Source of the DNA: Mesorhizobium sp.
GTDB lineage: Bacteria > Pseudomonadota > Alphaproteobacteria > Rhizobiales > Rhizobiaceae
Length of the DNA stretch: 64,000 nucleotides
Direction of reading: 5' to 3'
Assembly: GCF_017306585.1 (NCBI RefSeq)
Contig: NZ_JAFKIC010000106.1
Location: forward strand, 62,001-126,000
A program made the translations under genes and the position numbers. Position 1 is the first letter of the stretch. Each line of letters opens with the position of its first letter. Below the pieces are notes generated by a model that saw only the letters and a list, made by a program, of their open reading frames with translations, searched no databases and was not told the origin of the DNA. Of this stretch, positions 1 through 64,000 are shown in pieces.

Positions 1-21
1 GATCACCGGATACCTAAATGA
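1..21 (+). CDS. 3' end of the gene upstream of virB8 (partial)
   Basis: Reading from base 1, six codons (D-H-R-I-P-K) run to a TGA that overlaps the virB8 ATG as ATGA. All later genes of this operon show the same 4-nt overlap, so this is probably the end of the preceding transfer gene. In VirB-type operons that would be virB7 or virB6. The fragment is too short to identify. Confidence 0.35.
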   Translation, partial: DHRIPK

Positions 22-752
22 CCAACGAAGATGCCGCCGCAAAAACGCCAGAAACCCCGCCGATCGATCTCACCGCCTATTGGAAAGCCGGCGCATCCTG
101 GGAGGCCGAGCTTTATCGCAAGGAACGCCGCTCCCGGAAAATCGCCTGGACCGTGGCGACCGTCGCCGGCATTTCCACGCTGCTCAGCCTGTCGGCCCTC
201 AATCTCCTTGTTCCCCTGAAGCAGTTCGAGGCCGTGGTGGTGATCGCCGACAAGACCACCGGCTTCGTCGAGGTCGCCCGTTCCCTGAACGAGAGCAAGC
301 TTTCCGAGAACGACGCCATCAAGACCGCCAACATCGTCCGCTATATCCGGGCGCGCGAGACCTATGATCCGCGGGCGCTGAAGGATAATTTCGATCTCGC
401 CCAGCTCTATTCGACGGGACAGGCCGCGACCGACCTTCGCCACGAATTCGAGCCGTCGAACCCGCAATCGAAGGACAAGCTGCTCGGCCGCGACACGCGT
501 ATTGCCGTCACCATCAAGTCGGTCTCGTTCCTCAATGCCTCCACGGCAACCGTGCGCTTTTCGACGGAAACGCGACGCGACAACACCCTGCGCCGTGAGC
601 ATTGGGTCTCGGTGGTTCGCTTCCGCTACACGACCGCGCCGCTGAAGAACGAATATCGTTTTGACAATCCACTCGGCTTCCAAGCAACTGAATATAGGCG
701 CGACCAGGAATCCTTGCCGGAAGTTCTGCCGGCGGACAAGGCGGTGCGATGA
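18..752 (+). CDS. virB8: VirB8-like type IV secretion inner-membrane protein
   Basis: This 244-aa protein has a short cytoplasmic N-terminus, one hydrophobic segment at about residues 38-60, and a periplasmic domain of about 180 residues. That is the VirB8 architecture: a bitopic assembly factor linking the inner-membrane platform to the VirB9/VirB10 core of the conjugation channel. The periplasmic part holds the family's V-x-V-x-F beta-strand region followed by a conserved W-V-S-V-V-R-F stretch. The ATG overlaps the preceding stop and the gene's own stop overlaps virB9 (ATGA), so the operon is probably translationally coupled. Family assignment is firm. The choice between a vir (T-DNA) and a conjugative (avh-type) system rests on the nearby relaxase and repC, which point to plasmid conjugation. 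Confidence 0.93.
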
Positions 753-1534
753 TGCGGAAACCTGTCCTCGCCCTCGCGACGCTCACGCTGCTCGCCACTG
801 CGACCACCTCGCCGGCGGCCGATCCCCGCATCCGCTACATCACCTTCAACAACAATGCCGTCGTCACCGTCCCGGCCGGCCTCGGTGTCTCCACCATGAT
901 CCAGCTTGGCAGCTCAGAAGTGATCGAAACGATTTCGGCCGGCGATACCGCCAGCTGGTCGATCGTGCCGAAAAAGGGCTCCGGCATCCTGTTCGTGAAG
1001 CCTCTGCGCGAAAACGCCGAAACGAACGTCAACATCGTCACGAACCAGCGCGTCTATGCCCTGCTCCTCAAAGGTTCCGCCGCGGCCGACCTGCGCGCCG
1101 CGTTTCAGGTGCGGTTCAAATATCCTGATGAGGACGTCAATGCCCGGCTGTTGGCCGCCGCGCAGGAGAGCGCCAAGGATCCATTGCTGAAGGATCTCGA
1201 TCCGAACCGCCTGAACTACGATTATGTCTTCAAGGGCGACACCAGCCTGAAGCCGCGCGTCGCCTTCGATGACGGCACGCATATGTATCTGGAATTTCCC
1301 GGCGATATTCCCGCGATCTTCGTGGTCGAGGGCAAGCGCCAGGAGTCGCTCGTCAACCTGCGCACGCAAGGCAAATATGTCGTCGTCGACAAGATCGCGG
1401 CTCAGTTCACCCTGCGCGCCGGCGACAAGTGGCTGTGCCTCTATAATCGGCAGGCCAATCGCCAATCCTTCGATCTCATCGAGGACGCCTACGGGCCGAA
1501 GCGCCTCGGCCACAAAGAGGAGCGCCAGCGGTGA
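749..1534 (+). CDS. virB9: VirB9-like outer-membrane core protein of the T4SS
   Basis: This 261-aa protein begins with a Sec signal peptide (a basic start, then [10 protein letters not shown], cleavage near S-P-A-A-D). The mature protein has the N-terminal beta domain of VirB9/CagX, with R-I-R-Y-I-T-F near the start, and a C-terminal domain ending in the conserved D-K-W-L-C-L-Y-N-R region. VirB9 forms the outer ring of the core complex with VirB7 and VirB10. The start is the ATG overlapping the virB8 stop; the alternative second Met one codon on makes no practical difference. The stop overlaps the GTG of virB10. Confidence 0.93.
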
Positions 1535-2949
1535 GCAAAATCGACTTCGACCATCTCGATGGACAAAGCAGCGTGGCAAGCGACCGCAATGGTCGCCTCG
1601 GCAAGCTGGCCCTTCCTGTCCTGCTCGTCGTCGGCGTGGGCGTCCTGGCATACGTCAACTGGCCGACCGGACCACAGAACCCCAGCCTCTCCGAAGGCAG
1701 CGGCGAGAGCTTCGAGACTTCGAACTCCAGCATTCGCGATTTCCCTGACGAGCCGGTGAAGCAGGCCGCCGATCCCAACCTCGTGCAGATCCCCGTCGCG
1801 GAGAAGAAGCCAGTGGATTCCGCTGATGTCGACGTCACCGTCAACCAGGGCGACGATCTCGAAAAGCTGCGGCAGATCGAGGAAGCACGTCGCAAGGCCG
1901 AGGAAGAGCGGCTACGAATGGAAGAGGCTCGCCGGCGCGCGGAAGAAAACGCTCGTCTCGCCGAACTCGAGGCCAAGCGGCTGGCGGATGAGGAAAAGGC
2001 GCGGTGGGAACGGCTGCGCTCCGAGCAAATCGTCCTCGATGGCTCGAACCGGGAGACGCTGTCCGGCGACCCGGCCGTGACCATCGCCGACGACGGCCAG
2101 CTCGTCGCCGTCCCCGGCGCGGAAAGCGACGCCAACAAGGCGTTTCTCGCCCAGTCGGAAAAGCAGACCGCGGGCATCGTGAAGGCGACCCGCTTCGACC
2201 GGACGGATGCGCTGGTCGCACAAGGCACTATGATCCGTGGCTTCCTCGAGACGGCGATCAATACCGACCTGCCCGGTATGGTGCGCGCTATCGTGCGCGA
2301 GGATGTCCGCTCTCTCGACGGCGGCCGCATCCTCATTCCGAAGGGCTCGCGGCTGGTCGGGGAATACAAGTCCGGCCTGGCCCGCGGCCAGAAGCGCATC
2401 TTCATCGTCTGGTCCCGCGTCATCCGCTCGGATGGCGTCTCCGTCGAGATCGCCTCCCCTGGCGCCGATCGCCTCGGCCGCGCCGGGCTCACCGGCGAGA
2501 TCGACACGCATTTCTGGGAGCGGTTCGGTTCGGCCATCATGCTGTCGGTAATCGGCGGAGCTGCGGAATATGTCTCGGCGCTGGGCGATACCGCCACGGA
2601 AAGCGCTCGTTCAATCTCGACGGTCGATCCGCTCACCGGCGCGGTGACGACGGTCACCACGGAGCCGAGCCGCACGGCTGCTGAAGCCCGTTCGATCGCC
2701 GCCGAGAAATCGTCGGCCGTCCTCCAGGACATCGCCAACGAAGCCTTCAAGGAAAGCTCGAAGATTCCGCCGACGATCTATGTCGCGCAGGGCGAGTCGA
2801 TCATCGTCTTCCTCAGGCGCGATCTCGACTTCTCCGCCTTCTATGCCGACCCGGTCCGGCAGGAGATGATGCGGCTCAAGCGCGGTGGCCAGATCCGGCG
2901 CAATGTCGACCCGACGCCCTACTATCCGATCGCGCCGGTCTACAAATGA
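1531..2949 (+). CDS. virB10: VirB10-like core channel protein
   Basis: This 472-aa protein starts with GTG in a GTGA overlap with virB9. It has a cytoplasmic tail, a transmembrane segment at about residues 24-44, and a long highly charged E/R/A-rich coiled coil at about residues 108-165. The C-terminal VirB10/TrbI domain follows, with the pattern I[15 protein letters not shown] and the later G-S-R-L-V-G-E-Y. VirB10 spans both membranes and relays ATP energy sensed by VirB11/VirD4. The coiled coil sits where the Agrobacterium VirB10 proline-rich linker lies. The predicted C-terminal domain is complete and the gene appears intact. Confidence 0.95.
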
Positions 2950-3944
2950 AGCAGTTCCCGTTTCTCGACAAAGCCCTGGAGCGGCTGAAGCCGTTCCTCT
3001 CGGATGATCGCGTCTCCGAAATCTCGGTCAATCGCCCTGGCGAGGTGTTCATCGAGCGACTTGGCGTCGCCGGCATGGAACGCGTTGTCGACGCACAGTT
3101 TACCGCCGACTGGATCAGAACCCTGAGCGAGCGGGTGGCGGGCTCCACCAACCAGGTTGTCAACGAGGAACATCCCATCCTGTCGGCCTCACTTCCGACC
3201 GGCGAGCGCTTTCAGTGCGTGCTGCCGCCGGCGGCACCTGCCGGAGGCGCGATCTCCATCCGCAAGCAGGTCATCCATGACATCGGCCTGGACGTCTACA
3301 AGAGCCGCGGCGCCTTCGACGATACGCGCGTCGGTCGCCAACTCCGGCTTTCTCCGGCCGAAGAGACCCTTGCCGCCATGCTGCAGGGCGATGTCGACGT
3401 CATGCAGTTTCTGCGGACCGCCGTGCGTTCGCGGGTCTCGATCGCCGTCTCCGGGGGCACCTCGACCGGCAAGTCCACCTTCCTTAATGCTCTGCTGAAG
3501 GAGGTTCCGGACGAGGAGCGCATCGTAACGATCGAGGACACCCGCGAGCTGAGACCGCCGACTGCGAACACCGTCGCCCTTCTCGCCTCCAAGGGTGATC
3601 AAGGCCGGGCGAAGGTGACGCCACAGCAATTGCTGGAAGCGTCGCTGCGCATGCGGCCGGATCGGGTGATGCTGGGCGAACTTCGCGGCGAGGAGGCGTT
3701 CTCCTTCCTTCAGGCGATCAATACCGGACATCCCGGCTCGCTCACCACGGTCCATGCCAATTCCGCCCGTGACGCCTATGACCGTCTGGCATTGATGGTC
3801 ATGCAGAGTGGCGTCCGGCTGCAGAAGCACGAGATCATCGACTACCTGAAGGAGGTGATCCCGGTGGTTGTTCAGCTTCATCGTTTCCCGGACGGTCGGC
3901 GGGTCGTGTCGGAAATCGTCTTCACCAAGGGAGACGTACTGTGA
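2946..3944 (+). CDS. virB11: VirB11-like secretion/traffic ATPase
   Basis: This 332-aa soluble protein has the full motif set of VirB11 hexameric ATPases. Walker A is G-G-T-S-T-G-K-S-T near residue 168, the Asp box is I-V-T-I-E-D-T-R-E-L, Walker B is D-R-V-M-L-G-E-L-R-G-E-E, and the His box is T-G-H-P-G-S-L-T-T-V-H-A-N-S. It lacks signal peptide and membrane segments, as expected for a peripheral inner-membrane motor that powers channel assembly and DNA transfer. ATG overlaps the virB10 stop and the end overlaps the virD4 GTG. Length matches the family (about 330-345 aa). Confidence 0.96.
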   Translation: MKQFPFLDKALERLKPFLSDDRVSEISVNRPGEVFIERLGVAGMERVVDAQFTADWIRTLSERVAGSTNQVVNEEHPILSASLPTGERFQCVLPPAAPAGGAISIRKQVIHDIGLDVYKSRGAFDDTRVGRQLRLSPAEETLAAMLQGDVDVMQFLRTAVRSRVSIAVSGGTSTGKSTFLNALLKEVPDEERIVTIEDTRELRPPTANTVALLASKGDQGRAKVTPQQLLEASLRMRPDRVMLGELRGEEAFSFLQAINTGHPGSLTTVHANSARDAYDRLALMVMQSGVRLQKHEIIDYLKEVIPVVVQLHRFPDGRRVVSEIVFTKGDVL

Positions 3945-6064
3945 ACCCGGCAATCTTGCTGTTCGGATTGGTCATCGCCGCCGCGATGGCGGCCTTCGTC
4001 GCCTCGCTTGCCTATGCCGGCCTCTATTACGCCTTCGATAACTCGACCGGGATGTTCCAGGCGCTGCAGGACGATATGCTCGCATCTTATCGAGCGGCGC
4101 GTCTCGATCTCGCCGCCGGCGACTGGCATCGGCCTGCGATTGCGGCTGGCGCTGGCGCGGTTGCTGGTTTCGCAATGCTCATCACGGCGATGACCGGCAA
4201 AAAGAAATCGACGGATGCGCGGTTTCTGAGCCCGCTGGAAGCGCGGACCCTCGGGCTTACCCGCACGGGCGGCGTGTTCGTCGGACGGATCGGCGGCAGT
4301 CTGATCAAGGTTCCGGGCGGGTTCACGCAGCGCGGGTCCGGCCGGCGGCGGTTCTTGAAGCCCATGCTGTTCGGCGGCAAGAAGCTCTGGATCGATGGCG
4401 ATGACGTCGGCGGCTTCGTCATCGGCCCGCCGAGGTCCGGTAAGGGTGCTTCGCTGATTGTGCCCAACTGCCTGCTTTGGCCTGACAGCATCGTCGTGCT
4501 CGACATGCGCGGCGAAACCTATGAGGCGACGGCGGGCTATCGCTCGAAATTCTCGCGCGTACTGCGCTTCTCACCGGCAGATGAGAATGGCGATACCGAA
4601 TGCTATAACCCGCTGGATTTCGTGGCCATTGATCCAGATCAGCGCGATATCGACATCAACTCGATTGCGACCGCGCTGCTGCCGACGCCCAAAGGCGATG
4701 CCTATTGGATTTCCGATGCTCGAGCGCTGTTCGCTGGCGTCACATCTTGGGTGCTCGAAAACCCTGATATCATCGACAAGGACAAGAACCTTGGAACGGT
4801 CCTCAATGTCGTCGAGGGTGGCGACCAGCCGCTGCGCGAATGGTTGGAGGAGGTTGCCAATCCCGAGCTTCGTGCCGAGTGGATCAGCTCCTTCACCTAT
4901 ACCACCCTCGCCCGCTTCGCCGTCATGGCCAGCAAGCAGTTCGACGGCGTCTATGGTTCCCTCGCCGCCGCCGTGCGGCCCTTCAAGAACAATCGCATTT
5001 TGCGCGCGACGGCGCGGTCCACCTTCGACATCCGGGCGATGCGCCGCGAAAATATGAGCCTCTACCTGGATTTCCGTATCCAGCAGATCGCCTCGATCGG
5101 GCCAATCTTCAACGTGCTGATGGTCCAGTTCATGGACTACATGTCGCGCAACATGATGAAGCGGGGCGAACGCCGCGTGCTCGTGCTGCTCGACGAGTTC
5201 CAGAATCTCGGCAAGCTGGAAAATGCCCTGACCGTCGCCACCGTCCTCGGCGGTTATGGAATTCCGTGCTGGTTCTTCGTCCAGTCCCTGCGCTCGCTCG
5301 ACAACGTTTACACCCGCGAGGGCCGGCAGACGCTGGTGAATTCGGCACGCGCGCAGATCTTCCTTGGCGCCCAGGATCCAGAAGATCAGCGATACGTCTC
5401 GCAGCTTCTCGGCGAGCGAAAAGAGGTGACCGTCGATAAAGCGGTATCGACGGGCGTGACCCTGTTCGATCGCAAGGGCGCTACCATGTCGCACAAGACC
5501 ACGATGCGCCCGCTCATGCGGCCCGACGAGCTTGGTGCAATGCACGAGACGCGATGCGTCATCAAGCTGCGGAACCAGCAGCCGATCTTCGGCGTGCGCA
5601 ATTTCTACTATGCCGACGGCGGGTTGATGAAGCGGGCGTGGTGGCGTGTGCGAACGCCGAAAAAGGAGCAGGGTGTCACAGTCGCAATCGGCGCCAAACA
5701 TACGGATTTCGAGGTCGCTCTGTCCTCTGAGCTGCACTTCCCAGCGCCTTCGCTCGCTGGAGCAACGTTTGTCGCCAAGAGTTTCGAAGCCGGCAACGAG
5801 CCATCGAGAACACCGTCCACTGCACGTATTCCCGACAACCGAAATGATGCGCAGCGGGTGGTAGCTGATTCTCAGCATGCCGTTCATGAAGCCGGCGGCG
5901 ACGAGCCGGACTTTAGATTTGCCATGAAGAGGAGTGCAGAGCGACAAGCGAACGCGGACAAGTCCCTCGAGAGGATACTTACTTTGCTTGGCGGCACGCC
6001 CGTCAAGAAACGGGCGGCCAAAAAAGTCCAAAGGGAAGTCGCATCGGTATTTTCCGACGAATAG
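3941..6064 (+). CDS. virD4: VirD4/TraG-type coupling protein
   Basis: This 707-aa type IV coupling protein begins at a GTG overlapping the virB11 stop. Two hydrophobic segments (about residues 4-31 and 66-84) anchor it in the inner membrane. The ATPase domain carries Walker A G-P-P-R-S-G-K-G-A-S near residue 163 and Walker B V-L-V-L-L-D-E-F near residue 412. The protein hands the relaxase-DNA complex to the VirB channel. About 130 C-terminal residues after the conserved domain are polar and low in complexity, as is common for substrate-docking tails. It is the last gene of the operon; the next gene is convergent and I see no clear terminator in the 85-bp gap. Confidence 0.95.
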   Translation: MNPAILLFGLVIAAAMAAFVASLAYAGLYYAFDNSTGMFQALQDDMLASYRAARLDLAAGDWHRPAIAAGAGAVAGFAMLITAMTGKKKSTDARFLSPLEARTLGLTRTGGVFVGRIGGSLIKVPGGFTQRGSGRRRFLKPMLFGGKKLWIDGDDVGGFVIGPPRSGKGASLIVPNCLLWPDSIVVLDMRGETYEATAGYRSKFSRVLRFSPADENGDTECYNPLDFVAIDPDQRDIDINSIATALLPTPKGDAYWISDARALFAGVTSWVLENPDIIDKDKNLGTVLNVVEGGDQPLREWLEEVANPELRAEWISSFTYTTLARFAVMASKQFDGVYGSLAAAVRPFKNNRILRATARSTFDIRAMRRENMSLYLDFRIQQIASIGPIFNVLMVQFMDYMSRNMMKRGERRVLVLLDEFQNLGKLENALTVATVLGGYGIPCWFFVQSLRSLDNVYTREGRQTLVNSARAQIFLGAQDPEDQRYVSQLLGERKEVTVDKAVSTGVTLFDRKGATMSHKTTMRPLMRPDELGAMHETRCVIKLRNQQPIFGVRNFYYADGGLMKRAWWRVRTPKKEQGVTVAIGAKHTDFEVALSSELHFPAPSLAGATFVAKSFEAGNEPSRTPSTARIPDNRNDAQRVVADSQHAVHEAGGDEPDFRFAMKRSAERQANADKSLERILTLLGGTPVKKRAAKKVQREVASVFSDE

Positions 6065-6149
6065 CCCAACATCCGGAACACTTTAACACGGACATTAAAA
6101 GGCTGGTCGATGGCCACCGCGATGGGCCGCGTTACACTATTCCGACATC

Positions 6150-6914
6150 TCAGCGGAGATAGCTACCGCCATTGACGTCAAGCGTCGCACCGTTCAGCGA
6201 GTCTTGGCCGTAGCGCAGCACGAAGGCGACGAGTTCCGCAATTTCTCTGGGTTCGGCCATGTCGCCGATCGGGATGTCATCTATCGCCTCTGCCATGCTA
6301 TGCGTAGCGATGAACTTCTCTGCCATGTCGGTGCGTACCAAACCGGGGGCTATACAGACTGCAGATGCACCTTCCCGACCGAAGCTGCGAGCGATTGATT
6401 TCGTGAGATTGATCATAGCCGCCTTCGCCGCAGCATAAGGCATCGAATCCCGTGCCCCACCGCGCTGACCAGCGCGGCTAGCAATATTCACGATGCGCCC
6501 ACCGCCCTCGGTTTTGAAATGAAGAACCGCCTCCTTGCAAAGATCGGCGGCGGCGAAGAGATTTACCTGAAACTCCTTCTGCCATAGTGCCTTCCACTCG
6601 CCGTGCGAGTTTTCAATCGAAATTTCCGAGCGATTGCCAGCATTGTTGACGAGGCCGTGGATTCGGCCCGCAAAATCAACCGATTTCCGCCAAAGCGCGG
6701 ATACTCCCTCGTCTTCGTAAAGGTCAGCTTGTACGATGAGACCGTTGCCACCGATCTTGGCCAGCAATTCTTGCGCTTTATCCTCATTCTTCCTGTAGTG
6801 AATGATCGGCCTCGCCCCTTCCAACGCAAGTCGCTCTACGACCGCCGCTCCGATCCCACCTGAGGCACCAGTAACCAAGATCGTCTGCCCAAGCAAAGAC
6901 TGGTCCATGTTCAT
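6150..6914 (-). CDS. SDR-family NAD(P)-dependent oxidoreductase
   Basis: This 254-aa classical short-chain dehydrogenase has the N-terminal cofactor motif T-G-A-S-G-G-I-G, N-N-A-G after strand 4, a catalytic Ser in I-A-S-R-A-G and Y-A-A-A-K as the catalytic Tyr/Lys pair, ending with the usual N-G-A-T-L-D-V-N-G-G. I chose the ATG at 6914 because the frame upstream only overlaps the ETF-QO gene antiphase; a second Met two codons in is possible. It is the last gene of the long minus-strand catabolic operon, 112 nt after ETF-QO. Its substrate is unknown; FabG-like 3-oxoacyl reductase or secondary-alcohol oxidation are both possible. Confidence 0.85.
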   Translation of the reverse strand: MNMDQSLLGQTILVTGASGGIGAAVVERLALEGARPIIHYRKNEDKAQELLAKIGGNGLIVQADLYEDEGVSALWRKSVDFAGRIHGLVNNAGNRSEISIENSHGEWKALWQKEFQVNLFAAADLCKEAVLHFKTEGGGRIVNIASRAGQRGGARDSMPYAAAKAAMINLTKSIARSFGREGASAVCIAPGLVRTDMAEKFIATHSMAEAIDDIPIGDMAEPREIAELVAFVLRYGQDSLNGATLDVNGGSYLR

Positions 6915-7026
6915 ATCCTTCGTTGATATTCGCCTTCGCAAATCGGTGATCGCACGCAAATCTCCATGGAGTGAGATGCGACCACCATGTTCTTGGTGGG
7001 ATTCACCTTTTCGGCCAGGGTTTGGC

Positions 7027-8691
7027 TCACATATTCGGATAGACCGGCCCCTCGCCGCCCTGCGGCGGCACCCAGTTGATGTTCTGGTTGGGGTCCTTGA
7101 TGTCGCAGGTCTTGCAGTGCACGCAGTTCTGCGCGTTGATGACGTAAACTTGCCTGCCGTCCTTCTCCACCCATTCGTAGACGCCCGCCGGACAGTAGCG
7201 GGTCGACGGACCGGCATAGACGTCGAGTTCGGAGGTCTTCTGCAGCTCCGGGTTCTTCACCTGAAGGTGGACCGGCTGGTCTTCCTCGTGGTTGGTGTTC
7301 GACAGGAACACCGAGGACAGACGGTCGAAGGTCAGAACGCCATCCGGCTTCGGATAGTCGATCTTCTTGTGCTTGGCCGCCGGCTCCAGCGACTGCGCAT
7401 CGGTCTTGCCGTGCTTCAGCGTGCCGAAGAAGGAGAAGCCGAGGAGCGTGTTCGTCCACATGTCGAGGCCGCCGAGCGCCACGCCGACCGCAGTGCCGAA
7501 CTTCGACCACAGCGGCTTGACGTTGCGCACCTTCCTGAGGTCCGAGCCGATGGCGCTGTCGCGCCAGCCCTGCTCGATCTCGATCGGCTCGTCATTGGCG
7601 CGGCCACTCGCGATTGCATCCGCGAGCTTTTCGGCGGCGAGCATGCCCGAGAGCACCGCATTGTGGCTGCCCTTAATGCGCGGCACGTTGACGAAGCCCG
7701 CCGAGCAGCCGATCAGCGCACCGCCCGGAAACGACAGTTTCGGTACCGACTGGTAGCCGCCCTCGGTGATGGCGCGTGCGCCGTAGGACAAGCGCTTACC
7801 GCCTTCGAAGGTGCCGCGGATCGCCGGATGCGTCTTGAAGCGCTGGAATTCCTCGAAGGGGAAGAGATAGGGGTTCTTGTAGTTCAAGTGCACCACGAAG
7901 CCGACGGCAACCATGTTGTCTTCGAGGTGATAGAGGAACGAGCCGCCGCCGGTCTTCATGCCGAGCGGCCAGCCGAAGGAGTGCTGCACGAGGCCGGGCT
8001 TGTGGTTCTCGGGTTTGACCTGCCAGAGTTCCTTGAGGCCGATGCCGAATTTCTGGGGTTCGCGATCCTTCTGAAGGTCGAACTTCGCGATGAGCTGCTT
8101 GGCGAGCGAGCCGCGCACGCCCTCGGAGATCAGCGTGTATTTTCCCAGCAGCGCCATGCCGCGGGTAAAGTTCGGGCCGGGCTCGCCGTTGCGCTCGATG
8201 CCCATGTCGCCGGTGGCCACGCCGATGACGGCGCCCTCGTCATTGTAGAGCACCTCGGTCGCGGCAAAGCCGGGATAGATCTCGACGCCGAGCTCTTCCG
8301 CCTTGGTGGCGAGCCACCGACAGACATTGCCGAGCGAGACGATGTAGTTGCCGTGGTTGTTCATCAAGGGCGGCATGGCGAAGTTCGGCAGCCGCACCGA
8401 GCCGGCCGGGCCGAGCAGCAGGAAATGGTCGTCCTTCACCTCGGTCTTGAACGGATGGCTGTCATCCTCACGCCAGCCGGGCAGCAGGCGGTCGATGCCG
8501 ATCGGATCCACAACCGCGCCGGACAGGATATGCGCGCCGACTTCCGAACCCTTTTCCAGCACGACGACCGTCAGATCCGGATTGGCCTGCTTCAGCCGGA
8601 TCGCCGCAGAAAGCCCCGCAGGACCGGCACCTACGATCACCACGTCGAATTCCATACTCTCGCGTTCGGGGAGTTCCGCCGTTTCGGTCAT
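7027..8691 (-). CDS. Electron transfer flavoprotein-ubiquinone oxidoreductase
   Basis: This 554-aa ETF-QO is full length. It has an N-terminal FAD dinucleotide-binding motif (V-I-V-G-A-G-P-A-G-L-S-A), a quinone-binding middle domain with the hydrophobic helix region, and a C-terminal 4Fe-4S domain with C-P-A-G-V-Y and C-V-H-C-K-T-C-D-I-K. It takes electrons from reduced ETF and passes them to ubiquinone at the inner membrane. Its ATG overlaps the stop of the upstream PLP-enzyme gene by 4 nt. The same window encodes EtfA/EtfB and an acyl-CoA dehydrogenase, so the cluster carries its own electron route to the quinone pool. ETF-QO is usually chromosomal, so a plasmid copy is notable. Confidence 0.95.
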   Translation of the reverse strand: MTETAELPERESMEFDVVIVGAGPAGLSAAIRLKQANPDLTVVVLEKGSEVGAHILSGAVVDPIGIDRLLPGWREDDSHPFKTEVKDDHFLLLGPAGSVRLPNFAMPPLMNNHGNYIVSLGNVCRWLATKAEELGVEIYPGFAATEVLYNDEGAVIGVATGDMGIERNGEPGPNFTRGMALLGKYTLISEGVRGSLAKQLIAKFDLQKDREPQKFGIGLKELWQVKPENHKPGLVQHSFGWPLGMKTGGGSFLYHLEDNMVAVGFVVHLNYKNPYLFPFEEFQRFKTHPAIRGTFEGGKRLSYGARAITEGGYQSVPKLSFPGGALIGCSAGFVNVPRIKGSHNAVLSGMLAAEKLADAIASGRANDEPIEIEQGWRDSAIGSDLRKVRNVKPLWSKFGTAVGVALGGLDMWTNTLLGFSFFGTLKHGKTDAQSLEPAAKHKKIDYPKPDGVLTFDRLSSVFLSNTNHEEDQPVHLQVKNPELQKTSELDVYAGPSTRYCPAGVYEWVEKDGRQVYVINAQNCVHCKTCDIKDPNQNINWVPPQGGEGPVYPNM

Positions 8692-9848
8692 GCGAAGGCC
8701 GCCGCGAATCCACGATCGAGGTCGTCGATCAGATCGTTCACATCCTCAAGTCCCACCTGGAGGCGGATGATCGACATCTCGAAATCAGGCCGTCGAACAA
8801 TTCGGTCGGAGAGGCCCACCTGAACTGCAAGGCTCTCATAGCCACCATAGGAATAGCCAAGGCCAAAGATCTCCAATGCATTCAGGAAACTCTTTGGATC
8901 TGCGGCACGCGGCAGGGCGAACGAGAAAAGACTGGAAGAGCCGGAAAAGTCGCGTCGCCAAATTGCGTGACCAGGATTGCCTTCAAGAGCAGGGTGGTAG
9001 ACCTGCTCGACTTTGGGGTGGCCTTCGAGCCATTTGGCAATGGCAAGCGTTGATTGCTGGTGCGTGTCGAGCCTTCGGCCCATTCCCCGCAATCCGCGGA
9101 GGATTTGATATGCGTCATCAGACCCTACGCACATGCCGAGAACCATGTGCCCGCGATTGAGTTTCGGCCAGCATGCCTCGTTGGCGGAGACCGTACCCAT
9201 CAGAACGTCTGAATGTCCTCCAAAATACTTGGTTGCCGCATGGATTACGATATCCGCGCCGATACCGATGGGCTTGAAAAAGAGGGGCGTCGCCCAGGTG
9301 TTGTCGATCATCGTGACGATAGCGCGTTCTTTGCACACCGCGACGATCGCCGGCACATCCTGCATCTCAAAGGTGTTCGAGCCGGGCGTCTCCAAGAACA
9401 CAACCTTCGTTTCCGGGCGAAACAGAGAGACGATATCTCCGGCGATCAACGGGTCGTAGTATTCGACCGCGACCCCCATTCGCGGCAGCACCTCGTTCGC
9501 AAACCGACGGGTCGGGCCATAGACGGAATCCGTGATAAGCACATGATCCCCTGCCGAGAGAAAGGTCAGAAGCGGGACAGAGATCGCGGCCAGTCCGGAC
9601 GGCACCAAAACTGTTCCGGCAGCACCTTCGAGTTCCGTCAGCGCCGCACAAAGAGCATCAGTCGTCGGCGTGCCATGTGTTGCGTAGGTGTATTTCTGGT
9701 TCTCGCTTGCAAGCGTCTCGGCATCCGGAAAAAGAACTGTGGAGGCGCGCACGATCGGCGGGTTGACGAAACCATGAAATGACAGCGGATCATAGCCGGC
9801 GTGGCCAAGCTGCGTATTGGTTCCGATTTTCTTGCTCGAGTGCGACAT
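8688..9848 (-). CDS. Cys/Met-metabolism PLP enzyme (cystathionine beta-lyase-like)
   Basis: This 386-aa member of the Cys/Met metabolism PLP-dependent family has the Schiff-base lysine in H-A-A-T-K-Y-F-G-G-H-S-D, the substrate/cofactor region Y-T-Y-A-T-H-G-T-P-T-T and D-N-T-W-A-T-P. Its closest general type is cystathionine beta-lyase, which does C-S beta-elimination. The ATG at 9848 is preceded by a GGAGAG site; the frame upstream overlaps soxG and is rejected. It lies 29 nt after soxG and overlaps ETF-QO. A C-S lyase inside a sarcosine-oxidase operon is unusual; its true substrate here may be another beta-substituted amino acid. That last point is inference. Confidence 0.85.
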   Translation of the reverse strand: MSHSSKKIGTNTQLGHAGYDPLSFHGFVNPPIVRASTVLFPDAETLASENQKYTYATHGTPTTDALCAALTELEGAAGTVLVPSGLAAISVPLLTFLSAGDHVLITDSVYGPTRRFANEVLPRMGVAVEYYDPLIAGDIVSLFRPETKVVFLETPGSNTFEMQDVPAIVAVCKERAIVTMIDNTWATPLFFKPIGIGADIVIHAATKYFGGHSDVLMGTVSANEACWPKLNRGHMVLGMCVGSDDAYQILRGLRGMGRRLDTHQQSTLAIAKWLEGHPKVEQVYHPALEGNPGHAIWRRDFSGSSSLFSFALPRAADPKSFLNALEIFGLGYSYGGYESLAVQVGLSDRIVRRPDFEMSIIRLQVGLEDVNDLIDDLDRGFAAAFA

Positions 9849-9877
9849 TGAAATTCTCTCCCTGGGATATGGGGTTA

Positions 9878-10423
9878 TCAGGCGAGTTCGGAGGACATGC
9901 GAGCCAGGTCCTGCCAAAGACCCTCTGCAAGGCTGCGCCCGACGATAAGTTCGAATCCGCTGTCCTTCACGCGGGTAAGGTGGACGGAAACATGGCCGAT
10001 CAACGCCACCGTGGAGTTCCCGATGGGAAATGCGGCGGCGTCGAAGTCGACCGCGCTTCCCTTTGCGAGGACGTCCTCGACGGCCGATCCGGCAAGCGAT
10101 AGGCGAACGCGCCCATGACTCTGGTCAACGGCATAACCTACCGCATGAATACTTGCTTCAAGACTGTCCAGTTCCTCCCGCGCCCAAGCAGTATTCCCGA
10201 CGAGAAGCCACTCGCCCGGAGCGGCCGGTCGAACCTCGCACTCTTTGTCGGCCGTGAGATCTGCCAGGAGCGGTGCGAGATCACCGGCTCCCCTTCGGGC
10301 TAGAATTTGAATGATCGACCCCTCCGGCAAAGCACGAAGATCGACTTGCTTCACGTTGATCGGTCTTAGACCAGCAAGGACGGCCCGATGTTTGATACCA
10401 GCCTCAGCCATGGAGTCTTTCAC
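9878..10423 (-). CDS. soxG: Sarcosine oxidase gamma subunit family protein
   Basis: This 181-aa protein resembles SoxG, the small non-catalytic subunit of heterotetrameric sarcosine oxidase: L-x-D-L-R-A-L-P-like start, then G-E-W-L-L-V-G and H-A-V-G-Y-A-V-D-Q-S-H-G-R segments matching the family's G-P-D-E-W-L and D-x-S-x-x-R pattern. It overlaps the soxA stop by up to 20 nt (a Met at 10411 would cut this to 8 nt). The order B-D-A-G is the canonical soxBDAG order. Gamma-subunit assignment is supported more by context than by strong motifs. Confidence 0.85.
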   Translation of the reverse strand: MKDSMAEAGIKHRAVLAGLRPINVKQVDLRALPEGSIIQILARRGAGDLAPLLADLTADKECEVRPAAPGEWLLVGNTAWAREELDSLEASIHAVGYAVDQSHGRVRLSLAGSAVEDVLAKGSAVDFDAAAFPIGNSTVALIGHVSVHLTRVKDSGFELIVGRSLAEGLWQDLARMSSELA

Positions 10424-13364
10424 CTTCTGAATCGTAGAAGACCGGGCTGCAAAGCCGGCAGGGAGTGAATTCTTGCTGAAGGCTGTCGTAGGCGATCACC
10501 TCTTCCCCATGTCGAGCCGCCCCACGCTTGACCAAGGCCAACCCGATCTTGGAGCCGACATGCGGTGAGAACGCCGTCGAGGTCACATAGCCCTGATCGT
10601 TCTCCAGCGTCCACGAAGCATTCTTTTCGAGGATGTGCGCGCCACTCCGGATTGCGGCTTGGTGATCAAGGGGAACGATCCCGACAAGTTGCGGCCGCTC
10701 CGGGTCACGGAGGCCCTCGCGCGCCAGCATGTGCTTGCCGATGAAATCCGCTTTGGAAGGTGAGACCATCTTGGCAAAGCCGAGATCAGCCGGAACGACC
10801 GTACCGTTAATCTCGCTATGGGTTACATGGCCTTTTTCAATCCTGAGCACGCTGAGCGCCTCGACCCCATAGGGTTGAAGGCCGTGGTTCTGGCCGGCGA
10901 TCATCAGCGCATCGGCGACGCTCTCGCCGTAACCTGCGGGCACCGCAAGTTCATAGGCAAGTTCCCCTGAGAAGGAGATGCGGAACAGCCGCCCATGAAG
11001 TTGACCTTGGAAAAGTGATATCTCCCTAGCGCCGAGGAAAGGAAACGCCGCATTCGACAGGTCTTCATCAACGATCTGCTGCAGGATATTTCGTGACTGG
11101 GGTCCAGCAACCGCCATTTGCGCCCAATGGTCGGTAGACGACGAAAGATGAACGTCGAGATTCGGCCATAACACCTGGGCGCAGAATTCGAGATGGTTCA
11201 GAACGCCTGCTGCATAGGCTGTCGTGGTGGTGATGAAGAAATGGTCTTCAGAGAACCGGCTGACGGTTCCGTCATCGTAGATCATACCGTCTTCGCGCAG
11301 CATGAGGCCGTAGCGCGCTTTCCCGATGGGCAGCTTGCGCAAGCCATTCGAGTACACCCTGTCGAGGAACTCCGCCGCATCTGTTCCGAGGACCTCTATT
11401 TTGCCAAGCATGGAAACATCGCAAAGGCCGGCATTCGCCCGAACATTGGTTGCCTCTCGATCGACGCTCTCCCGCCAGGTCGTTTCGTAGTCACGCGGGA
11501 ACCAGGCGGAGCGATACCATAGACCGGATTCTACAAACACGGCGCCGTGCTTTGCCGCCCAATCGTGGAGCGGCGACTTCCGGACCGGCTGGAAATGCTC
11601 CCCATGGTAGGAACCCGCTAGCGATCCGAAGGAGACAGGCGTATAGAACGGGCGAAATGTCGTTGTGCCGACCTCTCTAGGGGACACGCCGCGCGCGTCG
11701 GCAAGGAGACCGATCGCGTTCACATTCGACAGCTTGCCCTGATCTGTTGCCATCCCATTCGTCGTGTATCGCTTCGCGTGCTCGACATGGCCATAGCCTT
11801 CCTGGACCGCAAGACCGAGATCTCTGTGGTGAACGTCATTCTGAAAATCCACGAAGGCTTTACCGCGGATACGCGGAATCGACCACAAGGCGCGCGCCGG
11901 CGGGGCAACAATATCATCCTCGATGGTTCCAAAATCCTGCTGCTCTACGCGAAAACCGAGATCGCCAACGAGACTCGCTGCCTTTGCAGCACCATCGTCC
12001 AGACATGCGGCGATCCCGGAAATAGCATTGCAAGAGCCCGCAACGACGAGCCCGCTCAATTCCGGTGCGAGGAATGCCGCATACTGATCAGACCAATCGG
12101 GCTTGCCGCCGCGGTGGCAGGCAAGGTGTATGATTGGGCTAAAACCTCCAGCCATTGCCAAGGCATCGACCTTCAGGTTTTCTCTCCGATTGCCGTGCCA
12201 GATATCGACTGAAGATAACATCTTGCCGCCGCGGGCGTCCGAAACCACCGCACCGCGGATGACCCGGAATTCACCGAAATATGGCGGGTTCGCGTCATTT
12301 CGGCTGTCGATAACGGCAACAACCGGTTGCCCCCTCGCTTCGAGATCGCGCGCAAGAGCATAGCCGCTATCATTCGTCGTGAAGATCGCAGTTCGAGTGC
12401 CCGGTGCGATAGCAAAGCGATTCAAATAGGTTCGCATTGCCGTCGCCATCATGACGCCCGGAATGTCATTGCCACCGAAGACGAGCGGGCGTTCCTCCGA
12501 GCCGCTGGCCAAGAGCGCCTTCTTGGCAACGATGCGCCAGAGCCTTTCCGCGAGCCGGCCGGCATCGGCAACGCTATCCCCCCTTTGGACACGCTCCACC
12601 GCGCCGAAAACGTTACCATCGAACCAACCGAATACGGTCGTACTGGCCAGCACCCGCGCATTGGGGAAGGAGTTCAGCTCGCCCACGGCTTGCCGCACGA
12701 ATTCCGGGGCTGACACGTCGCCAATCGTTGCGGTTTCCGAAAGAAGCGAGCCGCCAATCATTGCCTGCTCGTCGACGAGCACAACGCGCGCACCTGATCG
12801 CGCGGCCGTTAAAGCGGCCGCTATGCCGGTGGGTCCACCGCCGATCACCAAAAGATCGCAATGCGCCCAAGTCTTTTCAAAGCGATCAGGATCCGCTTCG
12901 CCCGACGCTTTTCCGAGACCCGCCGCTGTCCGGATCAGCGGTTCGTAGACCATTTCCCAGAACCACGACGGCCGCATGAAGGTTTTGTAGTAGAAACCGG
13001 CGCCCAGGAAGGGAGAGAGCAGACCGTTCACCGCGCCAAGGTCGAATTCAAGGGAGGGCCAGCGGTTCTGGCTGGAGGCTTCCAGACCGGCGTACAGCAT
13101 CTGCGTCGTGGCCCGCGTATTGGGCTCAGAGCGCCCGCCGCGGCCTACCGTAACCAGTGCGTTCGGTTCGGAGGCACCGGCTGTAAGGATGCCGCGCGGA
13201 CGATGATATTTAAAGCTGCGACCGACAAGTTGACGACCGTTGGCCAGAAGCGCAGATGCCAACGTGTCACCAGCAAAGCCTCGCATCGACTTTCCGTCGA
13301 AGGTGAATGCTAGTGGTGCGGCACGGTCGATGAGACCGCCGGCCGGTAGACGATGGGTGCTCAT
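10404..13364 (-). CDS. soxA: Sarcosine oxidase alpha subunit family protein
   Basis: This 986-aa protein has the full SoxA layout: an N-terminal 2Fe-2S-fold-like region (S-M-R-G-F-A-G-D-T-L-A-S-A-L), an NAD-binding Rossmann domain (V-I-G-G-G-P-T-G-I-A-A-A), and a C-terminal GcvT-like folate-binding domain ending near residue 980. In TSOX-type enzymes this subunit binds NAD+ and, with SoxB, carries the site where the methylene group passes to tetrahydrofolate. Length matches the family (about 965-1000 aa). It overlaps soxD by 4 nt upstream. The substrate could be sarcosine or another secondary amine; related enzymes oxidise proline- and pipecolate-like compounds. Confidence 0.95.
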   Translation of the reverse strand: MSTHRLPAGGLIDRAAPLAFTFDGKSMRGFAGDTLASALLANGRQLVGRSFKYHRPRGILTAGASEPNALVTVGRGGRSEPNTRATTQMLYAGLEASSQNRWPSLEFDLGAVNGLLSPFLGAGFYYKTFMRPSWFWEMVYEPLIRTAAGLGKASGEADPDRFEKTWAHCDLLVIGGGPTGIAAALTAARSGARVVLVDEQAMIGGSLLSETATIGDVSAPEFVRQAVGELNSFPNARVLASTTVFGWFDGNVFGAVERVQRGDSVADAGRLAERLWRIVAKKALLASGSEERPLVFGGNDIPGVMMATAMRTYLNRFAIAPGTRTAIFTTNDSGYALARDLEARGQPVVAVIDSRNDANPPYFGEFRVIRGAVVSDARGGKMLSSVDIWHGNRRENLKVDALAMAGGFSPIIHLACHRGGKPDWSDQYAAFLAPELSGLVVAGSCNAISGIAACLDDGAAKAASLVGDLGFRVEQQDFGTIEDDIVAPPARALWSIPRIRGKAFVDFQNDVHHRDLGLAVQEGYGHVEHAKRYTTNGMATDQGKLSNVNAIGLLADARGVSPREVGTTTFRPFYTPVSFGSLAGSYHGEHFQPVRKSPLHDWAAKHGAVFVESGLWYRSAWFPRDYETTWRESVDREATNVRANAGLCDVSMLGKIEVLGTDAAEFLDRVYSNGLRKLPIGKARYGLMLREDGMIYDDGTVSRFSEDHFFITTTTAYAAGVLNHLEFCAQVLWPNLDVHLSSSTDHWAQMAVAGPQSRNILQQIVDEDLSNAAFPFLGAREISLFQGQLHGRLFRISFSGELAYELAVPAGYGESVADALMIAGQNHGLQPYGVEALSVLRIEKGHVTHSEINGTVVPADLGFAKMVSPSKADFIGKHMLAREGLRDPERPQLVGIVPLDHQAAIRSGAHILEKNASWTLENDQGYVTSTAFSPHVGSKIGLALVKRGAARHGEEVIAYDSLQQEFTPCRLCSPVFYDSEGERLHG

Positions 13365-13633
13365 CGAGGGTGTTCTCCTTCGAGCGTAGCATCCCGGCTC
13401 GCCTCAATTTCATGGGTTGCAGTGTCGCGGGTGACGATCAGCCAGCGGCGGCATCCGGCCGTATGGTGCCAAAACTCGTCATGACGGCCGCGGGGATTCG
13501 TGCGCAAATAGACATACTCGAACCACGTTTCCGGGTTGGCCAGCGTTTCTGGGCGTGGGAGGGCGGCCCCCTTTACCGTGAACTCTTCCTTCGGGCGGCC
13601 GCCGCAATGTGGGCAGGGAATAAGACTTGCCAT
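13361..13633 (-). CDS. soxD: Sarcosine oxidase delta subunit
   Basis: This 90-aa protein matches SoxD in length and in its zinc ligands: C-P-H-C-G-G-R-P near the N-terminus (Cys7, Cys10) and H-T-A-G-C-R-R-W (His and Cys) near residue 56-61. SoxD is the small Zn-binding subunit of heterotetrameric sarcosine oxidase. The conserved E-F-x-x-x-G-A-A region and W-F-E-Y-V-Y-L-R-T-N are also present. It starts 24 nt after soxB and overlaps soxA (ATGA), so the three are co-translated. Confidence 0.95.
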   Translation of the reverse strand: MASLIPCPHCGGRPKEEFTVKGAALPRPETLANPETWFEYVYLRTNPRGRHDEFWHHTAGCRRWLIVTRDTATHEIEASRDATLEGEHPR

Positions 13634-13657
13634 TCGTTCAATCCAGATCGGCAGGGG

Positions 13658-14908
13658 TTAGTGCAGGTTCGGTTGTGCGCCGCTTCCGGTTTCATCGATC
13701 AGATAACCGCGCTCGAAACGGTCGAGCCGGAATGCCGATGCGGTCGCATGCGATGTCCCGCGAGCGAGCAAGTGGGCGAAGCAATAGCCGGATGCCGGCG
13801 TCGCCTTGAATCCGCCGTAGCACCAGCCCGCGTTGAGATAGAGATTTTCGATTGGCGCTCGATCGATGATGGGCGAACCGTCCATGGACATGTCCATGAT
13901 ACCCCCCCAGGACCGAAGAATACGAACGCGCGAAAGCGAAGGGATCATCGTCTTCGCCGCCTCCGCGACATGCTCGACGGTCGCCAGATTACCGCGCTGG
14001 GCATAGGAATTGTAACCATCGATGTCGCCGCCGAAGACCAAGCCCCCCTTGTCAGATTGCGATATGTAGAAATGCCCCATTCCAAACGATACGACGCAGT
14101 CGATGAAGGGTTTCAGTCCCTCTGACACGAAGGCCTGCAACACATGGCTTTCAATCGGAAGTTTGAGGCCCACCATCTCCGCAAGCCTCGACGAATTGCC
14201 GGCCGTGGCCAATGCCAGCTTGCCGCAGCCCATGAAGCCGCGGCTGGTCTCGACGCCAACAACTTTTCCATCCTCGCGGCGTATTCCGTTGACCTCGCAA
14301 TTCTGAATGATGTCGACGCCGCGGCTGTCGGCCCCGCGCGCGTAGCCCCAGGCGACGGCATCGTGGCGAACCGTACCGCCACGGCTCTGGAGGAACCCGC
14401 CCAAAATAGGAAAACGCGTGTTGTTGAAGCCGAGGTACGGTGCCATCGACTTCACTGCATCGAGATCGAGCAACATTGCATCGACGCCATGGAGGTGCAT
14501 GGCGTTTCCCTTCCGAATGAAGGCGTCGCGCTGGCCGTCCGTATGAAAGAGATTGAGCACGCCGCGTTGGGAAACCATCGCGTTGAAATTGAGCTCCCGC
14601 TCCAGCCCTTCCCAGAGTTTCAACGAGAATTCGTAGAAAGGATTATTTCCAGGAAGCAAATAGTTCGAGCGGATGATGGTTGTGTTGCGTCCGACATTGC
14701 CGGACCCAATGTAGCTCTTTTCCAATACAGCTATGTTCGAGAGCCCGAATTCCTTTGCGAGATAGTAGGCCGTCGCAAGTCCGTGACCGCCACCTCCGAC
14801 AATGATGACGTCATAATGCGGCTTCGGTTCGGGGCTGCGCCAGGCTGGCTTCCACCATCTGTTACCGAAGAGGCCGTTCGCAAAAATCGAGAGGGCAGAG
14901 TAGCGCAT
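13658..14908 (-). CDS. soxB: Sarcosine oxidase beta subunit
   Basis: This 416-aa flavoprotein has the N-terminal signature M-R-Y-S-x-x-S and W-R-S-P-E-P-K-P-x-Y-D-V, the FAD motif I-V-G-G-G-G-H-G-L-A-T-A-Y-Y-L, and the N-V-G-R-N-T-T-I-I-R-S-N-Y region typical of SoxB. It is the catalytic subunit that oxidises the amine using FAD and passes electrons to FMN at the SoxA interface. I chose the Met at 14908 because SoxB proteins start with this M-R-x-S motif; 23 further codons upstream are open but look non-coding. The Shine-Dalgarno site is weak. The gene follows the aldehyde dehydrogenase by 73 nt. Confidence 0.95.
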   Translation of the reverse strand: MRYSALSIFANGLFGNRWWKPAWRSPEPKPHYDVIIVGGGGHGLATAYYLAKEFGLSNIAVLEKSYIGSGNVGRNTTIIRSNYLLPGNNPFYEFSLKLWEGLERELNFNAMVSQRGVLNLFHTDGQRDAFIRKGNAMHLHGVDAMLLDLDAVKSMAPYLGFNNTRFPILGGFLQSRGGTVRHDAVAWGYARGADSRGVDIIQNCEVNGIRREDGKVVGVETSRGFMGCGKLALATAGNSSRLAEMVGLKLPIESHVLQAFVSEGLKPFIDCVVSFGMGHFYISQSDKGGLVFGGDIDGYNSYAQRGNLATVEHVAEAAKTMIPSLSRVRILRSWGGIMDMSMDGSPIIDRAPIENLYLNAGWCYGGFKATPASGYCFAHLLARGTSHATASAFRLDRFERGYLIDETGSGAQPNLH

Positions 14909-14981
14909 CGAAAGATACCGAATATGCTGCGGGGAAATGCAGCGCATCGCATGATGCTGCGATGCGCTGCCGGACATTCGA

Positions 14982-16430
14982 TCAAGCCGGGTTCGAGCCC
15001 GCCCAGCCCGAGATCGCCTTGGCTTCGAGGAATTCTTCGATCCCCCAGAGTCCGCCCTCGCGAGCCCGGCCGGATGCCTTCACGCCACCGAACGGCGAAC
15101 CGGCGCCGCGAGGATTGCCATTCATTTCGATCATCCCGGCGCGGAGTTGCGAGGCGACGCGGTTACGCCTTTCGCCGTCGGTGGATTGGACGTAATTCGA
15201 CAAGCCATAAGGCGTATCATTAGCGATCCGGACAGCCTCTTCTTCGGTGTCGAAAGGGATGATCGTCAGGACCGGTCCGAAGATTTCTTCCCGTGCGATT
15301 GCCATGTCATTGTTGGCGTCGGCAAAGATCGTCGGACGGACGAAGTAGCCCTGTTCATGCCCTTCCGGACGACCGAGACCACCAGCGATGAGACGCGCCC
15401 CTTCTTCGATTCCCTTCTGGATCATTTCCTGGACCTTCTGGAACTGCGCCTCCGATGCAAGCGGTCCGATATGGTTGCCAGGCTTGTGGCTGGAATCGAC
15501 CACGAGGCTTTCCGCAACCGCCTTCGCCTCGTCAACGACGCGATCGTAGATCGACCGCTCTACCAGCATACGCGTTGGCGCATTGCAGCTCTGCCCGGTA
15601 TTGTTGAAGCAATGGAGGACACCGCGTTTCACCGCTTCCGCGTCCGCGTCGGCAAACACCAAGTTGGCGCCTTTTCCACCAAGTTCGAGGACCACCCGTT
15701 TCAGAGTTTCTGCCGCGGTCTTGGAGATCGCGACGCCGGCCCGCGTGGAACCCGTGAAGCTGATCATTTCCACATCGGGATGCGAGGACAGACGCGTGCC
15801 TACGCCAGCACCATCGCCATTGACGAGATTGAAGACGCCCTTGGGGAAACCAGCCTGGTCGATATATTCCGCGAACAGCATCGAGGAAAGCGGCGCGATC
15901 TCGGAGGGCTTGTGGACCATGGTGCAGCCCGCCAGCAAAGCGGGGATGACTTTGAGAGTCACCTGATTCATCGGCCAGTTCCAGGGAGTGATGAGGCCGA
16001 CGACGCCGATCGGGTCCATGAGGATGCGGTCGTTGGGAGCATGCGGACCGAGCGGCCGGATGAACTCGAAGTCCTTGAATGCGGTGATGAAGTTCGAGAT
16101 GTGCCAGGTGCCGGCGCCGACTTGCTTTTCCAGCGCCATGTCGATAGGCGCGCCCATCTCCAGGCTGATTGCCTGGGCCATTTCCGGTGCGCGGCGCTTG
16201 TAGATTTCGAGCAAGCGCTCGACCAGCTTGAGACGTTCGGCGGGGGCAGTCTTCGACCAGCTCTCGAACGCACGCTTGGCGACCGCGACCGCCCGGTCGG
16301 CGTCGGCGGGGCTACCGATGCTGATAACTGCGCAGGCCTCTTCTGTCGACGGGTCGATAACGGCGAGTTCGCGGGCTTCCAGCGGTGCCACCCATTCGCT
16401 ATCGATGTAAAACAATTTCTTTTCCAGCAT
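14982..16430 (-). CDS. NAD(P)+-dependent aldehyde dehydrogenase
   Basis: This 482-aa ALDH-superfamily enzyme has W-N-W-P-M-N-Q in the cofactor region, catalytic Glu in L-E-L-G-G-K-G, catalytic Cys in N-T-G-Q-S-C-N-A-P-T-R, and E-E-I-F-G-P-V near the C-terminus. It oxidises an aldehyde, possibly the one released by the nearby ThDP decarboxylase or an aminotransferase. The start M-L-E-K-K-L-F at 16430 fits the family N-terminus; longer versions overlap the upstream gene. It is in the same orientation as its neighbours, 62 nt after the ThDP gene. Substrate is not resolved. It is intact, unlike the second ALDH gene at 44140. Confidence 0.93.
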   Translation of the reverse strand: MLEKKLFYIDSEWVAPLEARELAVIDPSTEEACAVISIGSPADADRAVAVAKRAFESWSKTAPAERLKLVERLLEIYKRRAPEMAQAISLEMGAPIDMALEKQVGAGTWHISNFITAFKDFEFIRPLGPHAPNDRILMDPIGVVGLITPWNWPMNQVTLKVIPALLAGCTMVHKPSEIAPLSSMLFAEYIDQAGFPKGVFNLVNGDGAGVGTRLSSHPDVEMISFTGSTRAGVAISKTAAETLKRVVLELGGKGANLVFADADAEAVKRGVLHCFNNTGQSCNAPTRMLVERSIYDRVVDEAKAVAESLVVDSSHKPGNHIGPLASEAQFQKVQEMIQKGIEEGARLIAGGLGRPEGHEQGYFVRPTIFADANNDMAIAREEIFGPVLTIIPFDTEEEAVRIANDTPYGLSNYVQSTDGERRNRVASQLRAGMIEMNGNPRGAGSPFGGVKASGRAREGGLWGIEEFLEAKAISGWAGSNPA

Positions 16431-16492
16431 TGCTGTCTCCAATTTTTCGAAAGGAAGGACGTTGCCCGCCGGAAGAGCGGGCATCGATGGCA

Positions 16493-18061
16493 TTAGATAA
16501 TGAGGTCGATGAGGAACGGTGCCTTCTGCCTGAAGCTCTGCTGCATCAGGTCGGCGCACTCTTCCATTGTGGTCGCGCGTGCGGCCTCGACGCCCATGCC
16601 ATTTGCCAACTTGATCCAGTCAAGATCGGGGTTCGAGAGGTCAAGCATGCCCATCGCTGTCGGGCCGGGAACGGCGCCGACGTTCTTGTATTCGCCGATC
16701 AGGATATTGTACTTCCGGTTATTGAGCAGGATCGTCGTGCAAGGGAGCTTTTCTCGGGCCTGCGTCCAGAGCGACTGCAGGGAATACATCGCGGAGCCGT
16801 CTGCCTGCAGGCTGATAACCCTTCGATCACCGCCACCGGCGACCGCTGCGCCGGTGGAGACCGGAAGGCCGTCGCCGATCGCGCCGCCGCCAAGGTTCAG
16901 CCAGTCGTGAGCTGGGGCATTGTGCGTGAGCTTATAGAAGTCGCGGCCATAGGAGATGCTCTCGTTGGAAACGATCGAGTTTTCGGGCATCAGGGCCGCG
17001 AGGGTGACGGCCAGGTTTTCCTGTGTCGTGGCTCCACGCGCGGGTTCGGGGCGCGGACCCACATCCGGGATCGCCACCTCGGGAGCACCGAGTTCATCGA
17101 CAAGCGCCTGCAGCGCCGCTACTGAATCTTGGTCGAAACGGGAGAGTACGTGGATCTGGGCATTCGACGGATACTGCGTCGAGGGCTTGCCCGGATAAGC
17201 GAAGAAGCCAACCGGCGCTTTTGCGTTCACCAGAACGATATGCTGATACTGTCCCAGCGCCTGTATTGCGGCGTCAGTCCCGTACGGCACGCGCTCAAGC
17301 GCTAGGCGGCCACGGCCGCGCTGCATGTGACCATTGGTATAGGTCGCGAGCAGATGGGCCCCCGTCGCCTCGGCGACCCGCCATGCAAGAATCTGAGAGG
17401 GAGCCAGCGTCGCCTGATCCGCAAGAAGGATCAAGACATTACGGTTCGAGCGAAGGACGCGTGCAACGTTTTCGACCGCATGGGGGTCGATCGGCGGAGC
17501 GGCTGGAACAGGAAGCGCATCAGCCACCACGCCACCCGGGTTCCACGAAGCATCGGCGGGGAGAATGAGAGTCGAAATCTGACCGGAAACGGCGCGGGCA
17601 TTCTGAACTGCAACCGCCGCATCACGACCTACCTCTGCAACGTCGGTGCTTGTACGAACCCAATGCGAGACAGTCCGCGCCATTCCTTCGGTATCGGCCG
17701 TCAGCGGCGCATCGAACGGGCGATGATATGTCGCCTGATCACCGACGATGTTCACGATGCCAGCGCGGGCGCGCCGAGCATTGTGGAGATTGCCCATACC
17801 GTTCGCCAGACCGGGACCGCAATGGAGCAGTGTTGAAGCCGGCTTGCGCGCAATCCGGTAGTAGCCGTCGGCCATACCAGTAACGATGTTCTCCTGAAGG
17901 CCGAGAACGCAATGCATGCCGGGGATGCGATCGAGCGCTCCGACGAAGTGCATTTCGCTGGTGCCAGGATTGGCGAAGCATGTGTCGACGCCGGAATTCA
18001 AGAGGGTATGAACCAGGCTTTCAGCGCCGTTCATCTGATTGGTGGCTGCTTGTGAGGACAT
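16493..18061 (-). CDS. Thiamine diphosphate-dependent enzyme (acetolactate synthase/benzoylformate decarboxylase-like)
   Basis: This 522-aa ThDP enzyme has the three expected domains. The N-terminal PYR domain carries the activating Glu in G-L-Q-E-N near residue 57. The C-terminal PP domain has the Mg/ThDP motif in Q-A-D-G-S-A-M-Y-S-L-Q-S-L-W-T and ends in L-L-N-N. The D-G-S-A-M-Y-S-x-x-x-L-W pattern is closer to the benzoylformate-decarboxylase type than to true acetolactate synthases. It is therefore likely to be a 2-keto acid decarboxylase or a carboligase that pairs with the adjacent aminotransferase (which makes a 2-keto acid) and aldehyde dehydrogenase. That pathway role is inference. 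Confidence 0.85.
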   Translation of the reverse strand: MSSQAATNQMNGAESLVHTLLNSGVDTCFANPGTSEMHFVGALDRIPGMHCVLGLQENIVTGMADGYYRIARKPASTLLHCGPGLANGMGNLHNARRARAGIVNIVGDQATYHRPFDAPLTADTEGMARTVSHWVRTSTDVAEVGRDAAVAVQNARAVSGQISTLILPADASWNPGGVVADALPVPAAPPIDPHAVENVARVLRSNRNVLILLADQATLAPSQILAWRVAEATGAHLLATYTNGHMQRGRGRLALERVPYGTDAAIQALGQYQHIVLVNAKAPVGFFAYPGKPSTQYPSNAQIHVLSRFDQDSVAALQALVDELGAPEVAIPDVGPRPEPARGATTQENLAVTLAALMPENSIVSNESISYGRDFYKLTHNAPAHDWLNLGGGAIGDGLPVSTGAAVAGGGDRRVISLQADGSAMYSLQSLWTQAREKLPCTTILLNNRKYNILIGEYKNVGAVPGPTAMGMLDLSNPDLDWIKLANGMGVEAARATTMEECADLMQQSFRQKAPFLIDLII

Positions 18062-18078
18062 ATTTCTGCACCTGTTAG

Positions 18079-19314
18079 TTACGACAAAGGGTTGTAGTGG
18101 TAATAGGGAAATCGTTGCGGGGAGAACGGCGCGATCGGGACGCTCGGCTCTCGGCCGGCGACAAGATCCGCGACGATCTCCGCGGTTCTGGGCGCCGCCG
18201 TCATGCCGCCCCAGTCATTGAGAAGGTAGTTGCATAGCGCTTCGTCATCGCCAATCACCTGACCCGACGAAGTCTTGCCGCCCACAAGCTGACGCCAGTC
18301 GACGAAAGCGTAGAACGTACCGGCCGGTGCCTCGCATGCAAGATTCGGAATGGTGGCGAGTTCCGCCATCACGAGATCACGGCGTTTGCGGTATTCGCTG
18401 AGATACTGCTTGACGCTTTCCTGTGGCCCGGTCAGCGCTTCCGCTGCTGCGGCCTGCGCGATGGAGCAGGTGCAAGAGGTGGATTGGCTGAGAACCGCAC
18501 GAATCGCCTTCATCAGCGGCGCCGGACCGCCGCCATAGCCGATGCGCCAGCCCGTCATCGCATAGGCCTTGGACACACCGTTCACGGTCAGGATCCGGTC
18601 GCGCAGATCTGGCCGTAGCTGAGCCGGGGTGACGAAGGGCTCATCCTGATAGATGAGATGCTCGTACATATCATCGACCATGAACCAGACCTGCGGATGG
18701 CGTGCGAGCACATCGAGGATAGGTTCGTAGTCTTCCTTGCGATAGATCGAGCCGGTCGGGTTGGACGGCGAGTTGATCAACAACCAGCGGGTACGCGGCG
18801 TGATGGCCCGTTCCAGATCTTCTGCCCGCAGGCGGAACCCATCTTCGGACCGTGTTTGCAAAATGATCGGCGTCGCGCCCATCATCTCGACGATGTCGCT
18901 GTAGCTTACCCAGTAGGGCGCCGGAAGAATTACCTCGTCGCCAGCCTGGATCGTCGCGAAGAATGCGCTGAACAGGAGCATCTTCGCGCCGGTCGTGACG
19001 ACGATCTCTTCCGGCGTGAAATCGAGCCCGTTTTCGCGTTTGAACTTTTCGCGCACGGCAGCCTTGATCGCGGGCGAGCCATCGAGCGCGGTATAGTGAG
19101 TATCCCCGGCGCGCATCGCCTTGATCGCCGCTTCCTGAATATTCTCAGGTGTATCGAAATCCGGCTCGCCGACATGAAGACCCACGATGTCGCGGCCCTG
19201 GCGGCTGAGTTCTGCCGTCGCGGCCATCATGCGAGAGATCGCCGAAGGTCCGACCTTCGACAAGGCGTTCGACGGCTTGAACACCGCGGCGGCCGAAGTA
19301 TGGATATCTGCCAT
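18079..19314 (-). CDS. Class I/II pyridoxal-phosphate aminotransferase
   Basis: This 411-aa fold-type I aminotransferase has N-S-P-S-N-P-T-G in the cofactor region, the Schiff-base Lys in N-G-V-S-K-A-Y-A-M-T-G-W-R, and a conserved C-terminal Arg region. It resembles the AspC/ArAT subgroup of aspartate and aromatic aminotransferases. The ATG at 19314 follows a GAGGAA site and lies 2 nt after the TetR stop; upstream residues overlap that gene. It probably moves an amino group onto or off the operon's substrate. The specificity is not readable from the sequence. Confidence 0.9.
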   Translation of the reverse strand: MADIHTSAAAVFKPSNALSKVGPSAISRMMAATAELSRQGRDIVGLHVGEPDFDTPENIQEAAIKAMRAGDTHYTALDGSPAIKAAVREKFKRENGLDFTPEEIVVTTGAKMLLFSAFFATIQAGDEVILPAPYWVSYSDIVEMMGATPIILQTRSEDGFRLRAEDLERAITPRTRWLLINSPSNPTGSIYRKEDYEPILDVLARHPQVWFMVDDMYEHLIYQDEPFVTPAQLRPDLRDRILTVNGVSKAYAMTGWRIGYGGGPAPLMKAIRAVLSQSTSCTCSIAQAAAAEALTGPQESVKQYLSEYRKRRDLVMAELATIPNLACEAPAGTFYAFVDWRQLVGGKTSSGQVIGDDEALCNYLLNDWGGMTAAPRTAEIVADLVAGREPSVPIAPFSPQRFPYYHYNPLS

Positions 19315-19316
19315 TG

Positions 19317-20072
19317 TTAGTTCCTCTTCCAATTCATGGGATACTTCTGCGTACATTCGCCATCGACTGAGATGACGGAACGCTTGACTTTTGATGCGCT
19401 CTCATGGCCTCGGCGCCTATCGGAGGGCTGAGGACGCGTGTCGGTGTTCAGGGCTCGGCCGTCGGCGGCCAGACCGTTCAGAATGAGCTCGCAATACTCC
19501 ATCGCGAAGGAGGAGGCGGGACGGCCATGCCCTGGCTTGAACCAGCGAACCATCCAGTTCAGCATCGAGAGGATCGCGCGGCTTATCGACCGGGAATCCG
19601 TATTTCGATAGCGGCCGGATTCGATGCCTGCGAGCACGATCCGTCGAAGAAGCTCTTCGTAGGCGTCGCGCAGTTCCTGCGCTTCTTCGAGCAGCCCACC
19701 ATTCTCCATGCCGCCGTAGCCCACCAACATCGTGACGAAGCCATGGTAATGCGCTTCGAAGTAGTCGGCGTGTGCCGTCATAAAGCGGCAAAGAGCCTCC
19801 GGGGCCTCGTCGTCACCATCAACAGCGATATTTACAGCTTCAAGAAGGCCCTTGAGCGTCCGGACGATGATAGCCTCGTATATTTCCTTCTTGTTCGGGA
19901 AGTAATGGTAGATCGCGGCCTTGGTGACGCCGACCGCTTCCGCGACACTTCCTAACGAAGTCCCATCGAAGCCCTCCCGCGCGAACAGTTCGGCGGCTTC
20001 GTCCAGAATCTTGCCGCGTGCATTCTCCATCGTGGGTGGACGGCCCTGGCGGCGAACGCGCTCCTTCTGCAT
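19317..20072 (-). CDS. TetR-family regulator (copy 1 of a paralogous pair)
   Basis: This 251-aa protein has an N-terminal TetR helix-turn-helix with recognition segment G-V-T-K-A-A-I-Y-H-Y-F at about residues 48-58 and a helical ligand domain that includes L-S-M-L-N-W-M-V-R-W-F-K-P-G. It is clearly paralogous to the protein at 37741-38358 along its whole length, but has a basic C-terminal extension of about 45 residues that the other lacks. It sits as second gene in the operon behind the 21433-21458 operator-like palindrome, 5 nt after the CoA-transferase, so it likely autoregulates the operon. Ligand is probably an acyl-CoA or pathway acid, which is inference from the regulon content. Confidence 0.9.
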   Translation of the reverse strand: MQKERVRRQGRPPTMENARGKILDEAAELFAREGFDGTSLGSVAEAVGVTKAAIYHYFPNKKEIYEAIIVRTLKGLLEAVNIAVDGDDEAPEALCRFMTAHADYFEAHYHGFVTMLVGYGGMENGGLLEEAQELRDAYEELLRRIVLAGIESGRYRNTDSRSISRAILSMLNWMVRWFKPGHGRPASSFAMEYCELILNGLAADGRALNTDTRPQPSDRRRGHESASKVKRSVISVDGECTQKYPMNWKRN

Positions 20073-20077
20073 CAGAG

Positions 20078-21295
20078 CTACTTTCGGGTCGTCGCCGGGA
20101 TACCGGCAACTACGCCCATCTCCAAAAGCTGATCGACCCGATCTGCGCTCAGATCCAGCTCGGCCTGAAGGACTTGGCGGGTATGCTCGCCGACCTCGGG
20201 TGGAAGTGTCGGCGGAGCAAACGGACTTTCCGACATGCGCAACGGGCTGCGCACGGAGCGGAAGGTGCCGATCCTTTCGGAAGGAACCGAAACGACAGTG
20301 TCCCGAAGGATTGCAACATCGCTAGCGAACGCCTGGCCGACAGTGCGAAGCTCGCCAGCCGGGACTCCGACGGCGCGAAGTTCGGCGAGAAGCTCATGCA
20401 GTTTACGATCGCGCAACTTGTCCTCGATGATCGGCAGTAACTCATCACGCGCCTCGGTTCGTCCTTTATTGGTGACGAACCGCTCATCCATCGCGAGATC
20501 CGGCAGACCGATGATCTTGCAGAACCGCCGGAACTGTTCGTCGTTTCCGACTGCGAGTGCAATTCGGCCATCGACGCAATCGAACAGTTGATATGGTACG
20601 ATGCTCGGATGAGCGTTGCCATAGCGCAACGCTTCTCTTCCGGTATTGAGATGACCCGACGCGACGTTGGCCAACATGAACATCGCGCTGTCGGTCAGGC
20701 TGATGTCGAGCCACTGGCCCTTTCCGGTGCGTTCGCGCATAAACAGGGCAGCGAGAATTGCTTGCACGGCATTCATGCCCGATATGAGATCGATGAAGGC
20801 GACACCGAGCCGCATCGGCTCGCCATCCTTTTCGCCCGTAATCGACATGAATCCAGATTCAGCCTGGATAATGAAGTCGTAACCCGGACGCTCCTCCAGC
20901 TCGTGACCGCGGCCATAACCCGATATGGAACAATAGATGAGCCGAGGGTTGATGTCCTTCAGATCGTCATAGGTGAGCTTGAATTTCTTGAGCGAGGCCG
21001 GGCGGAAGTTCTCGATCAGGACATCGCTCTTTTTTGCGAGTTCAATGATCAGATCTCTTCCTTCCGGCTTGCCGATGTCGATCGCAACGCTCTTCTTGTT
21101 GCGATTTGCGCCCAGATAGTAGGTTGAAACACCCTCCACAGCCGGCGGCATCCACGTCCGGGTGTCGTCCCCGGTTCCAGGTTGCTCAATCTTCAGCACG
21201 TCAGCACCGAGATCACCCAACGTCATTGTTGCCCAGGGGCCGGCCAAAACGCGAGACAGGTCGAGAACCTTGATTCCGTTCAGTGCGACGCTCAT
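20078..21295 (-). CDS. CaiB/BaiF-type (family III) CoA-transferase
   Basis: This 405-aa family III CoA-transferase has the N-terminal D-L-S-R-V-L-A-G-P motif, E-N-F-R-P near residue 95, and the catalytic Asp in R-P-G-Y-D-F-I-I-Q-A near residue 140-150. Such enzymes transfer CoA from a donor acyl-CoA (often succinyl-CoA) to a carboxylate. As first gene of the operon and behind the operator-like site, it is the natural activation step for an acid later oxidised by the acyl-CoA dehydrogenase/hydratase/thiolase genes at 28361-32866. The acid is not identified; glutarate, adipate or another dicarboxylate are the candidates I favour. Confidence 0.92.
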   Translation of the reverse strand: MSVALNGIKVLDLSRVLAGPWATMTLGDLGADVLKIEQPGTGDDTRTWMPPAVEGVSTYYLGANRNKKSVAIDIGKPEGRDLIIELAKKSDVLIENFRPASLKKFKLTYDDLKDINPRLIYCSISGYGRGHELEERPGYDFIIQAESGFMSITGEKDGEPMRLGVAFIDLISGMNAVQAILAALFMRERTGKGQWLDISLTDSAMFMLANVASGHLNTGREALRYGNAHPSIVPYQLFDCVDGRIALAVGNDEQFRRFCKIIGLPDLAMDERFVTNKGRTEARDELLPIIEDKLRDRKLHELLAELRAVGVPAGELRTVGQAFASDVAILRDTVVSVPSERIGTFRSVRSPLRMSESPFAPPTLPPEVGEHTRQVLQAELDLSADRVDQLLEMGVVAGIPATTRK

Positions 21296-21432
21296 CGGAA
21301 ACGCGATCCTTCCTCTATCCGTTTCAACAAAATATCGGAGAAAGGCCTACGCGGATAAGGCGGGGCAGCTCTTCTCCTCACGGTGAATCGAGCCGCTTAA
21401 TGCACCAGACTGCTCGGGCGGAAGCGACCTAA

Positions 21433-21458
21433 TTACTTACCGTCCGAACAGTATATAA
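21433..21458. promoter_or_regulatory. Operator-like palindrome, copy 1 (CoA-transferase operon)
   Basis: This 26-bp near-palindrome has left half TTACTTACCGTCC and right half GAACAGTATATAA on the + strand; 18 of 26 positions are self-complementary, with the pattern TTA-N2-TAC-N-GT-N-CG-N-AC-N-GTA-N2-TAA. It lies 138 nt upstream of the CoA-transferase start. The same sequence with one change occurs at 28290 and a diverged copy at 37500. Size and symmetry fit a TetR operator. Confidence 0.75.
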
Positions 21459-21463
21459 CTGAT

Positions 21464-21489
21464 AGCGGCATGTCAATCGCCATGCCGCT
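21464..21489. terminator. Perfect 9-bp hairpin between operator and ABC ATPase gene
   Basis: AGCGGCATG (21464-21472) pairs perfectly with CATGCCGCT (21481-21489) around an 8-nt loop. It lies in the 263-bp gap between two same-strand operons. No U-tract follows on either strand, so intrinsic termination is uncertain. Confidence 0.35.
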
Positions 21490-21558
21490 CAGAATTTAGT
21501 GTCTTGGAGGCTACACGATAGCGTTGTGGCGCACCGCACAACCGGAGCCGCGGACGGC

Positions 21559-22353
21559 CTAGGAGGAAGTGTGTAAGGTTTTGGAGATAAACTTTTTGAA
21601 GCGGTCCGGTGCAGCTTCAGAGAAGAGTTTTGCGGGCGGCGCGTCCGCGATGAGCGTACCCTTTTCCAGAAAAATGATGCGGTTCGAAACCTCCCGTGCG
21701 AAATTGATCTCGTGGGTGACAATGAGCATTGTTCGTCCCTCTTTAGCCAGATCTCGAATGACCTTCAGGACCTCCCCGACAAGCTCCGGGTCTAGCGCCG
21801 ATGTCGGCTCATCGAACAGGATGGCTGCTGGCCGCTGAGCAAGCGCCCTTGCAATCGCTGCGCGTTGCTGCTGCCCGCCCGATAGGTGTCTGGGGTAACT
21901 GTTGGCTTTGTCGGAAAGCCCCACCTTCGCCAACAGTGACATTGCTTCGTCCACACATTCCGTTTTTGAACGCTTCTGAACATGGACCGGCGCTTCAATG
22001 ACGTTTTCGAGGATCGACATGTGTGGCCATAGATTGAAGCCTTGGAACACCATCGCGACGTCTGACCGAATCCGGTCGAGCTGTTTTCGATCCGCGGGAC
22101 GGGTTCCATTCTTGGTCGTTCGCATGGCGATTTCCTCGCCCCGGATGGCGATTGTTCCCGCGCTCGGGGTTTCGAGCATGTTGATGCACCGGAGCATTGT
22201 GGACTTGCCAGAGCCCGACGATCCAAGGATCGAGACCACCTCTCCTTCATGTGCTTCGAACGTGATGCCCTTTAGCACCTCAAGATCGCCAAAGTTTTTA
22301 TGGAGGTCGCGAATGGAAATTACGGGAACGTTATTCGTCTCGATTGACGTCAT
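21559..22353 (-). CDS. Polar amino acid ABC transporter ATPase
   Basis: This 264-aa ABC ATPase has Walker A G-S-S-G-S-G-K-S-T, the Q-loop V-F-Q-G-F-N-L-W-P-H, signature L-S-G-G-Q-Q-Q-R, Walker B I-L-F-D-E-P-T-S-A-L-D and the His switch V-T-H-E. The W-P-H after the Q-loop and overall length are typical of the HisP/GlnQ/OccP polar amino acid group. It overlaps the upstream permease gene by 4 nt. It is the only amino acid ABC ATPase in the window, so it may also serve the permeases at 42761-44124, which have none nearby. Confidence 0.95.
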   Translation of the reverse strand: MTSIETNNVPVISIRDLHKNFGDLEVLKGITFEAHEGEVVSILGSSGSGKSTMLRCINMLETPSAGTIAIRGEEIAMRTTKNGTRPADRKQLDRIRSDVAMVFQGFNLWPHMSILENVIEAPVHVQKRSKTECVDEAMSLLAKVGLSDKANSYPRHLSGGQQQRAAIARALAQRPAAILFDEPTSALDPELVGEVLKVIRDLAKEGRTMLIVTHEINFAREVSNRIIFLEKGTLIADAPPAKLFSEAAPDRFKKFISKTLHTSS

Positions 22354-23072
22354 GGCCGCGCCTCAATGTTTGTTTTGACGGGGAGATCGCGCTGATGCGG
22401 TGACAGACGGTATTCAAGTAGAGCGATCAGGCGGGTTATTATGAAGTTGAGCGTCAGATAAATTGCACCAGCGACGATAAACACTTCGAAAGCGCGAAAT
22501 GTCTGGGAGATTAGCTCCGCAGCTATACCAGTTACTTCCATGATGGTGATGGTGGAAGCGAGGGAAGTTGCTTTTACCGCGAGAATGACTTCATTGCCGT
22601 AGGCTGGCAAAGCCTGCCGGAATGCGATCGGAAGGATGATGCGCCTGTACAGTAGAAAACCGGACATGCCGCAAGCCCTTGCCGCCTCAATCAATCCGGC
22701 CGAAACGGACTTTAGCCCTCCGCGGATGATCTCACTTCCATAGGCGCCGACGCTAAGCACTAGAGCAGTGATGGCGCACCAGTAAGGTTCACGGAAAAAC
22801 GGCCAGACACCCCAACTCTGGAGTTCGTGACGGAACTGTCCGAGGCCGTAGTAGATGATGAACATCTGCAGGAGGAGCGGCGAGCCGCGTATGCAAAAGA
22901 CGAAAAAGGCAACGCATTGGGAAGCGACGGGGACCCGCAGGTGCGCAACAATCGCCAGGGCTGTTGCCAGGACTGTCCCGACAAGTATCGCCGTTGCGGC
23001 CAATTCGAGCGTAATAGGCAAACCGGCAATGAGCCTGACGAAAGCCTGCCAGAGAAAACCGAAATCGATCAC
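22350..23072 (-). CDS. Polar amino acid ABC transporter permease (HisM/OccM-like)
   Basis: This 240-aa inner-membrane protein has about five hydrophobic segments and the EAA loop typical of the His/Glu/Gln/Arg/opine permease family (residues near G-L-I-E-A-A-R-A-C-G-M-S with I-I-L-P-I-A-F-R-Q-A-L-P following). It starts with ATG, 3 nt after the other permease, and overlaps the ATPase gene. Together with 23076-23783 it forms the transmembrane pore. Confidence 0.92.
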   Translation of the reverse strand: MIDFGFLWQAFVRLIAGLPITLELAATAILVGTVLATALAIVAHLRVPVASQCVAFFVFCIRGSPLLLQMFIIYYGLGQFRHELQSWGVWPFFREPYWCAITALVLSVGAYGSEIIRGGLKSVSAGLIEAARACGMSGFLLYRRIILPIAFRQALPAYGNEVILAVKATSLASTITIMEVTGIAAELISQTFRAFEVFIVAGAIYLTLNFIITRLIALLEYRLSPHQRDLPVKTNIEARP

Positions 23073-23075
23073 TGT

Positions 23076-23783
23076 TTAGCCCCCCATCCTGCACGCAGAG
23101 CGATACTCGGCGAAGCGGAAGAGAAGCGACGAGACCACGGTGATTGTCAGATAGAGCAGTCCAGCCGTGATAAAGAACTCAAACGGTCGGCGCGTTGAAC
23201 CCGAAGCCATTTGAGCTTGCCGAAGCAGTTCCACAAGCCCGACGACCGAGATGAGGGCCGTCTCTTTCAGGGCCAATTGCCATGTGTTGCCGAGGCCCGG
23301 CAATGCGTAGTGCAGTACCTGTGGTGCAACGACGCGCCTGAACAGTAGCCAACGGCCCATGCCAACCGCATGAGCCGCCTCGATACTGCCCTTGGCGACA
23401 GTGTTGAAAGCGCCTCTAAGCACTTCAGCTTGATAAGCGGCAGAAATGATCCCGATCGCGAGAACCCCAGTAGCGAACGTAGGCATTCCAACAAAACCGT
23501 TCGCCCCGAAGAAGCCGGCGAAGGTCGACAAAAGTGAGTTTCCGCCGAAGTAGAGTAGATAGATGACCAGAAGATCAGGCACGCCTCGCAGTGTGGTCGT
23601 GTAAGCGTCGGCGACGCCACGAGCCAAACGGATTGGTGACATTTTTGCCCAGGCAACGAGGCTGCCAAGAATAGACCCGATGAGGAACCCCAAAACGGCG
23701 ATAGCGGACGTGACGCCCGCGCCAGCGATGAGGACACGACCCCATCCTCCTTCACCAAAACCAACAAGATCAGTGTAATTCAT
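23076..23783 (-). CDS. Polar amino acid ABC transporter permease (HisQ/OccQ-like)
   Basis: This 235-aa membrane protein has the EAA-type loop G-S-I-E-A-A-H-A-V-G-M-G followed by V-V-A-P-Q-V-L-H-Y-A-L-P-G, and several hydrophobic spans. I place the start at the Met at 23783 (M-N-Y-T-D-L-V-G); a longer version begins 12 codons earlier but that extension is not hydrophobic. It is first in a three-gene operon and is divergent from the TetR gene at 24170. Confidence 0.9.
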   Translation of the reverse strand: MNYTDLVGFGEGGWGRVLIAGAGVTSAIAVLGFLIGSILGSLVAWAKMSPIRLARGVADAYTTTLRGVPDLLVIYLLYFGGNSLLSTFAGFFGANGFVGMPTFATGVLAIGIISAAYQAEVLRGAFNTVAKGSIEAAHAVGMGRWLLFRRVVAPQVLHYALPGLGNTWQLALKETALISVVGLVELLRQAQMASGSTRRPFEFFITAGLLYLTITVVSSLLFRFAEYRSACRMGG

Positions 23784-24169
23784 GCAGCCAACCCACAGCT
23801 TGTCCAATACAATGCGCATTTTCAGAAATTACGGATGTGAAGGGCACAGTGGCGGCCTGATCGAATTGGGGATAGCCCAATTGTCGAACTACGAGACACC
23901 TGCACGGCCGCGCTCCCTCAGCCACGCTCCTCCAGCGGCATCACAGTTCGCACAAAATATTTTTATTGCAAGGAATCTTTTTTTTAGATACAAAGTTTTT
24001 GTTCGATTGAAGTTTGGACGCGTCGAGAAAGTGTGCCAGGTCAATCAGACAGTCCGTCGGACGACCGTATGTCGGCGTCGCCAGCCGCCGGCGGTCATCA
24101 CGGAATTGCATAAATATTTACATCCGTTAAAAGTTTTCAGCGCGTTGAAACTCAAAACGGTGTGAGGCC
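23784..24169. promoter_or_regulatory. Divergent intergenic region between ABC operon and TetR gene
   Basis: This 386-bp gap has no convincing gene. It holds an AT-rich stretch in its middle. Two related AT-rich words sit in opposite orientation: TTGCAATAAAAATATTT read on the minus strand at 23955-23971 and TTGCATAAATATTTA on the plus strand at 24106-24120. They may be regulator half-sites for the divergent promoters; this is only suggestive. Confidence 0.35.
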
Positions 24170-24820
24170 ATGATCAATCAAAAGTCTGGGGGGAGGCATG
24201 CAGGAATGGGCTTGCGGGAGCGCCAACGCCTAATAAGGCGGGAGAACATTCTCGCTGCGGCGAGTGATTTGTTCGCGGCACACAGCTTCAATGAGGTTAG
24301 TCTCGAAGCCGTCGCCGCGCGCGCTACCGTCTCCGTCCCCACCATCTACTCCTTTTTCAAATCGAAGCACGATCTGCTGCTAGGCTTGCTTGAGGAGGAC
24401 AGGCATATCCTTGAGCCGAATTTGGCGCGCGTTGTGGAGCGGCTGCCAAACGATCCTGTCCAGGCGATGGTGCTGATCGCCAAATCGGTCCTTTTGGATG
24501 GATATGATATTTCAAGAAAAGGCGTGTGGAGGGAGATCCTGGGGGCATCGATACACATGGGCCCTGAGCAGCGCAGCCAGTTCCGTGAGCTCCTCTCGAT
24601 TACTGCAAAACATGTGCGTGTCGCTTTGAACAAGCTTCGTGGGACAGGCTCGATCCATGATGATGTTGATCTGGATAGCGCAGCCCGCATTATCCATAGC
24701 GTCATACGGCACGTATTTGTCCTTTACATAACCAGTGAGGAAGCAACGGTCGATGATCTCACCGCCATGCTTGAAGAAGACCTGAAGACTGTCCTGTTTG
24801 GCATTGCGATAAGAGCTTAG
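24170..24820 (+). CDS. TetR/AcrR-family regulator (unrelated to the paralogous pair)
   Basis: This 216-aa protein has an N-terminal TetR domain: R-E-N-I-L-A-A-A-S-D-L-F near residue 25, then helix-turn-helix V-S-V-P-T-I-Y-S-F-F-K-S-K. The C-terminal ligand domain has no recognisable motif. Its recognition helix (V-S-V-P-T-I-Y-S-F-F) is unlike those of the TetR proteins at 19317 and 37741, so it probably binds other sites. It is divergent from the ABC transporter operon and upstream of two binding-protein genes, so it likely controls uptake. Confidence 0.9.
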   Translation: MINQKSGGRHAGMGLRERQRLIRRENILAAASDLFAAHSFNEVSLEAVAARATVSVPTIYSFFKSKHDLLLGLLEEDRHILEPNLARVVERLPNDPVQAMVLIAKSVLLDGYDISRKGVWREILGASIHMGPEQRSQFRELLSITAKHVRVALNKLRGTGSIHDDVDLDSAARIIHSVIRHVFVLYITSEEATVDDLTAMLEEDLKTVLFGIAIRA

Positions 24821-24972
24821 CCCCTACGCATCCGCAAATCATGGATATCAAGACCTTGGATGGGGTCCGTAAAGGTCTCACCAGGAGCGGTGCATCTGTG
24901 CGTTTTTTCTGACGCCCTGCATGGATGTACGTGAAGGCAACGCAACAACATTCACACTGAGGAGGACTATCG

Positions 24973-25818
24973 ATGAAAAAATTCTTGTCCAATCTACTTA
25001 TCGTAGGGGCCTTTGTACTCCCCACGATGCCGGCGCATGCCGGGGAGTGGAAGAAGATCGTGATCGGCATGGACGTCAGTTATGCTCCCTGGGCATATAC
25101 CGATGCCAACGGCAAATTCCTGGGATACGAAGTCGACCTCGCGAATGACCTCTGCAAACGCATGGAGGTCGAATGCGAACTCACATCGCAGCCTTGGGAT
25201 ACGATCATTCCCAGCCTGCAGGCCGGGAAGTTCGACGCCATCATCGCGGGAATGAACATCACGGAGGAGCGGCTGAAGGAGATCGATTTCTCTGTCTCTT
25301 ATGCGGCGAGCCCGCGCGCTTTCCTGACGACGAAGTCGAGCAAATTCGCAAATCTTCCGCTTGGCGAATCCATCCTTGATCTGGAAAAGGACGCCGATTC
25401 CGCGACCAAGCAGATCGACGCGGTCCGCTCCGAACTCCCTGGCTCGACGCTCGGCGTGCTGACCGCTTCCGCCAACACCCTCTTCGTCGAGAAGAACTTC
25501 GCCGACGTCGCGGAGATTCGGCAATACAAGACAGCCGAACAATACGTACTCGACCTCCAAGCCGGCCGCATTGATATCGCTTTCGATACACTGCCCTACC
25601 TGATGGGTGTTCTCAAGGGCGCGGATGGCGGCGATATGGTTGTCGTCGGGCCGAAGCTTGCGGGCGGCCTGCTAGGTGCTGGCGCCGGCGTTGGCCTTCG
25701 CAAGAGCGATGCGGATCTCAAAGCAATGTTCAACAAGGCTATTGAGGACGCGAAGAAGGACGGAACGATCAAGGCGCTCACCATCAAATGGTTCGGCGCG
25801 GATCTTTCGCCGACGTAA
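24973..25818 (+). CDS. Periplasmic amino acid-binding protein (ABC, family 3)
   Basis: This 281-aa protein has a Sec signal peptide (M-K-K-F-L-S-N-L-L-I-V-G, cleavage after A-H-A near residue 23) followed by a type-3 solute-binding fold with S-Y-A-P-W-A-Y near the N-terminus and G-Y-E-V-D-L-A-N-D-L. The latter pattern is the classic polar amino acid/opine-binding signature. A GGAGGA site precedes the ATG. It likely delivers substrate to the permeases at 22350-23783, transcribed the other way. Ligand is unknown; opine and basic amino acid binders share this shape. Confidence 0.93.
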   Translation: MKKFLSNLLIVGAFVLPTMPAHAGEWKKIVIGMDVSYAPWAYTDANGKFLGYEVDLANDLCKRMEVECELTSQPWDTIIPSLQAGKFDAIIAGMNITEERLKEIDFSVSYAASPRAFLTTKSSKFANLPLGESILDLEKDADSATKQIDAVRSELPGSTLGVLTASANTLFVEKNFADVAEIRQYKTAEQYVLDLQAGRIDIAFDTLPYLMGVLKGADGGDMVVVGPKLAGGLLGAGAGVGLRKSDADLKAMFNKAIEDAKKDGTIKALTIKWFGADLSPT

Positions 25819-25905
25819 ACTTGCAGAATATTCCTTCAGACCGCATGTCGTCTTTACATACCGACTAGTCGCTTAATAATTCAAACTCAATGGAGATGAT
25901 TCTTC

Positions 25906-26703
25906 ATGTATTTCAACTTAAACCGACGGGCATTTTTCGCAGTAACTGCGCTTTGCCTGACATCCCTGACCGCTCTGGAAGCCACGGCCGCAGCCGACGT
26001 CTTGCCGTCGACAATCGCCGGAAAGGGTGAACTTGCGATTGGTCTCGAGTCGACCTATCCCCCCTTTAATTTTCAGGATGAATCCGGCAATCTCGTCGGG
26101 TTCGAGGTCGATTTTGCTAACGATCTCTGCAAGAGGCTCGGACTGACGCCTAGATATGTGCCGACACAGTTTGACGGCATTCTCGCGGCTCTCGCGTCTG
26201 GTAGGCTCGACGTCGTGATCAATCAGATCACCATCACTCCGGAACGTCAGAAGAACTACGATTTCTCGGTTCCATACACGATCACCAAGATCCAGATGGT
26301 CACTCGGAAAGAACTCGCAGCCGAGCTGACGGCACCTGAAAAGCTTTCAGGGCGCGCCGTTGGCGCGGTGCTCGGCACGAACTTCGAGCAATGGGTTCGT
26401 GCCAACGTCCCTGACGCGGACGTCAAGACCTACGACCTCGACGCCACCATGTATCGCGATTTGAAGGCGGGCCGGATCGACGTGGCCCTCAACGACACGA
26501 TGGTCGCGGCGAGTCTGATCAAAAAAGCCGATTCGGGCTTCGTCACGGCGGGCGAACCGTTCGCCCCCCAAGAGCAGGCGGTCGCAATGCGAAAAGAACC
26601 GGCACTGAAAGCTGCCATCGACAAAGCCATCGAAGAAATGAAAGCCGACGGCACTTTGACGGCCATGTCGATCAAATGGCTCGGTGTCGATGTCTCGAAG
26701 TGA
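25906..26703 (+). CDS. Second periplasmic amino acid-binding protein
   Basis: This 265-aa protein has a signal peptide ending near A-T-A-A-A-D (about residue 30) and a family 3 binding domain with S-T-Y-P-P-F-N-F and G-F-E-V-D-F-A-N-D-L. It follows the first binding-protein gene by 87 nt. Two different binding proteins next to one permease set suggest uptake of two related ligands through one transporter. An intercistronic 10-bp hairpin follows at 26729. Confidence 0.93.
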   Translation: MYFNLNRRAFFAVTALCLTSLTALEATAAADVLPSTIAGKGELAIGLESTYPPFNFQDESGNLVGFEVDFANDLCKRLGLTPRYVPTQFDGILAALASGRLDVVINQITITPERQKNYDFSVPYTITKIQMVTRKELAAELTAPEKLSGRAVGAVLGTNFEQWVRANVPDADVKTYDLDATMYRDLKAGRIDVALNDTMVAASLIKKADSGFVTAGEPFAPQEQAVAMRKEPALKAAIDKAIEEMKADGTLTAMSIKWLGVDVSK

Positions 26704-26728
26704 GACTGTGCGTTCCTACCATCAAGCA

Positions 26729-26752
26729 GGAGAGCTGCGAATGCAGCTCTCC
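26729..26752 (+). other. Perfect 10-bp intercistronic hairpin after binding-protein gene
   Basis: GGAGAGCTGC (26729-26738) pairs with GCAGCTCTCC (26743-26752) around the 4-nt loop GAAT. No U-tract follows, so it is more likely an RNA-stabilising element than a terminator. It ends 13 nt before the aminotransferase ATG and could also limit its translation. A similar hairpin follows another binding-protein gene at 42713. Confidence 0.6.
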
Positions 26753-26765
26753 ACAAAGAAAGTGA

Positions 26766-28142
26766 ATGAAGATGACGATGATACCCAACTCCAATGAAGC
26801 GCGGGATATTGCGTACCACTTCCACGCCTATACTGACGCCCGGAAGCATGAAGCGACGACGCCGCTTATCATTGACCGGGCTGAGGGGGCTTACGTCTAC
26901 GACAGCAACGGGAAGCGCTACCTTGAAGGCATGGCCGGCCTTTGGAGCGTCGCCGTCGGCTTCGGCGAGCGGCGTCTCGTGCAAGCCGCTGCACGGCAGA
27001 TGGAACGCCTGAGCTTTGGCCACAATTTTACTAGCCGGACGCATATGCCGGCGATCGATCTTGCGGAAAAGCTAGTAGAGATCGCCCCGGTCCCGATGAG
27101 CAAGGTGTTCTTCACGAATTCCGGTTCCGAAGCCAATGATACCGCAATCAAGATGATCTGGTACAGGTCGAATGCGCTCGGCCAGTCCCAGCGGAAAAAG
27201 CTTATTGCCCGAGAACGCGCCTATCATGGTGTCACGCTGGCCTCGGGCAGCCTGACCGCTTTCTCCTACAATCACGAATCCTTCGACATGCCCATTGCCA
27301 ACGTCCTACGTACGGGCAGCCCCCATTTCTGGCGCGATGCGGAACCTGGTGAAAGCGAAGAGGATTTTGCATCCAGAAGGGCGAACGAACTGGAGAAGCT
27401 GATCCTCGATGAAGGTCCGGAGACAATCGCTGCCTTCTTCGGCGAGCCGGTCCTCGGCGCCGGAGGTGTTGTCGTTCCTCCGCGGACCTACTGGGAGAAG
27501 ATTCAGGCCGTTCTGCGGAAATACGATATACTGTTGGTCGCTGACGAGGTCGTGTGCGGCTTCGGCCGAACCGGTAACATGTTCGGTTCCCAGACGTACG
27601 ATATCAAACCGGACATTATGGTTCTCTCGAAGGCGCTCTCCTCGTCATACCTTCCGATTTCCGCTCTGCTCGTGAATGACAAGGTGTACCAACCGATTGC
27701 TGATGAGAGCCATCGCATAGGCACCTTCGGCCACGGCTTTACCGGCGGTGCGCATCCGGTTGCGGCGGCCGTGGCACTCGAAAACATCGCCGTCATCGAA
27801 GATCGCGACCTCGTCGGCAACGCATCACGCGTCGGTCAATACCTGCGTGACGGCCTGCAACGTTTCTCGGATCATCCGTTGGTGGGAGAGGTTCGTGGCG
27901 TTGGATTGGTCGCCGCCGTGGAACTGTTCAAGCAGAATTTCCCAAATGCAGCCGGCCTCAAGAACGGAGAACTGGGCGCCAAGGCAAATGCGTATCTCGC
28001 CGAGGAGGGCGTGCTTTTGCGCGCAGCCGTCGACGCGCTCACGATTTGCCCGCCTCTCACGATCACCGTGGGGGACGCAGACTTCTTAATCGAGAAGATC
28101 GGCAAGGTTCTCAATCGAGTTACAGCGGAACTCGCCGCATAG
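26766..28142 (+). CDS. Class III (omega-amino acid) aminotransferase
   Basis: This 458-aa PLP enzyme has G-M-A-G-L-W near residue 57, T-N-S-G-S-E-A-N-D-T in the phosphate-binding region, D-E-V-V-C-G-F-G-R-T-G, and the Schiff-base Lys in L-S-K-A-L-S-S-S-Y. Class III enzymes of this size transfer terminal (omega) amino groups to pyruvate or a similar acceptor, giving a semialdehyde. I use the first of three close Met codons (26766, 26772, 26778); the true start is uncertain by four residues. Position between amino acid binding proteins and a beta-oxidation operon suggests it converts an omega-amino acid to a semialdehyde later oxidised to a dicarboxylate; this is inference. Confidence 0.92.
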   Translation: MKMTMIPNSNEARDIAYHFHAYTDARKHEATTPLIIDRAEGAYVYDSNGKRYLEGMAGLWSVAVGFGERRLVQAAARQMERLSFGHNFTSRTHMPAIDLAEKLVEIAPVPMSKVFFTNSGSEANDTAIKMIWYRSNALGQSQRKKLIARERAYHGVTLASGSLTAFSYNHESFDMPIANVLRTGSPHFWRDAEPGESEEDFASRRANELEKLILDEGPETIAAFFGEPVLGAGGVVVPPRTYWEKIQAVLRKYDILLVADEVVCGFGRTGNMFGSQTYDIKPDIMVLSKALSSSYLPISALLVNDKVYQPIADESHRIGTFGHGFTGGAHPVAAAVALENIAVIEDRDLVGNASRVGQYLRDGLQRFSDHPLVGEVRGVGLVAAVELFKQNFPNAAGLKNGELGAKANAYLAEEGVLLRAAVDALTICPPLTITVGDADFLIEKIGKVLNRVTAELAA

Positions 28143-28179
28143 CGTACGCGAAATACGGATGGCAGACCACGACAGCGTA

Positions 28180-28208
28180 GCGGACCGGAGTTTCATGCCC
28201 CGGTCCGC
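28180..28208 (+). terminator. GC-rich hairpin after the aminotransferase gene
   Basis: GCGGACCGG (28180-28188) pairs with CCGGTCCGC (28200-28208), a 9-bp stem with an 11-nt loop, 38 nt after the aminotransferase stop. No T-run follows, so termination would be inefficient or Rho-assisted. It separates this operon from the next promoter region. Confidence 0.4.
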
Positions 28209-28289
28209 ATTCGCAGCGATGCTGACGGGACTGATGATCCAACGGCTCGAATTCATTCGGTATTTTTCGAATCGGGTCTCCTGGCTTAT

Positions 28290-28315
28290 TTACTTACCGT
28301 CCAAACAGTATATAA
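28290..28315. promoter_or_regulatory. Operator-like palindrome, copy 2 (beta-oxidation operon)
   Basis: Left half TTACTTACCGTCC and right half AAACAGTATATAA differ from copy 1 (21433) by one base out of 26. It ends 45 nt before the acyl-CoA dehydrogenase ATG. The TATATAA at its right end could be part of a -10 element, which would make binding repressive. Such identity over 26 bp at two intergenic sites 6.9 kb apart is unlikely by chance. Confidence 0.8.
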
Positions 28316-28360
28316 ATGCTTTAAATGCCATTGGTGGCGCAAGCAAACAGGTGAGACTAC

Positions 28361-29512
28361 ATGGCTCTCGATTCAGACACGATGAATGAACTGGTGAATA
28401 CGGTCGGGCGTTTCGTTAGAGAGCGTCTTCGTCCTCTCGAGGAACAGGTCGCCGATAACGATGCTATCCCGGTCGAAATCCGCCAGGAGATCGCGAATTT
28501 AGGTCTATTCGGCCTGACGATTCCCGAAGAGTACGGTGGCCTTGGTCTCAATATGGAGGAAGAAGTCCGGATCGCACTGGAGCTGGGCAAGACCTCTCCC
28601 GCCTTCCGCTCGCTTATCGGGACCAATAACGGTATCGGCTCGCTCGGCCTCATTCTCGACGGCACGGAAGAGCAGAAGCAGCGGTATTTGCCTCGCCTTG
28701 CCACCGGCGAACTCATCAGCTCATTCGCGCTGACCGAGCCGGAAGCTGGCTCGGATGCTGCGTCGGTACGAACCACTGCAAAGCACACTGAGAACGGCTA
28801 TGTGATAAATGGCACGAAACGCTTCATCACAAACGCCCCTCACGCCGGTCTTTTCACCGTTTTCGCACGCACTGACGCCTCGAAGCCCGGCGCCCAAGGT
28901 GTCTCGGCGTTTCTGGTCGAAGCAGGAACGCCCGGCCTTTCGCTCGGCCCCATCGACCGCAAGATGGGTCAGAAGGGCTCTCATACGTCGGATGTGATTT
29001 TGGAGGATTGCCTGGTCCCGTTCGACGCGCTTCTCGGCGGCGTTGAGAACCAGGGCTTCCGTACAGCCATGAAGACGTTGGATCGCGGTCGCCTGCACAT
29101 CTCGTCGATCTGTGTTGCAATGGCCGAACGCTTGATCGAGGACAGTTTGCGCTATGCAATGGACCGCAAGCAGTTCGGACAACCGATCGCCGAATTCCAG
29201 CTCATCCAGGCGATGCTCGCCGATAGTCGCACGGAAGCCTACGCCGCACGTTGCATGGTGCTGGAAACTGCACGGCGCCGTGATGCAGGCCAGGACGTGA
29301 CGACCGATGCCGCGTGCTGCAAGATGTTCGCAAGCGAGATGGTCGGTCGAGTCGCCGACCGCGCCGTGCAGATTCATGGCGGAGCCGGCTATATGGCCGA
29401 ATACGGCATCGAACGGTTCTATCGCGATGCTCGGCTGTTCCGCATCTACGAGGGCACCACGCAGATCCAGCAGATTGTGATCGCCAAGAACATGATCAAG
29501 GCCGCCTCGTAA
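28361..29512 (+). CDS. Acyl-CoA dehydrogenase
   Basis: This 383-aa flavoenzyme has the acyl-CoA dehydrogenase signatures: A-L-T-E-P-E-A-G-S-D near residue 125, Q-I-H-G-G-A-G-Y near residue 340, and the catalytic Glu in R-I-Y-E-G-T-T-Q-I-Q. It makes a trans-2-enoyl-CoA and reduces ETF. The Y-E-G-T-T-Q-I-Q ending is the general acyl-CoA dehydrogenase type, not the glutaryl-CoA dehydrogenase type. It is first gene in its operon behind operator copy 2, and the cluster's own EtfAB and ETF-QO can take the electrons. Confidence 0.95.
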   Translation: MALDSDTMNELVNTVGRFVRERLRPLEEQVADNDAIPVEIRQEIANLGLFGLTIPEEYGGLGLNMEEEVRIALELGKTSPAFRSLIGTNNGIGSLGLILDGTEEQKQRYLPRLATGELISSFALTEPEAGSDAASVRTTAKHTENGYVINGTKRFITNAPHAGLFTVFARTDASKPGAQGVSAFLVEAGTPGLSLGPIDRKMGQKGSHTSDVILEDCLVPFDALLGGVENQGFRTAMKTLDRGRLHISSICVAMAERLIEDSLRYAMDRKQFGQPIAEFQLIQAMLADSRTEAYAARCMVLETARRRDAGQDVTTDAACCKMFASEMVGRVADRAVQIHGGAGYMAEYGIERFYRDARLFRIYEGTTQIQQIVIAKNMIKAAS

Positions 29513-29610
29513 GCGTCCCCTCACTCAGCCTTCGTTCTTCGGCGGGCTTGCAAGCACGGCGTCGGAGGGAGGCTGGACCGACGGCTCGAACAATCCTTAC
29601 GGAGCCCGCT

Positions 29611-31635
29611 ATGACTACAGAGACCCCCTCGCCCCTCGTTCAGAAATTTGGCTCAGGTCTTACCACCACCGAAATCGTTGATGGTGTCGGCCTGGTTTCG
29701 ATCGACAATCCGCCTGTCAATGCGCTCTCGCGCGATCTCCGCGAAGCTATGATCGACGCCATCAACCATCTCGCTGCGAAACACGACGTTCAGTCGATCG
29801 TCCTTCTTGGAAAAAACGGTACGTTCATCGCCGGAGCCGACCTAAAGGAGTTCGGCAAACCCCTGACCGATCCCACATTGCCGGATGTCATTGAAACCAT
29901 CGAGCAGTGCTCGAAGCCAGTCATCGCGGCAATCGAAGGGGCGGCACTCGGCGGTGGCTACGAAATCGCCCTCGGTTGCGACGCGCGGATCGCGACGGAA
30001 AAGGCTGCCGTCGGACTGCCGGAAGGAACCTTCGGAATAATTCCAGGTGCCGGGGGCACCGTCCGACTGCCTCGGGTGACTGATGCCGTCACCGCACTCG
30101 ACATGATCGCGTCTTGCCGTCAAGTCAAAGCTCCAGAAGCCAAGAACCTCGGCCTCATCGACGCTATTGTTGGGAAAATTCCAGACGATGCGATTGCCTA
30201 TGCTCGTGCCTTCGGGACCACGAAGATCAGATTAAGGGACAGAGAACCAAAGCCCTTCGATCACAAGGCGTTTGACCTTGCCGTCCAGCAGGTCTTGAAA
30301 CGCGGTCGCGGGCGACCCTTCGTCTTCGACCAGACCGAAGCAATCTGGCAGGCAGTCACGGTTCCCTTCGATGACGCGCTCGCGTCAGCCCGCACCGCAT
30401 TTCGGCGCCTCCGCGATTCCGATGAGTCGGCGGCCCTGCGGCATCTTTTCTTTGCGGAAAGGCAGGCCGCGCGTGTCGAGGGCCTCGCGGACGCTTCGCC
30501 CTTGTCGATCGAGACAGTCGGTATCGTCGGAGCCGGAACCATGGGCGCGGGGATCGCCGCCGCTTTTCTCGCCGCAGGTTATCCGGTGAAGCTCACGGAC
30601 CTCAAACAAGAGGCCCTAGCAAGCGCACGGACCCGCATCGAAGGTTTTCTCGCGAAAGCTTCGAACCCCGCCGAGCTGACATTGGTCCATGATCTCGAAG
30701 ATCTTTCAGAGTGCGATCTGCTCATCGAAGCTGCCTTCGAGGATCTGGCCGTGAAGACTGAGCTCATGGCTCGTTTCGACAGTTTCGCCAAGACCAATGC
30801 GATCCTTGCGACCAACACTTCCTATCTCGATGTGAATGTCATAGCCGCCGCGACCACGCGTCCTCAATCCGTCGTTGGACTGCATTTCTTTGCGCCGGCG
30901 CACATCATGAAGCTTCTGGAGATTGTTCGGGGCGAAGAAACATCACCGGAAGTCCTGCAGGCCGCTTTTGCGATCGCAAGACGGCTTCGGAAAGTCGCCG
31001 TCGTTTCCGGAGTCGGAGAAGGCTTCATCGGCAACCGCATCTACAATGCTTACCGCGCACAGAGCGAAGCGATGCTGATCGATGGCGCAAGCCCGGACGA
31101 AATTGATACCGCCCTTGAGGCGCTCGGTTTTGCCATGGGGCCGTTCAGCGTGTCGGACCTGTCAGGGCTCGATATAGCTTGGGCTAACCGGAAGAGGAAG
31201 CAGGAGGCCCGCGGGGACAAGGATGGTGACGTTCCGGTCCTCGAATGGCTTGTTGAAGCCGGCCGGCTCGGCCGCAAGACAGGTGCCGGCTGGTATCGGT
31301 ATGACGATGGCCAACGCGCATCGGACCCAGACGTGAGAAATCTCATCGCGAAGGCGCGGGCACATTATGGCGCTGCGCCGAGGTCGCTGGACCGGGACGA
31401 AATCCAGGAGCGCACGCTTTGCGCGATCGTCAACGAGGCCCTGCTCGTTCTGGAAGACGGCATCGCTTCGCGTGCCTCAGATATCGATCTGGTGATGATC
31501 AACGGATATGGCTTTCCGAAACATCTTGGTGGACCACTCTTCTGGGCGAAGCGTCAACCACGTTACCGCCTTGAACGTACTCTTGCGACCGTAGTCGGCG
31601 GCGGCCGCCGCGGGAACCTCGCATTGCTCGATTGA
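29611..31635 (+). CDS. Fused enoyl-CoA hydratase / 3-hydroxyacyl-CoA dehydrogenase
   Basis: This 674-aa FadB/FadJ-like bifunctional enzyme has an N-terminal crotonase domain (oxyanion-hole region I-A-G-A-D-L-K-E-F and G-A-A-L-G-G-G-Y-E, residues about 70-120) and a C-terminal NAD-dependent 3-hydroxyacyl-CoA dehydrogenase (G-I-V-G-A-G-T-M-G near residue 305 and the H-F-F-A-P region near residue 430). The ATG at 29611 follows a GGAG; frames before it run into the dehydrogenase gene and are not coding. It hydrates the enoyl-CoA and oxidises the alcohol, giving 3-oxoacyl-CoA. Length is shorter than E. coli FadB (about 730 aa), as for many FadJ-like proteins. Confidence 0.94.
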   Translation: MTTETPSPLVQKFGSGLTTTEIVDGVGLVSIDNPPVNALSRDLREAMIDAINHLAAKHDVQSIVLLGKNGTFIAGADLKEFGKPLTDPTLPDVIETIEQCSKPVIAAIEGAALGGGYEIALGCDARIATEKAAVGLPEGTFGIIPGAGGTVRLPRVTDAVTALDMIASCRQVKAPEAKNLGLIDAIVGKIPDDAIAYARAFGTTKIRLRDREPKPFDHKAFDLAVQQVLKRGRGRPFVFDQTEAIWQAVTVPFDDALASARTAFRRLRDSDESAALRHLFFAERQAARVEGLADASPLSIETVGIVGAGTMGAGIAAAFLAAGYPVKLTDLKQEALASARTRIEGFLAKASNPAELTLVHDLEDLSECDLLIEAAFEDLAVKTELMARFDSFAKTNAILATNTSYLDVNVIAAATTRPQSVVGLHFFAPAHIMKLLEIVRGEETSPEVLQAAFAIARRLRKVAVVSGVGEGFIGNRIYNAYRAQSEAMLIDGASPDEIDTALEALGFAMGPFSVSDLSGLDIAWANRKRKQEARGDKDGDVPVLEWLVEAGRLGRKTGAGWYRYDDGQRASDPDVRNLIAKARAHYGAAPRSLDRDEIQERTLCAIVNEALLVLEDGIASRASDIDLVMINGYGFPKHLGGPLFWAKRQPRYRLERTLATVVGGGRRGNLALLD

Positions 31636-31663
31636 ACCAACCCATACTTTTTGGAGGAATCCG

Positions 31664-32866
31664 ATGTCCCCAGCCTATATCTGCGCCTATATCCGCACGC
31701 CGATCGGCCGCTTCGGTGGCTCGCTCTCATCCGTGCGGGCTGACGATCTCGGCGCTATCCCCTTGAAGGCAATCATGGCGCAAAATCCCAACCTCGACTT
31801 CGAAGCCATCGATGAAGTGGTGTTCGGGTGCGCCAACCAGGCAGGCGAGGATAACCGGAACGTTGCACGCATGTCGTCCTTGCTCGCGGGCATGCCTGTG
31901 AGCGTTCCCGGAACAACCATCAATCGCCTGTGCGGCTCCGGCATGGATGCCACAATCACCGGTGCGCGCGCTATCGCTTCCGGTGAAGCTGACCTGGTGA
32001 TCGCCGGCGGCGTCGAAAGCATGAGCCGTGCTCCCTTTATCGTTCCAAAAGCCGAGACGGCTTTCTCTCGTTCGATGGAGATTCACGACACAACGATTGG
32101 CTGGCGCTTCATCAACCCACTCATGAAAAAGCAGTACGGCGTCGACTCGATGCCGGAAACCGCCGAGAACGTGGCGGATGACTTCAAGATCAGCCGCGAG
32201 GACCAGGATGCTTTCGCGGTGCGTTCGCAAGCGAAAGCAGCACAGGCCCAGACAAATGGCCGCTTCGCTAAAGAGATCACCCCGGTCACGATCCCGCAAA
32301 AGAAGGGCGACGCACTAATCGTCGACACGGACGAACATCCCCGCGCGACAACCATCGATGCTCTCGGCAAGCTCCGACCGATTGTCCGCGCCGACGGCAC
32401 TGTGACCGCAGGCAATGCGTCAGGCGTGAATGACGGAGCGGCGGCAATCCTTCTGGCTTCCGAAGCCGCCGTCAAGAAATTCGGACTGACTCCGATCGCA
32501 CGCGTTCTGGGTGGCGCGACCGCAGGTGTAGCACCGAGGATCATGGGATTTGGCCCTGCGCCGGCGACCAAAAAGCTGATGTCCCGCCTTGGAATGCGCC
32601 AGGAGCAGTTCGATGTCATTGAGCTCAACGAAGCGTTCGCATCTCAAGGGCTTGCGACGTTGCGTGACCTTGGCATCGTCGACGACGATCCTCGCGTGAA
32701 TCCAAATGGGGGTGCCATCGCCTTAGGACATCCATTGGGTATGTCGGGCGCACGGATCACGGGCACGGCGGCGCTGGAGCTGGCGAACACCGGCGGCAAA
32801 TTCGCCCTCGCGACCATGTGCATCGGCGTTGGTCAGGGCATCGCGATCGCCCTCGCGTCAGTATAA
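31664..32866 (+). CDS. Acetyl-CoA C-acyltransferase (PcaF-like thiolase)
   Basis: This 400-aa thiolase has the nucleophilic Cys in N-R-L-C-G-S-G-M-D, the His in G-G-A-I-A-L-G-H-P-L-G-M-S-G-A-R and the second Cys in M-C-I-G-V-G-Q-G. The first 40 residues and length resemble the beta-ketoadipyl-CoA thiolase (PcaF) group. It would cleave 3-oxoacyl-CoA to acetyl-CoA plus a shorter acyl-CoA; with a dicarboxylyl substrate, succinyl-CoA. A TTTGGAGGAAT ribosome site precedes it. The dicarboxylate preference is inference from resemblance only. It is the last gene of the operon and a bidirectional terminator follows. Confidence 0.93.
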   Translation: MSPAYICAYIRTPIGRFGGSLSSVRADDLGAIPLKAIMAQNPNLDFEAIDEVVFGCANQAGEDNRNVARMSSLLAGMPVSVPGTTINRLCGSGMDATITGARAIASGEADLVIAGGVESMSRAPFIVPKAETAFSRSMEIHDTTIGWRFINPLMKKQYGVDSMPETAENVADDFKISREDQDAFAVRSQAKAAQAQTNGRFAKEITPVTIPQKKGDALIVDTDEHPRATTIDALGKLRPIVRADGTVTAGNASGVNDGAAAILLASEAAVKKFGLTPIARVLGGATAGVAPRIMGFGPAPATKKLMSRLGMRQEQFDVIELNEAFASQGLATLRDLGIVDDDPRVNPNGGAIALGHPLGMSGARITGTAALELANTGGKFALATMCIGVGQGIAIALASV

Positions 32867-32954
32867 GCATTGAAGGCTGGGCGGCGTCTCGTCGCCCATT
32901 CCCGAATTCCAGCTTGTTGTTCGTCACCTGAATGAACGTTGGCGTGCAGAACAG

Positions 32955-32987
32955 AAAAGCCGCAACCTGGTCGGGCTGCGGCTTTTT
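32955..32987. terminator. Bidirectional intrinsic terminator
   Basis: AAAAGCCGCA (32955-32964) pairs with TGCGGCTTTT (32977-32986) around a 12-nt loop, and both strands give a T-run after the stem. It sits between convergent genes (thiolase on + and the GltB-like gene on -), so it can end both transcripts. Confidence 0.85.
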
Positions 32988-33012
32988 CCTTAACCATCAC
33001 TTTCAGATTGCT

Positions 33013-34683
33013 TTACGCCATGGCCCGCAGGTCAGGCTTACGCTTTCGACGCGAGGCAAAAGGCCCAAAGGGGATCTCCGGCGGCGCGAAGGTCTCCGCG
33101 CTCGCCCGGTCCCAGCGATCGTACCAATCCGCCAACTCCGGAATTTCCTCCTCCGACAGCAGAAACCCTTCGGGCAAATATGGATACGCCTCATTGCCAT
33201 CAAGGAATTCGTTGTCCGACTGGCGGAACATGAAGTGGTACGGCATGAAGTCGCGAGGATCGGTCAGGCCTGCGGCGCCGGCAATCTCGCTCAAGGCGCG
33301 CATCGTATTGCGATGGAAACGCGCGACACGGTCGCTCTTATCACCTACATCAATAGCACGCTGACGGGCCTGATCTTGCGTGGCGATCCCAACCGGGCAC
33401 TTGTTCGTATGGCATGCCTGAGCCTGGATACAGCCTACGGCAAACATAAAGCCCCGGCCGGAATTACACCAGTCTGCACCAAGAGCAAGTGCGCGGGCGA
33501 TATCGAACGCGGAAATGATCTTCCCCGCTGCGCCGAGCCTGATATCGTTGCGAATGCCCGCGCCACGAAGCGCGTTATGAACGAAGGTCAGGCCCTCAAG
33601 CATCGGCATGCCGACCCGATTGGCGAATTCCACCGGAGCGGCTCCTGTTCCTCCTTCCGCACCGTCAATCACGATGAAATCCGGTTTGATTCCGGTTTTC
33701 ACCATAGCCTTCACCATGCCGAGAAACTCACGGCGATGACCGATACAGAGCTTGAAGCCTACCGGCTTACCGCCAGATAGTTCGCGCAATCTGGCGACAA
33801 ATTCCATCAGACCGACAGGCGTGGAGAACGTGCTGTGTGCTGGCGGTGAGATGCAGTCTACACCCATGGGAATGCCCCGCGCCTCGGCAATTTCAGGCGA
33901 GATTTTCGACGCCGGAAGCATACCGCCGTGACCAGGCTTCGCGCCTTGGCTTAGCTTGACCTCGATCATCTTTATCTGAGGGTCGGCAGTGATTGCAGCA
34001 AACTTCTCCTCTGAGAAGCTTCCATCGTCTCCCCGACACCCGAAATAGCCGGAGGCGACCTGATAAATTAGGTCGCCACCACCTTCGCGGTGGTAGCGGC
34101 TGATCCCCCCTTCCCCGGTGTCATGGGCGAAGCCGCCCTTCTTGGCTCCCCGGTTCAGAGCTGAAATCGCGTTGCCGGAAAGGGCACCGAAGCTCATTGC
34201 GGAAATATTATAGAGGCTGGCATCATAGGGCTGGCGACAACTGCTCCCACCGATACTCACCCGGAAATCGAAGTCGGTGATATGTGTTGGCGTGGCAGAG
34301 TGGGTAAGCCACGAATAGCCGGCGCCATAAACATTTTCGATCGTCCCAAACGGCCTTTTGTCCTCGACACCTTTTGCGCGTTGATAGACCAGCCCTCGCG
34401 CCTGCCGGCTGAACGGAACCTCCTCGTGATCAGCCTCGATCATATACTGTCGGATTTCCGGACGGATGCTTTCCATGAGAAAGCGGATATGGCCGATCAC
34501 CGGATAGTTCCGAAGAATAGCATGCCTTCTTTGCTTGATGTCGTAAACGCCAATCAGCGCGAGCGGAACAAGAACCACGGCAGGGACTGCCCACCAAGGG
34601 CTCGAAAGCGCGAGGCCCATGACCGAGAGGAGTGAACCCAAGAGAATTACGAGGAAGATGGCGTACCGCTGGTACAGGATCAT
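33013..34683 (-). CDS. FMN-binding glutamate synthase family protein, membrane-anchored
   Basis: This 556-aa protein has two N-terminal hydrophobic segments (about residues 5-27 and 30-48), then the GltB-type FMN (alpha/beta barrel) domain with I-S-A-M-S-F-G-A-L-S and K-L-S-Q-G-A-K-P-G-H-G-G. It also has the Cys-x5-Cys-x4-Cys iron-sulfur motif in C-I-Q-A-Q-A-C-H-T-N-K-C. It lacks the amidotransferase domain of true GltB, so ammonia would not come from glutamine here. Family members are often found next to amine-catabolism genes; the exact reaction is not known to me. It lies downstream of the class IV aminotransferase but after its terminator, so may be separately transcribed. Confidence 0.85.
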   Translation of the reverse strand: MILYQRYAIFLVILLGSLLSVMGLALSSPWWAVPAVVLVPLALIGVYDIKQRRHAILRNYPVIGHIRFLMESIRPEIRQYMIEADHEEVPFSRQARGLVYQRAKGVEDKRPFGTIENVYGAGYSWLTHSATPTHITDFDFRVSIGGSSCRQPYDASLYNISAMSFGALSGNAISALNRGAKKGGFAHDTGEGGISRYHREGGGDLIYQVASGYFGCRGDDGSFSEEKFAAITADPQIKMIEVKLSQGAKPGHGGMLPASKISPEIAEARGIPMGVDCISPPAHSTFSTPVGLMEFVARLRELSGGKPVGFKLCIGHRREFLGMVKAMVKTGIKPDFIVIDGAEGGTGAAPVEFANRVGMPMLEGLTFVHNALRGAGIRNDIRLGAAGKIISAFDIARALALGADWCNSGRGFMFAVGCIQAQACHTNKCPVGIATQDQARQRAIDVGDKSDRVARFHRNTMRALSEIAGAAGLTDPRDFMPYHFMFRQSDNEFLDGNEAYPYLPEGFLLSEEEIPELADWYDRWDRASAETFAPPEIPFGPFASRRKRKPDLRAMA

Positions 34684-34755
34684 AATTCCATTCCCTATTC
34701 TTCGTCGACGAGCGGGGCACGCGGTCGGAAGATTGCGATGAAGTACAGGTCGGTG

Positions 34756-34781
34756 AAAAATGAGGAGCGGCTATGCCGCTC
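34756..34781 (-). terminator. Intrinsic terminator of the etfB-etfA-aminotransferase operon
   Basis: On the minus strand GAGCGGC-ATA-GCCGCTC (34781-34765) is a 7-bp stem with 3-nt loop, and CATTTTTCA follows a few bases later. The stem overlaps the stop codon of the class IV aminotransferase, so termination occurs right at the end of the gene. Confidence 0.7.
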
Positions 34782-35646
34782 TTTCCGCGATGTTTATGCC
34801 GGTGGCGAGGCGATCTTCGATGTAGAGCTTGCGTAGCTTTGCAGTCGCCGGACCGGGTTTGCCAAGTCCAACCGGATGACCATCGATCGAAACAACAGGC
34901 ATAACGAAGCTGATGGAGTCGGTGATGAACGCTTCTTCCGCATTCTTGGCTTCTTCGAGCGTGACCGCAGCCTGACGTGTTTCAAGCCCCGCTCGTGCCC
35001 CGAGATCCAGAACCGACGCGCGAGTAATGCCATGCAGTAGGGCGTTTGAGAGGTCCCGCGTAATCAGAATGCCATCCTTGGTGATGATGTGGAAATTCGC
35101 TGAACCTGACTCCGTTATGAGGCCATCCTCCACGAAAAGCACATCATCATAGCCTTCGCGCAACGCCTCCATCTTGGCCATTGACGAGTAGAGAAGCTGT
35201 ACCGTTTTGATCTGCCGGTGAGCCCATCGCCCATCAGGTGCTGTCTTCATTGTGATGCCACGTTCCCAGCCAGGGTTAGCCAGGATGGTGCGCGGCTGCG
35301 TGAACATCACGATCGTCGGACGGAGGCCATCGGTGTAGATAAAATTGCGGTCTTCCGCGCCACGGGAAATCTGCAAATAGACTAAGCCATGCGTAATGCC
35401 ATTCCGGCGCGCGATCTCCTGGTGCAAAGCCAAGAGTTCACCTTCCGCGACCGGCATCGGAATTCCGAGCGTTTCGAGCGAGCGTTTCAGTCGATCGGTG
35501 TGGCCCTTGAAATCGATCAACTTGCCGTCAGCAACGGCAGTTACCTCATATATCGCATCCGCAAAAAGAAATCCGCGATCGAAGATCGAGATCGTTGCTG
35601 CCGTCTCGTCCAGCCATTGGCCGTTGACGAACACTGTCCTGCCCAT
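34771..35646 (-). CDS. Class IV aminotransferase (D-amino acid aminotransferase-like)
   Basis: This 291-aa fold-type IV PLP enzyme has F-D-R-G-F-L-F-A-D-A-I-Y-E near residue 25 and K-T-V-Q-L-L-Y as the Schiff-base Lys region (about residue 142), with E-S-G-S-A-N-F-H near residue 175. Those patterns fit D-amino acid aminotransferase better than branched-chain enzymes. The ATG at 35646 has an AGGA 9 nt upstream; another Met six codons earlier (35664) is possible. It is third in the etfB-etfA operon, 49 nt after etfA, an unusual pairing. A role for D-amino acids is consistent with the HcnABC-like enzyme and racemase-like gene elsewhere in the window. Confidence 0.85.
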   Translation of the reverse strand: MGRTVFVNGQWLDETAATISIFDRGFLFADAIYEVTAVADGKLIDFKGHTDRLKRSLETLGIPMPVAEGELLALHQEIARRNGITHGLVYLQISRGAEDRNFIYTDGLRPTIVMFTQPRTILANPGWERGITMKTAPDGRWAHRQIKTVQLLYSSMAKMEALREGYDDVLFVEDGLITESGSANFHIITKDGILITRDLSNALLHGITRASVLDLGARAGLETRQAAVTLEEAKNAEEAFITDSISFVMPVVSIDGHPVGLGKPGPATAKLRKLYIEDRLATGINIAERAA

Positions 35647-35695
35647 TGTGCGCGTTCCTGTCATTTCGTTGGAAAAAATTGTGGGGCAGTCGCGG

Positions 35696-36631
35696 TTAGC
35701 CAATTGCCTTTTGCAGCTCCGGTAGGACCTCAAAGAGATCCCCGACAAGGCCGTAGTCCGCTACTTGGAAGATCGGCGCCTCCTCGTCCTTGTTGATCGC
35801 GACGATCACCTTCGAGTCCTTCATGCCGGCAAGGTGCTGGATCGCGCCGGAAATACCGCAAGCGATGTAGAGCTGCGGAGCGACGACCTTGCCCGTCTGG
35901 CCGACCTGCCAGTCGTTCGGTGCGTAGCCGGCATCGACGGCCGCGCGTGACGCGCCGACGGCCGCGCCGAGCTTGTCGGCGACGGGCAGGATCACTTCCT
36001 GGAACTTCTCCGACGAGCCCAGCGCACGGCCGCCCGAGATGATGATCTTGGCCGAGGTTAGCTCCGGACGGTCCGAGGTCGACAAGTCGGCAGAAACGAA
36101 AGCCGATAGATCAGAAGAAAAGGCTGCCGTCGAGAGTTCCTCGACGGCAGCAGGTGCGCCTTGGGAGGCAGGAGAAAAGGATGAAGAGCGGACAGTGATC
36201 ACTTTCTTCGCATCGGTGGCCTGCACCGTCTGGATGGCGTTGCCCGCATAGATCGGACGCTTGAACGTGTCGGGGCTCACCACCTCGACGATCTCCGACA
36301 CCTGCGCCACGTCGAGCAGCGCCGCCACGCGCGGCAGCACGTTCTTGCCGACCGAGGTGGCCGCGCCGAGGATGGTGTCGTAGGACCCGGCGAGCGACAC
36401 GATCAGCGCCGCCAGCGGCTCGGCCAGATTGTTGGCAAGGCTTGCATCCTCGGCAACCAGCACCTTGGAAACGCCGGCAAGCTTGGCCGCCTGCTCAGCC
36501 GCCGCCTTGGCGCCCGCGCCTGCGACAAGCACATGCACGTCGGAACCGATCTTGGAGGCCGCCGTCAGCGCCTTGGCGGTCTGGTCGGAAAGGTGGGCGT
36601 TGTCGTGGTCTGCCAGAAGAAGAATGGCCAT
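35696..36631 (-). CDS. etfA: Electron transfer flavoprotein alpha subunit
   Basis: This 311-aa ETF alpha subunit has the C-terminal FAD domain with [35 protein letters not shown] and N-K-D-E-E-A-P-I-F, all the usual FAD contacts. It accepts electrons from the acyl-CoA dehydrogenase and passes them to ETF-QO. It follows etfB by 27 nt. Confidence 0.96.
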
Positions 36632-36658
36632 TATCGTAATCTCCTCAAATCTCGCCGA

Positions 36659-37408
36659 TCAAAGCACGCCGGCTTCGGTCTTGAGCTTCTCGACCAGCTC
36701 GGCGACCGTCTTGACCTTGACGCCCGCCTTGCGGCCCGACGGCTCCTCGGTCTTCAGCACCTTCAGCCGCGGCTCCGTCGACACGCCGAAGTTTGCGGGC
36801 GACGTCTTGTCGAGCGGCTTCTTCTTGGCCTTCATGATGTTGGGCAGCGAGGCATAGCGCGGCTCGTTCAGGCGCAGGTCCGACGTGACGACGGCCGGAA
36901 GCTTGACCTCGATCGTCTGCAGGCCGCCATCGACTTCGCGCGTGACCTTGGCCGAACCGTCACCGATCTCGATCTTCGAGGCGAAGGTGGCCTGCGCCGT
37001 GCCGAGCAAGGCCGCCAGCATCTGGCCGGTTTGGTTGGAATCGTCGTCGATCGCCTGCTTGCCGACGATGATGAGGCCCGGCTGCTCGGCGTCGGCCACA
37101 CCCTTGAGGATCTTGGCGACGGCCAGCGGCTCGACTTGATCGTCGGTCTCGACCAGGATGGCGCGATCGGCCCCCATGGCCAGCGCCGTCCTCAGCGTCT
37201 CTTCGGCCTTGGCAGGTCCGATCGACACGACGACCACTTCCTCGGCCTTGCCCGCTTCCTTCAGGCGCAGAGCCTCCTCGACCGAAATCTCGTCGAACGG
37301 GTTCATCGACATCTTCACATTGGCAAGCTCGACACCCGAGCCGTCCGCCTTCACGCGAATCTTCACGTTGTAATCAACGACCCGCTTGACTGGGACCAAG
37401 ATTTTCAT
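36659..37408 (-). CDS. etfB: Electron transfer flavoprotein beta subunit
   Basis: This 249-aa ETF beta subunit starts [14 protein letters not shown] at 37408; 14 further upstream codons are open but lack homology. It has the V[22 protein letters not shown] region and G-K-Q-A-I-D-D-D (AMP-binding). It is first gene of the etfB-etfA-aminotransferase operon and lies behind operator copy 3 (37500). A plasmid-borne ETF with its own regulator suggests pathway-specific use. Confidence 0.96.
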
Positions 37409-37499
37409 AGCAGCCTTGCCTTCCATATAAGGACGCAGCACCGCACCCAACGCGGGCGTGATAACGGCCTACGCTCTACTCCGTGACAGATGCGAATAC

Positions 37500-37525
37500 T
37501 TATATTCCGTTCCGTCGGTAAGTAA
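37500..37525. promoter_or_regulatory. Operator-like palindrome, copy 3 (etf operon / TetR copy 2)
   Basis: Read on the + strand, TTATATTCCGTTC and CGTCGGTAAGTAA match the reverse complement of copy 1 at 22 of 26 positions. It lies 91 nt upstream of etfB and 215 nt upstream of the divergent TetR start, so it could serve both. The rest of this 332-bp gap holds no gene. Confidence 0.7.
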
Positions 37526-37740
37526 ATAGAAATCTTAGGACGCGCTTGCTCTCGTCGAGGCCGTTATCAGAGCAAGTTAGGTCACCGAACTTCTGGAGGG
37601 ACTCTTTTTTCCCTTCCGACCCGTCGTTAAGTTGGCAACAAGAAGTTTGATCGGCGTATTGGTGTTTGTCGCGCATTGGTAATGTGGTAGCACAAGAGAA
37701 ATCCCACTCTACGCGAGCAAACACCTACATCAGAGGCCCA

Positions 37741-38358
37741 ATGAAGCAGACCAAAACAAAGCCCCGCATGGGACGACCGCCCGTTCTCGAAAATGCTCGC
37801 GATCGCATTCTTGACGAGGCCGCCGTCTTGTTCGGAGAGGGCGGTTTCGACAATGGCTCTATGAATGTCGTTGCCGAGCGGCTCGGCGTCTCCAAGGCTG
37901 CCGTCTACCATTATTTCGACACCAAGCAATCTGTTTATGACGCCATCATTGTACGCACATTGGAGGGACTGCTCGAACATGTCAGTAGAGCTGTTGCGGC
38001 GTCCACCACGGCTGACGGTAAGCTGAAATCATTCATGGTTTCGCACGCTGGGTACTTTGAAAAAAACTACTGGGGTTTCGTGTGCATGCTGATCGGATAC
38101 GGCGGTATGGCAAATCCGGGGCTCAAGTCCGAAGCCAATCAGCTTCGTATCGAGTATGAGAGCATACTCCGGGGAATTCTTCGGGAAGGAATGGCAACCG
38201 GCGCCTTCCGCGAGGCGGATGTGACAATATCGTCTCACTCGGTTCTCTCTATGCTCAACTGGATGGTCCGTTGGTTCAAACCAGGCGGACAAAAACGCGC
38301 GGAAACCGTCGCAGCGGAATATTTTGATCTCCTTACAAATGGTCTCTACAGCCGATGA
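37741..38358 (+). CDS. TetR-family regulator (copy 2 of a paralogous pair)
   Basis: This 205-aa TetR protein has recognition segment G-V-S-K-A-A-V-Y-H-Y-F, almost the same as G-V-T-K-A-A-I-Y-H-Y-F in copy 1 (19317). The two also share the G-R-P-P start, I-L-D-E-A-A, A-I-I-V-R-T-L, I/V-G-Y-G-G-M, and L-S-M-L-N-W-M-V-R-W-F-K-P-G. An AGAGG precedes the ATG at 37741; the frame upstream is open but unlikely to be coding. It is divergent from etfB across operator copy 3. A 298-bp gap without gene follows. It likely binds the same operator family as copy 1, with a possibly different ligand or hierarchy. Confidence 0.9.
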   Translation: MKQTKTKPRMGRPPVLENARDRILDEAAVLFGEGGFDNGSMNVVAERLGVSKAAVYHYFDTKQSVYDAIIVRTLEGLLEHVSRAVAASTTADGKLKSFMVSHAGYFEKNYWGFVCMLIGYGGMANPGLKSEANQLRIEYESILRGILREGMATGAFREADVTISSHSVLSMLNWMVRWFKPGGQKRAETVAAEYFDLLTNGLYSR

Positions 38359-38656
38359 GAGTAAGAGCGGCAGGAAGATATCGCAGTGGGGTTTGAGGCA
38401 GTTTTTACAGGTCACCACTAGCTCTTCTTCGACTGAACCACCTAGCATCGCGAATGGCATTCTCCAGTCATTTGCGATGGCGCGCTGGAGTCATGGGCTT
38501 GCTCGCCTTATGCAACCTTTTCCGTACAAATTGCGTCACATCTATTCCTTTATGCCATTTGGTAATGGACATAAAAAAAAACAAACAAGCCTCGTGTGGT
38601 CATTAGGATCGACTTGAGGCGCACTTTGAAAAATGCTCCGGCTGGTTCTGTCGAGA

Positions 38657-39829
38657 ATGAAGCCGATGTATGTGAATGCCAATGCACCAAAAGTTGTTGT
38701 GGTGGGAGCCGGAATTGTAGGCGCCTCGGCAGCCTATTTTCTCGCGAAGCAACGGATCGCCGTGTCTCTAATCGATACCGCTGGCCCCTCCGCCGGCGCG
38801 ACGGGTTCTTCGGATGGTGCCGTATCGGTTGCAAGCAAACAGCCGGGGATGATGATGACGCTCGCGCAGAAGGCTCGAGCTTTTTATTCTCAACTCGCAT
38901 CTGAAGGCGTACTGGCTGGAATCTATCATCCGCGACCCACGTTCTTAATTTCTCGTACTGAAGAAGAAATGGAACTGCTTGAGGTTCACGCACACGACCT
39001 TAGAGCATCCGGCGAAGAGACAGAGATTGCGGATTCAGAGCGTCTGAAACGTTTCGTTCCCGGTCTGAGTGATGCCGCTATTGGCGGCGTTGTTGTCTGG
39101 AACGATGGGCATGCGCTCGGTTATGAGGTTACCGAGCGGCTTCTGAGCCGCTCTGGTGTCGAGATTATCCGCAATTGTCGGTGCGATGCGGTAGCTACGG
39201 CCGGTGCCCGCGTAACGGGCGTTTACACATCGCAAGGACTCGTTTCCGCCGACGCTATTGTGGTCGCCGCAGGCTTGGGCTCGAGCCGGTTGCTTGGCTT
39301 GGAAGATGTGCTATTCGCGAGAAAAGGCCAGATCGTGATTACGGATCGGGGCGGGATTGGCCATGCCGCTTTTGACGGACATCTAATGGCAGCAAGCTAT
39401 ATTGCCGCCAAACGGCGAGGCTCAAAAACTGCACCCTCTCGTGTAGGCCTTGTTATTGATCCGCTCAAAACGGGGCAGTTTCTGCTTGGAGGAACGCGAG
39501 AGGACAATAGATCCGACACAGGCACCGATATCGAGTCGATTTCCCAAATCGTTCGCGAGGCAGCTGCGTTGTATCCACCGCTTCTGGCGCGCCGAGTGAT
39601 TAGGACCTTTTCGGGCGTTCGTACCGCCACGCGTGACGGGCTGCCAATCGTTGGCCAACATCCGACTATCGAGAACCTCGTTCTGGCCACTGGATTCGAA
39701 GGAGATGGAATCTGCTTAGGACCATATACAGGGAAAATCGTGGCTGACATCATCACGGACAAGGTAACGGAACCTGAATATTCACTTCTCGCGCCCCAGC
39801 GCTTTCTTGCTGAACGAGCCGCTTCATGA
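38657..39829 (+). CDS. FAD-dependent amino acid oxidase/dehydrogenase (DAAO, HcnC-like)
   Basis: This roughly 390-aa protein of the DAO family has the FAD motif V-V-G-A-G-I-V-G-A-S-A-A-Y near the N-terminus and a C-terminal T-R-D-G-L-P-I-V-G and G-F-E-G-D-G-I region. With the next two genes it makes the HcnC-HcnA-HcnB trio found in D-hydroxyproline dehydrogenases, opine oxidases and HCN synthase. No clear Shine-Dalgarno decides among 38633, 38657 and 38666; I chose 38657. Stop overlaps the next ATG. Confidence 0.87.
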   Translation: MKPMYVNANAPKVVVVGAGIVGASAAYFLAKQRIAVSLIDTAGPSAGATGSSDGAVSVASKQPGMMMTLAQKARAFYSQLASEGVLAGIYHPRPTFLISRTEEEMELLEVHAHDLRASGEETEIADSERLKRFVPGLSDAAIGGVVVWNDGHALGYEVTERLLSRSGVEIIRNCRCDAVATAGARVTGVYTSQGLVSADAIVVAAGLGSSRLLGLEDVLFARKGQIVITDRGGIGHAAFDGHLMAASYIAAKRRGSKTAPSRVGLVIDPLKTGQFLLGGTREDNRSDTGTDIESISQIVREAAALYPPLLARRVIRTFSGVRTATRDGLPIVGQHPTIENLVLATGFEGDGICLGPYTGKIVADIITDKVTEPEYSLLAPQRFLAERAAS

Positions 39830-40092
39830 CACACGCGTTCTTATGGAATGGCCGGTTGATACCGTTTGTCGAAGGTCAAACCGTCGCTTCGGCGCTTGCG
39901 CTTTCAGGTGTCCGAGATTTCGGTTCGTATTCGCCATCGACCAGCGCCCGCTACTTTTGCGGTATCGGTGCCTGCCAAAGCTGCCTCGTCACGGATCGTG
40001 GTGGTGCTCCTTTCGAGAGCTGCATCACTCGGGCGGATGAAGCGATGTGCTTAAGGCCATTTCTCACTGATGCGGGAGACAACGATGTGTGA
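39826..40092 (+). CDS. Small (2Fe-2S)-binding subunit (HcnA-like)
   Basis: This 88-aa protein has the plant-type 2Fe-2S ligands C-G-I-G-A-C-Q-S-C with a further Cys about 15 residues later in E-S-C-I-T-R. It matches the small ferredoxin-like subunit of HcnABC/opine-oxidase/D-hydroxyproline dehydrogenase complexes. It overlaps the upstream and downstream genes, so the three subunits are co-translated. Confidence 0.92.
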   Translation: MTHAFLWNGRLIPFVEGQTVASALALSGVRDFGSYSPSTSARYFCGIGACQSCLVTDRGGAPFESCITRADEAMCLRPFLTDAGDNDV

Positions 40093-41437
40093 CGCGCCCG
40101 TTCTGGTAATTGGCGGTGGGCCCGCCGGTGTCGCAGCAGCTGTCAGTCTTGCCGAAAGCGATCATCGAGTTGTTTTGGTCGAACAGCGCGACCGACTCGG
40201 CGGTGCAATTCACCGACAGCCCGCCAATCGTGACATCGTTCATTCCCTTCATGGAAGGCATCATACTCGCAACTGGCGTGCTCTTAACGAAAGACTGTCC
40301 GCCGTTCAGGGAAAGATCCGAATTCTTTACAATAGCGTCTTTCTCGGTGCCGACGATACCGGTCATGCCTTGATTGAAGATCGTGCATTGGGACGCACCC
40401 TTTCGGCCAAGGCAGCCGGACTTCTCGTTGCGGTTGGTGCGATCGAGCACATAGAACCTTTCGAAGGTTGGCAGCTACCCGGCGTCATGACCGCTGGTGG
40501 CGCGCAGCTCATGTTGAAGGAAACTGGGCGTTTTGTACCTGGGCGGACCCTAGTGGTCGGATCGGGGCCGTTGATATTTGCTGTTGCTGCGCAACTGGCG
40601 TCGGCCGGCGCTCCGCCAGTCGCGCTTGTGGAACGCGGAACACCTTGGCGAGCGCCAGGCGCGGCGTTTCGCCTGCTGGCAAGCCGGTCTACATTTGCGG
40701 AGACGATGAGATACGGATCCATTATCCTGCGTAAGCGGATTCCCTATAAAACCGGGACTGGTATCGTAAGGGCAGAAGCGTCCGGCTCGGTTCTTCTGGT
40801 GGAAGTCACTTCCGACACCGGTAGGATAGCGCGGTACGAGGTAGATAACCTGGTCATCAGCAACGGACTCCGCTCGAATCAGATCGGCTTGCCGAGAACT
40901 TCGGAGTCTTCTGTCTACCCTATCCTTCATGCAGGGGATTGCCGCGAAATTCTCGGTGCCGACGCAGCAATTGAGGATGGCGCATTTGCAGCTAGGAAAC
41001 TTGTTGCTCTTTTGAAAGGGGCGCCAACTCCCTCTCCTTCGCATGAACTCGAAAAAGCGCGAAAGCTACAGGCTGCATTGAGGAAGCTGACGTCGCTCGA
41101 CCACTCAGAACTGGTAGGCGATCCGATTATCTGCCGCTGTGAGGGAATGAAGCGCTCTGACCTTCTCAAGCTCGGCAATGGGCGGTCCGCGTTTGAAACA
41201 CGACTGGTAGGTCGTTTCGGAACAGGGCCGTGCCAGGGCCGCTTCTGCCGCGCAAGCGTTAATCGGATCACCGGAATATCGGCGGAGGAACTCTCCGGAA
41301 GGAACCATCAGGAACAGCGATGGCCTTTGCGACCAGTATCGATCGCCTCTCTATGCTCCGTTACACCTTTTCAGACGGAATTCGAGCAGGAACCTATCTT
41401 GCTCCAGCCTGCGAATGCAGTTTCGTCAAAGCGATGA
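40085..41437 (+). CDS. FAD/NAD(P)-binding subunit with BFD-type Fe-S domain (HcnB-like)
   Basis: This 450-aa protein has an N-terminal FAD motif V-I-G-G-G-P-A-G-V-A-A-A, a pyridine-nucleotide-disulfide fold, and a C-terminal BFD-like 2Fe-2S domain with C-R-C-E-G and later C-Q-G-R-F-C. The ATG at 40085 follows GGGAGACAACG and overlaps the small subunit; an ATG at 40070 is less likely. This is the alpha subunit of an HcnABC/opine-oxidase-like complex that accepts electrons from the catalytic DAO subunit. A membrane-linked amine oxidation of a D-amino acid, imino acid or opine is expected. Confidence 0.9.
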   Translation: MCDAPVLVIGGGPAGVAAAVSLAESDHRVVLVEQRDRLGGAIHRQPANRDIVHSLHGRHHTRNWRALNERLSAVQGKIRILYNSVFLGADDTGHALIEDRALGRTLSAKAAGLLVAVGAIEHIEPFEGWQLPGVMTAGGAQLMLKETGRFVPGRTLVVGSGPLIFAVAAQLASAGAPPVALVERGTPWRAPGAAFRLLASRSTFAETMRYGSIILRKRIPYKTGTGIVRAEASGSVLLVEVTSDTGRIARYEVDNLVISNGLRSNQIGLPRTSESSVYPILHAGDCREILGADAAIEDGAFAARKLVALLKGAPTPSPSHELEKARKLQAALRKLTSLDHSELVGDPIICRCEGMKRSDLLKLGNGRSAFETRLVGRFGTGPCQGRFCRASVNRITGISAEELSGRNHQEQRWPLRPVSIASLCSVTPFQTEFEQEPILLQPANAVSSKR

Positions 41438-41802
41438 CCGACCAGAAGGGCTGGCCGCGCCAGATCTAAAGGACTTCCGCGGAAAAATCTGCTGCGTTGT
41501 TCCCTTCAATTCTGCTCACGTCCTCCGGGCTTCACGAATTCACTTTGACCTTCGTGCTGGCCATCGTGTTCATCGGAATTATCCATCTCCACTTGCATCA
41601 GAAGCACACATGCCGGGTGTGTTGATTTTAGAAGTCGCAACCAATCCGCGATAGCTCCAAAATTGCCGTTAGGAAGACGAGGTCAATTTGTATCGTCTCG
41701 GATCGAAAATTCGTCACGATACCGAACGATCGCAACCTCGGCTTCTTCGGCAAAGGTTTGCGACAGGAATTTTGGGCAAAGTCAAACAAGGGGAACAACG
41801 AA
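41438..41802 (+). other. Intergenic region, no gene seen
   Basis: This 365-bp gap between the HcnB-like gene and the binding-protein gene contains short open frames but none with a ribosome site or recognisable protein. It probably holds the promoter of the transporter genes. I see no clear operator copy. Confidence 0.4.
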
Positions 41803-42705
41803 ATGGATGAATCGAGAAGAAACTTTCTGTCGGGCCTTCCCGCTATCGGTGCTGCGGCTGCAATCGCCGGAGCTGCTGCCGCTACTGGAGCATCGGCGCA
41901 AGAGGCTCCCGTCTCAGGTGAGGACGCGTTTGCCCGGATCCGCAAAAACGGCGTGATCCGCTTTGGTGCCGCGAACAGCGAGCCGTGGTATTTCAAGGAC
42001 GTGAGCGGCAGTGACGCGCCTGGCGGGGTCGAATCCAACGGCGTGGTTTGGAGAGGCGTTTGCCCGGCCCTCGCCAAGATGCTGGCGGACGCGATGGGCG
42101 TGAAGCTCGAACTCGTCGAAACGACCTGGGGGAACGCCGTCGCGGGCCTCCAGGCCGGCCAATTCGACGTAATGCTCGCGCTCGATGGCACACCGACCCG
42201 CGCGCTCGCTATTGATTTCATTACCACTCAGATGGCCTGGAACCCTTTCAACGTTCTGGTCGCCGACGGCGTGAACGCCGCGAACTGGTCGGACCTCAAC
42301 AACCCCGAATTTTCGGTCGCGGTGATGTTGGGCACATCGATGGACCAGTTTATTTCGAAACTCCTCCCCAAAGCGGAAATCGTGCGCTTCCAGGAAGCCT
42401 CGCAGACTTACGCTGCTTTCCAAGGCGGGCGCGTGAAGGGCATCACGGGCGCCGGGCCGGAAATGGATCTCCTGCGTGAAAAGTTGAAGATTGGCAATGT
42501 GGTAATCCCCAAGCCGCTCTTCGCAATCCCCTCCGGTGCGGGGCTTCCTTACGAGCCGACTCCGCGCTTGCGCGACTATCTCAGCACGTCAGTCGGATAT
42601 CTCTACTTCGCTAGCGAAATCCAGAACGCCTACGAGGATTATGCCCGCTGGCGCGGCCTCGACCCCTCTAAATCGGTTCCCCTGATGCGCGAACGACTGC
42701 TCTGA
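41803..42705 (+). CDS. Periplasmic amino acid-binding protein with Tat-like signal
   Basis: This 300-aa family 3 solute-binding protein starts with S-R-R-N-F-L-S-G, a twin-arginine motif, and a hydrophobic A-rich segment ending near A-S-A-Q-E (about residue 34). The mature part has the usual N-terminal W-R-G-V-C-P-A-L and later G-T-S-M-D-Q-F regions. AAGGGG precedes the ATG at 41803. Tat export of a binding protein is less common than Sec. It is the first gene of a transporter set lacking an ATPase and probably feeds the HcnABC-like enzyme. Confidence 0.88.
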   Translation: MDESRRNFLSGLPAIGAAAAIAGAAAATGASAQEAPVSGEDAFARIRKNGVIRFGAANSEPWYFKDVSGSDAPGGVESNGVVWRGVCPALAKMLADAMGVKLELVETTWGNAVAGLQAGQFDVMLALDGTPTRALAIDFITTQMAWNPFNVLVADGVNAANWSDLNNPEFSVAVMLGTSMDQFISKLLPKAEIVRFQEASQTYAAFQGGRVKGITGAGPEMDLLREKLKIGNVVIPKPLFAIPSGAGLPYEPTPRLRDYLSTSVGYLYFASEIQNAYEDYARWRGLDPSKSVPLMRERLL

Positions 42706-42712
42706 CAATACG

Positions 42713-42740
42713 CGGAGGAGGGCCAAACGGCACTCCTCCG
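42713..42740 (+). other. Intercistronic hairpin after the binding-protein gene
   Basis: CGGAGGAG (42713-42720) pairs with CTCCTCCG (42733-42740) around a 12-nt loop, just after the binding-protein stop. TTT follows, a weak U-tract. Partial termination or mRNA stabilisation would lower permease synthesis relative to the binding protein. Confidence 0.5.
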
Positions 42741-42760
42741 TTTCTGAACAGGTCTCCCAT

Positions 42761-43435
42761 ATGGCTTACGACTGGGATTTTAGTGTAGTTCTGAGGAGTA
42801 ATGAACTTCTCTGGAAGGGTCTTGTTGCGACCCTTAATCTAACCGCGGTGACTATCGCGATAGCAGTTCCGCTGGGTTTCATCCTTGCTCTAGCGCTTCT
42901 TTCGAACATTAGGATGATATATTGGTTTGCGCGCGCCTTCGTGGACTTCTTCAGAACGTCTGCCCTGCTGGTCCTGATCATATGGTTCTATTTTGCGTTC
43001 CCAATGATAACAGGGCTACGGGTGGGGTCCTTCGAGGCGGCCGCCCTCGCGTTGGGTCTGCAAAACTCCGCTTACCTCGCCGAAGTGTTCCGGGCAGGAA
43101 TCACATCCGTCGCCCGTGGCCAATGGGAGGCCGGCAGGGCGCTCGGTCTACATCTCATCCCGCTTTTTTGGCTCATCATTGCACCCCAGGCAATTAGACC
43201 AATCATTCCCGTTCTGGTGAATGTGCTCAGCGAAATCATAAAGGGAACATCTCTCGCCGCTGCTATCGCCTATGCTGAACTAGCCTTTCAAGGTTCAATG
43301 GTGGCATCGACAACCTACCGTCCCCTTGAGACCTATACGATCGTCGCGGCGCTCTACTTCGTGGTTATTTTCCTGCTGAATCAGCTTGCAAGCTATCTTG
43401 AGCGCCGGCTTGGTCGAAACGAGGTCCGCGCATGA
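42761..43435 (+). CDS. Amino acid ABC transporter permease
   Basis: This 224-aa membrane protein has several hydrophobic spans and an EAA-type loop (G-Q-W-E-A-G-R-A-L-G-L-H followed by I-I-A-P-Q-A-I-R-P-I-I-P). It belongs to the His/Glu/Gln/Arg/opine permease family. The Shine-Dalgarno site is weak. It overlaps the next permease gene by 4 nt. No ATPase gene lies beside this pair. Confidence 0.92.
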   Translation: MAYDWDFSVVLRSNELLWKGLVATLNLTAVTIAIAVPLGFILALALLSNIRMIYWFARAFVDFFRTSALLVLIIWFYFAFPMITGLRVGSFEAAALALGLQNSAYLAEVFRAGITSVARGQWEAGRALGLHLIPLFWLIIAPQAIRPIIPVLVNVLSEIIKGTSLAAAIAYAELAFQGSMVASTTYRPLETYTIVAALYFVVIFLLNQLASYLERRLGRNEVRA

Positions 43436-44124
43436 GCAACTTTCAGTGGGATTTTTCGACGATCTGGAACAACATCGGATATCTTGGTCAAGGCCTAGCC
43501 GGCACGCTATACTTGGCAGCAATCTGTCTTGTGTTTGGGACGCTCCTTGGCCTTCTGCTCGGACTGGCGCTCTCGTCACATCGAGTGCTGCTTCGAATAC
43601 CGGCTCAGATGTTCGTCGGCTTGTTCCGCAATACTCCATCGATGGTGCAACTCCTTTGGATCTACTACGCCCTCCCCGTCCTGCTTGGGGTGCAGCTTAG
43701 CCCGTTCATTGCCGCCATCGTCGCGTTTTCGCTGTACAGCGCATGCTATATTTCGGGGATATTCAAGAGCGGCATTGTCTCGATCCCAAAAGGGCAGATC
43801 GAGGCTGCAAGAGCGCTAGCACTAACGCGCCTTCAAACGCTGCGTCTGGTCATACTACCTCAAGCCGTGCGCAAGATGATCCCACCTTTCGCCAATCAGG
43901 CCATGGAGATCATAAAACTGACCTCTATCGCCTCCATCATCGCCTATGGGGAACTCGTATTGCACACAAAGACAATTTCGGATCAGGAGTTTCGGCCGAT
44001 TGAAGCCTATACAACCCTTGCCCTCCTGTTTTCCACAATTCTAATCCCTCTCGCTTACCTGACGCTCCATCTCGAGAAGAAATTCTCCGACTATAGGATG
44101 CCGTCCAAGAGCCAAAAATCCTAG
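43432..44124 (+). CDS. Amino acid ABC transporter permease
   Basis: This 230-aa permease has the EAA loop G-Q-I-E-A-A-R-A-L-A-L-T with L-R-L-V-I-L-P-Q-A-V-R-K-M-I-P-P. It pairs with the preceding permease (ATGA overlap). The next gene, 15 nt on, is the interrupted aldehyde dehydrogenase rather than an ATPase. The complex may borrow the ATPase at 21559 or a chromosomal one. Confidence 0.92.
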   Translation: MSNFQWDFSTIWNNIGYLGQGLAGTLYLAAICLVFGTLLGLLLGLALSSHRVLLRIPAQMFVGLFRNTPSMVQLLWIYYALPVLLGVQLSPFIAAIVAFSLYSACYISGIFKSGIVSIPKGQIEAARALALTRLQTLRLVILPQAVRKMIPPFANQAMEIIKLTSIASIIAYGELVLHTKTISDQEFRPIEAYTTLALLFSTILIPLAYLTLHLEKKFSDYRMPSKSQKS

Positions 44125-44139
44125 CAGGAGAATAGCATC

Positions 44140-45228
44140 ATGACCGAACTGTTCATCAATGGCGTTTGGCGCGCCGGCCGCAATGGAGCTGCCATTCCGG
44201 TCGAAAACCCGGCAACCGGCGAGACAATCGGGTCTGTCGCAAAAGCAGAACCGGACGATGTCGATGCCGCTATTGGTGCCGCAACGGTCGCGTTCCAACG
44301 GTGGCGCGAGAAGAGTGCATATCACCGCTATGGCATTATGCGCGAAGCCGCCAACCTTCTGCGTGAGCGGCAAGCGGAAATCGCGCGGCAAATCACGGTA
44401 GAACAGGGCAAACCTATCGCCGAGGCCCTATCGGAGGTAGCTGTCACCGCGGACGTGATCGACTGGAATGCTGAAGAGGGTCGCCGCGCCTACGGCAGGA
44501 TCATCCCCGGCAGGACCGAGGACACGCGACAGCTCGTGCTGAAGGAGCCCGTGGGTGTGGTCGCCGCGTTCAGCCCTTGGAATTTCCCAATCCAGACCGC
44601 GGCAATGAAGGTAGCTGCCGCGATTGCCGCAGGTTGTGCGGTGGTACTGAAAGCTGCCGAGGAAACGCCGGGGGCGCCCGCCGCGATGGTGCAAGCCTTC
44701 GCCGATGCCGGCCTGCCTGCTGGCGTACTCAATCTTGTCTTCGGAGAACCTGCTCAAATTTCGGAAAGGATCATCGCCGACCAACGGGTCCGTAAGCTGT
44801 CCTTCACCGGCTCCACCATCGTCGGCAGGCATTTGGCGGCGCTTGCAGGGCGTCACCTCAAGCGCCTCACCATGGAACTTGGGGGCCATGCACCCGCAAT
44901 TGTATTTGCGGACGCGAACTGGGAAGCGGCCGCAGAAATCCTTTCCAGCAAGAAGTACCGCAACGCAGGCCAGGTCTGTGGATCGCCGACCCGCATCCTT
45001 GTGCAGAAACAGATTTTCGAGAGGTTTGCGGACCGCTTTACGCAGCATTCCGCAGGTATCCGTGTTGGGGACGGGATGCACCCGGACACCCTCATGGGGC
45101 CGCTCGCCAATAGCCGCCGCATCGCGAGCATGGAAGATTTGATTGAGGACGCCACCAATCAAGGTGCCGAGCTGCGGCTCGGAGGCAAGCGAATCGGCAA
45201 CAGAGGCTTCTTTTTCGAGCCGTCGATC
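44140..45228 (+). pseudogene. Aldehyde dehydrogenase, 5' part, interrupted by IS66-type insertion
   Basis: These 363 codons encode a SSADH/GabD-like aldehyde dehydrogenase with P-W-N-F-P cofactor region, catalytic Glu in M-E-L-G-G-H-A and catalytic Cys in G-Q-V-C-G-S-P-T-R. The frame is open into the insertion, where a TGA at 45241-45243 inside the IS inverted repeat ends a 367-residue product that lacks the C-terminal oligomerisation part. The missing part is at 50040-50381. CAGGAG precedes the ATG. The substrate is unknown; linkage to the HcnABC-like oxidase and ABC genes suggests a semialdehyde made by amino acid oxidation. Confidence 0.92.
45221..45228. repeat. 8-bp target-site duplication, left copy
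   Basis: CGTCGATC directly before the IS is repeated at 50032-50039. An 8-bp duplication is the known IS66-family length. Confidence 0.92.
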
Positions 45229-45259
45229 GTAAGCGTCCGGTGAGGGACCATTTCTACTT

Positions 45260-45493
45260 TCACTTGGATGCGATGTTCTCGGCAGAGTCCTCTGGCAACA
45301 CCCACGTAAAATGATTGTATGTCGATCCGCCGTAGATGTTGGACGTGATCGCCCCATCCAGTTCGAGAAGGCCCCGCTCTCGGAGGGCATGGGCTGAGCG
45401 GTTCTCGTAGGCCGTCATGTCAACTTGACGGATAGCTCCGCCGTCGGCCTTAACACGGTCAAGGAGCCTTCGTTGCGCATTCGTCAGCTTCAT
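45260..45493 (-). CDS. Small passenger protein of the IS66-type unit, unknown function
   Basis: This 77-aa protein is mostly helical in character, with a dense basic-polar N-terminus (K-L-T-N-A-Q-R-R-L-L-D-R-V). A GGAG lies 6 nt before the ATG at 45493; a TTG start at 45508 is possible. It may be a small winged-helix-like DNA-binding protein, but I cannot identify it. It lies 24 nt after the other passenger gene, in the same direction as tnpABC. Confidence 0.55.
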   Translation of the reverse strand: MKLTNAQRRLLDRVKADGGAIRQVDMTAYENRSAHALRERGLLELDGAITSNIYGGSTYNHFTWVLPEDSAENIASK

Positions 45494-45517
45494 ATCGATC
45501 TCCGTCAAAGGCTCCTG

Positions 45518-45970
45518 TCAGCGTTGTCTGGATTTCGAAGCGATGTCGAAGCCACTCATGAATGCCTTGTGCTGCCGCGCGGTCGCTTCACGCTTTGACC
45601 GAATGCTCGCCGCAAGCAGCGCGTAGGGCTGTTCGAACTCGGGCGTGGCGCTCTTCTCTGCTTCGAGATCGGCTATCTGTCGGTCGAGGAAAGGAAGTAG
45701 ATGATTGTTCACTAGGTCATCCCAAGCACCGATGTCGGCCCGGGACAATTTTTCTCCACCTTTGGCAAGCCTGATGGTGCGAAGTCCGGCGTGCGGCACA
45801 AGTAGCGCAGCCCCTTCGCCGGTCGGTCCTCTGGGGTCATCTTGTACAGCCAGGTCCCGGGCAAAAAAATCCGAGTTCACATAAGCAATATCTGCGATGA
45901 CCTCGATAGCGGTGGTTTTGTCGAAGTCAACGCTGCTCGCGTCATCAAAGTAGAAGGTCTCGGCTTGCAT
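45518..45970 (-). CDS. Passenger protein of the IS66-type unit, unknown function
   Basis: This 150-aa acidic protein has a clear ribosome site (AGGAG) before the ATG at 45970. There is no recognisable domain. Its C-terminal third is helical and basic (I-R-S-K-R-E-A-T-A-R-Q). It sits between the tnpC fragment and the left inverted repeat, where some IS66 elements carry accessory genes. Confidence 0.6.
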   Translation of the reverse strand: MQAETFYFDDASSVDFDKTTAIEVIADIAYVNSDFFARDLAVQDDPRGPTGEGAALLVPHAGLRTIRLAKGGEKLSRADIGAWDDLVNNHLLPFLDRQIADLEAEKSATPEFEQPYALLAASIRSKREATARQHKAFMSGFDIASKSRQR

Positions 45971-46051
45971 CTCATATCTCCTGCTCTCTCAATTCAATTT
46001 TACAGCCAAGATTCGGAATGTTGAGCTTGGACATAAGAATAATTTGCGGCG

Positions 46052-46375
46052 TCAGGCAAAAGCGATGTGCACCTTGCCTTGCGTCGGAAAGTCCGACGTC
46101 ACGGCAATCTCTGTATTCCAAGGCAAGAGTTCATCGATTCGGTTGATCGGATGGTCCGCAATCCGGGATAGAACAGCACGCAGGTAGGCTTCCGGGTCGA
46201 GGCCGTTGAGCTTTGCAGTCTCAATCAGCGACAGGATCGCGGCAGCACGTTCGCCGCCTTTGTCCGAGCCAGCGAACAGCCAGTTTTTGCGGCCGAGCGC
46301 AATCGGCCGGATTGCCCGTTCGGCAGCATTATTATCGGGCATGTTGCCATCGGCGTCCCACGAACGCTCGGCAGA
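46052..46375 (-). pseudogene. TnpC C-terminal fragment (IS66 family)
   Basis: The translation has the IS66 transposase C-terminal region: [24 protein letters not shown], then [10 protein letters not shown] and the [12 protein letters not shown] ending. The upstream catalytic part is absent. It partly duplicates the region where the other tnpC stops (D-T-D-V-V-E), with different residues, so it probably comes from a different IS66 copy rather than the same gene split in two. Confidence 0.75.
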
Positions 46376-46410
46376 TTCTATCCTGTCATGTTAGAATTGT
46401 CGTGTCGGGA

Positions 46411-46536
46411 CAGGGGCGTCGGAGTGCGAAGAAGCGGGCAGGCCGAATTGACTTTGAGCTGCGAGCTCGCGTTGTTATCTGGCCGCCCCTGCGACTATCC
46501 CGTCTGCGCTGCGAGCGCGTATCCGTAGATGTCGCA
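46411..46536 (+). ncRNA. Candidate IS110 bridge RNA
   Basis: The non-coding stretch upstream of the IS110 transposase folds into two tandem domains by eye. Domain 1 is closed by GGGGCG/CGCCCC (46413-46418 with 46484-46489) and by GGCC/GGCC (46441-46444 with 46481-46484, competing for one base). It has internal-loop strands at 46445-46455 and 46469-46480 and an apical hairpin GAGCT-GCG-AGCTC. Domain 2 is closed by TGCGAC/GTCGCA (46490-46495 with 46531-46536), with loop strands at 46496-46505 and 46519-46530 and an apical hairpin GCGCT-GCG-AGCGC. Bridge RNAs of IS110 elements have this two-loop plan. Exact ends are unknown. Confidence 0.5.
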
Positions 46537-46577
46537 CAGCCCGCGCACTCCCCCATCAACAACATGGAGGATTTGGA

Positions 46578-47780
46578 ATGCGGTCGATCGGAATGGATGT
46601 GCATCGAAGTTTTGCGCAGGTCGCGGTTCTTGACCGGGGCAAGGTCACCGAAGAATTCCGGGTGGAACTGGATTACGACGCTGTGGTGGCCTTTGGGCAG
46701 AAGCTTCGAAAGGATGACGAAGTCATACTGGAAGCGACTGGGAACACCTCGGCCATTGTAAGGTTGTTGACGCCGTTCGTGGCCAAGGTCGTGATTGCGA
46801 ACCCGCTTCAGGTGAAGGCCATCGCCCACGCGCGCGTCAAGACCGACAAAGTCGACGCGCGGATTCTGGCACAGCTTCATGCCGCCGGCTTTTTGCCAGA
46901 GGTCTGGGCTGCGGATGACGATACCCTGAACCTGCGTCGTCTCGTGTCGGAGCGCGCGGCGCTCGTGCGATCAGTGCGACGGGTGAAGAGCCGGGTCCAG
47001 GCCGTTCTCCACGCCAATCTCGTGCCGAAATACTCGGGACATCTGTTCGGAAAAGATGGCAGAGACTGGCTTTTGACGGCCCCGTTGCCCAAGGCAGAGC
47101 GCGACCTCCTCGCCCGCCATCTTGATGAACTGGACTGGCTGAAGGGCAAGCTTGAAAAGCTGGATGGTGCCATGGCACGAATTGCGCTTGACGACACTCG
47201 CACGCGCAAGCTGATGACGATCGCCGGGATAAATTCTGTGGTTGCCACGGCGGTAATAGCCGCCATTGGCGACATCTCCCGGTTCCCGACGCCCGACCGG
47301 CTTGCGAGCTACTTCGGCTTGACCCCGCGGGTGCGCCAGTCCGGCGATCGCGGCGCAATCCATGGCCGCATCTCGAAACAGGGAAATGCGACTGCCAGAA
47401 CGATGCTGATTGAAGCTGCCTGGTCGGCCGCCTCGGTCCCTGGGCCGCTGCGTGCCTTCTTTCTCCGGATCAAGGACCGCAAAGGCCTCAACGTCGCGGC
47501 GGTCGCCACGGCGCGCAAGATCGCAAATCTGATCTGGCAGTTGCTGACCAAGGAGGCTCCCTACAGATGGGCTCGGCCCGCCTTTGTCGCCATGAAGATG
47601 CGCAAGCTTGAACTTCGTGCCGGCGCTCCCAAAGCACATGGGCCCGCTGGTCCCGCCCGCGATTACTGGATCAAGGAAATCCGCCATCGAGAGATGGAGC
47701 TCGTTGCACAGGCGGAGGCAGCTTACGCGGCCATGGTCGAAGCCTGGAGAGATAGGCCACCTAAACCACAAAAAAGCTGA
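46578..47780 (+). CDS. IS110-family transposase (DEDD recombinase)
   Basis: This 400-aa transposase has the N-terminal DEDD RuvC-like domain (I-G-M-D-V-H at the start, E-A-T-G-N-T-S near residue 55, K-T-D-K-V-D-A-R near residue 90) and the C-terminal Tnp_20 domain with G-I-N-S-V-V-A-T and the serine-containing Q-S-G-D-R-G/ R-I-S-K-Q-G-N region. Length is that of the family. A GGAGG lies 7 nt before the ATG. The gene looks intact, so the element may be active. Confidence 0.93.
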   Translation: MRSIGMDVHRSFAQVAVLDRGKVTEEFRVELDYDAVVAFGQKLRKDDEVILEATGNTSAIVRLLTPFVAKVVIANPLQVKAIAHARVKTDKVDARILAQLHAAGFLPEVWAADDDTLNLRRLVSERAALVRSVRRVKSRVQAVLHANLVPKYSGHLFGKDGRDWLLTAPLPKAERDLLARHLDELDWLKGKLEKLDGAMARIALDDTRTRKLMTIAGINSVVATAVIAAIGDISRFPTPDRLASYFGLTPRVRQSGDRGAIHGRISKQGNATARTMLIEAAWSAASVPGPLRAFFLRIKDRKGLNVAAVATARKIANLIWQLLTKEAPYRWARPAFVAMKMRKLELRAGAPKAHGPAGPARDYWIKEIRHREMELVAQAEAAYAAMVEAWRDRPPKPQKS

Positions 47781-47790
47781 GAAAGGGGCT

Positions 47791-49129
47791 GTTCAACAAC
47801 ATCCGTGTCGATCTCGATACTGCCGTCATCGAGGAAACGGCAGAGCGATTTCCAACGGGAAAGCGCATATCGGCTCGCTTCCGCCGTCCCGGATTTTTGC
47901 GGCAGGCGCTTGAGGTTGTCGTCCAGCCATAATCGCAGGGCTTCGACCTTAGACTTGGCTCTTTCCTGCCGCACAGCTTTCCGCACGTTTGGCGGCTCCC
48001 CACGAATAGTCTTCTCGATCTCGTAGAGTTCGCCAATCCGACGGAGCGCTTCCTCCGCAATCGGCGCTTTTCCTGAAGTCGTCAGATCGAAGAACTTGCG
48101 TCTTGCATGCGCCCAGCAGGCGGCTTCCAGGATGGTCGGTGGGCCGCCTGGCTTGTGTGGCTCGTAGAGATCACGGAAGCCAGCATAACCGTCGGCATGC
48201 AGCACGCCGGAGAAGGTAGCGAGATGCTGCCGGGGATGCAGTCCTCTACGATCCGGGCTGAAGAAGTAGCAGACTGCAGGTGGGATCGTGTCACCATAGG
48301 GACGACCGTCGCGAACATAGGTCCACAACCGCCCGGTCCTAGTCTTGCCCTTGCCTGGCTCCAGAACTGGAACGGGCGTGTCGTCACCGTGAAGTCGATG
48401 GCCAGCGAACACATGGTCTCGAAGCTTCGCCAGCAACGGCTCCAGCAATGTGCTAGCCTTGCCGATCCAGTCGGCCATGGTCGAGCGGGACAGATCGACG
48501 CCTTCCCGCGCATAAATCTCGGATTGGCGATAAAGAGGCAGGTGATCGCAATATTTGGCGATCAGCACATGGGCAACCAGCCCCGGTCCCGGCTTGCCGC
48601 GTTCAATGGGCAACGACGGCATGTCGGCCTTAATCTGCGTATCGCAGCCCTTGCAGGTGAAGCGGGGCTGGACATGGCGCACGACACGGAATGAGGCCGG
48701 GACATAGTCGAGAACTTCGCTGACGCTTTCGCCTGCACGGATGAAGTCGGAGCCGCCACAGACCGGGCATGCGCAAGTTGCCTGGTGCGTCACGTCATGG
48801 CGTGGCAGATGATCGGGCAATGGCTGGCGGCTCGGCTTGGCCTTTGCCGGACCGGCAGTCGACGACAATGCTGGGGCCATGGCTTCCGCCTCGGCCGCCT
48901 CGATATCTTCCAACGCCAGTTCGAGCTGTTCGATGGCGCGGTCCATCTTTTCGGAGGACGAGCCGAACCGTGCCCGCTTGAGAACCGCAAGCTGCGCCTT
49001 CAGTTTGTCGATCAGGGTGTCGCGGGATTGAAGCTTTCGAGCCTGTTCTGCCAGTTGATCGGCCTGCGCAGCGATAATGGCTCGCAACGCATCGACGTCA
49101 TCCGGCAGGATCGAAGGGCTCGTTTCCAT
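47791..49129 (-). pseudogene. tnpC: IS66 transposase TnpC, truncated by the IS110-family element
   Basis: The first about 445 residues are a normal IS66 TnpC. They comprise an N-terminal coiled-coil/leucine-rich region, a zinc-finger-like C-A-C-P-V-C-G and C-K-G-C-D, and the DDE-type catalytic domain with H-G-D-D-T-P-V near residue 248 and the H-A-D-G-Y-A-G region. The gene breaks off near D-T-D-V-V-E, just at the last acidic residue. The open frame runs on to 47723 through IS110 sequence, which adds foreign residues. The protein lacks its usual C-terminal 90 residues and is probably inactive. Confidence 0.85.
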
Positions 49130-49194
49130 GCCAAAACTGTAGCTGATTTGGCGTCAGATTGCCACTTATCTATCTGTAAAGATTCGCATCTGTC

Positions 49195-49542
49195 TTACGC
49201 GACCCGTGTCGGCGCAGAGGTCCAGGAAGGACGCCGCCAGTCTATACCTTCCCACAGCATCGACAACTGCGCCGCCGTCAGCCGGGCCGTGCCATCGGTC
49301 GCGGACGGCCAGGGAAAGCGGCCCTTCTCCAGGACCTTGTAATAGAGGCAGAAACCCTGACCATCCCAGAACAGTAGCTTGATACGATCACCACGACGGC
49401 CTCGGAACGCGAAGACCGAACCCGACGCGGGCCTCTGGCGAAGTGACGACTGCACCAGCGCCATCAGGCCATCGATCCCCTTGCGCATGTCCGTCACACC
49501 GCAGGCGAGATAGACGCGTACATTTGCGCCGGGCGCGATCAT
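49195..49542 (-). CDS. tnpB: IS66 accessory protein TnpB
   Basis: This 115-aa protein matches IS66 Orf2/TnpB: V-Y-L-A-C-G-V-T-D-M-R-K-G near the start, F-R-G-R-R-G-D-R-I-K-L-L-F-W and a terminal W-E-G-I-D-W. It overlaps tnpA by 4 nt. Its role in IS66 transposition is required but not well defined. Confidence 0.95.
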   Translation of the reverse strand: MIAPGANVRVYLACGVTDMRKGIDGLMALVQSSLRQRPASGSVFAFRGRRGDRIKLLFWDGQGFCLYYKVLEKGRFPWPSATDGTARLTAAQLSMLWEGIDWRRPSWTSAPTRVA

Positions 49543-49937
49543 GCGTCTTCAACCGAGCGGATCAGTGCTTTCAGGACGTCAGCCGCAATGTTGGCCTCGA
49601 CCTTCAAGACGCGGCCGCCCTTGCAACCGATCTCGATCCGCATGGGGCGTGCCGACCGCTTTGCCGCAGGCTTGTCGACGGAGGCGGGTCGCTCCGCTTC
49701 GTTGCTCGTCTCCGTGGCAATCAATGCGACCGGCAGAAAGGAGACCACCGGCTCCGACTGTTCGGCCGCGAACTTGCGCCGCCAGGCATAAATCTGCTGG
49801 GGTTTGACATCGTGCCGCCGCGCGACGTCGGCAATGCTGGCATTCGGCTCGGCAGCCTCCTGCAGTATCGAAAGCTTCTCGTCGTCGGACCAGTCGCGTC
49901 GACGCTCGACGCCCGTCAAAATCTCCATGCGGCCCAT
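49539..49937 (-). CDS. tnpA: IS66 DNA-binding protein TnpA
   Basis: This 132-aa protein has the IS66 Orf1/TnpA helix-turn-helix (S-I-A-D-V-A-R-R-H-D-V-K-P-Q-Q-I-Y-A-W-R-R-K) and a short variable tail ending in the family's conserved V-L-x-A-L-I-R-S. It likely recognises the inverted repeats. It is the first gene of the tnpA-tnpB-tnpC set, about 95 bp inside the right end. Confidence 0.93.
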   Translation of the reverse strand: MGRMEILTGVERRRDWSDDEKLSILQEAAEPNASIADVARRHDVKPQQIYAWRRKFAAEQSEPVVSFLPVALIATETSNEAERPASVDKPAAKRSARPMRIEIGCKGGRVLKVEANIAADVLKALIRSVEDA

Positions 49938-50031
49938 AGTTCATCCCTGATGACGTCTCTAATGACGGAATTAGTGACGTAACTTCAGGTGTTCGCGGGA
50001 AATCTCAAAGGCAGATTCACCGGACGCTTAC

Positions 50032-50039
50032 CGTCGATC
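50032..50039. repeat. 8-bp target-site duplication, right copy
   Basis: CGTCGATC after the right inverted repeat, identical to the left copy at 45221. Confidence 0.92.
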
Positions 50040-50381
50040 CTTGTCAACGCACCGATCAACGCCAAGGCTCGCAACGTCGAGCCCTTTGGCCCGGTGGCCC
50101 TTATAAACTCGTTCGACGACTTCGATGACGCCTTGATGGAAGCGAACCGCCTTCCCTATGGTCTTGCGTCCTACGCTTACACTTCTTCGGCGAAAACAGC
50201 GGCCGCGCTTACGAACCGAATCGAGGCGGGCATGATATCGATCAATCATCATGGATTGGGTCTGCCGGAGCATCCGTTTGGAGGCGTTAAGGATAGCGGC
50301 TTTGGCTCCGAGGGAGGCACGGAAGGCCTTGATGCTTATCTGTCCGTGAAGTTCGCTACGCAGGTCGGCCTCGACGCTTGA
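50040..50381 (+). pseudogene. Aldehyde dehydrogenase, 3' part after the IS66-type insertion
   Basis: 114 codons give the C-terminal ALDH region: E-P-F-G-P-V, L-P-Y-G-L-A-S-Y-A, and H-P-F-G-G-V-K-D-S-G with a final A-T-Q-V-G-L-D-A. Joining 45228 to 50040 restores E-P-S-I-L-V-N in one frame with no stop, giving 476 residues. The two parts read as one gene with no other damage, so the insertion is recent. Confidence 0.93.
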
Positions 50382-50411
50382 GGAACGTCTGTGCCGGAAT
50401 AGACGACGGTT

Positions 50412-51356
50412 CTATGGCTTTCCGGCAGTTTCCGAGGATATTGGCATGTCACCGTAGTCGTGATTGATCTCAAAGAGCTGTGGGAATTTCTGCTGACAGA
50501 GATTTTTGAGCAACAAGATGTAGGGGTTTTGGGAGAGATATTTCGATTCCCCAAAATAGACCGGGATATCCTGCACCTCTTCTAAAACTCTAACCGCAAG
50601 GTGCGAGCGCGCGCTTTCAAGCGTCCAGGTAGGCAGTATTGTAAAGCCGAGCCCTGTCTCCACGCAGCGTTTAACGTTGGAGCTCGACGATGTCGAAATC
50701 GCAACTCTCGGCGATTTCCCGTCTCTGCGCATGAGGTCCAATGCCATGTTCCGCAACATATGACCGGGCTCAAACGTAACGTAGGGCTTCCCATCAGCCC
50801 AGTCCGCAACTGACGCAAACTCGTCTGGCGATTGCCAGTCCATCGGGTAGATCAAGGCGAGTTTGTAACTGCCGAGCGCGTGCTGCACCACTTCATCACC
50901 AATGAACGGCCGCTCCGTTATAAAGGCATCAACCTGTCCGGTCTTCACCAGTTCCACCAATGCTACGTCGCGTTCATAGCAAACGATCTGAACTTCCGGA
51001 TATGTGGAACTGAATTCGCCAATGATGGGTTGGAAAAGATAGTAGAAGATCGCCTGCGGCATGCCGAAACGAATGACGGGACGCTCCTTATCGATGAGCT
51101 CGTTAAGACGGCTCAACATCGCGTCCAGCTCTGGTACAAGCAGATTGTAAAGCGTGCGACCGCGTGCGGTCAGAACCGTTGTCTTTGCGCCTTGCTCCGA
51201 CACGACCAATCTCTCGCCGAGTATCTGTTCGAAACGACGAATATGATTAGCTACAGACTGATAGGAAATATTTAATTTTCGAGCGGCGGCAGAGTAAGAA
51301 CCTTCCTTCGCGACCAGATGGAACGTTTGGACGAGGGTCAGGCTGACATTCTTCAT
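50412..51356 (-). CDS. LysR-family transcriptional regulator
   Basis: This 314-aa protein has the LysR N-terminal winged helix (G-S-Y-S-A-A-A-R-K-L-N-I-S-Y-Q-S-V-A-N-H-I) and a substrate-binding domain. The Met at 51356 gives the usual LysR length; 26 codons upstream are open but not LysR-like. It is divergent from the GMC oxidoreductase gene and so probably controls it. It lies convergent with the end of the interrupted ALDH gene. Confidence 0.93.
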   Translation of the reverse strand: MKNVSLTLVQTFHLVAKEGSYSAAARKLNISYQSVANHIRRFEQILGERLVVSEQGAKTTVLTARGRTLYNLLVPELDAMLSRLNELIDKERPVIRFGMPQAIFYYLFQPIIGEFSSTYPEVQIVCYERDVALVELVKTGQVDAFITERPFIGDEVVQHALGSYKLALIYPMDWQSPDEFASVADWADGKPYVTFEPGHMLRNMALDLMRRDGKSPRVAISTSSSSNVKRCVETGLGFTILPTWTLESARSHLAVRVLEEVQDIPVYFGESKYLSQNPYILLLKNLCQQKFPQLFEINHDYGDMPISSETAGKP

Positions 51357-51701
51357 TGAGAAACATTTTCCTTGATGGGCATTTGTTCTATATCCGGGCG
51401 CGTTCGAGCGCCTGGAGATGCTGCATTGCCCCACTGGTTCACGCCAAGTTTGGTAGCAAAAGCCCCTTGAAATGACTACAAGAAAGATCGCGGCTTGCGT
51501 TCGATAGCAATTCGCGCCAACGCGGCCAAAGTTCCAAGGTTTCCCCTACAAGGGCATCGCATATTTGTATTCTGCTCGATTTCTCAAGCGGCTAGCCTGC
51601 TCCACACATTGCCCGCGCACGGCGTCGGAGAAGGTCTTGTCGGCTATCTCCATACTTCCGACCGGCATGGAATTTGGTCTCCGGCAAACGAGTGGATTTC
51701 A
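51357..51701. promoter_or_regulatory. Divergent promoter region between LysR gene and GMC oxidoreductase gene
   Basis: This 345-bp gap has no recognisable gene. LysR regulators usually act from such gaps. I could not pick a confident T-N11-A box by eye. Confidence 0.35.
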
Positions 51702-53411
51702 ATGAAATACAAGTATCTGATCGTAGGTGGCGGCTCCGCCGGATGCGTCCTCGCCAACCGACTCTCCGAGACCGGGAAGCATAATGTATGCTTGATCGAG
51801 GCTGGTCCCGATACCCCGCCAGAAGACGTGCCGCGATCGGTTTATGGCGATGCATTTCTCCCAGACTATTTCCAGCCCAACCGTTACTGGACCGAGTTGA
51901 CAGCATACGCAGACCCGGTCGGTAACCGGTCGCCGCAGCAGATAGAAGCAGACATGAAACCAAGGCGCTACGAACAGGCGCGCGTCATGGGCGGCGGATC
52001 GACGGTCAACGGCCAGGTTGCCATTCGTGGGCTTCCATCTGATTACGACGAATGGGAAAAGCTCGGAGCGGATGGATGGTCGTACCGAGACTGCGAACCA
52101 TACTTTCAAAAAATGGAGAACGACATCGACTTTCCCGCCGTAAGCGGGCAGCCGGCAGGACGAATCCCTATTCGACGGACCTTTCCTCAGCACTGGAGCA
52201 AGTTTGCGCTTGCCATGAGGGAAGGCGTTGCGACCAAGGGAATCCCTTACGTGGACAATTGTCATGCCGAACCGATCGACAGTTGCTTTCCGTTTACCCG
52301 TAACAATGTCTACGATCATCGCGTGTCTTCGGCCGCAGGCTATCTCGACGAGGCGACGCGCCGGCGTTCGAACTTGACGATTGTCTCCGAAGCCCATGTT
52401 GAATCCATCCTTCTCGAAGGCAGGGTTGCGAAGGGCGTTGTTCTCCGCAGAAAGGGGAAGACCGAAACAATCCACGCGGAAGAAGTGATCCTGTCGGCCG
52501 GCGCCCTGCACTCGCCGGCGCTGTTGATGCGGACAGGCATAGGGCCAGCCGAACACCTTCGCGAACTGGGTATTGATGTAGTTGCCGATCGGCCGGGCGT
52601 CGGTCAGAACCTGCAGGACCATCCCTTGATCGGCTTCGCTGTGTATCTCGACCCCAAGGGCATGATGGACGACTACGTAAAAAGCAGTCTTTTGATGCAT
52701 ATGCGTTGGAGCTCGGGCTACGAGGGCTGCCCACCAACCGATATGAAACTGACTGTTTCTGGTCGGTTTGCTTGGAGCGAGGTTGGCAAGCGCCTTGCGA
52801 TGGTCAATTTCGGCCCGAACAAGGCTTATTCGAGAGGATTCGTCAAACTGCGCAGCAAGAACCCCAATGAGCACCCGCTCGTGGCCTTCAATTATCTCGC
52901 CGATATTCGTGATTTGAACCGTATGAAGGCCACGGCTCGGTGGGTAAGCGGTATTCTTTCAAGCGCTCCTGTTAATGACTATGTTCGAACGTTCTGGCCC
53001 GGCATCTATGCAGACTCGCTCAGGAATCTCGCGGCAAAGACCTGGATCAACGACGTCAAGACCCGGATCGCCGCCAGCTTTCTCGACATGGGCGGAATGG
53101 CTCGCAACTTCGTTCTCGGCAAGGCGATCGACAGTCGTTTCACCCTCGATAAAGTACTGAATGACGAGCACAGTCTCGAGGAGTGGATACGCACCGGGGT
53201 GCAGGGCGACTGGCATGCTTGTGGAACCTGCCGCATGGGTAGACCGGACGACAAGGCGGCTGTCGTCAACTCTCGCGGAAAGGTCTATGGAGTCGAAGGC
53301 CTGTGGGTCGTCGATGCATCGGTCATGCCCTCGGTCCCCTGCGCGACAACGAACCTCTCCACGATGATGATCGCCGAGAAGATGGCCGATCACATTCAGC
53401 AGGCGGCATAG
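51702..53411 (+). CDS. GMC-family flavin oxidoreductase
   Basis: This 569-aa glucose-methanol-choline oxidoreductase has the FAD motif I-V-G-G-G-S-A-G-C-V-L-A near the start, the R-V-M-G-G-G-S-T-V-N-G signature, L-S-A-G-A-L-H-S-P-A-L-L and a C-terminal catalytic region W-H-A-C-G-T-C-R-M-G. It resembles the choline/alcohol dehydrogenase branch. I chose the ATG at 51702; earlier in-frame starts add residues unlike the family. It is followed by the racemase-like gene 43 nt on. It probably oxidises an alcohol group; the substrate is not known. Confidence 0.9.
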   Translation: MKYKYLIVGGGSAGCVLANRLSETGKHNVCLIEAGPDTPPEDVPRSVYGDAFLPDYFQPNRYWTELTAYADPVGNRSPQQIEADMKPRRYEQARVMGGGSTVNGQVAIRGLPSDYDEWEKLGADGWSYRDCEPYFQKMENDIDFPAVSGQPAGRIPIRRTFPQHWSKFALAMREGVATKGIPYVDNCHAEPIDSCFPFTRNNVYDHRVSSAAGYLDEATRRRSNLTIVSEAHVESILLEGRVAKGVVLRRKGKTETIHAEEVILSAGALHSPALLMRTGIGPAEHLRELGIDVVADRPGVGQNLQDHPLIGFAVYLDPKGMMDDYVKSSLLMHMRWSSGYEGCPPTDMKLTVSGRFAWSEVGKRLAMVNFGPNKAYSRGFVKLRSKNPNEHPLVAFNYLADIRDLNRMKATARWVSGILSSAPVNDYVRTFWPGIYADSLRNLAAKTWINDVKTRIAASFLDMGGMARNFVLGKAIDSRFTLDKVLNDEHSLEEWIRTGVQGDWHACGTCRMGRPDDKAAVVNSRGKVYGVEGLWVVDASVMPSVPCATTNLSTMMIAEKMADHIQQAA

Positions 53412-53454
53412 TGACGACTGAGCTGGCCGAATCGAAAACGGGATCGAGGATGAC

Positions 53455-54192
53455 ATGAAACGTCTGAAGGGAAGGCAAGGAGCGATAAGCTACGGTCACG
53501 ACATTGGGATATTGATGATCGACTGCTTCAACCCGTTCATCCCTGGTGATGTCGGGAACGCCTACACCTACGACTTCCCCGTTCTGTATCACCTTGTCCC
53601 CGACGTGACGATCAAGCGTCTTGTTGAGGAGGGGGATCTAAGCCTCGCTCAAAATATCGTGGACGCTGCACTCCATCTCCAGCGGCAGGGTGTCAAGGCA
53701 ATCACGAGCGATTGCGGCTACATGCTGCATTTCCAAGACATAGTGCGAAAAGCTGTCGATGTTCCGGTGATGATGTCAAGCTTGCTGCAATTGCCCTTGA
53801 TTTCGGCACTCCTGCCCCCCTCCCAGTCGATAGGGATCATATGTGCTAATTCCAGCAGCCTAACGGACGATATGCTGCGCAAGGCTTTTCCAGCGCAGGA
53901 CCGGGAGATATTCGTCGGAGGCATGCAGAAGCAGTCGGAATTTCGCCATGCGATCCTTGACGAAATGGGGGACATCGATCCGGAAGCTGTCAGCCAGGAG
54001 GTTGTCGCTATCGGGGTGGGGCTAATCGATCAGCATCCTTCCATTGGCGCCATTTTGCTCGAGTGCTCGAACCTCCCGCCATACGCAAAATCGCTTCAGG
54101 ATCAGATTCATGTCCCTGTCTTCGATTTCACAACGATGATCAATTATGTGCGCGCTAGCTGTGTGCGGTCCCATTTCCGGGGAGGTTACTAG
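53455..54192 (+). CDS. Aspartate/glutamate (hydantoin) racemase-family protein
   Basis: This 245-aa protein has two Cys-containing motifs (T-S-D-C-G-Y-M near residue 82 and L-L-E-C-S-N-L-P-P near residue 203) in the places of the two catalytic Cys of Asp/Glu racemases, and the general alpha/beta layout of that superfamily. Such proteins also include arylmalonate decarboxylase and maleate isomerase, so racemisation is one possibility. It likely works with the GMC or ThDP enzymes beside it. Confidence 0.75.
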   Translation: MKRLKGRQGAISYGHDIGILMIDCFNPFIPGDVGNAYTYDFPVLYHLVPDVTIKRLVEEGDLSLAQNIVDAALHLQRQGVKAITSDCGYMLHFQDIVRKAVDVPVMMSSLLQLPLISALLPPSQSIGIICANSSSLTDDMLRKAFPAQDREIFVGGMQKQSEFRHAILDEMGDIDPEAVSQEVVAIGVGLIDQHPSIGAILLECSNLPPYAKSLQDQIHVPVFDFTTMINYVRASCVRSHFRGGY

Positions 54193-54496
54193 CCGTGAGC
54201 ACTAAGGGGGTCTTCCTGCTCAGCCGGGTCTGCTAGACTAGAATGATCTCACGTTGACCAACAGATGTGCTGCGAATGCACATCCCTGTCATGAACAGAC
54301 GACGCGCGGAGGGGCCGCGGCCATTGTAGGCAGCGGCGATGAGGAGTTGTGTCCAAAACTGGTCTGCTGCTGCGACTTCGACTGAGGTCGTGATCCCGAT
54401 GATGACGCCTCTAATAGGCCTAGGGTCTGGCTCCTAAACTGCTCCCAAGCTGAGTCAATTCTTTGAATCTTATAACGAATACTGAAGGAGAGAACG
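54193..54496 (+). other. Intergenic region, no gene seen
   Basis: A 304-bp gap between the racemase-like and ThDP genes. It holds the ThDP gene's GAAGGAGAG ribosome site near its end, and no recognisable protein, RNA or operator copy. Confidence 0.4.
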
Positions 54497-56254
54497 ATGC
54501 GTGGTGCAGACATATTGGTGGAGATGCTCATCGGCTACGGCGTCGAGGTTATCTTCGGTGTTCCTGGGGATACAAACGTCCCGCTCTATGAGGCTCTTCA
54601 GGAACGTGAAGGAAAAATCCGTCACGTTATGGCGAGGGACGAACGTTCCGCCGGCTATATGGCCGATGCATACGGGCGCTTCACGCGTAAGCCGGGTGTA
54701 TTCGAGTGCCCGTCCGGAGCCGGGGCCATGTATTCTTTGCCGCCGGTCGCAGAATCCAACATGTCGTCGGTTCCCGTTATCCTTTTGACGATCGACATTC
54801 CCCTCCCAGGTGAAGGGCGTGGCGTCTTGACCGAGCTGGACTGCGCGCGCCTCTTCGATCCCATCACGAAGATGTCGGTGCAGGTCAAGTCGCCGGAAAA
54901 GCTTCCGGAGATCATCAGACGGGCATTCCGCGTCGCATGCTCCGGCAAGCCTGGCGCCGTGCATCTGCAGATCCCGGAAGATATGCTCCTCCTCGCTGAA
55001 ATCGATCCGTCAAGGATTTCCTTGCATGTCGAACATGAGTGCATGACCTTCCCGGCTTACCCGACGCTTCCACCGGCTGATAAGCTGGAAGCGGTCATGT
55101 CGTTGCTGACCAGCAGCAAGCGGCCGCTGATCGTTTCTGGCGGCGGTGTCAATCGCTCGTGTGCCGGAACTGAGATAACGGAACTGGCGGAGCGTTTGAA
55201 CATACCAGTCTGCACAACCATGACCGGTCAAGGCACCATGCCGGATGACCATCGCCTCGCTGTCGGGGTGATTGGTGACAATGGCTTCCATCCGCATGCA
55301 AACTGGTCGCTTGAACATGCGGACTTCGTCCTCTTTGTTGGATCCCGAATGGGTTCGGTCGTAACCATCGGTTGGACCTTTCCGAAGGTAACCCTGAACA
55401 AACGCGTTGCGCAGATTGATATCGATCCGGAGGTGATGGCGAATAACTATGAAAACGTCGTTTCCGTGCAGGGAGATGCGCAGTTGGTCCTGCGGAAATT
55501 GCTCGAAATGGCCCCCGACGATAACGACGCTTCCCGGACTCAGCATTGGGTTGACGAGCTCAACACGCTCCGTGCCAACTTCTGGGAAAATGCCGAGATG
55601 TTGCTTAATTCGGAAGCCGCGCCGCTACGGCCGGAGCGAGCTGTCCGTAGCTTCAACGAGGCACTTGACGCATATGGAAAACCGGCCCGAATCTACTCGG
55701 ACGCTGGAACACCGACTCCTCATATGACACGATTCTTGAGGCTCAAGGACAATCGTACCCGGATCGCAATTCCTCGGGCATTCGGTGGCCTCGGTTCCGC
55801 CCTTCCAGCGACCGTTGGCGCTTGGTTTGCCGACAAGGAGTGCCGACCGATCGGAATGTTTGGTGACGGGTCGTTCGGCATGACCGTCGGAGAACTGGAA
55901 ACTCTCGTCCGCTTGCAGGTCCCCGCCATTTTGCTGCTTTTCAACAACGGAACGTTTGGATGGATCAAAGGGCTCCATCGCTTGAAGGGCCACAATCAGT
56001 GCTTTGGAGTCGACTTCCTCCCGCCGCGCGGACAGGCGATCGCGGAGGCATTCGATGTAAAGGCATGGACGGCCACCAATTCCCGTGAACTGGATTCGGC
56101 CCTCGCCGCAGCATTTGCTTATCACCAGGGGCCTTGCCTGATCGATATCCATGTTGAATCAATCGCGGACCGTGTACCACCAGTTTACTCTTGGCTGAAC
56201 AAAAGAGGCAAGGACCCTCTCAGCATCGAAGCTGAAGAAGTCCGCTATTTCTGA
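54497..56254 (+). CDS. Thiamine diphosphate-dependent enzyme (second, acetolactate synthase-like)
   Basis: This 585-aa ThDP enzyme has the three-domain layout: activating Glu in M-A-R-D-E-R-S-A-G-Y-M-A-D near residue 52, a central domain with G-G-G-V-N-R-S, and the ThDP/Mg motif G-D-G-S-F-G-M-T-V-G-E-L-E-T ending in F-N-N. It is unlike the smaller ThDP enzyme at 16493, so the cluster has two distinct members. Sequence alone does not tell whether it condenses (acetolactate or similar) or decarboxylates. It ends a three-gene block behind the LysR-GMC region. Confidence 0.87.
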   Translation: MRGADILVEMLIGYGVEVIFGVPGDTNVPLYEALQEREGKIRHVMARDERSAGYMADAYGRFTRKPGVFECPSGAGAMYSLPPVAESNMSSVPVILLTIDIPLPGEGRGVLTELDCARLFDPITKMSVQVKSPEKLPEIIRRAFRVACSGKPGAVHLQIPEDMLLLAEIDPSRISLHVEHECMTFPAYPTLPPADKLEAVMSLLTSSKRPLIVSGGGVNRSCAGTEITELAERLNIPVCTTMTGQGTMPDDHRLAVGVIGDNGFHPHANWSLEHADFVLFVGSRMGSVVTIGWTFPKVTLNKRVAQIDIDPEVMANNYENVVSVQGDAQLVLRKLLEMAPDDNDASRTQHWVDELNTLRANFWENAEMLLNSEAAPLRPERAVRSFNEALDAYGKPARIYSDAGTPTPHMTRFLRLKDNRTRIAIPRAFGGLGSALPATVGAWFADKECRPIGMFGDGSFGMTVGELETLVRLQVPAILLLFNNGTFGWIKGLHRLKGHNQCFGVDFLPPRGQAIAEAFDVKAWTATNSRELDSALAAAFAYHQGPCLIDIHVESIADRVPPVYSWLNKRGKDPLSIEAEEVRYF

Positions 56255-56373
56255 ACTCCACGCTTGCAAACTCAGCGCCGTGCAGACCTCGGCCGTGGAC
56301 GCCATGATCGGTTACGGCATCGAGGTTGCCGGAATGCATCGAAAGTGGCGTCCACGGAGAGATTCAATATCCA

Positions 56374-57330
56374 TCAAATCACGCCCCACGCTCGAAACCT
56401 GCTCCTCCCTGTAATCTCACATGGACCGAGCTCATCAATCAGCCGAAGTGCCGCCCGCGGCGTGACGTCCAAGTTGCCAGCGACCATCTCGGCCGAGACC
56501 AGCGGCTGCGCTATGAGCAGATCGATTAGCCCCGGTCGGCGTGACGAAGTGCGCCGACCGACAAGACGCCTTTCCATCATGGTACGCGCCAAAGTCAGCC
56601 GGTCATGCTCCCTCATCCCGAGTTCGGCAGCCACCGCGAAACCATGTAGGATCGCCGAAAGACGAATGTTGCGGTCGCGATGCCGACGACACTCGACGGG
56701 CACGATCTTCAGGCCGATATTGAGGGCGAAGAGATGCCCGCCGTTGCTGAGGCCCGCTTGGTGCAGGAGGGACGGGGCCAGAAGCCGACCAAGCCAGGGC
56801 GCGTGCTGCAGGAGGGCGAGATTATTCCAGGCATCAAGCGCCAGCACGGTCTGAAGCACTGGCGGCATGTCGTTGATTTTTGTTAGAACGGCGCACGATT
56901 CATCGAGACGGGCGTTCTCGTCCCAGTCCACATCATACACGAACGGTCGCCCTCATTACCGCGCGCCGGCGCCTTCGCCGCGACAATCACCGACTCGGAG
57001 CGGACCAGCAAGGCGTTGATCGCCGCCAACTCCATTGTCATCGGATCGTCGGCAATGTCACCGGCTCCGCTGTTCTCCGCCACATCGTTTTGTACCGCCG
57101 CCGCCGGGCCCACCTCTATAGAGGCGTATGCATCTTCGGCATCGCCGGCGTGGTACAGGCGGACTTGGACAGCGCCCAGCCGGCCGGTTGCGCGGAGAAA
57201 GCCCGATGCGAGAGCAGTTGCACCAGGCCTTGATTCTGTCTGCCGATTTCGGGAGGAGGAAGTTCGACCGTCGCGCGAGACTGCTGAGAGGAAGAGTGCA
57301 GATTCCAATCTCCTGAATCTATGCTGCGTC
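56374..57330 (-). pseudogene. Decayed DUF1612/helix-turn-helix gene (repABC-plasmid-associated family)
   Basis: The 3' half (56374-56940) is a good match to the C-terminal HTH portion of the family called RHE_PE00001/DUF1612: D-V-D-W-D-E-N-A-R-L-D-E, L-A-L-D-A-W-N-N-L-A-L-L-Q-H-A-P-W-L-G-R, M-M-E-R-R-L-x-G-R-R-T-S-S. The matching upstream parts lie in other frames: H-A-G-D-A-E-D-A-Y-A-S-I-E-V-G-P to M-E-L-A-A-I-N-A-L-L about 56960-57160, and P-A-G-W-A-L-S near 57180. Frameshifts therefore break it, and the N-terminal part is largely lost. These genes occur commonly near repABC loci on rhizobial plasmids. Confidence 0.75.
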
Positions 57331-57377
57331 GCAGCATTCTCAATAAGTAGCCTAACAAACATTTGTGCGCGCCGTCA

Positions 57378-57785
57378 TCAGGTGCCGGAAACATCTTCCG
57401 GCTGAAATGCGTCGGCTAAGGCGGTAACAAGGCCGACGATCTTTCGGCGCATCCTATTTGAACTGATCCGTGAAAATGCAAGGTTGAGATCACGCCCTTC
57501 GTTTGTCTCGAGAAAGCTGGTGATTTCGGGCGCCGCAGCCACCATACCTTGCCTGGAATCGTCCGCATCAGGAAAGAAATACGAGGGCGGCACGCCGAAT
57601 GTCTTCGCAATCACGGCGAGGCGGCTGGAGCTCACCCGATTCGTCCCCTTCTCGTATTTCTGGATCTGCTGGAAAGTGACGCCTAGCGAGGCAGCCAGGG
57701 TATCCTGGCTCATGCCCCTCAAGCGGCGCTGCGCTTTGATCTTGCTTCCGACTTCCACGTCGATCGGGTCAGGCGTCTTCGCCAT
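57378..57785 (-). CDS. XRE-family helix-turn-helix regulator
   Basis: This 135-aa protein has a Cro/C1-type HTH (G-S-K-I-K-A-Q-R-R-L-R-G-M-S-Q-D-T-L-A-A at residues 13-32, then G-V-T-F-Q-Q-I-Q-K-Y-E-K-G-T-N-R) and a short C-terminal tail. It starts 1 nt after the stop of the gene at 57786, so the two are co-transcribed. It could control plasmid functions. Function is not known. Confidence 0.9.
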   Translation of the reverse strand: MAKTPDPIDVEVGSKIKAQRRLRGMSQDTLAASLGVTFQQIQKYEKGTNRVSSSRLAVIAKTFGVPPSYFFPDADDSRQGMVAAAPEITSFLETNEGRDLNLAFSRISSNRMRRKIVGLVTALADAFQPEDVSGT

Positions 57786-58088
57786 TCAGTTCTCCTCGAT
57801 CGTTTCGAGAATATCATACTTTTTGACGATCGCCCCGACGCCACTATTGAGCAGCGCGACCATTGCCTCCTTGGTCACCGGGAGTGTCACGACGCGCTCA
57901 AGATGCATTGGCGGTAAATCGTGATCCGGTTCACTTGAAACCGCTTCGCGTAAATCAACGATCGCCTGGCGGGCACTCTCCGCACTACCGAAAAACGGAC
58001 TTCGGACCACATCGTCACGCCAACGCGACCCGGCCGACTGGAAGGTGGGCGAATAGGTGTAGAATGTGAAGGAAGGTGCTGCTGACAC
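57786..58088 (-). CDS. Hypothetical protein, first gene of the XRE operon
   Basis: This 100-aa protein starts with GTG after a strong GGGAGGAAACCGA ribosome site. It has no family signature I recognise. The next gene in the same operon is the XRE regulator, a pairing that resembles a toxin-antitoxin or regulator module, but nothing in this protein shows that role. Confidence 0.6.
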   Translation of the reverse strand: MSAAPSFTFYTYSPTFQSAGSRWRDDVVRSPFFGSAESARQAIVDLREAVSSEPDHDLPPMHLERVVTLPVTKEAMVALLNSGVGAIVKKYDILETIEEN

Positions 58089-58492
58089 TCGGTTTCCTCC
58101 CAGAGCAACGCGGTACGCCCCCGCTTCTGCTCTTTGACCCCTGGTGATCGGGGAGTTGGAAACCGCATAGCACGGCCCTACGGCCTTTAGCTCCGAGGAA
58201 CCTGTTGCATACGCCGCAGGATCCCCGACCGCAAAGGTCGAAGAGTGGTGCCATGTCGCGGCACCTGCCTAGCTATGAGGGGTTTCCACGCCCCAAAGCA
58301 GCGCGTGACTGCTTCAGCCGTGAGTCTAGGCGATCACGCGGCGCGGTGCAAACACTCAGAGTAGAAATTCCGAATGAATTCAGTCGATAGATGCTGAAGA
58401 TGGTTCCCCCGATATGCGCCCAACGATATGGCTGCGTTTCAGTATCAGCGAAACAGACGGCCAGTTGTGCGGCCAGACGGAAGGTGAACGCC
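58089..58492. other. Intergenic region, no gene seen
   Basis: This 404-bp gap separates the XRE operon from a small gene on the plus strand. It should hold the divergent promoters. I see no protein, RNA gene or strong repeat. Confidence 0.4.
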
Positions 58493-58711
58493 ATGGACGA
58501 GCAGAGCGAGACGATAACGATTTCCAGCCGCAGCGATTTCGCCCTTTGGGCAATTGAACGGGCTAAGGCGATTGTTGCTGACGAAGGCGGCAATCTCGCC
58601 ATCGCCACGCGTGACCACGGCGAAGACGAAGTTGCCGCAACGGCCAACGCCCTTGGCCAGGCCATCGTAGATGCCCTGCTTGAAGTCTTCGATGGCCTGA
58701 TGCAGGAATAG
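58493..58711 (+). CDS. Small hypothetical protein convergent with the relaxase gene
   Basis: A GGAAGGTGAACGCC ribosome site precedes the ATG at 58493. The 72-aa product is acidic and mostly helical, with no recognised domain. It ends 7 bp before the relaxase stop, tail to tail. Its C-terminus (A-L-L-E-V-F-D-G-L-M-Q-E) is amphipathic. Confidence 0.6.
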   Translation: MDEQSETITISSRSDFALWAIERAKAIVADEGGNLAIATRDHGEDEVAATANALGQAIVDALLEVFDGLMQE

Positions 58712-58718
58712 CGGCGGA

Positions 58719-61289
58719 TTAACGCTCCGCGCCGTCGCGACCATTGTCTCGCTGGCGGTCCTGTTCCGCTTGGTGGAGAACCTGCTGGCGATGTTCATAC
58801 TGTGCATTTTTCGCCGCGCCTGCCTGCTCGCGGGCGGCCCGAGAGGCGCGGCCAGTGGCAATAGCCTGCTGCTGTGCCGCGATGGCGGGATCGACGGTAG
58901 AAGGGGCCGGTCGGCCCTGCGCCTGACCGTCATCTGAACGTGCCGCCGCCGATGTACCCCCTCCCCCATTAGTTTCCGTAGCCGACCTTACCTGCTGCAT
59001 CTCGATATCGCGACGCTGCTCCGCGAACAGTGCAGAGATCTCGCGCCGCATTTCCTCGACCGCCTGGCGCTCGGCGCTGCTATCAACCATCCCTTCAAGG
59101 CGATCCATCGATTTGGTGGCACGCGAAACGCGCTCGTCGAACTGTTTCAGCGATAGGGGCATAGCGTTTTCCTTCTGCTGTTGAATGGTTGTGATCAGGG
59201 CCTTGAATTCCGCTAGTGGCTCGTCCGGCGGCGCAGCGGACCGCTCGGTCAAAGTATCGAATTTCTTCTGCAGCCAAGGCGACGGCGCACTATGCTTCGC
59301 GGAGCCGGCCGCCTCGACGACGACGGAGGCACGCAATCCATGCGACAGCAACCGCGTCTGAAAACCTCTGGCAACGGACCGTGTCTCGGAACCGGGACCA
59401 AACTCTTCGCCCTGCTTGGCCAACTCGCGCTCAATCTTGCTGACGCTCGCGGTCGTTGGCGCCAGGACCTGGACGGACTTCCCCGCGACGGAAATCAATT
59501 TGGCCTCGACGCCGATAGCGCCTTCGAGAATAACAGCCACCGTCTCGCGTTCCATGGCCTGTTCGACTTCCAACCGGAGAAGAACGAAGCCGCTGGCACG
59601 CAAAGTAGCATGCGGTGCATGAGTGGTCGCCGCGGCTGCGAACCTGTCGGCTGCTGCGATGACCGATGGCTTCGCCCCTGCCCCCTTCAGCGCGATGGCC
59701 GTCGCCTGCCATTTCGGGGCGAGCGCGAGGTTGCCATTGGAGAGTGTCGCTCGATCGACAACGCCCACCCGCTTGCGCTCGACACGCTGATTGACCGCAG
59801 CAGACTTCAGATAACGTGGATCGGATCGGCCGCGCTCATAGGCGCCGGCCTGTGCTTGGCTATAGGGTCGGGTCGCCGCAACATCCGCGCGACGTGTAGC
59901 GACCATGGCGATGCCGTGCTCGCGCGCCTTCGCTGCGAACCGCTCCCGCCATGCATAAAGCTCCGGCTTCGTTAGCCGCAATGCTTTGCCGATATCGTCG
60001 CGTGCCGAGATCATCGTGTGGACATGCACATGACCGGTATCGGGGTGATGAGCCGTGATCCAGCGATGGCCGGCCACCTGCTCGCTAAGGAAGTCACGAA
60101 CGGCACGATTCATCGCTTCCGCATCCGTCCCGGCTCGGGCGGAGAAAATCACATGGAAGGCATTGCGCGGCTCGACGGTCCGGATGTCGCTCGACCAATT
60201 CCGCCAGATGCTGTCTACCATGCTCTTGATCGCCGGGCCACGCTGCACCTGCTCGCCGGCGCTAGTGATGGCATGCTTTTCCGTGCGGAGGAACTTCTCG
60301 AGGAAATAGCGGCCCGACTTTTCAGAGACCGCGGCGCCGAGAATGCGGACCTCGGCCGAGACACCGGCGTTCGACAAACGGCGCGCAATATCGGTCTCGA
60401 CGTTCTCAACCGCCCGCCCCGGCCCTTCTCCCTTTTCGCGCGTCCTGAGCGCACCGACAATCTTCCTTGACGGAAGATCAGTAACAACAAAGACGGAAAC
60501 CTGACCGTCCGGATTGCGAGCATAGAGAAAGGGCTTGGAGCCGAACGCCGAGTTCAGCGCATCGTGAAGATCCTCATCGTTCACCGCCTCCGGCAAATTG
60601 ATCGACAAGGTGGCAACTGCGTTCACCGCATAGGCTTCGCGAAACTCTGACAGCCACTCCTGCAGAACGGCCGCCCGTTCTTCGCGGCTCGCAATCGTCA
60701 CACCCTCCTGGTCGATAATCGGGATGTCGACCTTTCCCTTCTCTCCGTTTTCCTTTTCGACCTCCCGCGTACCGAGATAGGTCATCAGACCCACGGCCGA
60801 CGCCCTGCTCGAAACAGTCGATGTGACCTTGATGACGACTGCCTGCGCACCGGCCGCGATCGCCGCCCGGCTCGCCGTCTCCATCGATGACGGCTTGCGG
60901 GAAGAAGATCGCATAACCGGCGGCCGGTCGACGCGCGGCGTCCCGCCAGCCCCTCCTCCGCCGCCGCCCGATCTCCGCAGCTCGTCATCCTCTACGGATT
61001 TCGAACCAGCACCAAGAGCGCCAAAAAGGGTGATCACGTCCCGCTCGGAGGCACTTGCAGGCTGGAGGATGGAGGCGATAGTCGGTTCTGGTGAGAGGAC
61101 AGCAGCTGGCCGGGCTTTGCTGGCGATGCCCGTTGGCACGTATCGTTGCTGGGGCGCCTCGGCGGTAATGGCCATCCGCACCATTCCTGCGCGCCTGTGG
61201 CGCTCGTCTTCCTCTTCGAGGAGCGACTTTGTCCGACGCACCTGGAAGCCCTCGATATCACTGAGCAGGCTCGTCCAGTCATACGCCAT
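58719..61289 (-). CDS. Conjugative relaxase (MOB_P-like), with MobC
   Basis: This about 856-aa protein carries the triple-His relaxase motif in H-H-P-D-T-G-H-V-H-V-H-T-M near residue 415, the metal site that binds the nicked DNA strand. It overlaps MobC. The Tyr nucleophile is not obvious to me. The C-terminal 150 residues are Q/A/E-rich, low complexity and probably coiled. The start at 61289 has GGAGGAGAG 6-14 nt upstream; 61295 is an alternative. It cleaves one strand at oriT (see 61735-61768) and is carried through the VirB/VirD4 channel at 18-6064. Confidence 0.87.
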   Translation of the reverse strand: MAYDWTSLLSDIEGFQVRRTKSLLEEEDERHRRAGMVRMAITAEAPQQRYVPTGIASKARPAAVLSPEPTIASILQPASASERDVITLFGALGAGSKSVEDDELRRSGGGGGGAGGTPRVDRPPVMRSSSRKPSSMETASRAAIAAGAQAVVIKVTSTVSSRASAVGLMTYLGTREVEKENGEKGKVDIPIIDQEGVTIASREERAAVLQEWLSEFREAYAVNAVATLSINLPEAVNDEDLHDALNSAFGSKPFLYARNPDGQVSVFVVTDLPSRKIVGALRTREKGEGPGRAVENVETDIARRLSNAGVSAEVRILGAAVSEKSGRYFLEKFLRTEKHAITSAGEQVQRGPAIKSMVDSIWRNWSSDIRTVEPRNAFHVIFSARAGTDAEAMNRAVRDFLSEQVAGHRWITAHHPDTGHVHVHTMISARDDIGKALRLTKPELYAWRERFAAKAREHGIAMVATRRADVAATRPYSQAQAGAYERGRSDPRYLKSAAVNQRVERKRVGVVDRATLSNGNLALAPKWQATAIALKGAGAKPSVIAAADRFAAAATTHAPHATLRASGFVLLRLEVEQAMERETVAVILEGAIGVEAKLISVAGKSVQVLAPTTASVSKIERELAKQGEEFGPGSETRSVARGFQTRLLSHGLRASVVVEAAGSAKHSAPSPWLQKKFDTLTERSAAPPDEPLAEFKALITTIQQQKENAMPLSLKQFDERVSRATKSMDRLEGMVDSSAERQAVEEMRREISALFAEQRRDIEMQQVRSATETNGGGGTSAAARSDDGQAQGRPAPSTVDPAIAAQQQAIATGRASRAAREQAGAAKNAQYEHRQQVLHQAEQDRQRDNGRDGAER

Positions 61290-61647
61290 GACCATCTCTC
61301 CTCCGCCCCCGTCGGCTGATCCGCAGCATCAGGTCAACGTCGGCCCGCAGCCGGAAGACACCTTCGAGAAGGCTGCGAAGTGCTGCGTCAAGATGGGGTT
61401 CATAGCCGACGCGGCCTTCATTAATACCCCGAACTGCCTGGTTGAGATTGATACCGATGCGGCGAAGCTCCTCGTTCGTAGCTCGTAAAGCGTCGGCTTC
61501 GACGGGTCCAACGGGAAGCGGAAGCCCAGCCCGGTCGCGAAACAGCAGCCGGATCACATCGCTGGCGGTGCGGTCTTCACCGCAAAGGTCCGCAAGAGCT
61601 TGCCGCTCCTCCGGCCTTAGACGGACCCTGACCACTTCGCTGCGCAT
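61279..61647 (-). CDS. MobC-like mobilization/relaxosome protein
   Basis: This 122-aa protein has an N-terminal ribbon-helix-helix-like strand (R-S-E-V-V-R-V-R-L-R-P-E-E-R-Q-A-L) and the MobC motif L-R-R-I-G-I-N-L-N-Q near residue 75. Such proteins help the relaxase open the oriT DNA. GGAAGGAAAGCG precedes the ATG at 61647; earlier codons in this frame overlap oriT and are not coding. It is the first gene of the mobC-relaxase operon. Confidence 0.88.
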   Translation of the reverse strand: MRSEVVRVRLRPEERQALADLCGEDRTASDVIRLLFRDRAGLPLPVGPVEADALRATNEELRRIGINLNQAVRGINEGRVGYEPHLDAALRSLLEGVFRLRADVDLMLRISRRGRRRDGHGV

Positions 61648-61734
61648 CGCTTTCCTTCCGCTTGCGAGGTTGCCGGAGGCGACCCCAGAGCGCCACCGGC
61701 GCGAACCTGAGCCCTGCCGGAGGCGGGGCGACGT

Positions 61735-61768
61735 CGAGTTTGTACCACAAACTTGACTATCCTGCCAC
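61735..61768 (+). promoter_or_regulatory. oriT: Candidate oriT: hairpin plus nick core
   Basis: The hairpin CGAGTTTGT (61735-61743), loop ACC and ACAAACTTG (61747-61755) has eight Watson-Crick pairs and one G-T pair. One base later CTATCCTGCC (61757-61766) matches the nick core of MOB_P/VirD2-type relaxases (TATCCTG^C). The likely nick is between G61764 and C61765. It lies 88 bp upstream of mobC. Confidence 0.72.
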
Positions 61769-61859
61769 CTATAACTAAAATATATTTTTTTACAATTCAT
61801 CATCACAATACAAACACTCTCGCCCAAGCTCCCACCACAACCACGCACCTCCAACGCCA

Positions 61860-62060
61860 CCCGGCCCGTTAACAGTTCCCCGTTGTTCGTGCGATCATTG
61901 CTAGCGATATCACTGGCAATCGCCCAATTACCCATTAATCACTGACAGTTAACCGCGCTTCCGTTACTCATTGTCAACGGGCAACTGGCAATTGTCTGTT
62001 GGTCATTGCCCGTTGTCGGCGGTCAATCAGCAATCGACAATCATCAACGGTGAACGAACA
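61860..62060. repeat. Short-repeat region between oriT and the ParA-like gene
   Basis: A perfect 10-bp inverted repeat CAACGGGCAA (61975-61984) / TTGCCCGTTG (62006-62015) and a direct repeat ACTGGCAAT (61912-61920 and 61984-61992) lie in this non-coding stretch. Together with several TTGTC/GACAA words this looks like a protein-binding array, possibly a relaxosome enhancer or a partition site bound by the neighbouring ParA/RHH pair. Confidence 0.45.
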
Positions 62061-62134
62061 AAGGGCAACGAATGCATTGCGGAAAGACAAGCGAGGAAAT
62101 AACTATAGTTTATTCTCAGAATGAAGGAGCCATC

Positions 62135-62818
62135 ATGATCGTCACCATCGCCAATCCCAAGGGCGGAACCGGCAAGACCACCCTCGTCCGCGCTCTCTCC
62201 GGCACGGCCGCCCATGCCGGCAACGACGTCTTCCTGATCGATGCCGACAGTCGCGCCAATACGATGCGCTGGGTCACGATGTCGAAAAAGATGGACGTCT
62301 GGCCCGACCGGCTGGAAGCCGAAAGCTGCCTCGATCCCAACCAGATCTACAAGCTCGCTCTCCATCATCAGCAGGAGGGCAAGATCGTCTTCGTCGATGT
62401 CGAGGGCACGACCAACGAAAACCTGTTCGCCGGCCTCTACTGTGCCGACATCGTGCTGATCCCGCTGCAGACGACCCAGGACGACGTCGTTGCCGGCATG
62501 CAGCTCGCGCTGAACCATGTGCCGGTGGTCGAAGAGGATCAGAAGCGCAAGCTCTCGACGATGATCGTCATCAACCAGCACGATCTGGTGACCGGCCGCG
62601 CCAAGGCGCATGAGCCGCTCCGGGAAATTTTACGCGAGAGCGGTGTCGCTCTCGCCAGCCAACCGATCGCGCGCCGCGCGTCCTATCAATCGATTGGCGC
62701 CGCCGGCACGCTCCAGACATCAGCGAAGCCTGATCCGAAGGCGATCGCCGAGATGGAAACGCTCCTTGGCGAGTTGCTTGCCCTCTACCGGTCGAAGACA
62801 AGCGAGGCAAAGCGATGA
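62135..62818 (+). CDS. ParA/MinD-family ATPase (VirC1-like)
   Basis: This 227-aa protein starts with a deviant Walker A (N-P-K-G-G-T-G-K-T-T) after M-I-V-T-I-A, then D-A-D-S-R-A-N near residue 38 and V-F-V-D-V-E-G near residue 85. This is the ParA fold. It matches the size of VirC1 (about 230 aa), which brings the relaxosome to the VirD4/T4SS in Agrobacterium, and is next to a VirC2-like RHH gene and oriT. A partition ParA is the alternative; with repC nearby, RepA would be larger (about 400 aa). GAAGGAGCC precedes the ATG. Confidence 0.8.
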   Translation: MIVTIANPKGGTGKTTLVRALSGTAAHAGNDVFLIDADSRANTMRWVTMSKKMDVWPDRLEAESCLDPNQIYKLALHHQQEGKIVFVDVEGTTNENLFAGLYCADIVLIPLQTTQDDVVAGMQLALNHVPVVEEDQKRKLSTMIVINQHDLVTGRAKAHEPLREILRESGVALASQPIARRASYQSIGAAGTLQTSAKPDPKAIAEMETLLGELLALYRSKTSEAKR

Positions 62819-63195
62819 GCGACGGCGTAGACAGCAAGAACCTCGTCCTCGGATTGATCTCGACAGGCCGCGATCGCCCTTCGGTTCGCGAAAAGATGGT
62901 TTCCCCCGCAAAATCCGCTGAAGAAGACCAGGCGCCGGCACCATCAGCGAAGCCGCCATTGGCGCGCGGCCAGCTCCGCAACATGGTGGCCAGGGGCGAA
63001 AGCCGCGACCCGGTTGCCGGCAAACGCTTCCGCGACACCGAGAAAGTCACCACCGGCATCCATATCCGCGCCGAGGTCCACAAGAAGCTGAAGATCCTCG
63101 CTGCGATCGAGCGGCGGAAGTTCAACTCCTACATCGAGGAGGCGATCGACGACTATCTCGAAAAGATCGCCGAGCGGATTCCCGATATTTCCTGA
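62815..63195 (+). CDS. VirC2-like ribbon-helix-helix protein
   Basis: This 126-aa protein has a disordered, charged N-terminal half and a C-terminal ribbon-helix-helix-like region (K-V-T-T-G-I-H-I-R-A-E-V-H-K-K-L-K-I-L-A-A near residue 80-100, then Y-I-E-E-A-I-D-D-Y). VirC2 has a RHH fold and binds oriT/overdrive-like DNA. The overlap with the ParA gene (ATGA) and location beside oriT favour a relaxosome role over partition. It could also be a ParB-like centromere-binding protein. Confidence 0.65.
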   Translation: MSDGVDSKNLVLGLISTGRDRPSVREKMVSPAKSAEEDQAPAPSAKPPLARGQLRNMVARGESRDPVAGKRFRDTEKVTTGIHIRAEVHKKLKILAAIERRKFNSYIEEAIDDYLEKIAERIPDIS

Positions 63196-63215
63196 GCGGG
63201 AAAAGGGAGAGGTCA

Positions 63216-64000
63216 TCACGCGCTTCGCTTTGCGGCCTCCCCATTCGCCCTGAGCGCCGCCATCAGCATCGGCCCGAGCCCGAATTCACCACGCGCCGCC
63301 TTGCGGCTGAGATCGCGCAGATAGCCGCCGGGCGAGGTGATGTGCTCGGCCCGCTCCAGGATGCAGGCGACCGCAATCGCGGCATTCTCCGGCCCCATCA
63401 CCTCGCAAGCCTCCTGATAGGCCGACGGGCTGACCCCGAGCGCCGATCGGACGGTTACGGCGGCCGTCATCAGCTCGCGCCAACTCTCGATCCGGCCGCC
63501 GGCCGCGTAGTCGGCAATCTGCGGGCAGGCCCTCAACACCAGTGGCAACGGGTAAGCTTTCAAAGGCTCGGCAGTCCGGTTCGGTTTCGGGCTCGGCATC
63601 TCGCCCTGCTCTTTTTCGGAGCGAGGTTCAAGTTCATGGAAGGATTCGGGTTTTGAATTCTGTATGTGACGACTGCCATGGCTGTCATTGACACCCGTTT
63701 TTTCTGCTTTTACCTGAATTTCCAGTCGGTTGATGATTTCCTCACGCAAAAGCGCCATTTCTTCGAGCACCGCATCGACGTCCTGACGACGAGGAGAGCG
63801 CGGCAGACGGGCCAGGAGCGCAATGTACATCGCCTCGATCGCCTCCCAATCGCCATCCGCGCCCTCGTCCATGGCGGCTGAGATCAGCTTGCGAACGTCA
63901 CGGCGGCAAAGCGACAACGCCTCTTTCGCGCGCTTGAATTGAAGACGCTCGGCAGCGACCTGTTGCGCCAGGCTGGCCAACTCGCTCGCACGGGCGAGCA
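63216..64000 (-). CDS. repC: Replication protein RepC, C-terminal part (gene runs off the window)
   Basis: The sequence matches RepC of repABC plasmids: L-S-L-C-R-R-D-V-R-K-L-I, then a linker, and the conserved L-x-A-C-P-x-I-A-D-Y and G-E-F-G-L-G-P-M-L-M-A-L end. The frame stays open through 64000, so the start is beyond the right edge and the TTG at 63980 is only an apparent start. RepC is the replication initiator of rhizobial plasmids; repA and repB, if present, lie outside the window. Confidence 0.93.
   Translation of the reverse strand, partial: LARASELASLAQQVAAERLQFKRAKEALSLCRRDVRKLISAAMDEGADGDWEAIEAMYIALLARLPRSPRRQDVDAVLEEMALLREEIINRLEIQVKAEKTGVNDSHGSRHIQNSKPESFHELEPRSEKEQGEMPSPKPNRTAEPLKAYPLPLVLRACPQIADYAAGGRIESWRELMTAAVTVRSALGVSPSAYQEACEVMGPENAAIAVACILERAEHITSPGGYLRDLSRKAARGEFGLGPMLMAALRANGEAAKRSA

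Follow-up and report, generated by a model that had tools for sequence, protein, structure and literature searches.

A 26-bp palindrome as the probable operator of two PfmR-like TetR repressors in a catabolic gene cluster of Mesorhizobium sp.

Among solved structures, the nearest characterised protein to the two TetR regulators described here (TetR1 and TetR2) is, as judged from sequence, PfmR: the best PDB match of both is 3vpr (E 2.1e-43 and 8.1e-44), which we take to be the structure of PfmR/TTHB023. A TetR encoded on pTT27 of Thermus thermophilus HB8 shows about 44% identity to TetR1 and to TetR2, and its gene order identifies it as TTHB023/PfmR. PMC7022988 gives the PfmR consensus as a 16-bp pseudopalindrome, TACCGACCGNTNGGTN, lists acyl-CoA dehydrogenases and a beta-ketoadipyl-CoA thiolase as targets, which are similar to those proposed here, and reports that four listed target genes were up in pfmR-deficient Thermus (adjusted p about 0.02). 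Similarly to the TetRs of our window (the whole stretch of 64,000 nucleotides that was analysed), PfmR is plasmid-encoded and adjoins acyl-CoA dehydrogenase genes. It differs in that its annotated start gives no GRP N-terminal arm and that TTA/TAA flanks are absent from both core matches upstream of its gene; the window, moreover, has a single 26-bp operator class accompanying two TetRs.

A second system, FadP, was reportedly defined in Kazakov 2009. According to PMC12543098, FadP is a TetR repressor over several beta-oxidation operons in Burkholderiales, its knockout grows better on adipate, and in Ralstonia solanacearum it controls 12 operons; its likeness to the window TetRs, namely TetR control of beta-oxidation, is compared by description only. 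Bacillus FadR (NF053878) and KstR2, TetR families of fatty-acid or steroid catabolism, gave weak full-length matches, and TetR1 and TetR2, at 46.0 and 46.9 bits, fall short of the former's cut-off of 200 and are not members of it. FasR, which is named an activator, was a weaker NCBIfam match (about 41 bits against a cut-off of 330). Among the matches listed in a literature search, no title describes this cluster.

Genes of the cluster and its TetR regulators

The gene cluster is plasmid-borne and serves the breakdown of an organic compound. Its genes, assigned with Pfam and NCBIfam, are as follows.

6150-7217, minus: short-chain dehydrogenase
7027-8691, minus: ETF-quinone oxidoreductase
8688-9917, minus: cystathionine beta-lyase-like
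9878-10423, minus: sarcosine-oxidase-like gamma
10404-13364, minus: sarcosine-oxidase-like alpha
13658-14977, minus: sarcosine-oxidase-like beta
14982-16559, minus: aldehyde dehydrogenase
16493-18061, minus: TPP enzyme
18079-19356, minus: class I/II aminotransferase
19317-20072, minus: tetR1, second gene of the caiB operon (Pfam TetR_N + TetR_C_24)
20078-21295, minus: caiB, CoA-transferase family III (Pfam)
25906-26703, plus: solute-binding protein (amino-acid ABC system), preceded by operator 4 (Pfam)
26766-28142: class III aminotransferase, after the solute-binding protein gene (Pfam)
28361-29512, plus: acd, acyl-CoA dehydrogenase (Pfam)
29611-31635, plus: fused enoyl-CoA hydratase/3-hydroxyacyl-CoA dehydrogenase (Pfam; start as annotated in the Nitratireductor record, L004)
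31664-32866, plus: pcaF, 3-oxoadipyl-CoA thiolase type (NCBIfam, 689.5 bits, above the curated cut-off of 597)
33013-34683, minus: glutamate-synthase-like, downstream of etfA on the same strand
34771-35748, minus: class IV (D-amino-acid type) aminotransferase, after etfA on the same strand
35696-36631, minus: etfA (Pfam, NCBIfam)
36659-37408, minus: etfB (Pfam; start by homology with Nitratireductor L004)
37738-38358, plus: tetR2, divergent from etfB (Pfam TetR_N + TetR_C_24)

Co-transcription of the caiB-tetR1 operon, whose remaining genes span 6150-19356 (Pfam, NCBIfam), is presumed because the genes lie on one strand and are closely spaced. The best NCBIfam model for caiB was succinate-glutarate CoA-transferase, below the model's cut-off. 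Transposase genes are present in the window, and comparison with a Nitratireductor plasmid reveals the cluster to be a mosaic.

Both regulators scored above the Pfam cut-offs of 24 (TetR_N) and 26.4 bits (TetR_C_24), with 63.7 and 63.1 bits for TetR1 and 54.7 and 74.5 bits for TetR2. They share 53% identity, and their presumed recognition helices are nearly identical (VTKAAIYHYF and VSKAAVYHYF). Both carry a GRPP N-terminal arm, which we take to be AT-hook-like; start codons in this comparison were set by a script rule. In the tree, TetR1 falls into a clade of Bosea, Microvirga and Chelatococcus TetRs that adjoin caiB and/or an acyl-CoA dehydrogenase gene (support 100/100), and TetR2 into a joint clade with a Shinella TetR to which it is 73% identical (support 100/99). 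We assign them to separate lineages, both PfmR-like (TetR_C_24). A third TetR (24170-24820) was dropped as a candidate; it has no TetR_C_24 match and is of another kind.

Palindromic sites in the window and the genome

The first-pass annotation had described three 26-bp palindromes before the CoA-transferase operon, the acyl-CoA dehydrogenase operon and etfBA; direct reading found all three at their positions, with the gene contexts as described.

21433-21458, no strand given: operator 1, TTACTTACCGTCCGAACAGTATATAA, 137 bp upstream of caiB (minus)
28290-28315, plus: operator 2, TTACTTACCGTCCAAACAGTATATAA, 46 bp upstream of the acyl-CoA dehydrogenase gene
37500-37525, minus: operator 3, TTATATTCCGTTCCGTCGGTAAGTAA (minus reading TTACTTACCGACGGAACGGAATATAA), between divergent etfB (minus; 91 bp) and tetR2 (plus; 213 bp)
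25854-25879, no strand given: operator 4, weaker, TTACATACCGACTAGTCGCTTAATAA, 27 bp upstream of the solute-binding protein gene

The three are real, but the count overlooked the fourth, weaker copy: a matrix built from sites 1-3 only gives these 35-41 bits, site 4 24.7 bits and the next-best place in the window 10.6 bits. Site 4 also has 2 mismatches to a looser 26-bp pattern. The operators in the window probably number four. Relative to the pattern TTANNTACNGTNCGNACNGTANNTAA, sites 1, 2 and 3 have 0, 1 and 3 mismatches. Sites 1 and 2 are identical at 25 of 26 positions, including positions that the motif does not fix, and site 3, reversed, agrees with site 1 at 22 of 26 (counted by hand). Compared by hand with the PfmR consensus TACCGACCGNTNGGTN, sites 1 and 3 match 10 of the 13 fixed positions; length and symmetry are the same, and the letters differ.

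A chance origin of the three palindromes is excluded, both in the window and in the whole genome. The pattern TTANNTACNGTNCGNACNGTANNTAA has 3 matches in the window and none in each of 100 dinucleotide shuffles (0 expected), and throughout the own genome (7,086,805 bases, 385 contigs) a closely similar 26-bp pattern with up to 3 mismatches finds only sites 1-3 (control, 0). Random scatter of copies, on which the one-regulon claim would have foundered, is thus excluded. With 3 mismatches the looser 26-bp pattern alone is not specific, since the control matched more often (25 and 15 by strand, against 5 and 7); places that it marked, in addition to the four in the window, on contigs C218, C52 and C343 were not accepted as sites, their flanks not fitting. 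The 16-bp core with 2 mismatches is useless for a scan of this genome, since the control exceeds it (3402 against 770 forward matches).

Linkage between site and regulator across genomes

Site and regulator are linked across genomes. At 15 bits or more, the matrix gave 56 matches, against 1 for the reversed matrix, in 80 loci (1.32 Mb). Among the 52 loci that encode a relative of either TetR (L024-L075), 47 hold a match and 5 do not; with the 8 near-copies of the window removed, the figure is 40 of 44. The match lies at most 1.5 kb upstream of tetR in 45 of the 47, and at least 6.9 kb away from it in L061 and L065. Loci with remoter TetRs hold a match in 1 case out of 28. Among 20 column-permuted matrices, 19 gave 0-1 matches and one gave 9, where the real matrix gave 54 (L024-L074).

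A scan blind to the flanks found the core before tetR, acd, caiB or etfB in 35 of 48 loci, and the TTA and TAA flanks accompany 30 of the 47 gene-adjacent matches (31 distinct 26-mers) as against 2 of 101 elsewhere. No core match near these genes was seen for 13 of the 48 relatives, including two of Neorhizobium (L007, L029) whose TetRs are 55-56% identical to TetR2. Among 297 genomes of the order, a threshold of E 1e-40 or better leaves 4 with a TetR homologue; the site is held by 2 of these 4, including the window's own genome, and is absent from the remaining 293. At 1 mismatch it is missing from two same-genus genomes that encode a 44% homologue, and G304, with a 46% homologue, has it. A lone pattern match in one genome proves little, since the control pattern matches 17 of the 297 (our own row count).

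The same palindrome thus stands beside relatives of both TetRs elsewhere, and its class is confined to the region in the window's genome, which supports the claim of one regulon. Given this, we consider it very probable that the palindromes serve TetR1 and TetR2, the cluster's own PfmR-like repressors, as operators.

It is unlikely, though worth weighing, that one TetR alone, most probably TetR2, controls the sites, TetR1 having another operator or being a passenger. The Shinella and Ochrobactrum plasmid records would fit this, each having one TetR, a TetR2 orthologue, and four matrix matches, located at ABC-transporter genes, caiB, acd and etfB/tetR. These records also speak for the palindromes as operators in general. 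Both plasmids have an operator-1-like site 92 bp ahead of the caiB match, and equivalents of operator 3 stand at L005:17769 (Shinella) and L006:19768 (Ochrobactrum). TetR1 is also the more divergent between window and Nitratireductor, with 83% identity (43 amino-acid-changing against 95 silent codons) as compared to 97% for TetR2 (7 against 44). However, the genomes of Bosea, Chelatococcus and Microvirga encode a single homologue of the TetR1 type, with no other at E 1e-25, and in them the same palindrome adjoins acd and a divergent caiB or tetR; this, along with the almost identical recognition helices, argues for use of the sites by both proteins.

The Nitratireductor plasmid was mostly set aside as footprint evidence. 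Site 4 is identical there, but the aligned DNA is for the most part, as around site 4, about 99% identical to the window, and most of its conservation is therefore uninformative; what carries weight is mainly a pair of further sites beyond the alignment (L004:10000 and 12533) and the region surrounding site 3, which is more divergent. For etfA, indels make the codon counts of this comparison unreliable.

Proposed regulation

We postulate that a TetR dimer, or a pair of dimers, would occupy the 26-bp site and block transcription of the caiB-tetR1 and acyl-CoA dehydrogenase operons and of etfBA/tetR2, and probably also of the gene for the binding protein. In front of acd and etfB, the site would overlap the likely -35/-10 region. 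Site 2 is overlapped by TTTACT-16 bp-TATAAA; the overlap with -35/-10 elements rests on reading by eye, since promoter scans of three intergenic regions gave no sigma-70-like match at the tool's threshold. Among 21 acd-adjacent rows (7 distinct sequences), the TATA side points towards acd in 16 and the wrong way in 2, with 3 ties.

That the TetRs are activators, or the sites dual-function (repression at acd/etf, another role at caiB), seems improbable. It is true that the caiB site stands 137 bp ahead of its gene and turns its TATA-like side away from it, and that FasR, the weak match mentioned above, is named an activator. However, the sites at acd and etfB, 46 and 91 bp ahead of the respective start codons, cover the presumed -35/-10 elements, which fits repression, as does the rise of the four listed targets in pfmR-deficient Thermus (PMC7022988). 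Hardly credible is a reading in which the palindromes have no regulatory role and were spread by copying, as traces of a mobile or repeated element: the transposase genes, the mosaic cluster and the 25 of 26 positions shared by sites 1 and 2 would suit it, but the surroundings of these two sites differ, the same pattern recurs at comparable positions relative to genes across several families, and it is absent from 295 of the 297 genomes of the order.

Under repression by the two TetRs, a CoA thioester from the pathway would probably release the repressors, and the genes for uptake, CoA activation, beta-oxidation to 3-oxoadipyl-CoA, thiolysis and electron transfer would come on at the same time. 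The cluster would thus probably be turned on and off as a whole. The regulon had been put at 16 kb or more; by gene order, operon 1 may extend down to about 6150, which would give a span of about 32 kb. The pairing of regulator and operator appears well supported for this TetR subfamily of Alpha- and Betaproteobacteria, and the 26-bp operator can serve as a search query in other genomes.

The less ordinary aspect would be that a single operator code serves two repressors whose origins are separate, probably a natural case of operators shared after lateral transfer; the rest appears to be of known kind. Tentatively, we speculate that an ancestral one-operator switch was multiplied to four to six operators on mobile catabolic plasmids, that in the window two repressors of separate ancestry read one code, and that the GRPP arm reads the TTA/TAA flanks in the minor groove, lengthening the 16-bp PfmR-type operator to 26 bp. 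Bosea and Microvirga would illustrate the one-operator state, with one palindrome next to acd and caiB/tetR in divergent arrangement; counted with the one-mismatch pattern, the contrast in operator number is weaker (3, 2 and 1 against 1).

Tying transport, CoA transfer, beta-oxidation and electron transfer on the plasmid into one regulon may help to find the substrate. From the pcaF-type thiolase, our guess would be a C6-dicarboxylate (adipyl-CoA-like) route; other candidates weighed were caprolactam/6-aminohexanoate, diaminopimelate and N-methylated amino acids.

Palindromic sites and the genes behind them

The first-pass annotation had read three copies of a 26-bp palindrome as the operators of one catabolic TetR regulon, a reading which the comparative evidence gathered here supports. 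The palindromes lie exactly where it had placed them and deviate from the symmetric pattern at 0, 1 and 3 positions, whereas 100 shuffles of the window contained no match. Across the whole genome (7.09 Mb), a close version of the pattern at up to three mismatches returned only sites 1-3, and the control returned none. A three-site matrix, built from sites 1-3, revealed an additional strong site at 24.7 bits, the next best in the window scoring 10.6. The surrounding contig is plasmid-like, carrying type IV secretion genes, a relaxase and a RepC-type protein.

Putative operators and adjacent genes (operon limits are presumed)
21433-21458, site 1: before caiB (CoA-transferase family III gene, 20078-21295, minus strand), tetR1 (19317-20072, minus) and a minus-strand gene run possibly reaching 6150, with aminotransferase, TPP enzyme, aldehyde dehydrogenase, sarcosine-oxidase-like subunits, cystathionine beta-lyase-like enzyme, ETF-quinone oxidoreductase and short-chain dehydrogenase
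25854-25879, fourth site: 27 bp upstream of a solute-binding protein gene
28290-28315, site 2: before acyl-CoA dehydrogenase gene acd (28361-29512, plus), a hydratase/dehydrogenase fusion and a thiolase
37500-37525, site 3: intergenic, with etfBA (35696-37408, minus) on one side and tetR2 (37738-38358, plus) on the other

The thiolase behind site 2 exceeds the curated cut-off for 3-oxoadipyl-CoA thiolase, and this enzyme type suggests 3-oxoadipyl-CoA as the end point of the acyl-CoA route, as in a path from adipyl-CoA. Elsewhere in the window, the match of an aldehyde dehydrogenase gene (44140-45243) ends about 100 positions before the end of the family profile, and transposase genes follow a short distance further along the window.

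In 16 of the 21 rows where an operator adjoins acd (7 distinct sequences; two against, three ties), its TATA-like side faces the gene, and in those 16 the operator lies 40-60 bp upstream of the gene or tblastn match. In the window, TTTACT-16-TATAAA, which the acd promoter scan did not call, spans the operator. This orientation, distance and overlap would fit a repressor that covers the promoter and thereby blocks transcription. The operator orientation at caiB does not fit; hence, its promoter may be placed otherwise.

The putative operator beside TetR relatives in other bacteria

An alignment of eight TetRs was used to scan bacterial genomes, yielding 80 loci. Among the 52 loci L024-L075, 47 had a matrix match of at least 15 bits, in 45 cases within 1.5 kb upstream of tetR and in L061 and L065 far from it; L029, L043, L066, L071 and L072 had no match at this threshold. 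Eight of the 52 are near-copies of the window, and matches occurred in 40 of the remaining 44. Only 1 of the 28 loci with remoter TetRs (L076-L103) was matched. The reversed matrix gave a single match across all 80 loci, and 20 column-permuted matrices gave 0-1 matches in 19 cases and 9 in one, compared with 54 for the real matrix (L024-L074).

Since the three-site matrix favours the outer TTA/TAA flanks, we rescanned 48 loci with the inner 16-bp core alone, excluding nine near-copies (L004, L024-L028, L041-L043). In 35 loci a core match lay no more than 350 bp upstream of tetR, acd, caiB or etfB. Both flanks accompanied 30 of these 47 gene-proximal matches (31 distinct 26-mers) and one flank 12, as against 2 and 5 of the 101 core matches elsewhere in the 48 loci. 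The other 13 loci had no core match near these genes; among them are two from Neorhizobium whose TetRs are close, an argument against complete conservation. In L048, L049 and L050 (Pigmentiphaga and relatives), two palindromes overlap at a 4-bp shift upstream of the TetR gene (about 9955-9984).

In 297 sampled genomes of the order, the 26-mer at up to one mismatch occurred in two: the window's own, at three places, and G304, directly upstream of a tetR gene. TetR homologues at E 1e-40 or better were found in four, namely these two and two same-genus genomes in which the 26-mer was absent at up to one mismatch, although the difference between their homologues (44% identity) and that of G304 (46%) is small. 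The control pattern appeared in 17 of the 297 (rows counted by hand), so that a lone one-mismatch match is no proof and the position beside tetR is what counts. Eight further genomes, chosen because their locus already had a site, each contained a similar pattern exactly once, within 1.4 kb of a TetR homologue (control in 2 of 8); seven had one homologue at E 1e-25 or better and one had two.

Two TetR lineages and their likeness to PfmR

Two of the three TetR genes in the window encode TetR_C_24 proteins, TetR1 and TetR2, which share 53% identity with each other and about 44% each with the TetR encoded on the Thermus plasmid pTT27. Among solved structures, 3vpr, which we take to be PfmR, comes closest to both. 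Judged by gene order, the pTT27 protein is TTHB023/PfmR. For PfmR, the published consensus is TACCGACCGNTNGGTN, and the listed targets include a beta-ketoadipyl-CoA thiolase as well as the operon that encodes PfmR itself along with acyl-CoA dehydrogenases (PMC7022988). The site 1 core, TACCGTCCGAACAGTA, has the same build as this consensus, with 10 of 13 fixed letters identical. On the comparative evidence, the cluster belongs to a known regulon type, TetR control of acyl-CoA catabolism. The two cores matched in front of the Thermus gene have no TTA/TAA flanks. A GRP motif N-terminal of the HTH is present in 57 of 59 TetR rows; it is missing from the Thermus protein and from L062, for which the start codon was set by script. 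From the single contrast with Thermus, without motif and flanks alike, we propose that the N-terminal arm may read the flanks.

TetR1 and TetR2 are not mutual nearest relatives, in a tree whose deep forks are weak. TetR2 groups with Shinella and Ochrobactrum plasmid proteins (support 100/99), and TetR1 with Bosea, Chelatococcus and Microvirga proteins (100/100), whose contigs we assumed to be chromosomal and whose genes adjoin caiB and/or a divergent acyl-CoA dehydrogenase gene. Outside the window, either lineage is accompanied by this palindrome where the other protein is absent, as judged for Shinella and Ochrobactrum from the plasmid record; TetR1 and TetR2 therefore probably share their binding sites here.

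The three-site matrix counts four sites in the window, six in the Nitratireductor stretch and four each in those of Shinella and Ochrobactrum, against a single site in most of the loci fetched from other genomes. With one-mismatch patterns, the counts were three in the window's own genome, two in the Shinella record, one in that of Ochrobactrum and one in each of the eight chosen genomes, so the contrast in operator number hinges on weaker sites. Two predicted Nitratireductor operators are absent from the window: L004 10000-10025, before a FAD-oxidoreductase/TPP/aldehyde-dehydrogenase unit, and 12533-12558, near a cystine-type ABC transporter. The divergent acd/caiB gap holds one site in Bosea and two in Shinella; in the window, the two genes, each with its own site, are separated by 7 kb that contain transporter and aminotransferase genes. 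These arrangements suggest duplication and separation, in an order of events that is our reconstruction.

Probable horizontal spread and mosaic structure

Blocks of 2.2-17.6 kb with 99.8-100% DNA identity to the window were found in Mesorhizobium comanense, Sulfitobacter delicatus, Sphingomonas sp. Ant H11 and Sphingobium cyanobacteriorum (window 27738-45341 and others; L024, L025, L026, L028, L041, L042, L043). Such identity in several orders points to recent movement of the cluster among them, unless the assemblies are contaminated; the genome that holds the window may itself be closely related to one of these four. Relative to the Nitratireductor plasmid (L004), identity falls from about 99% to 76-95% at 18501-20000 (tetR1/aminotransferase), 30501-32500 (hydratase-fusion/thiolase genes) and 36001-38500 (etfBA/tetR2), a mosaic that resembles the outcome of allele exchange through recombination. 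Two pieces of the window are missing from near-identical loci, 17088-18679 (within the TPP/aminotransferase genes) from L043 and 24247-26657 (over the binding-protein genes) from L041 and L042, which may reflect insertion, deletion or an assembly effect.
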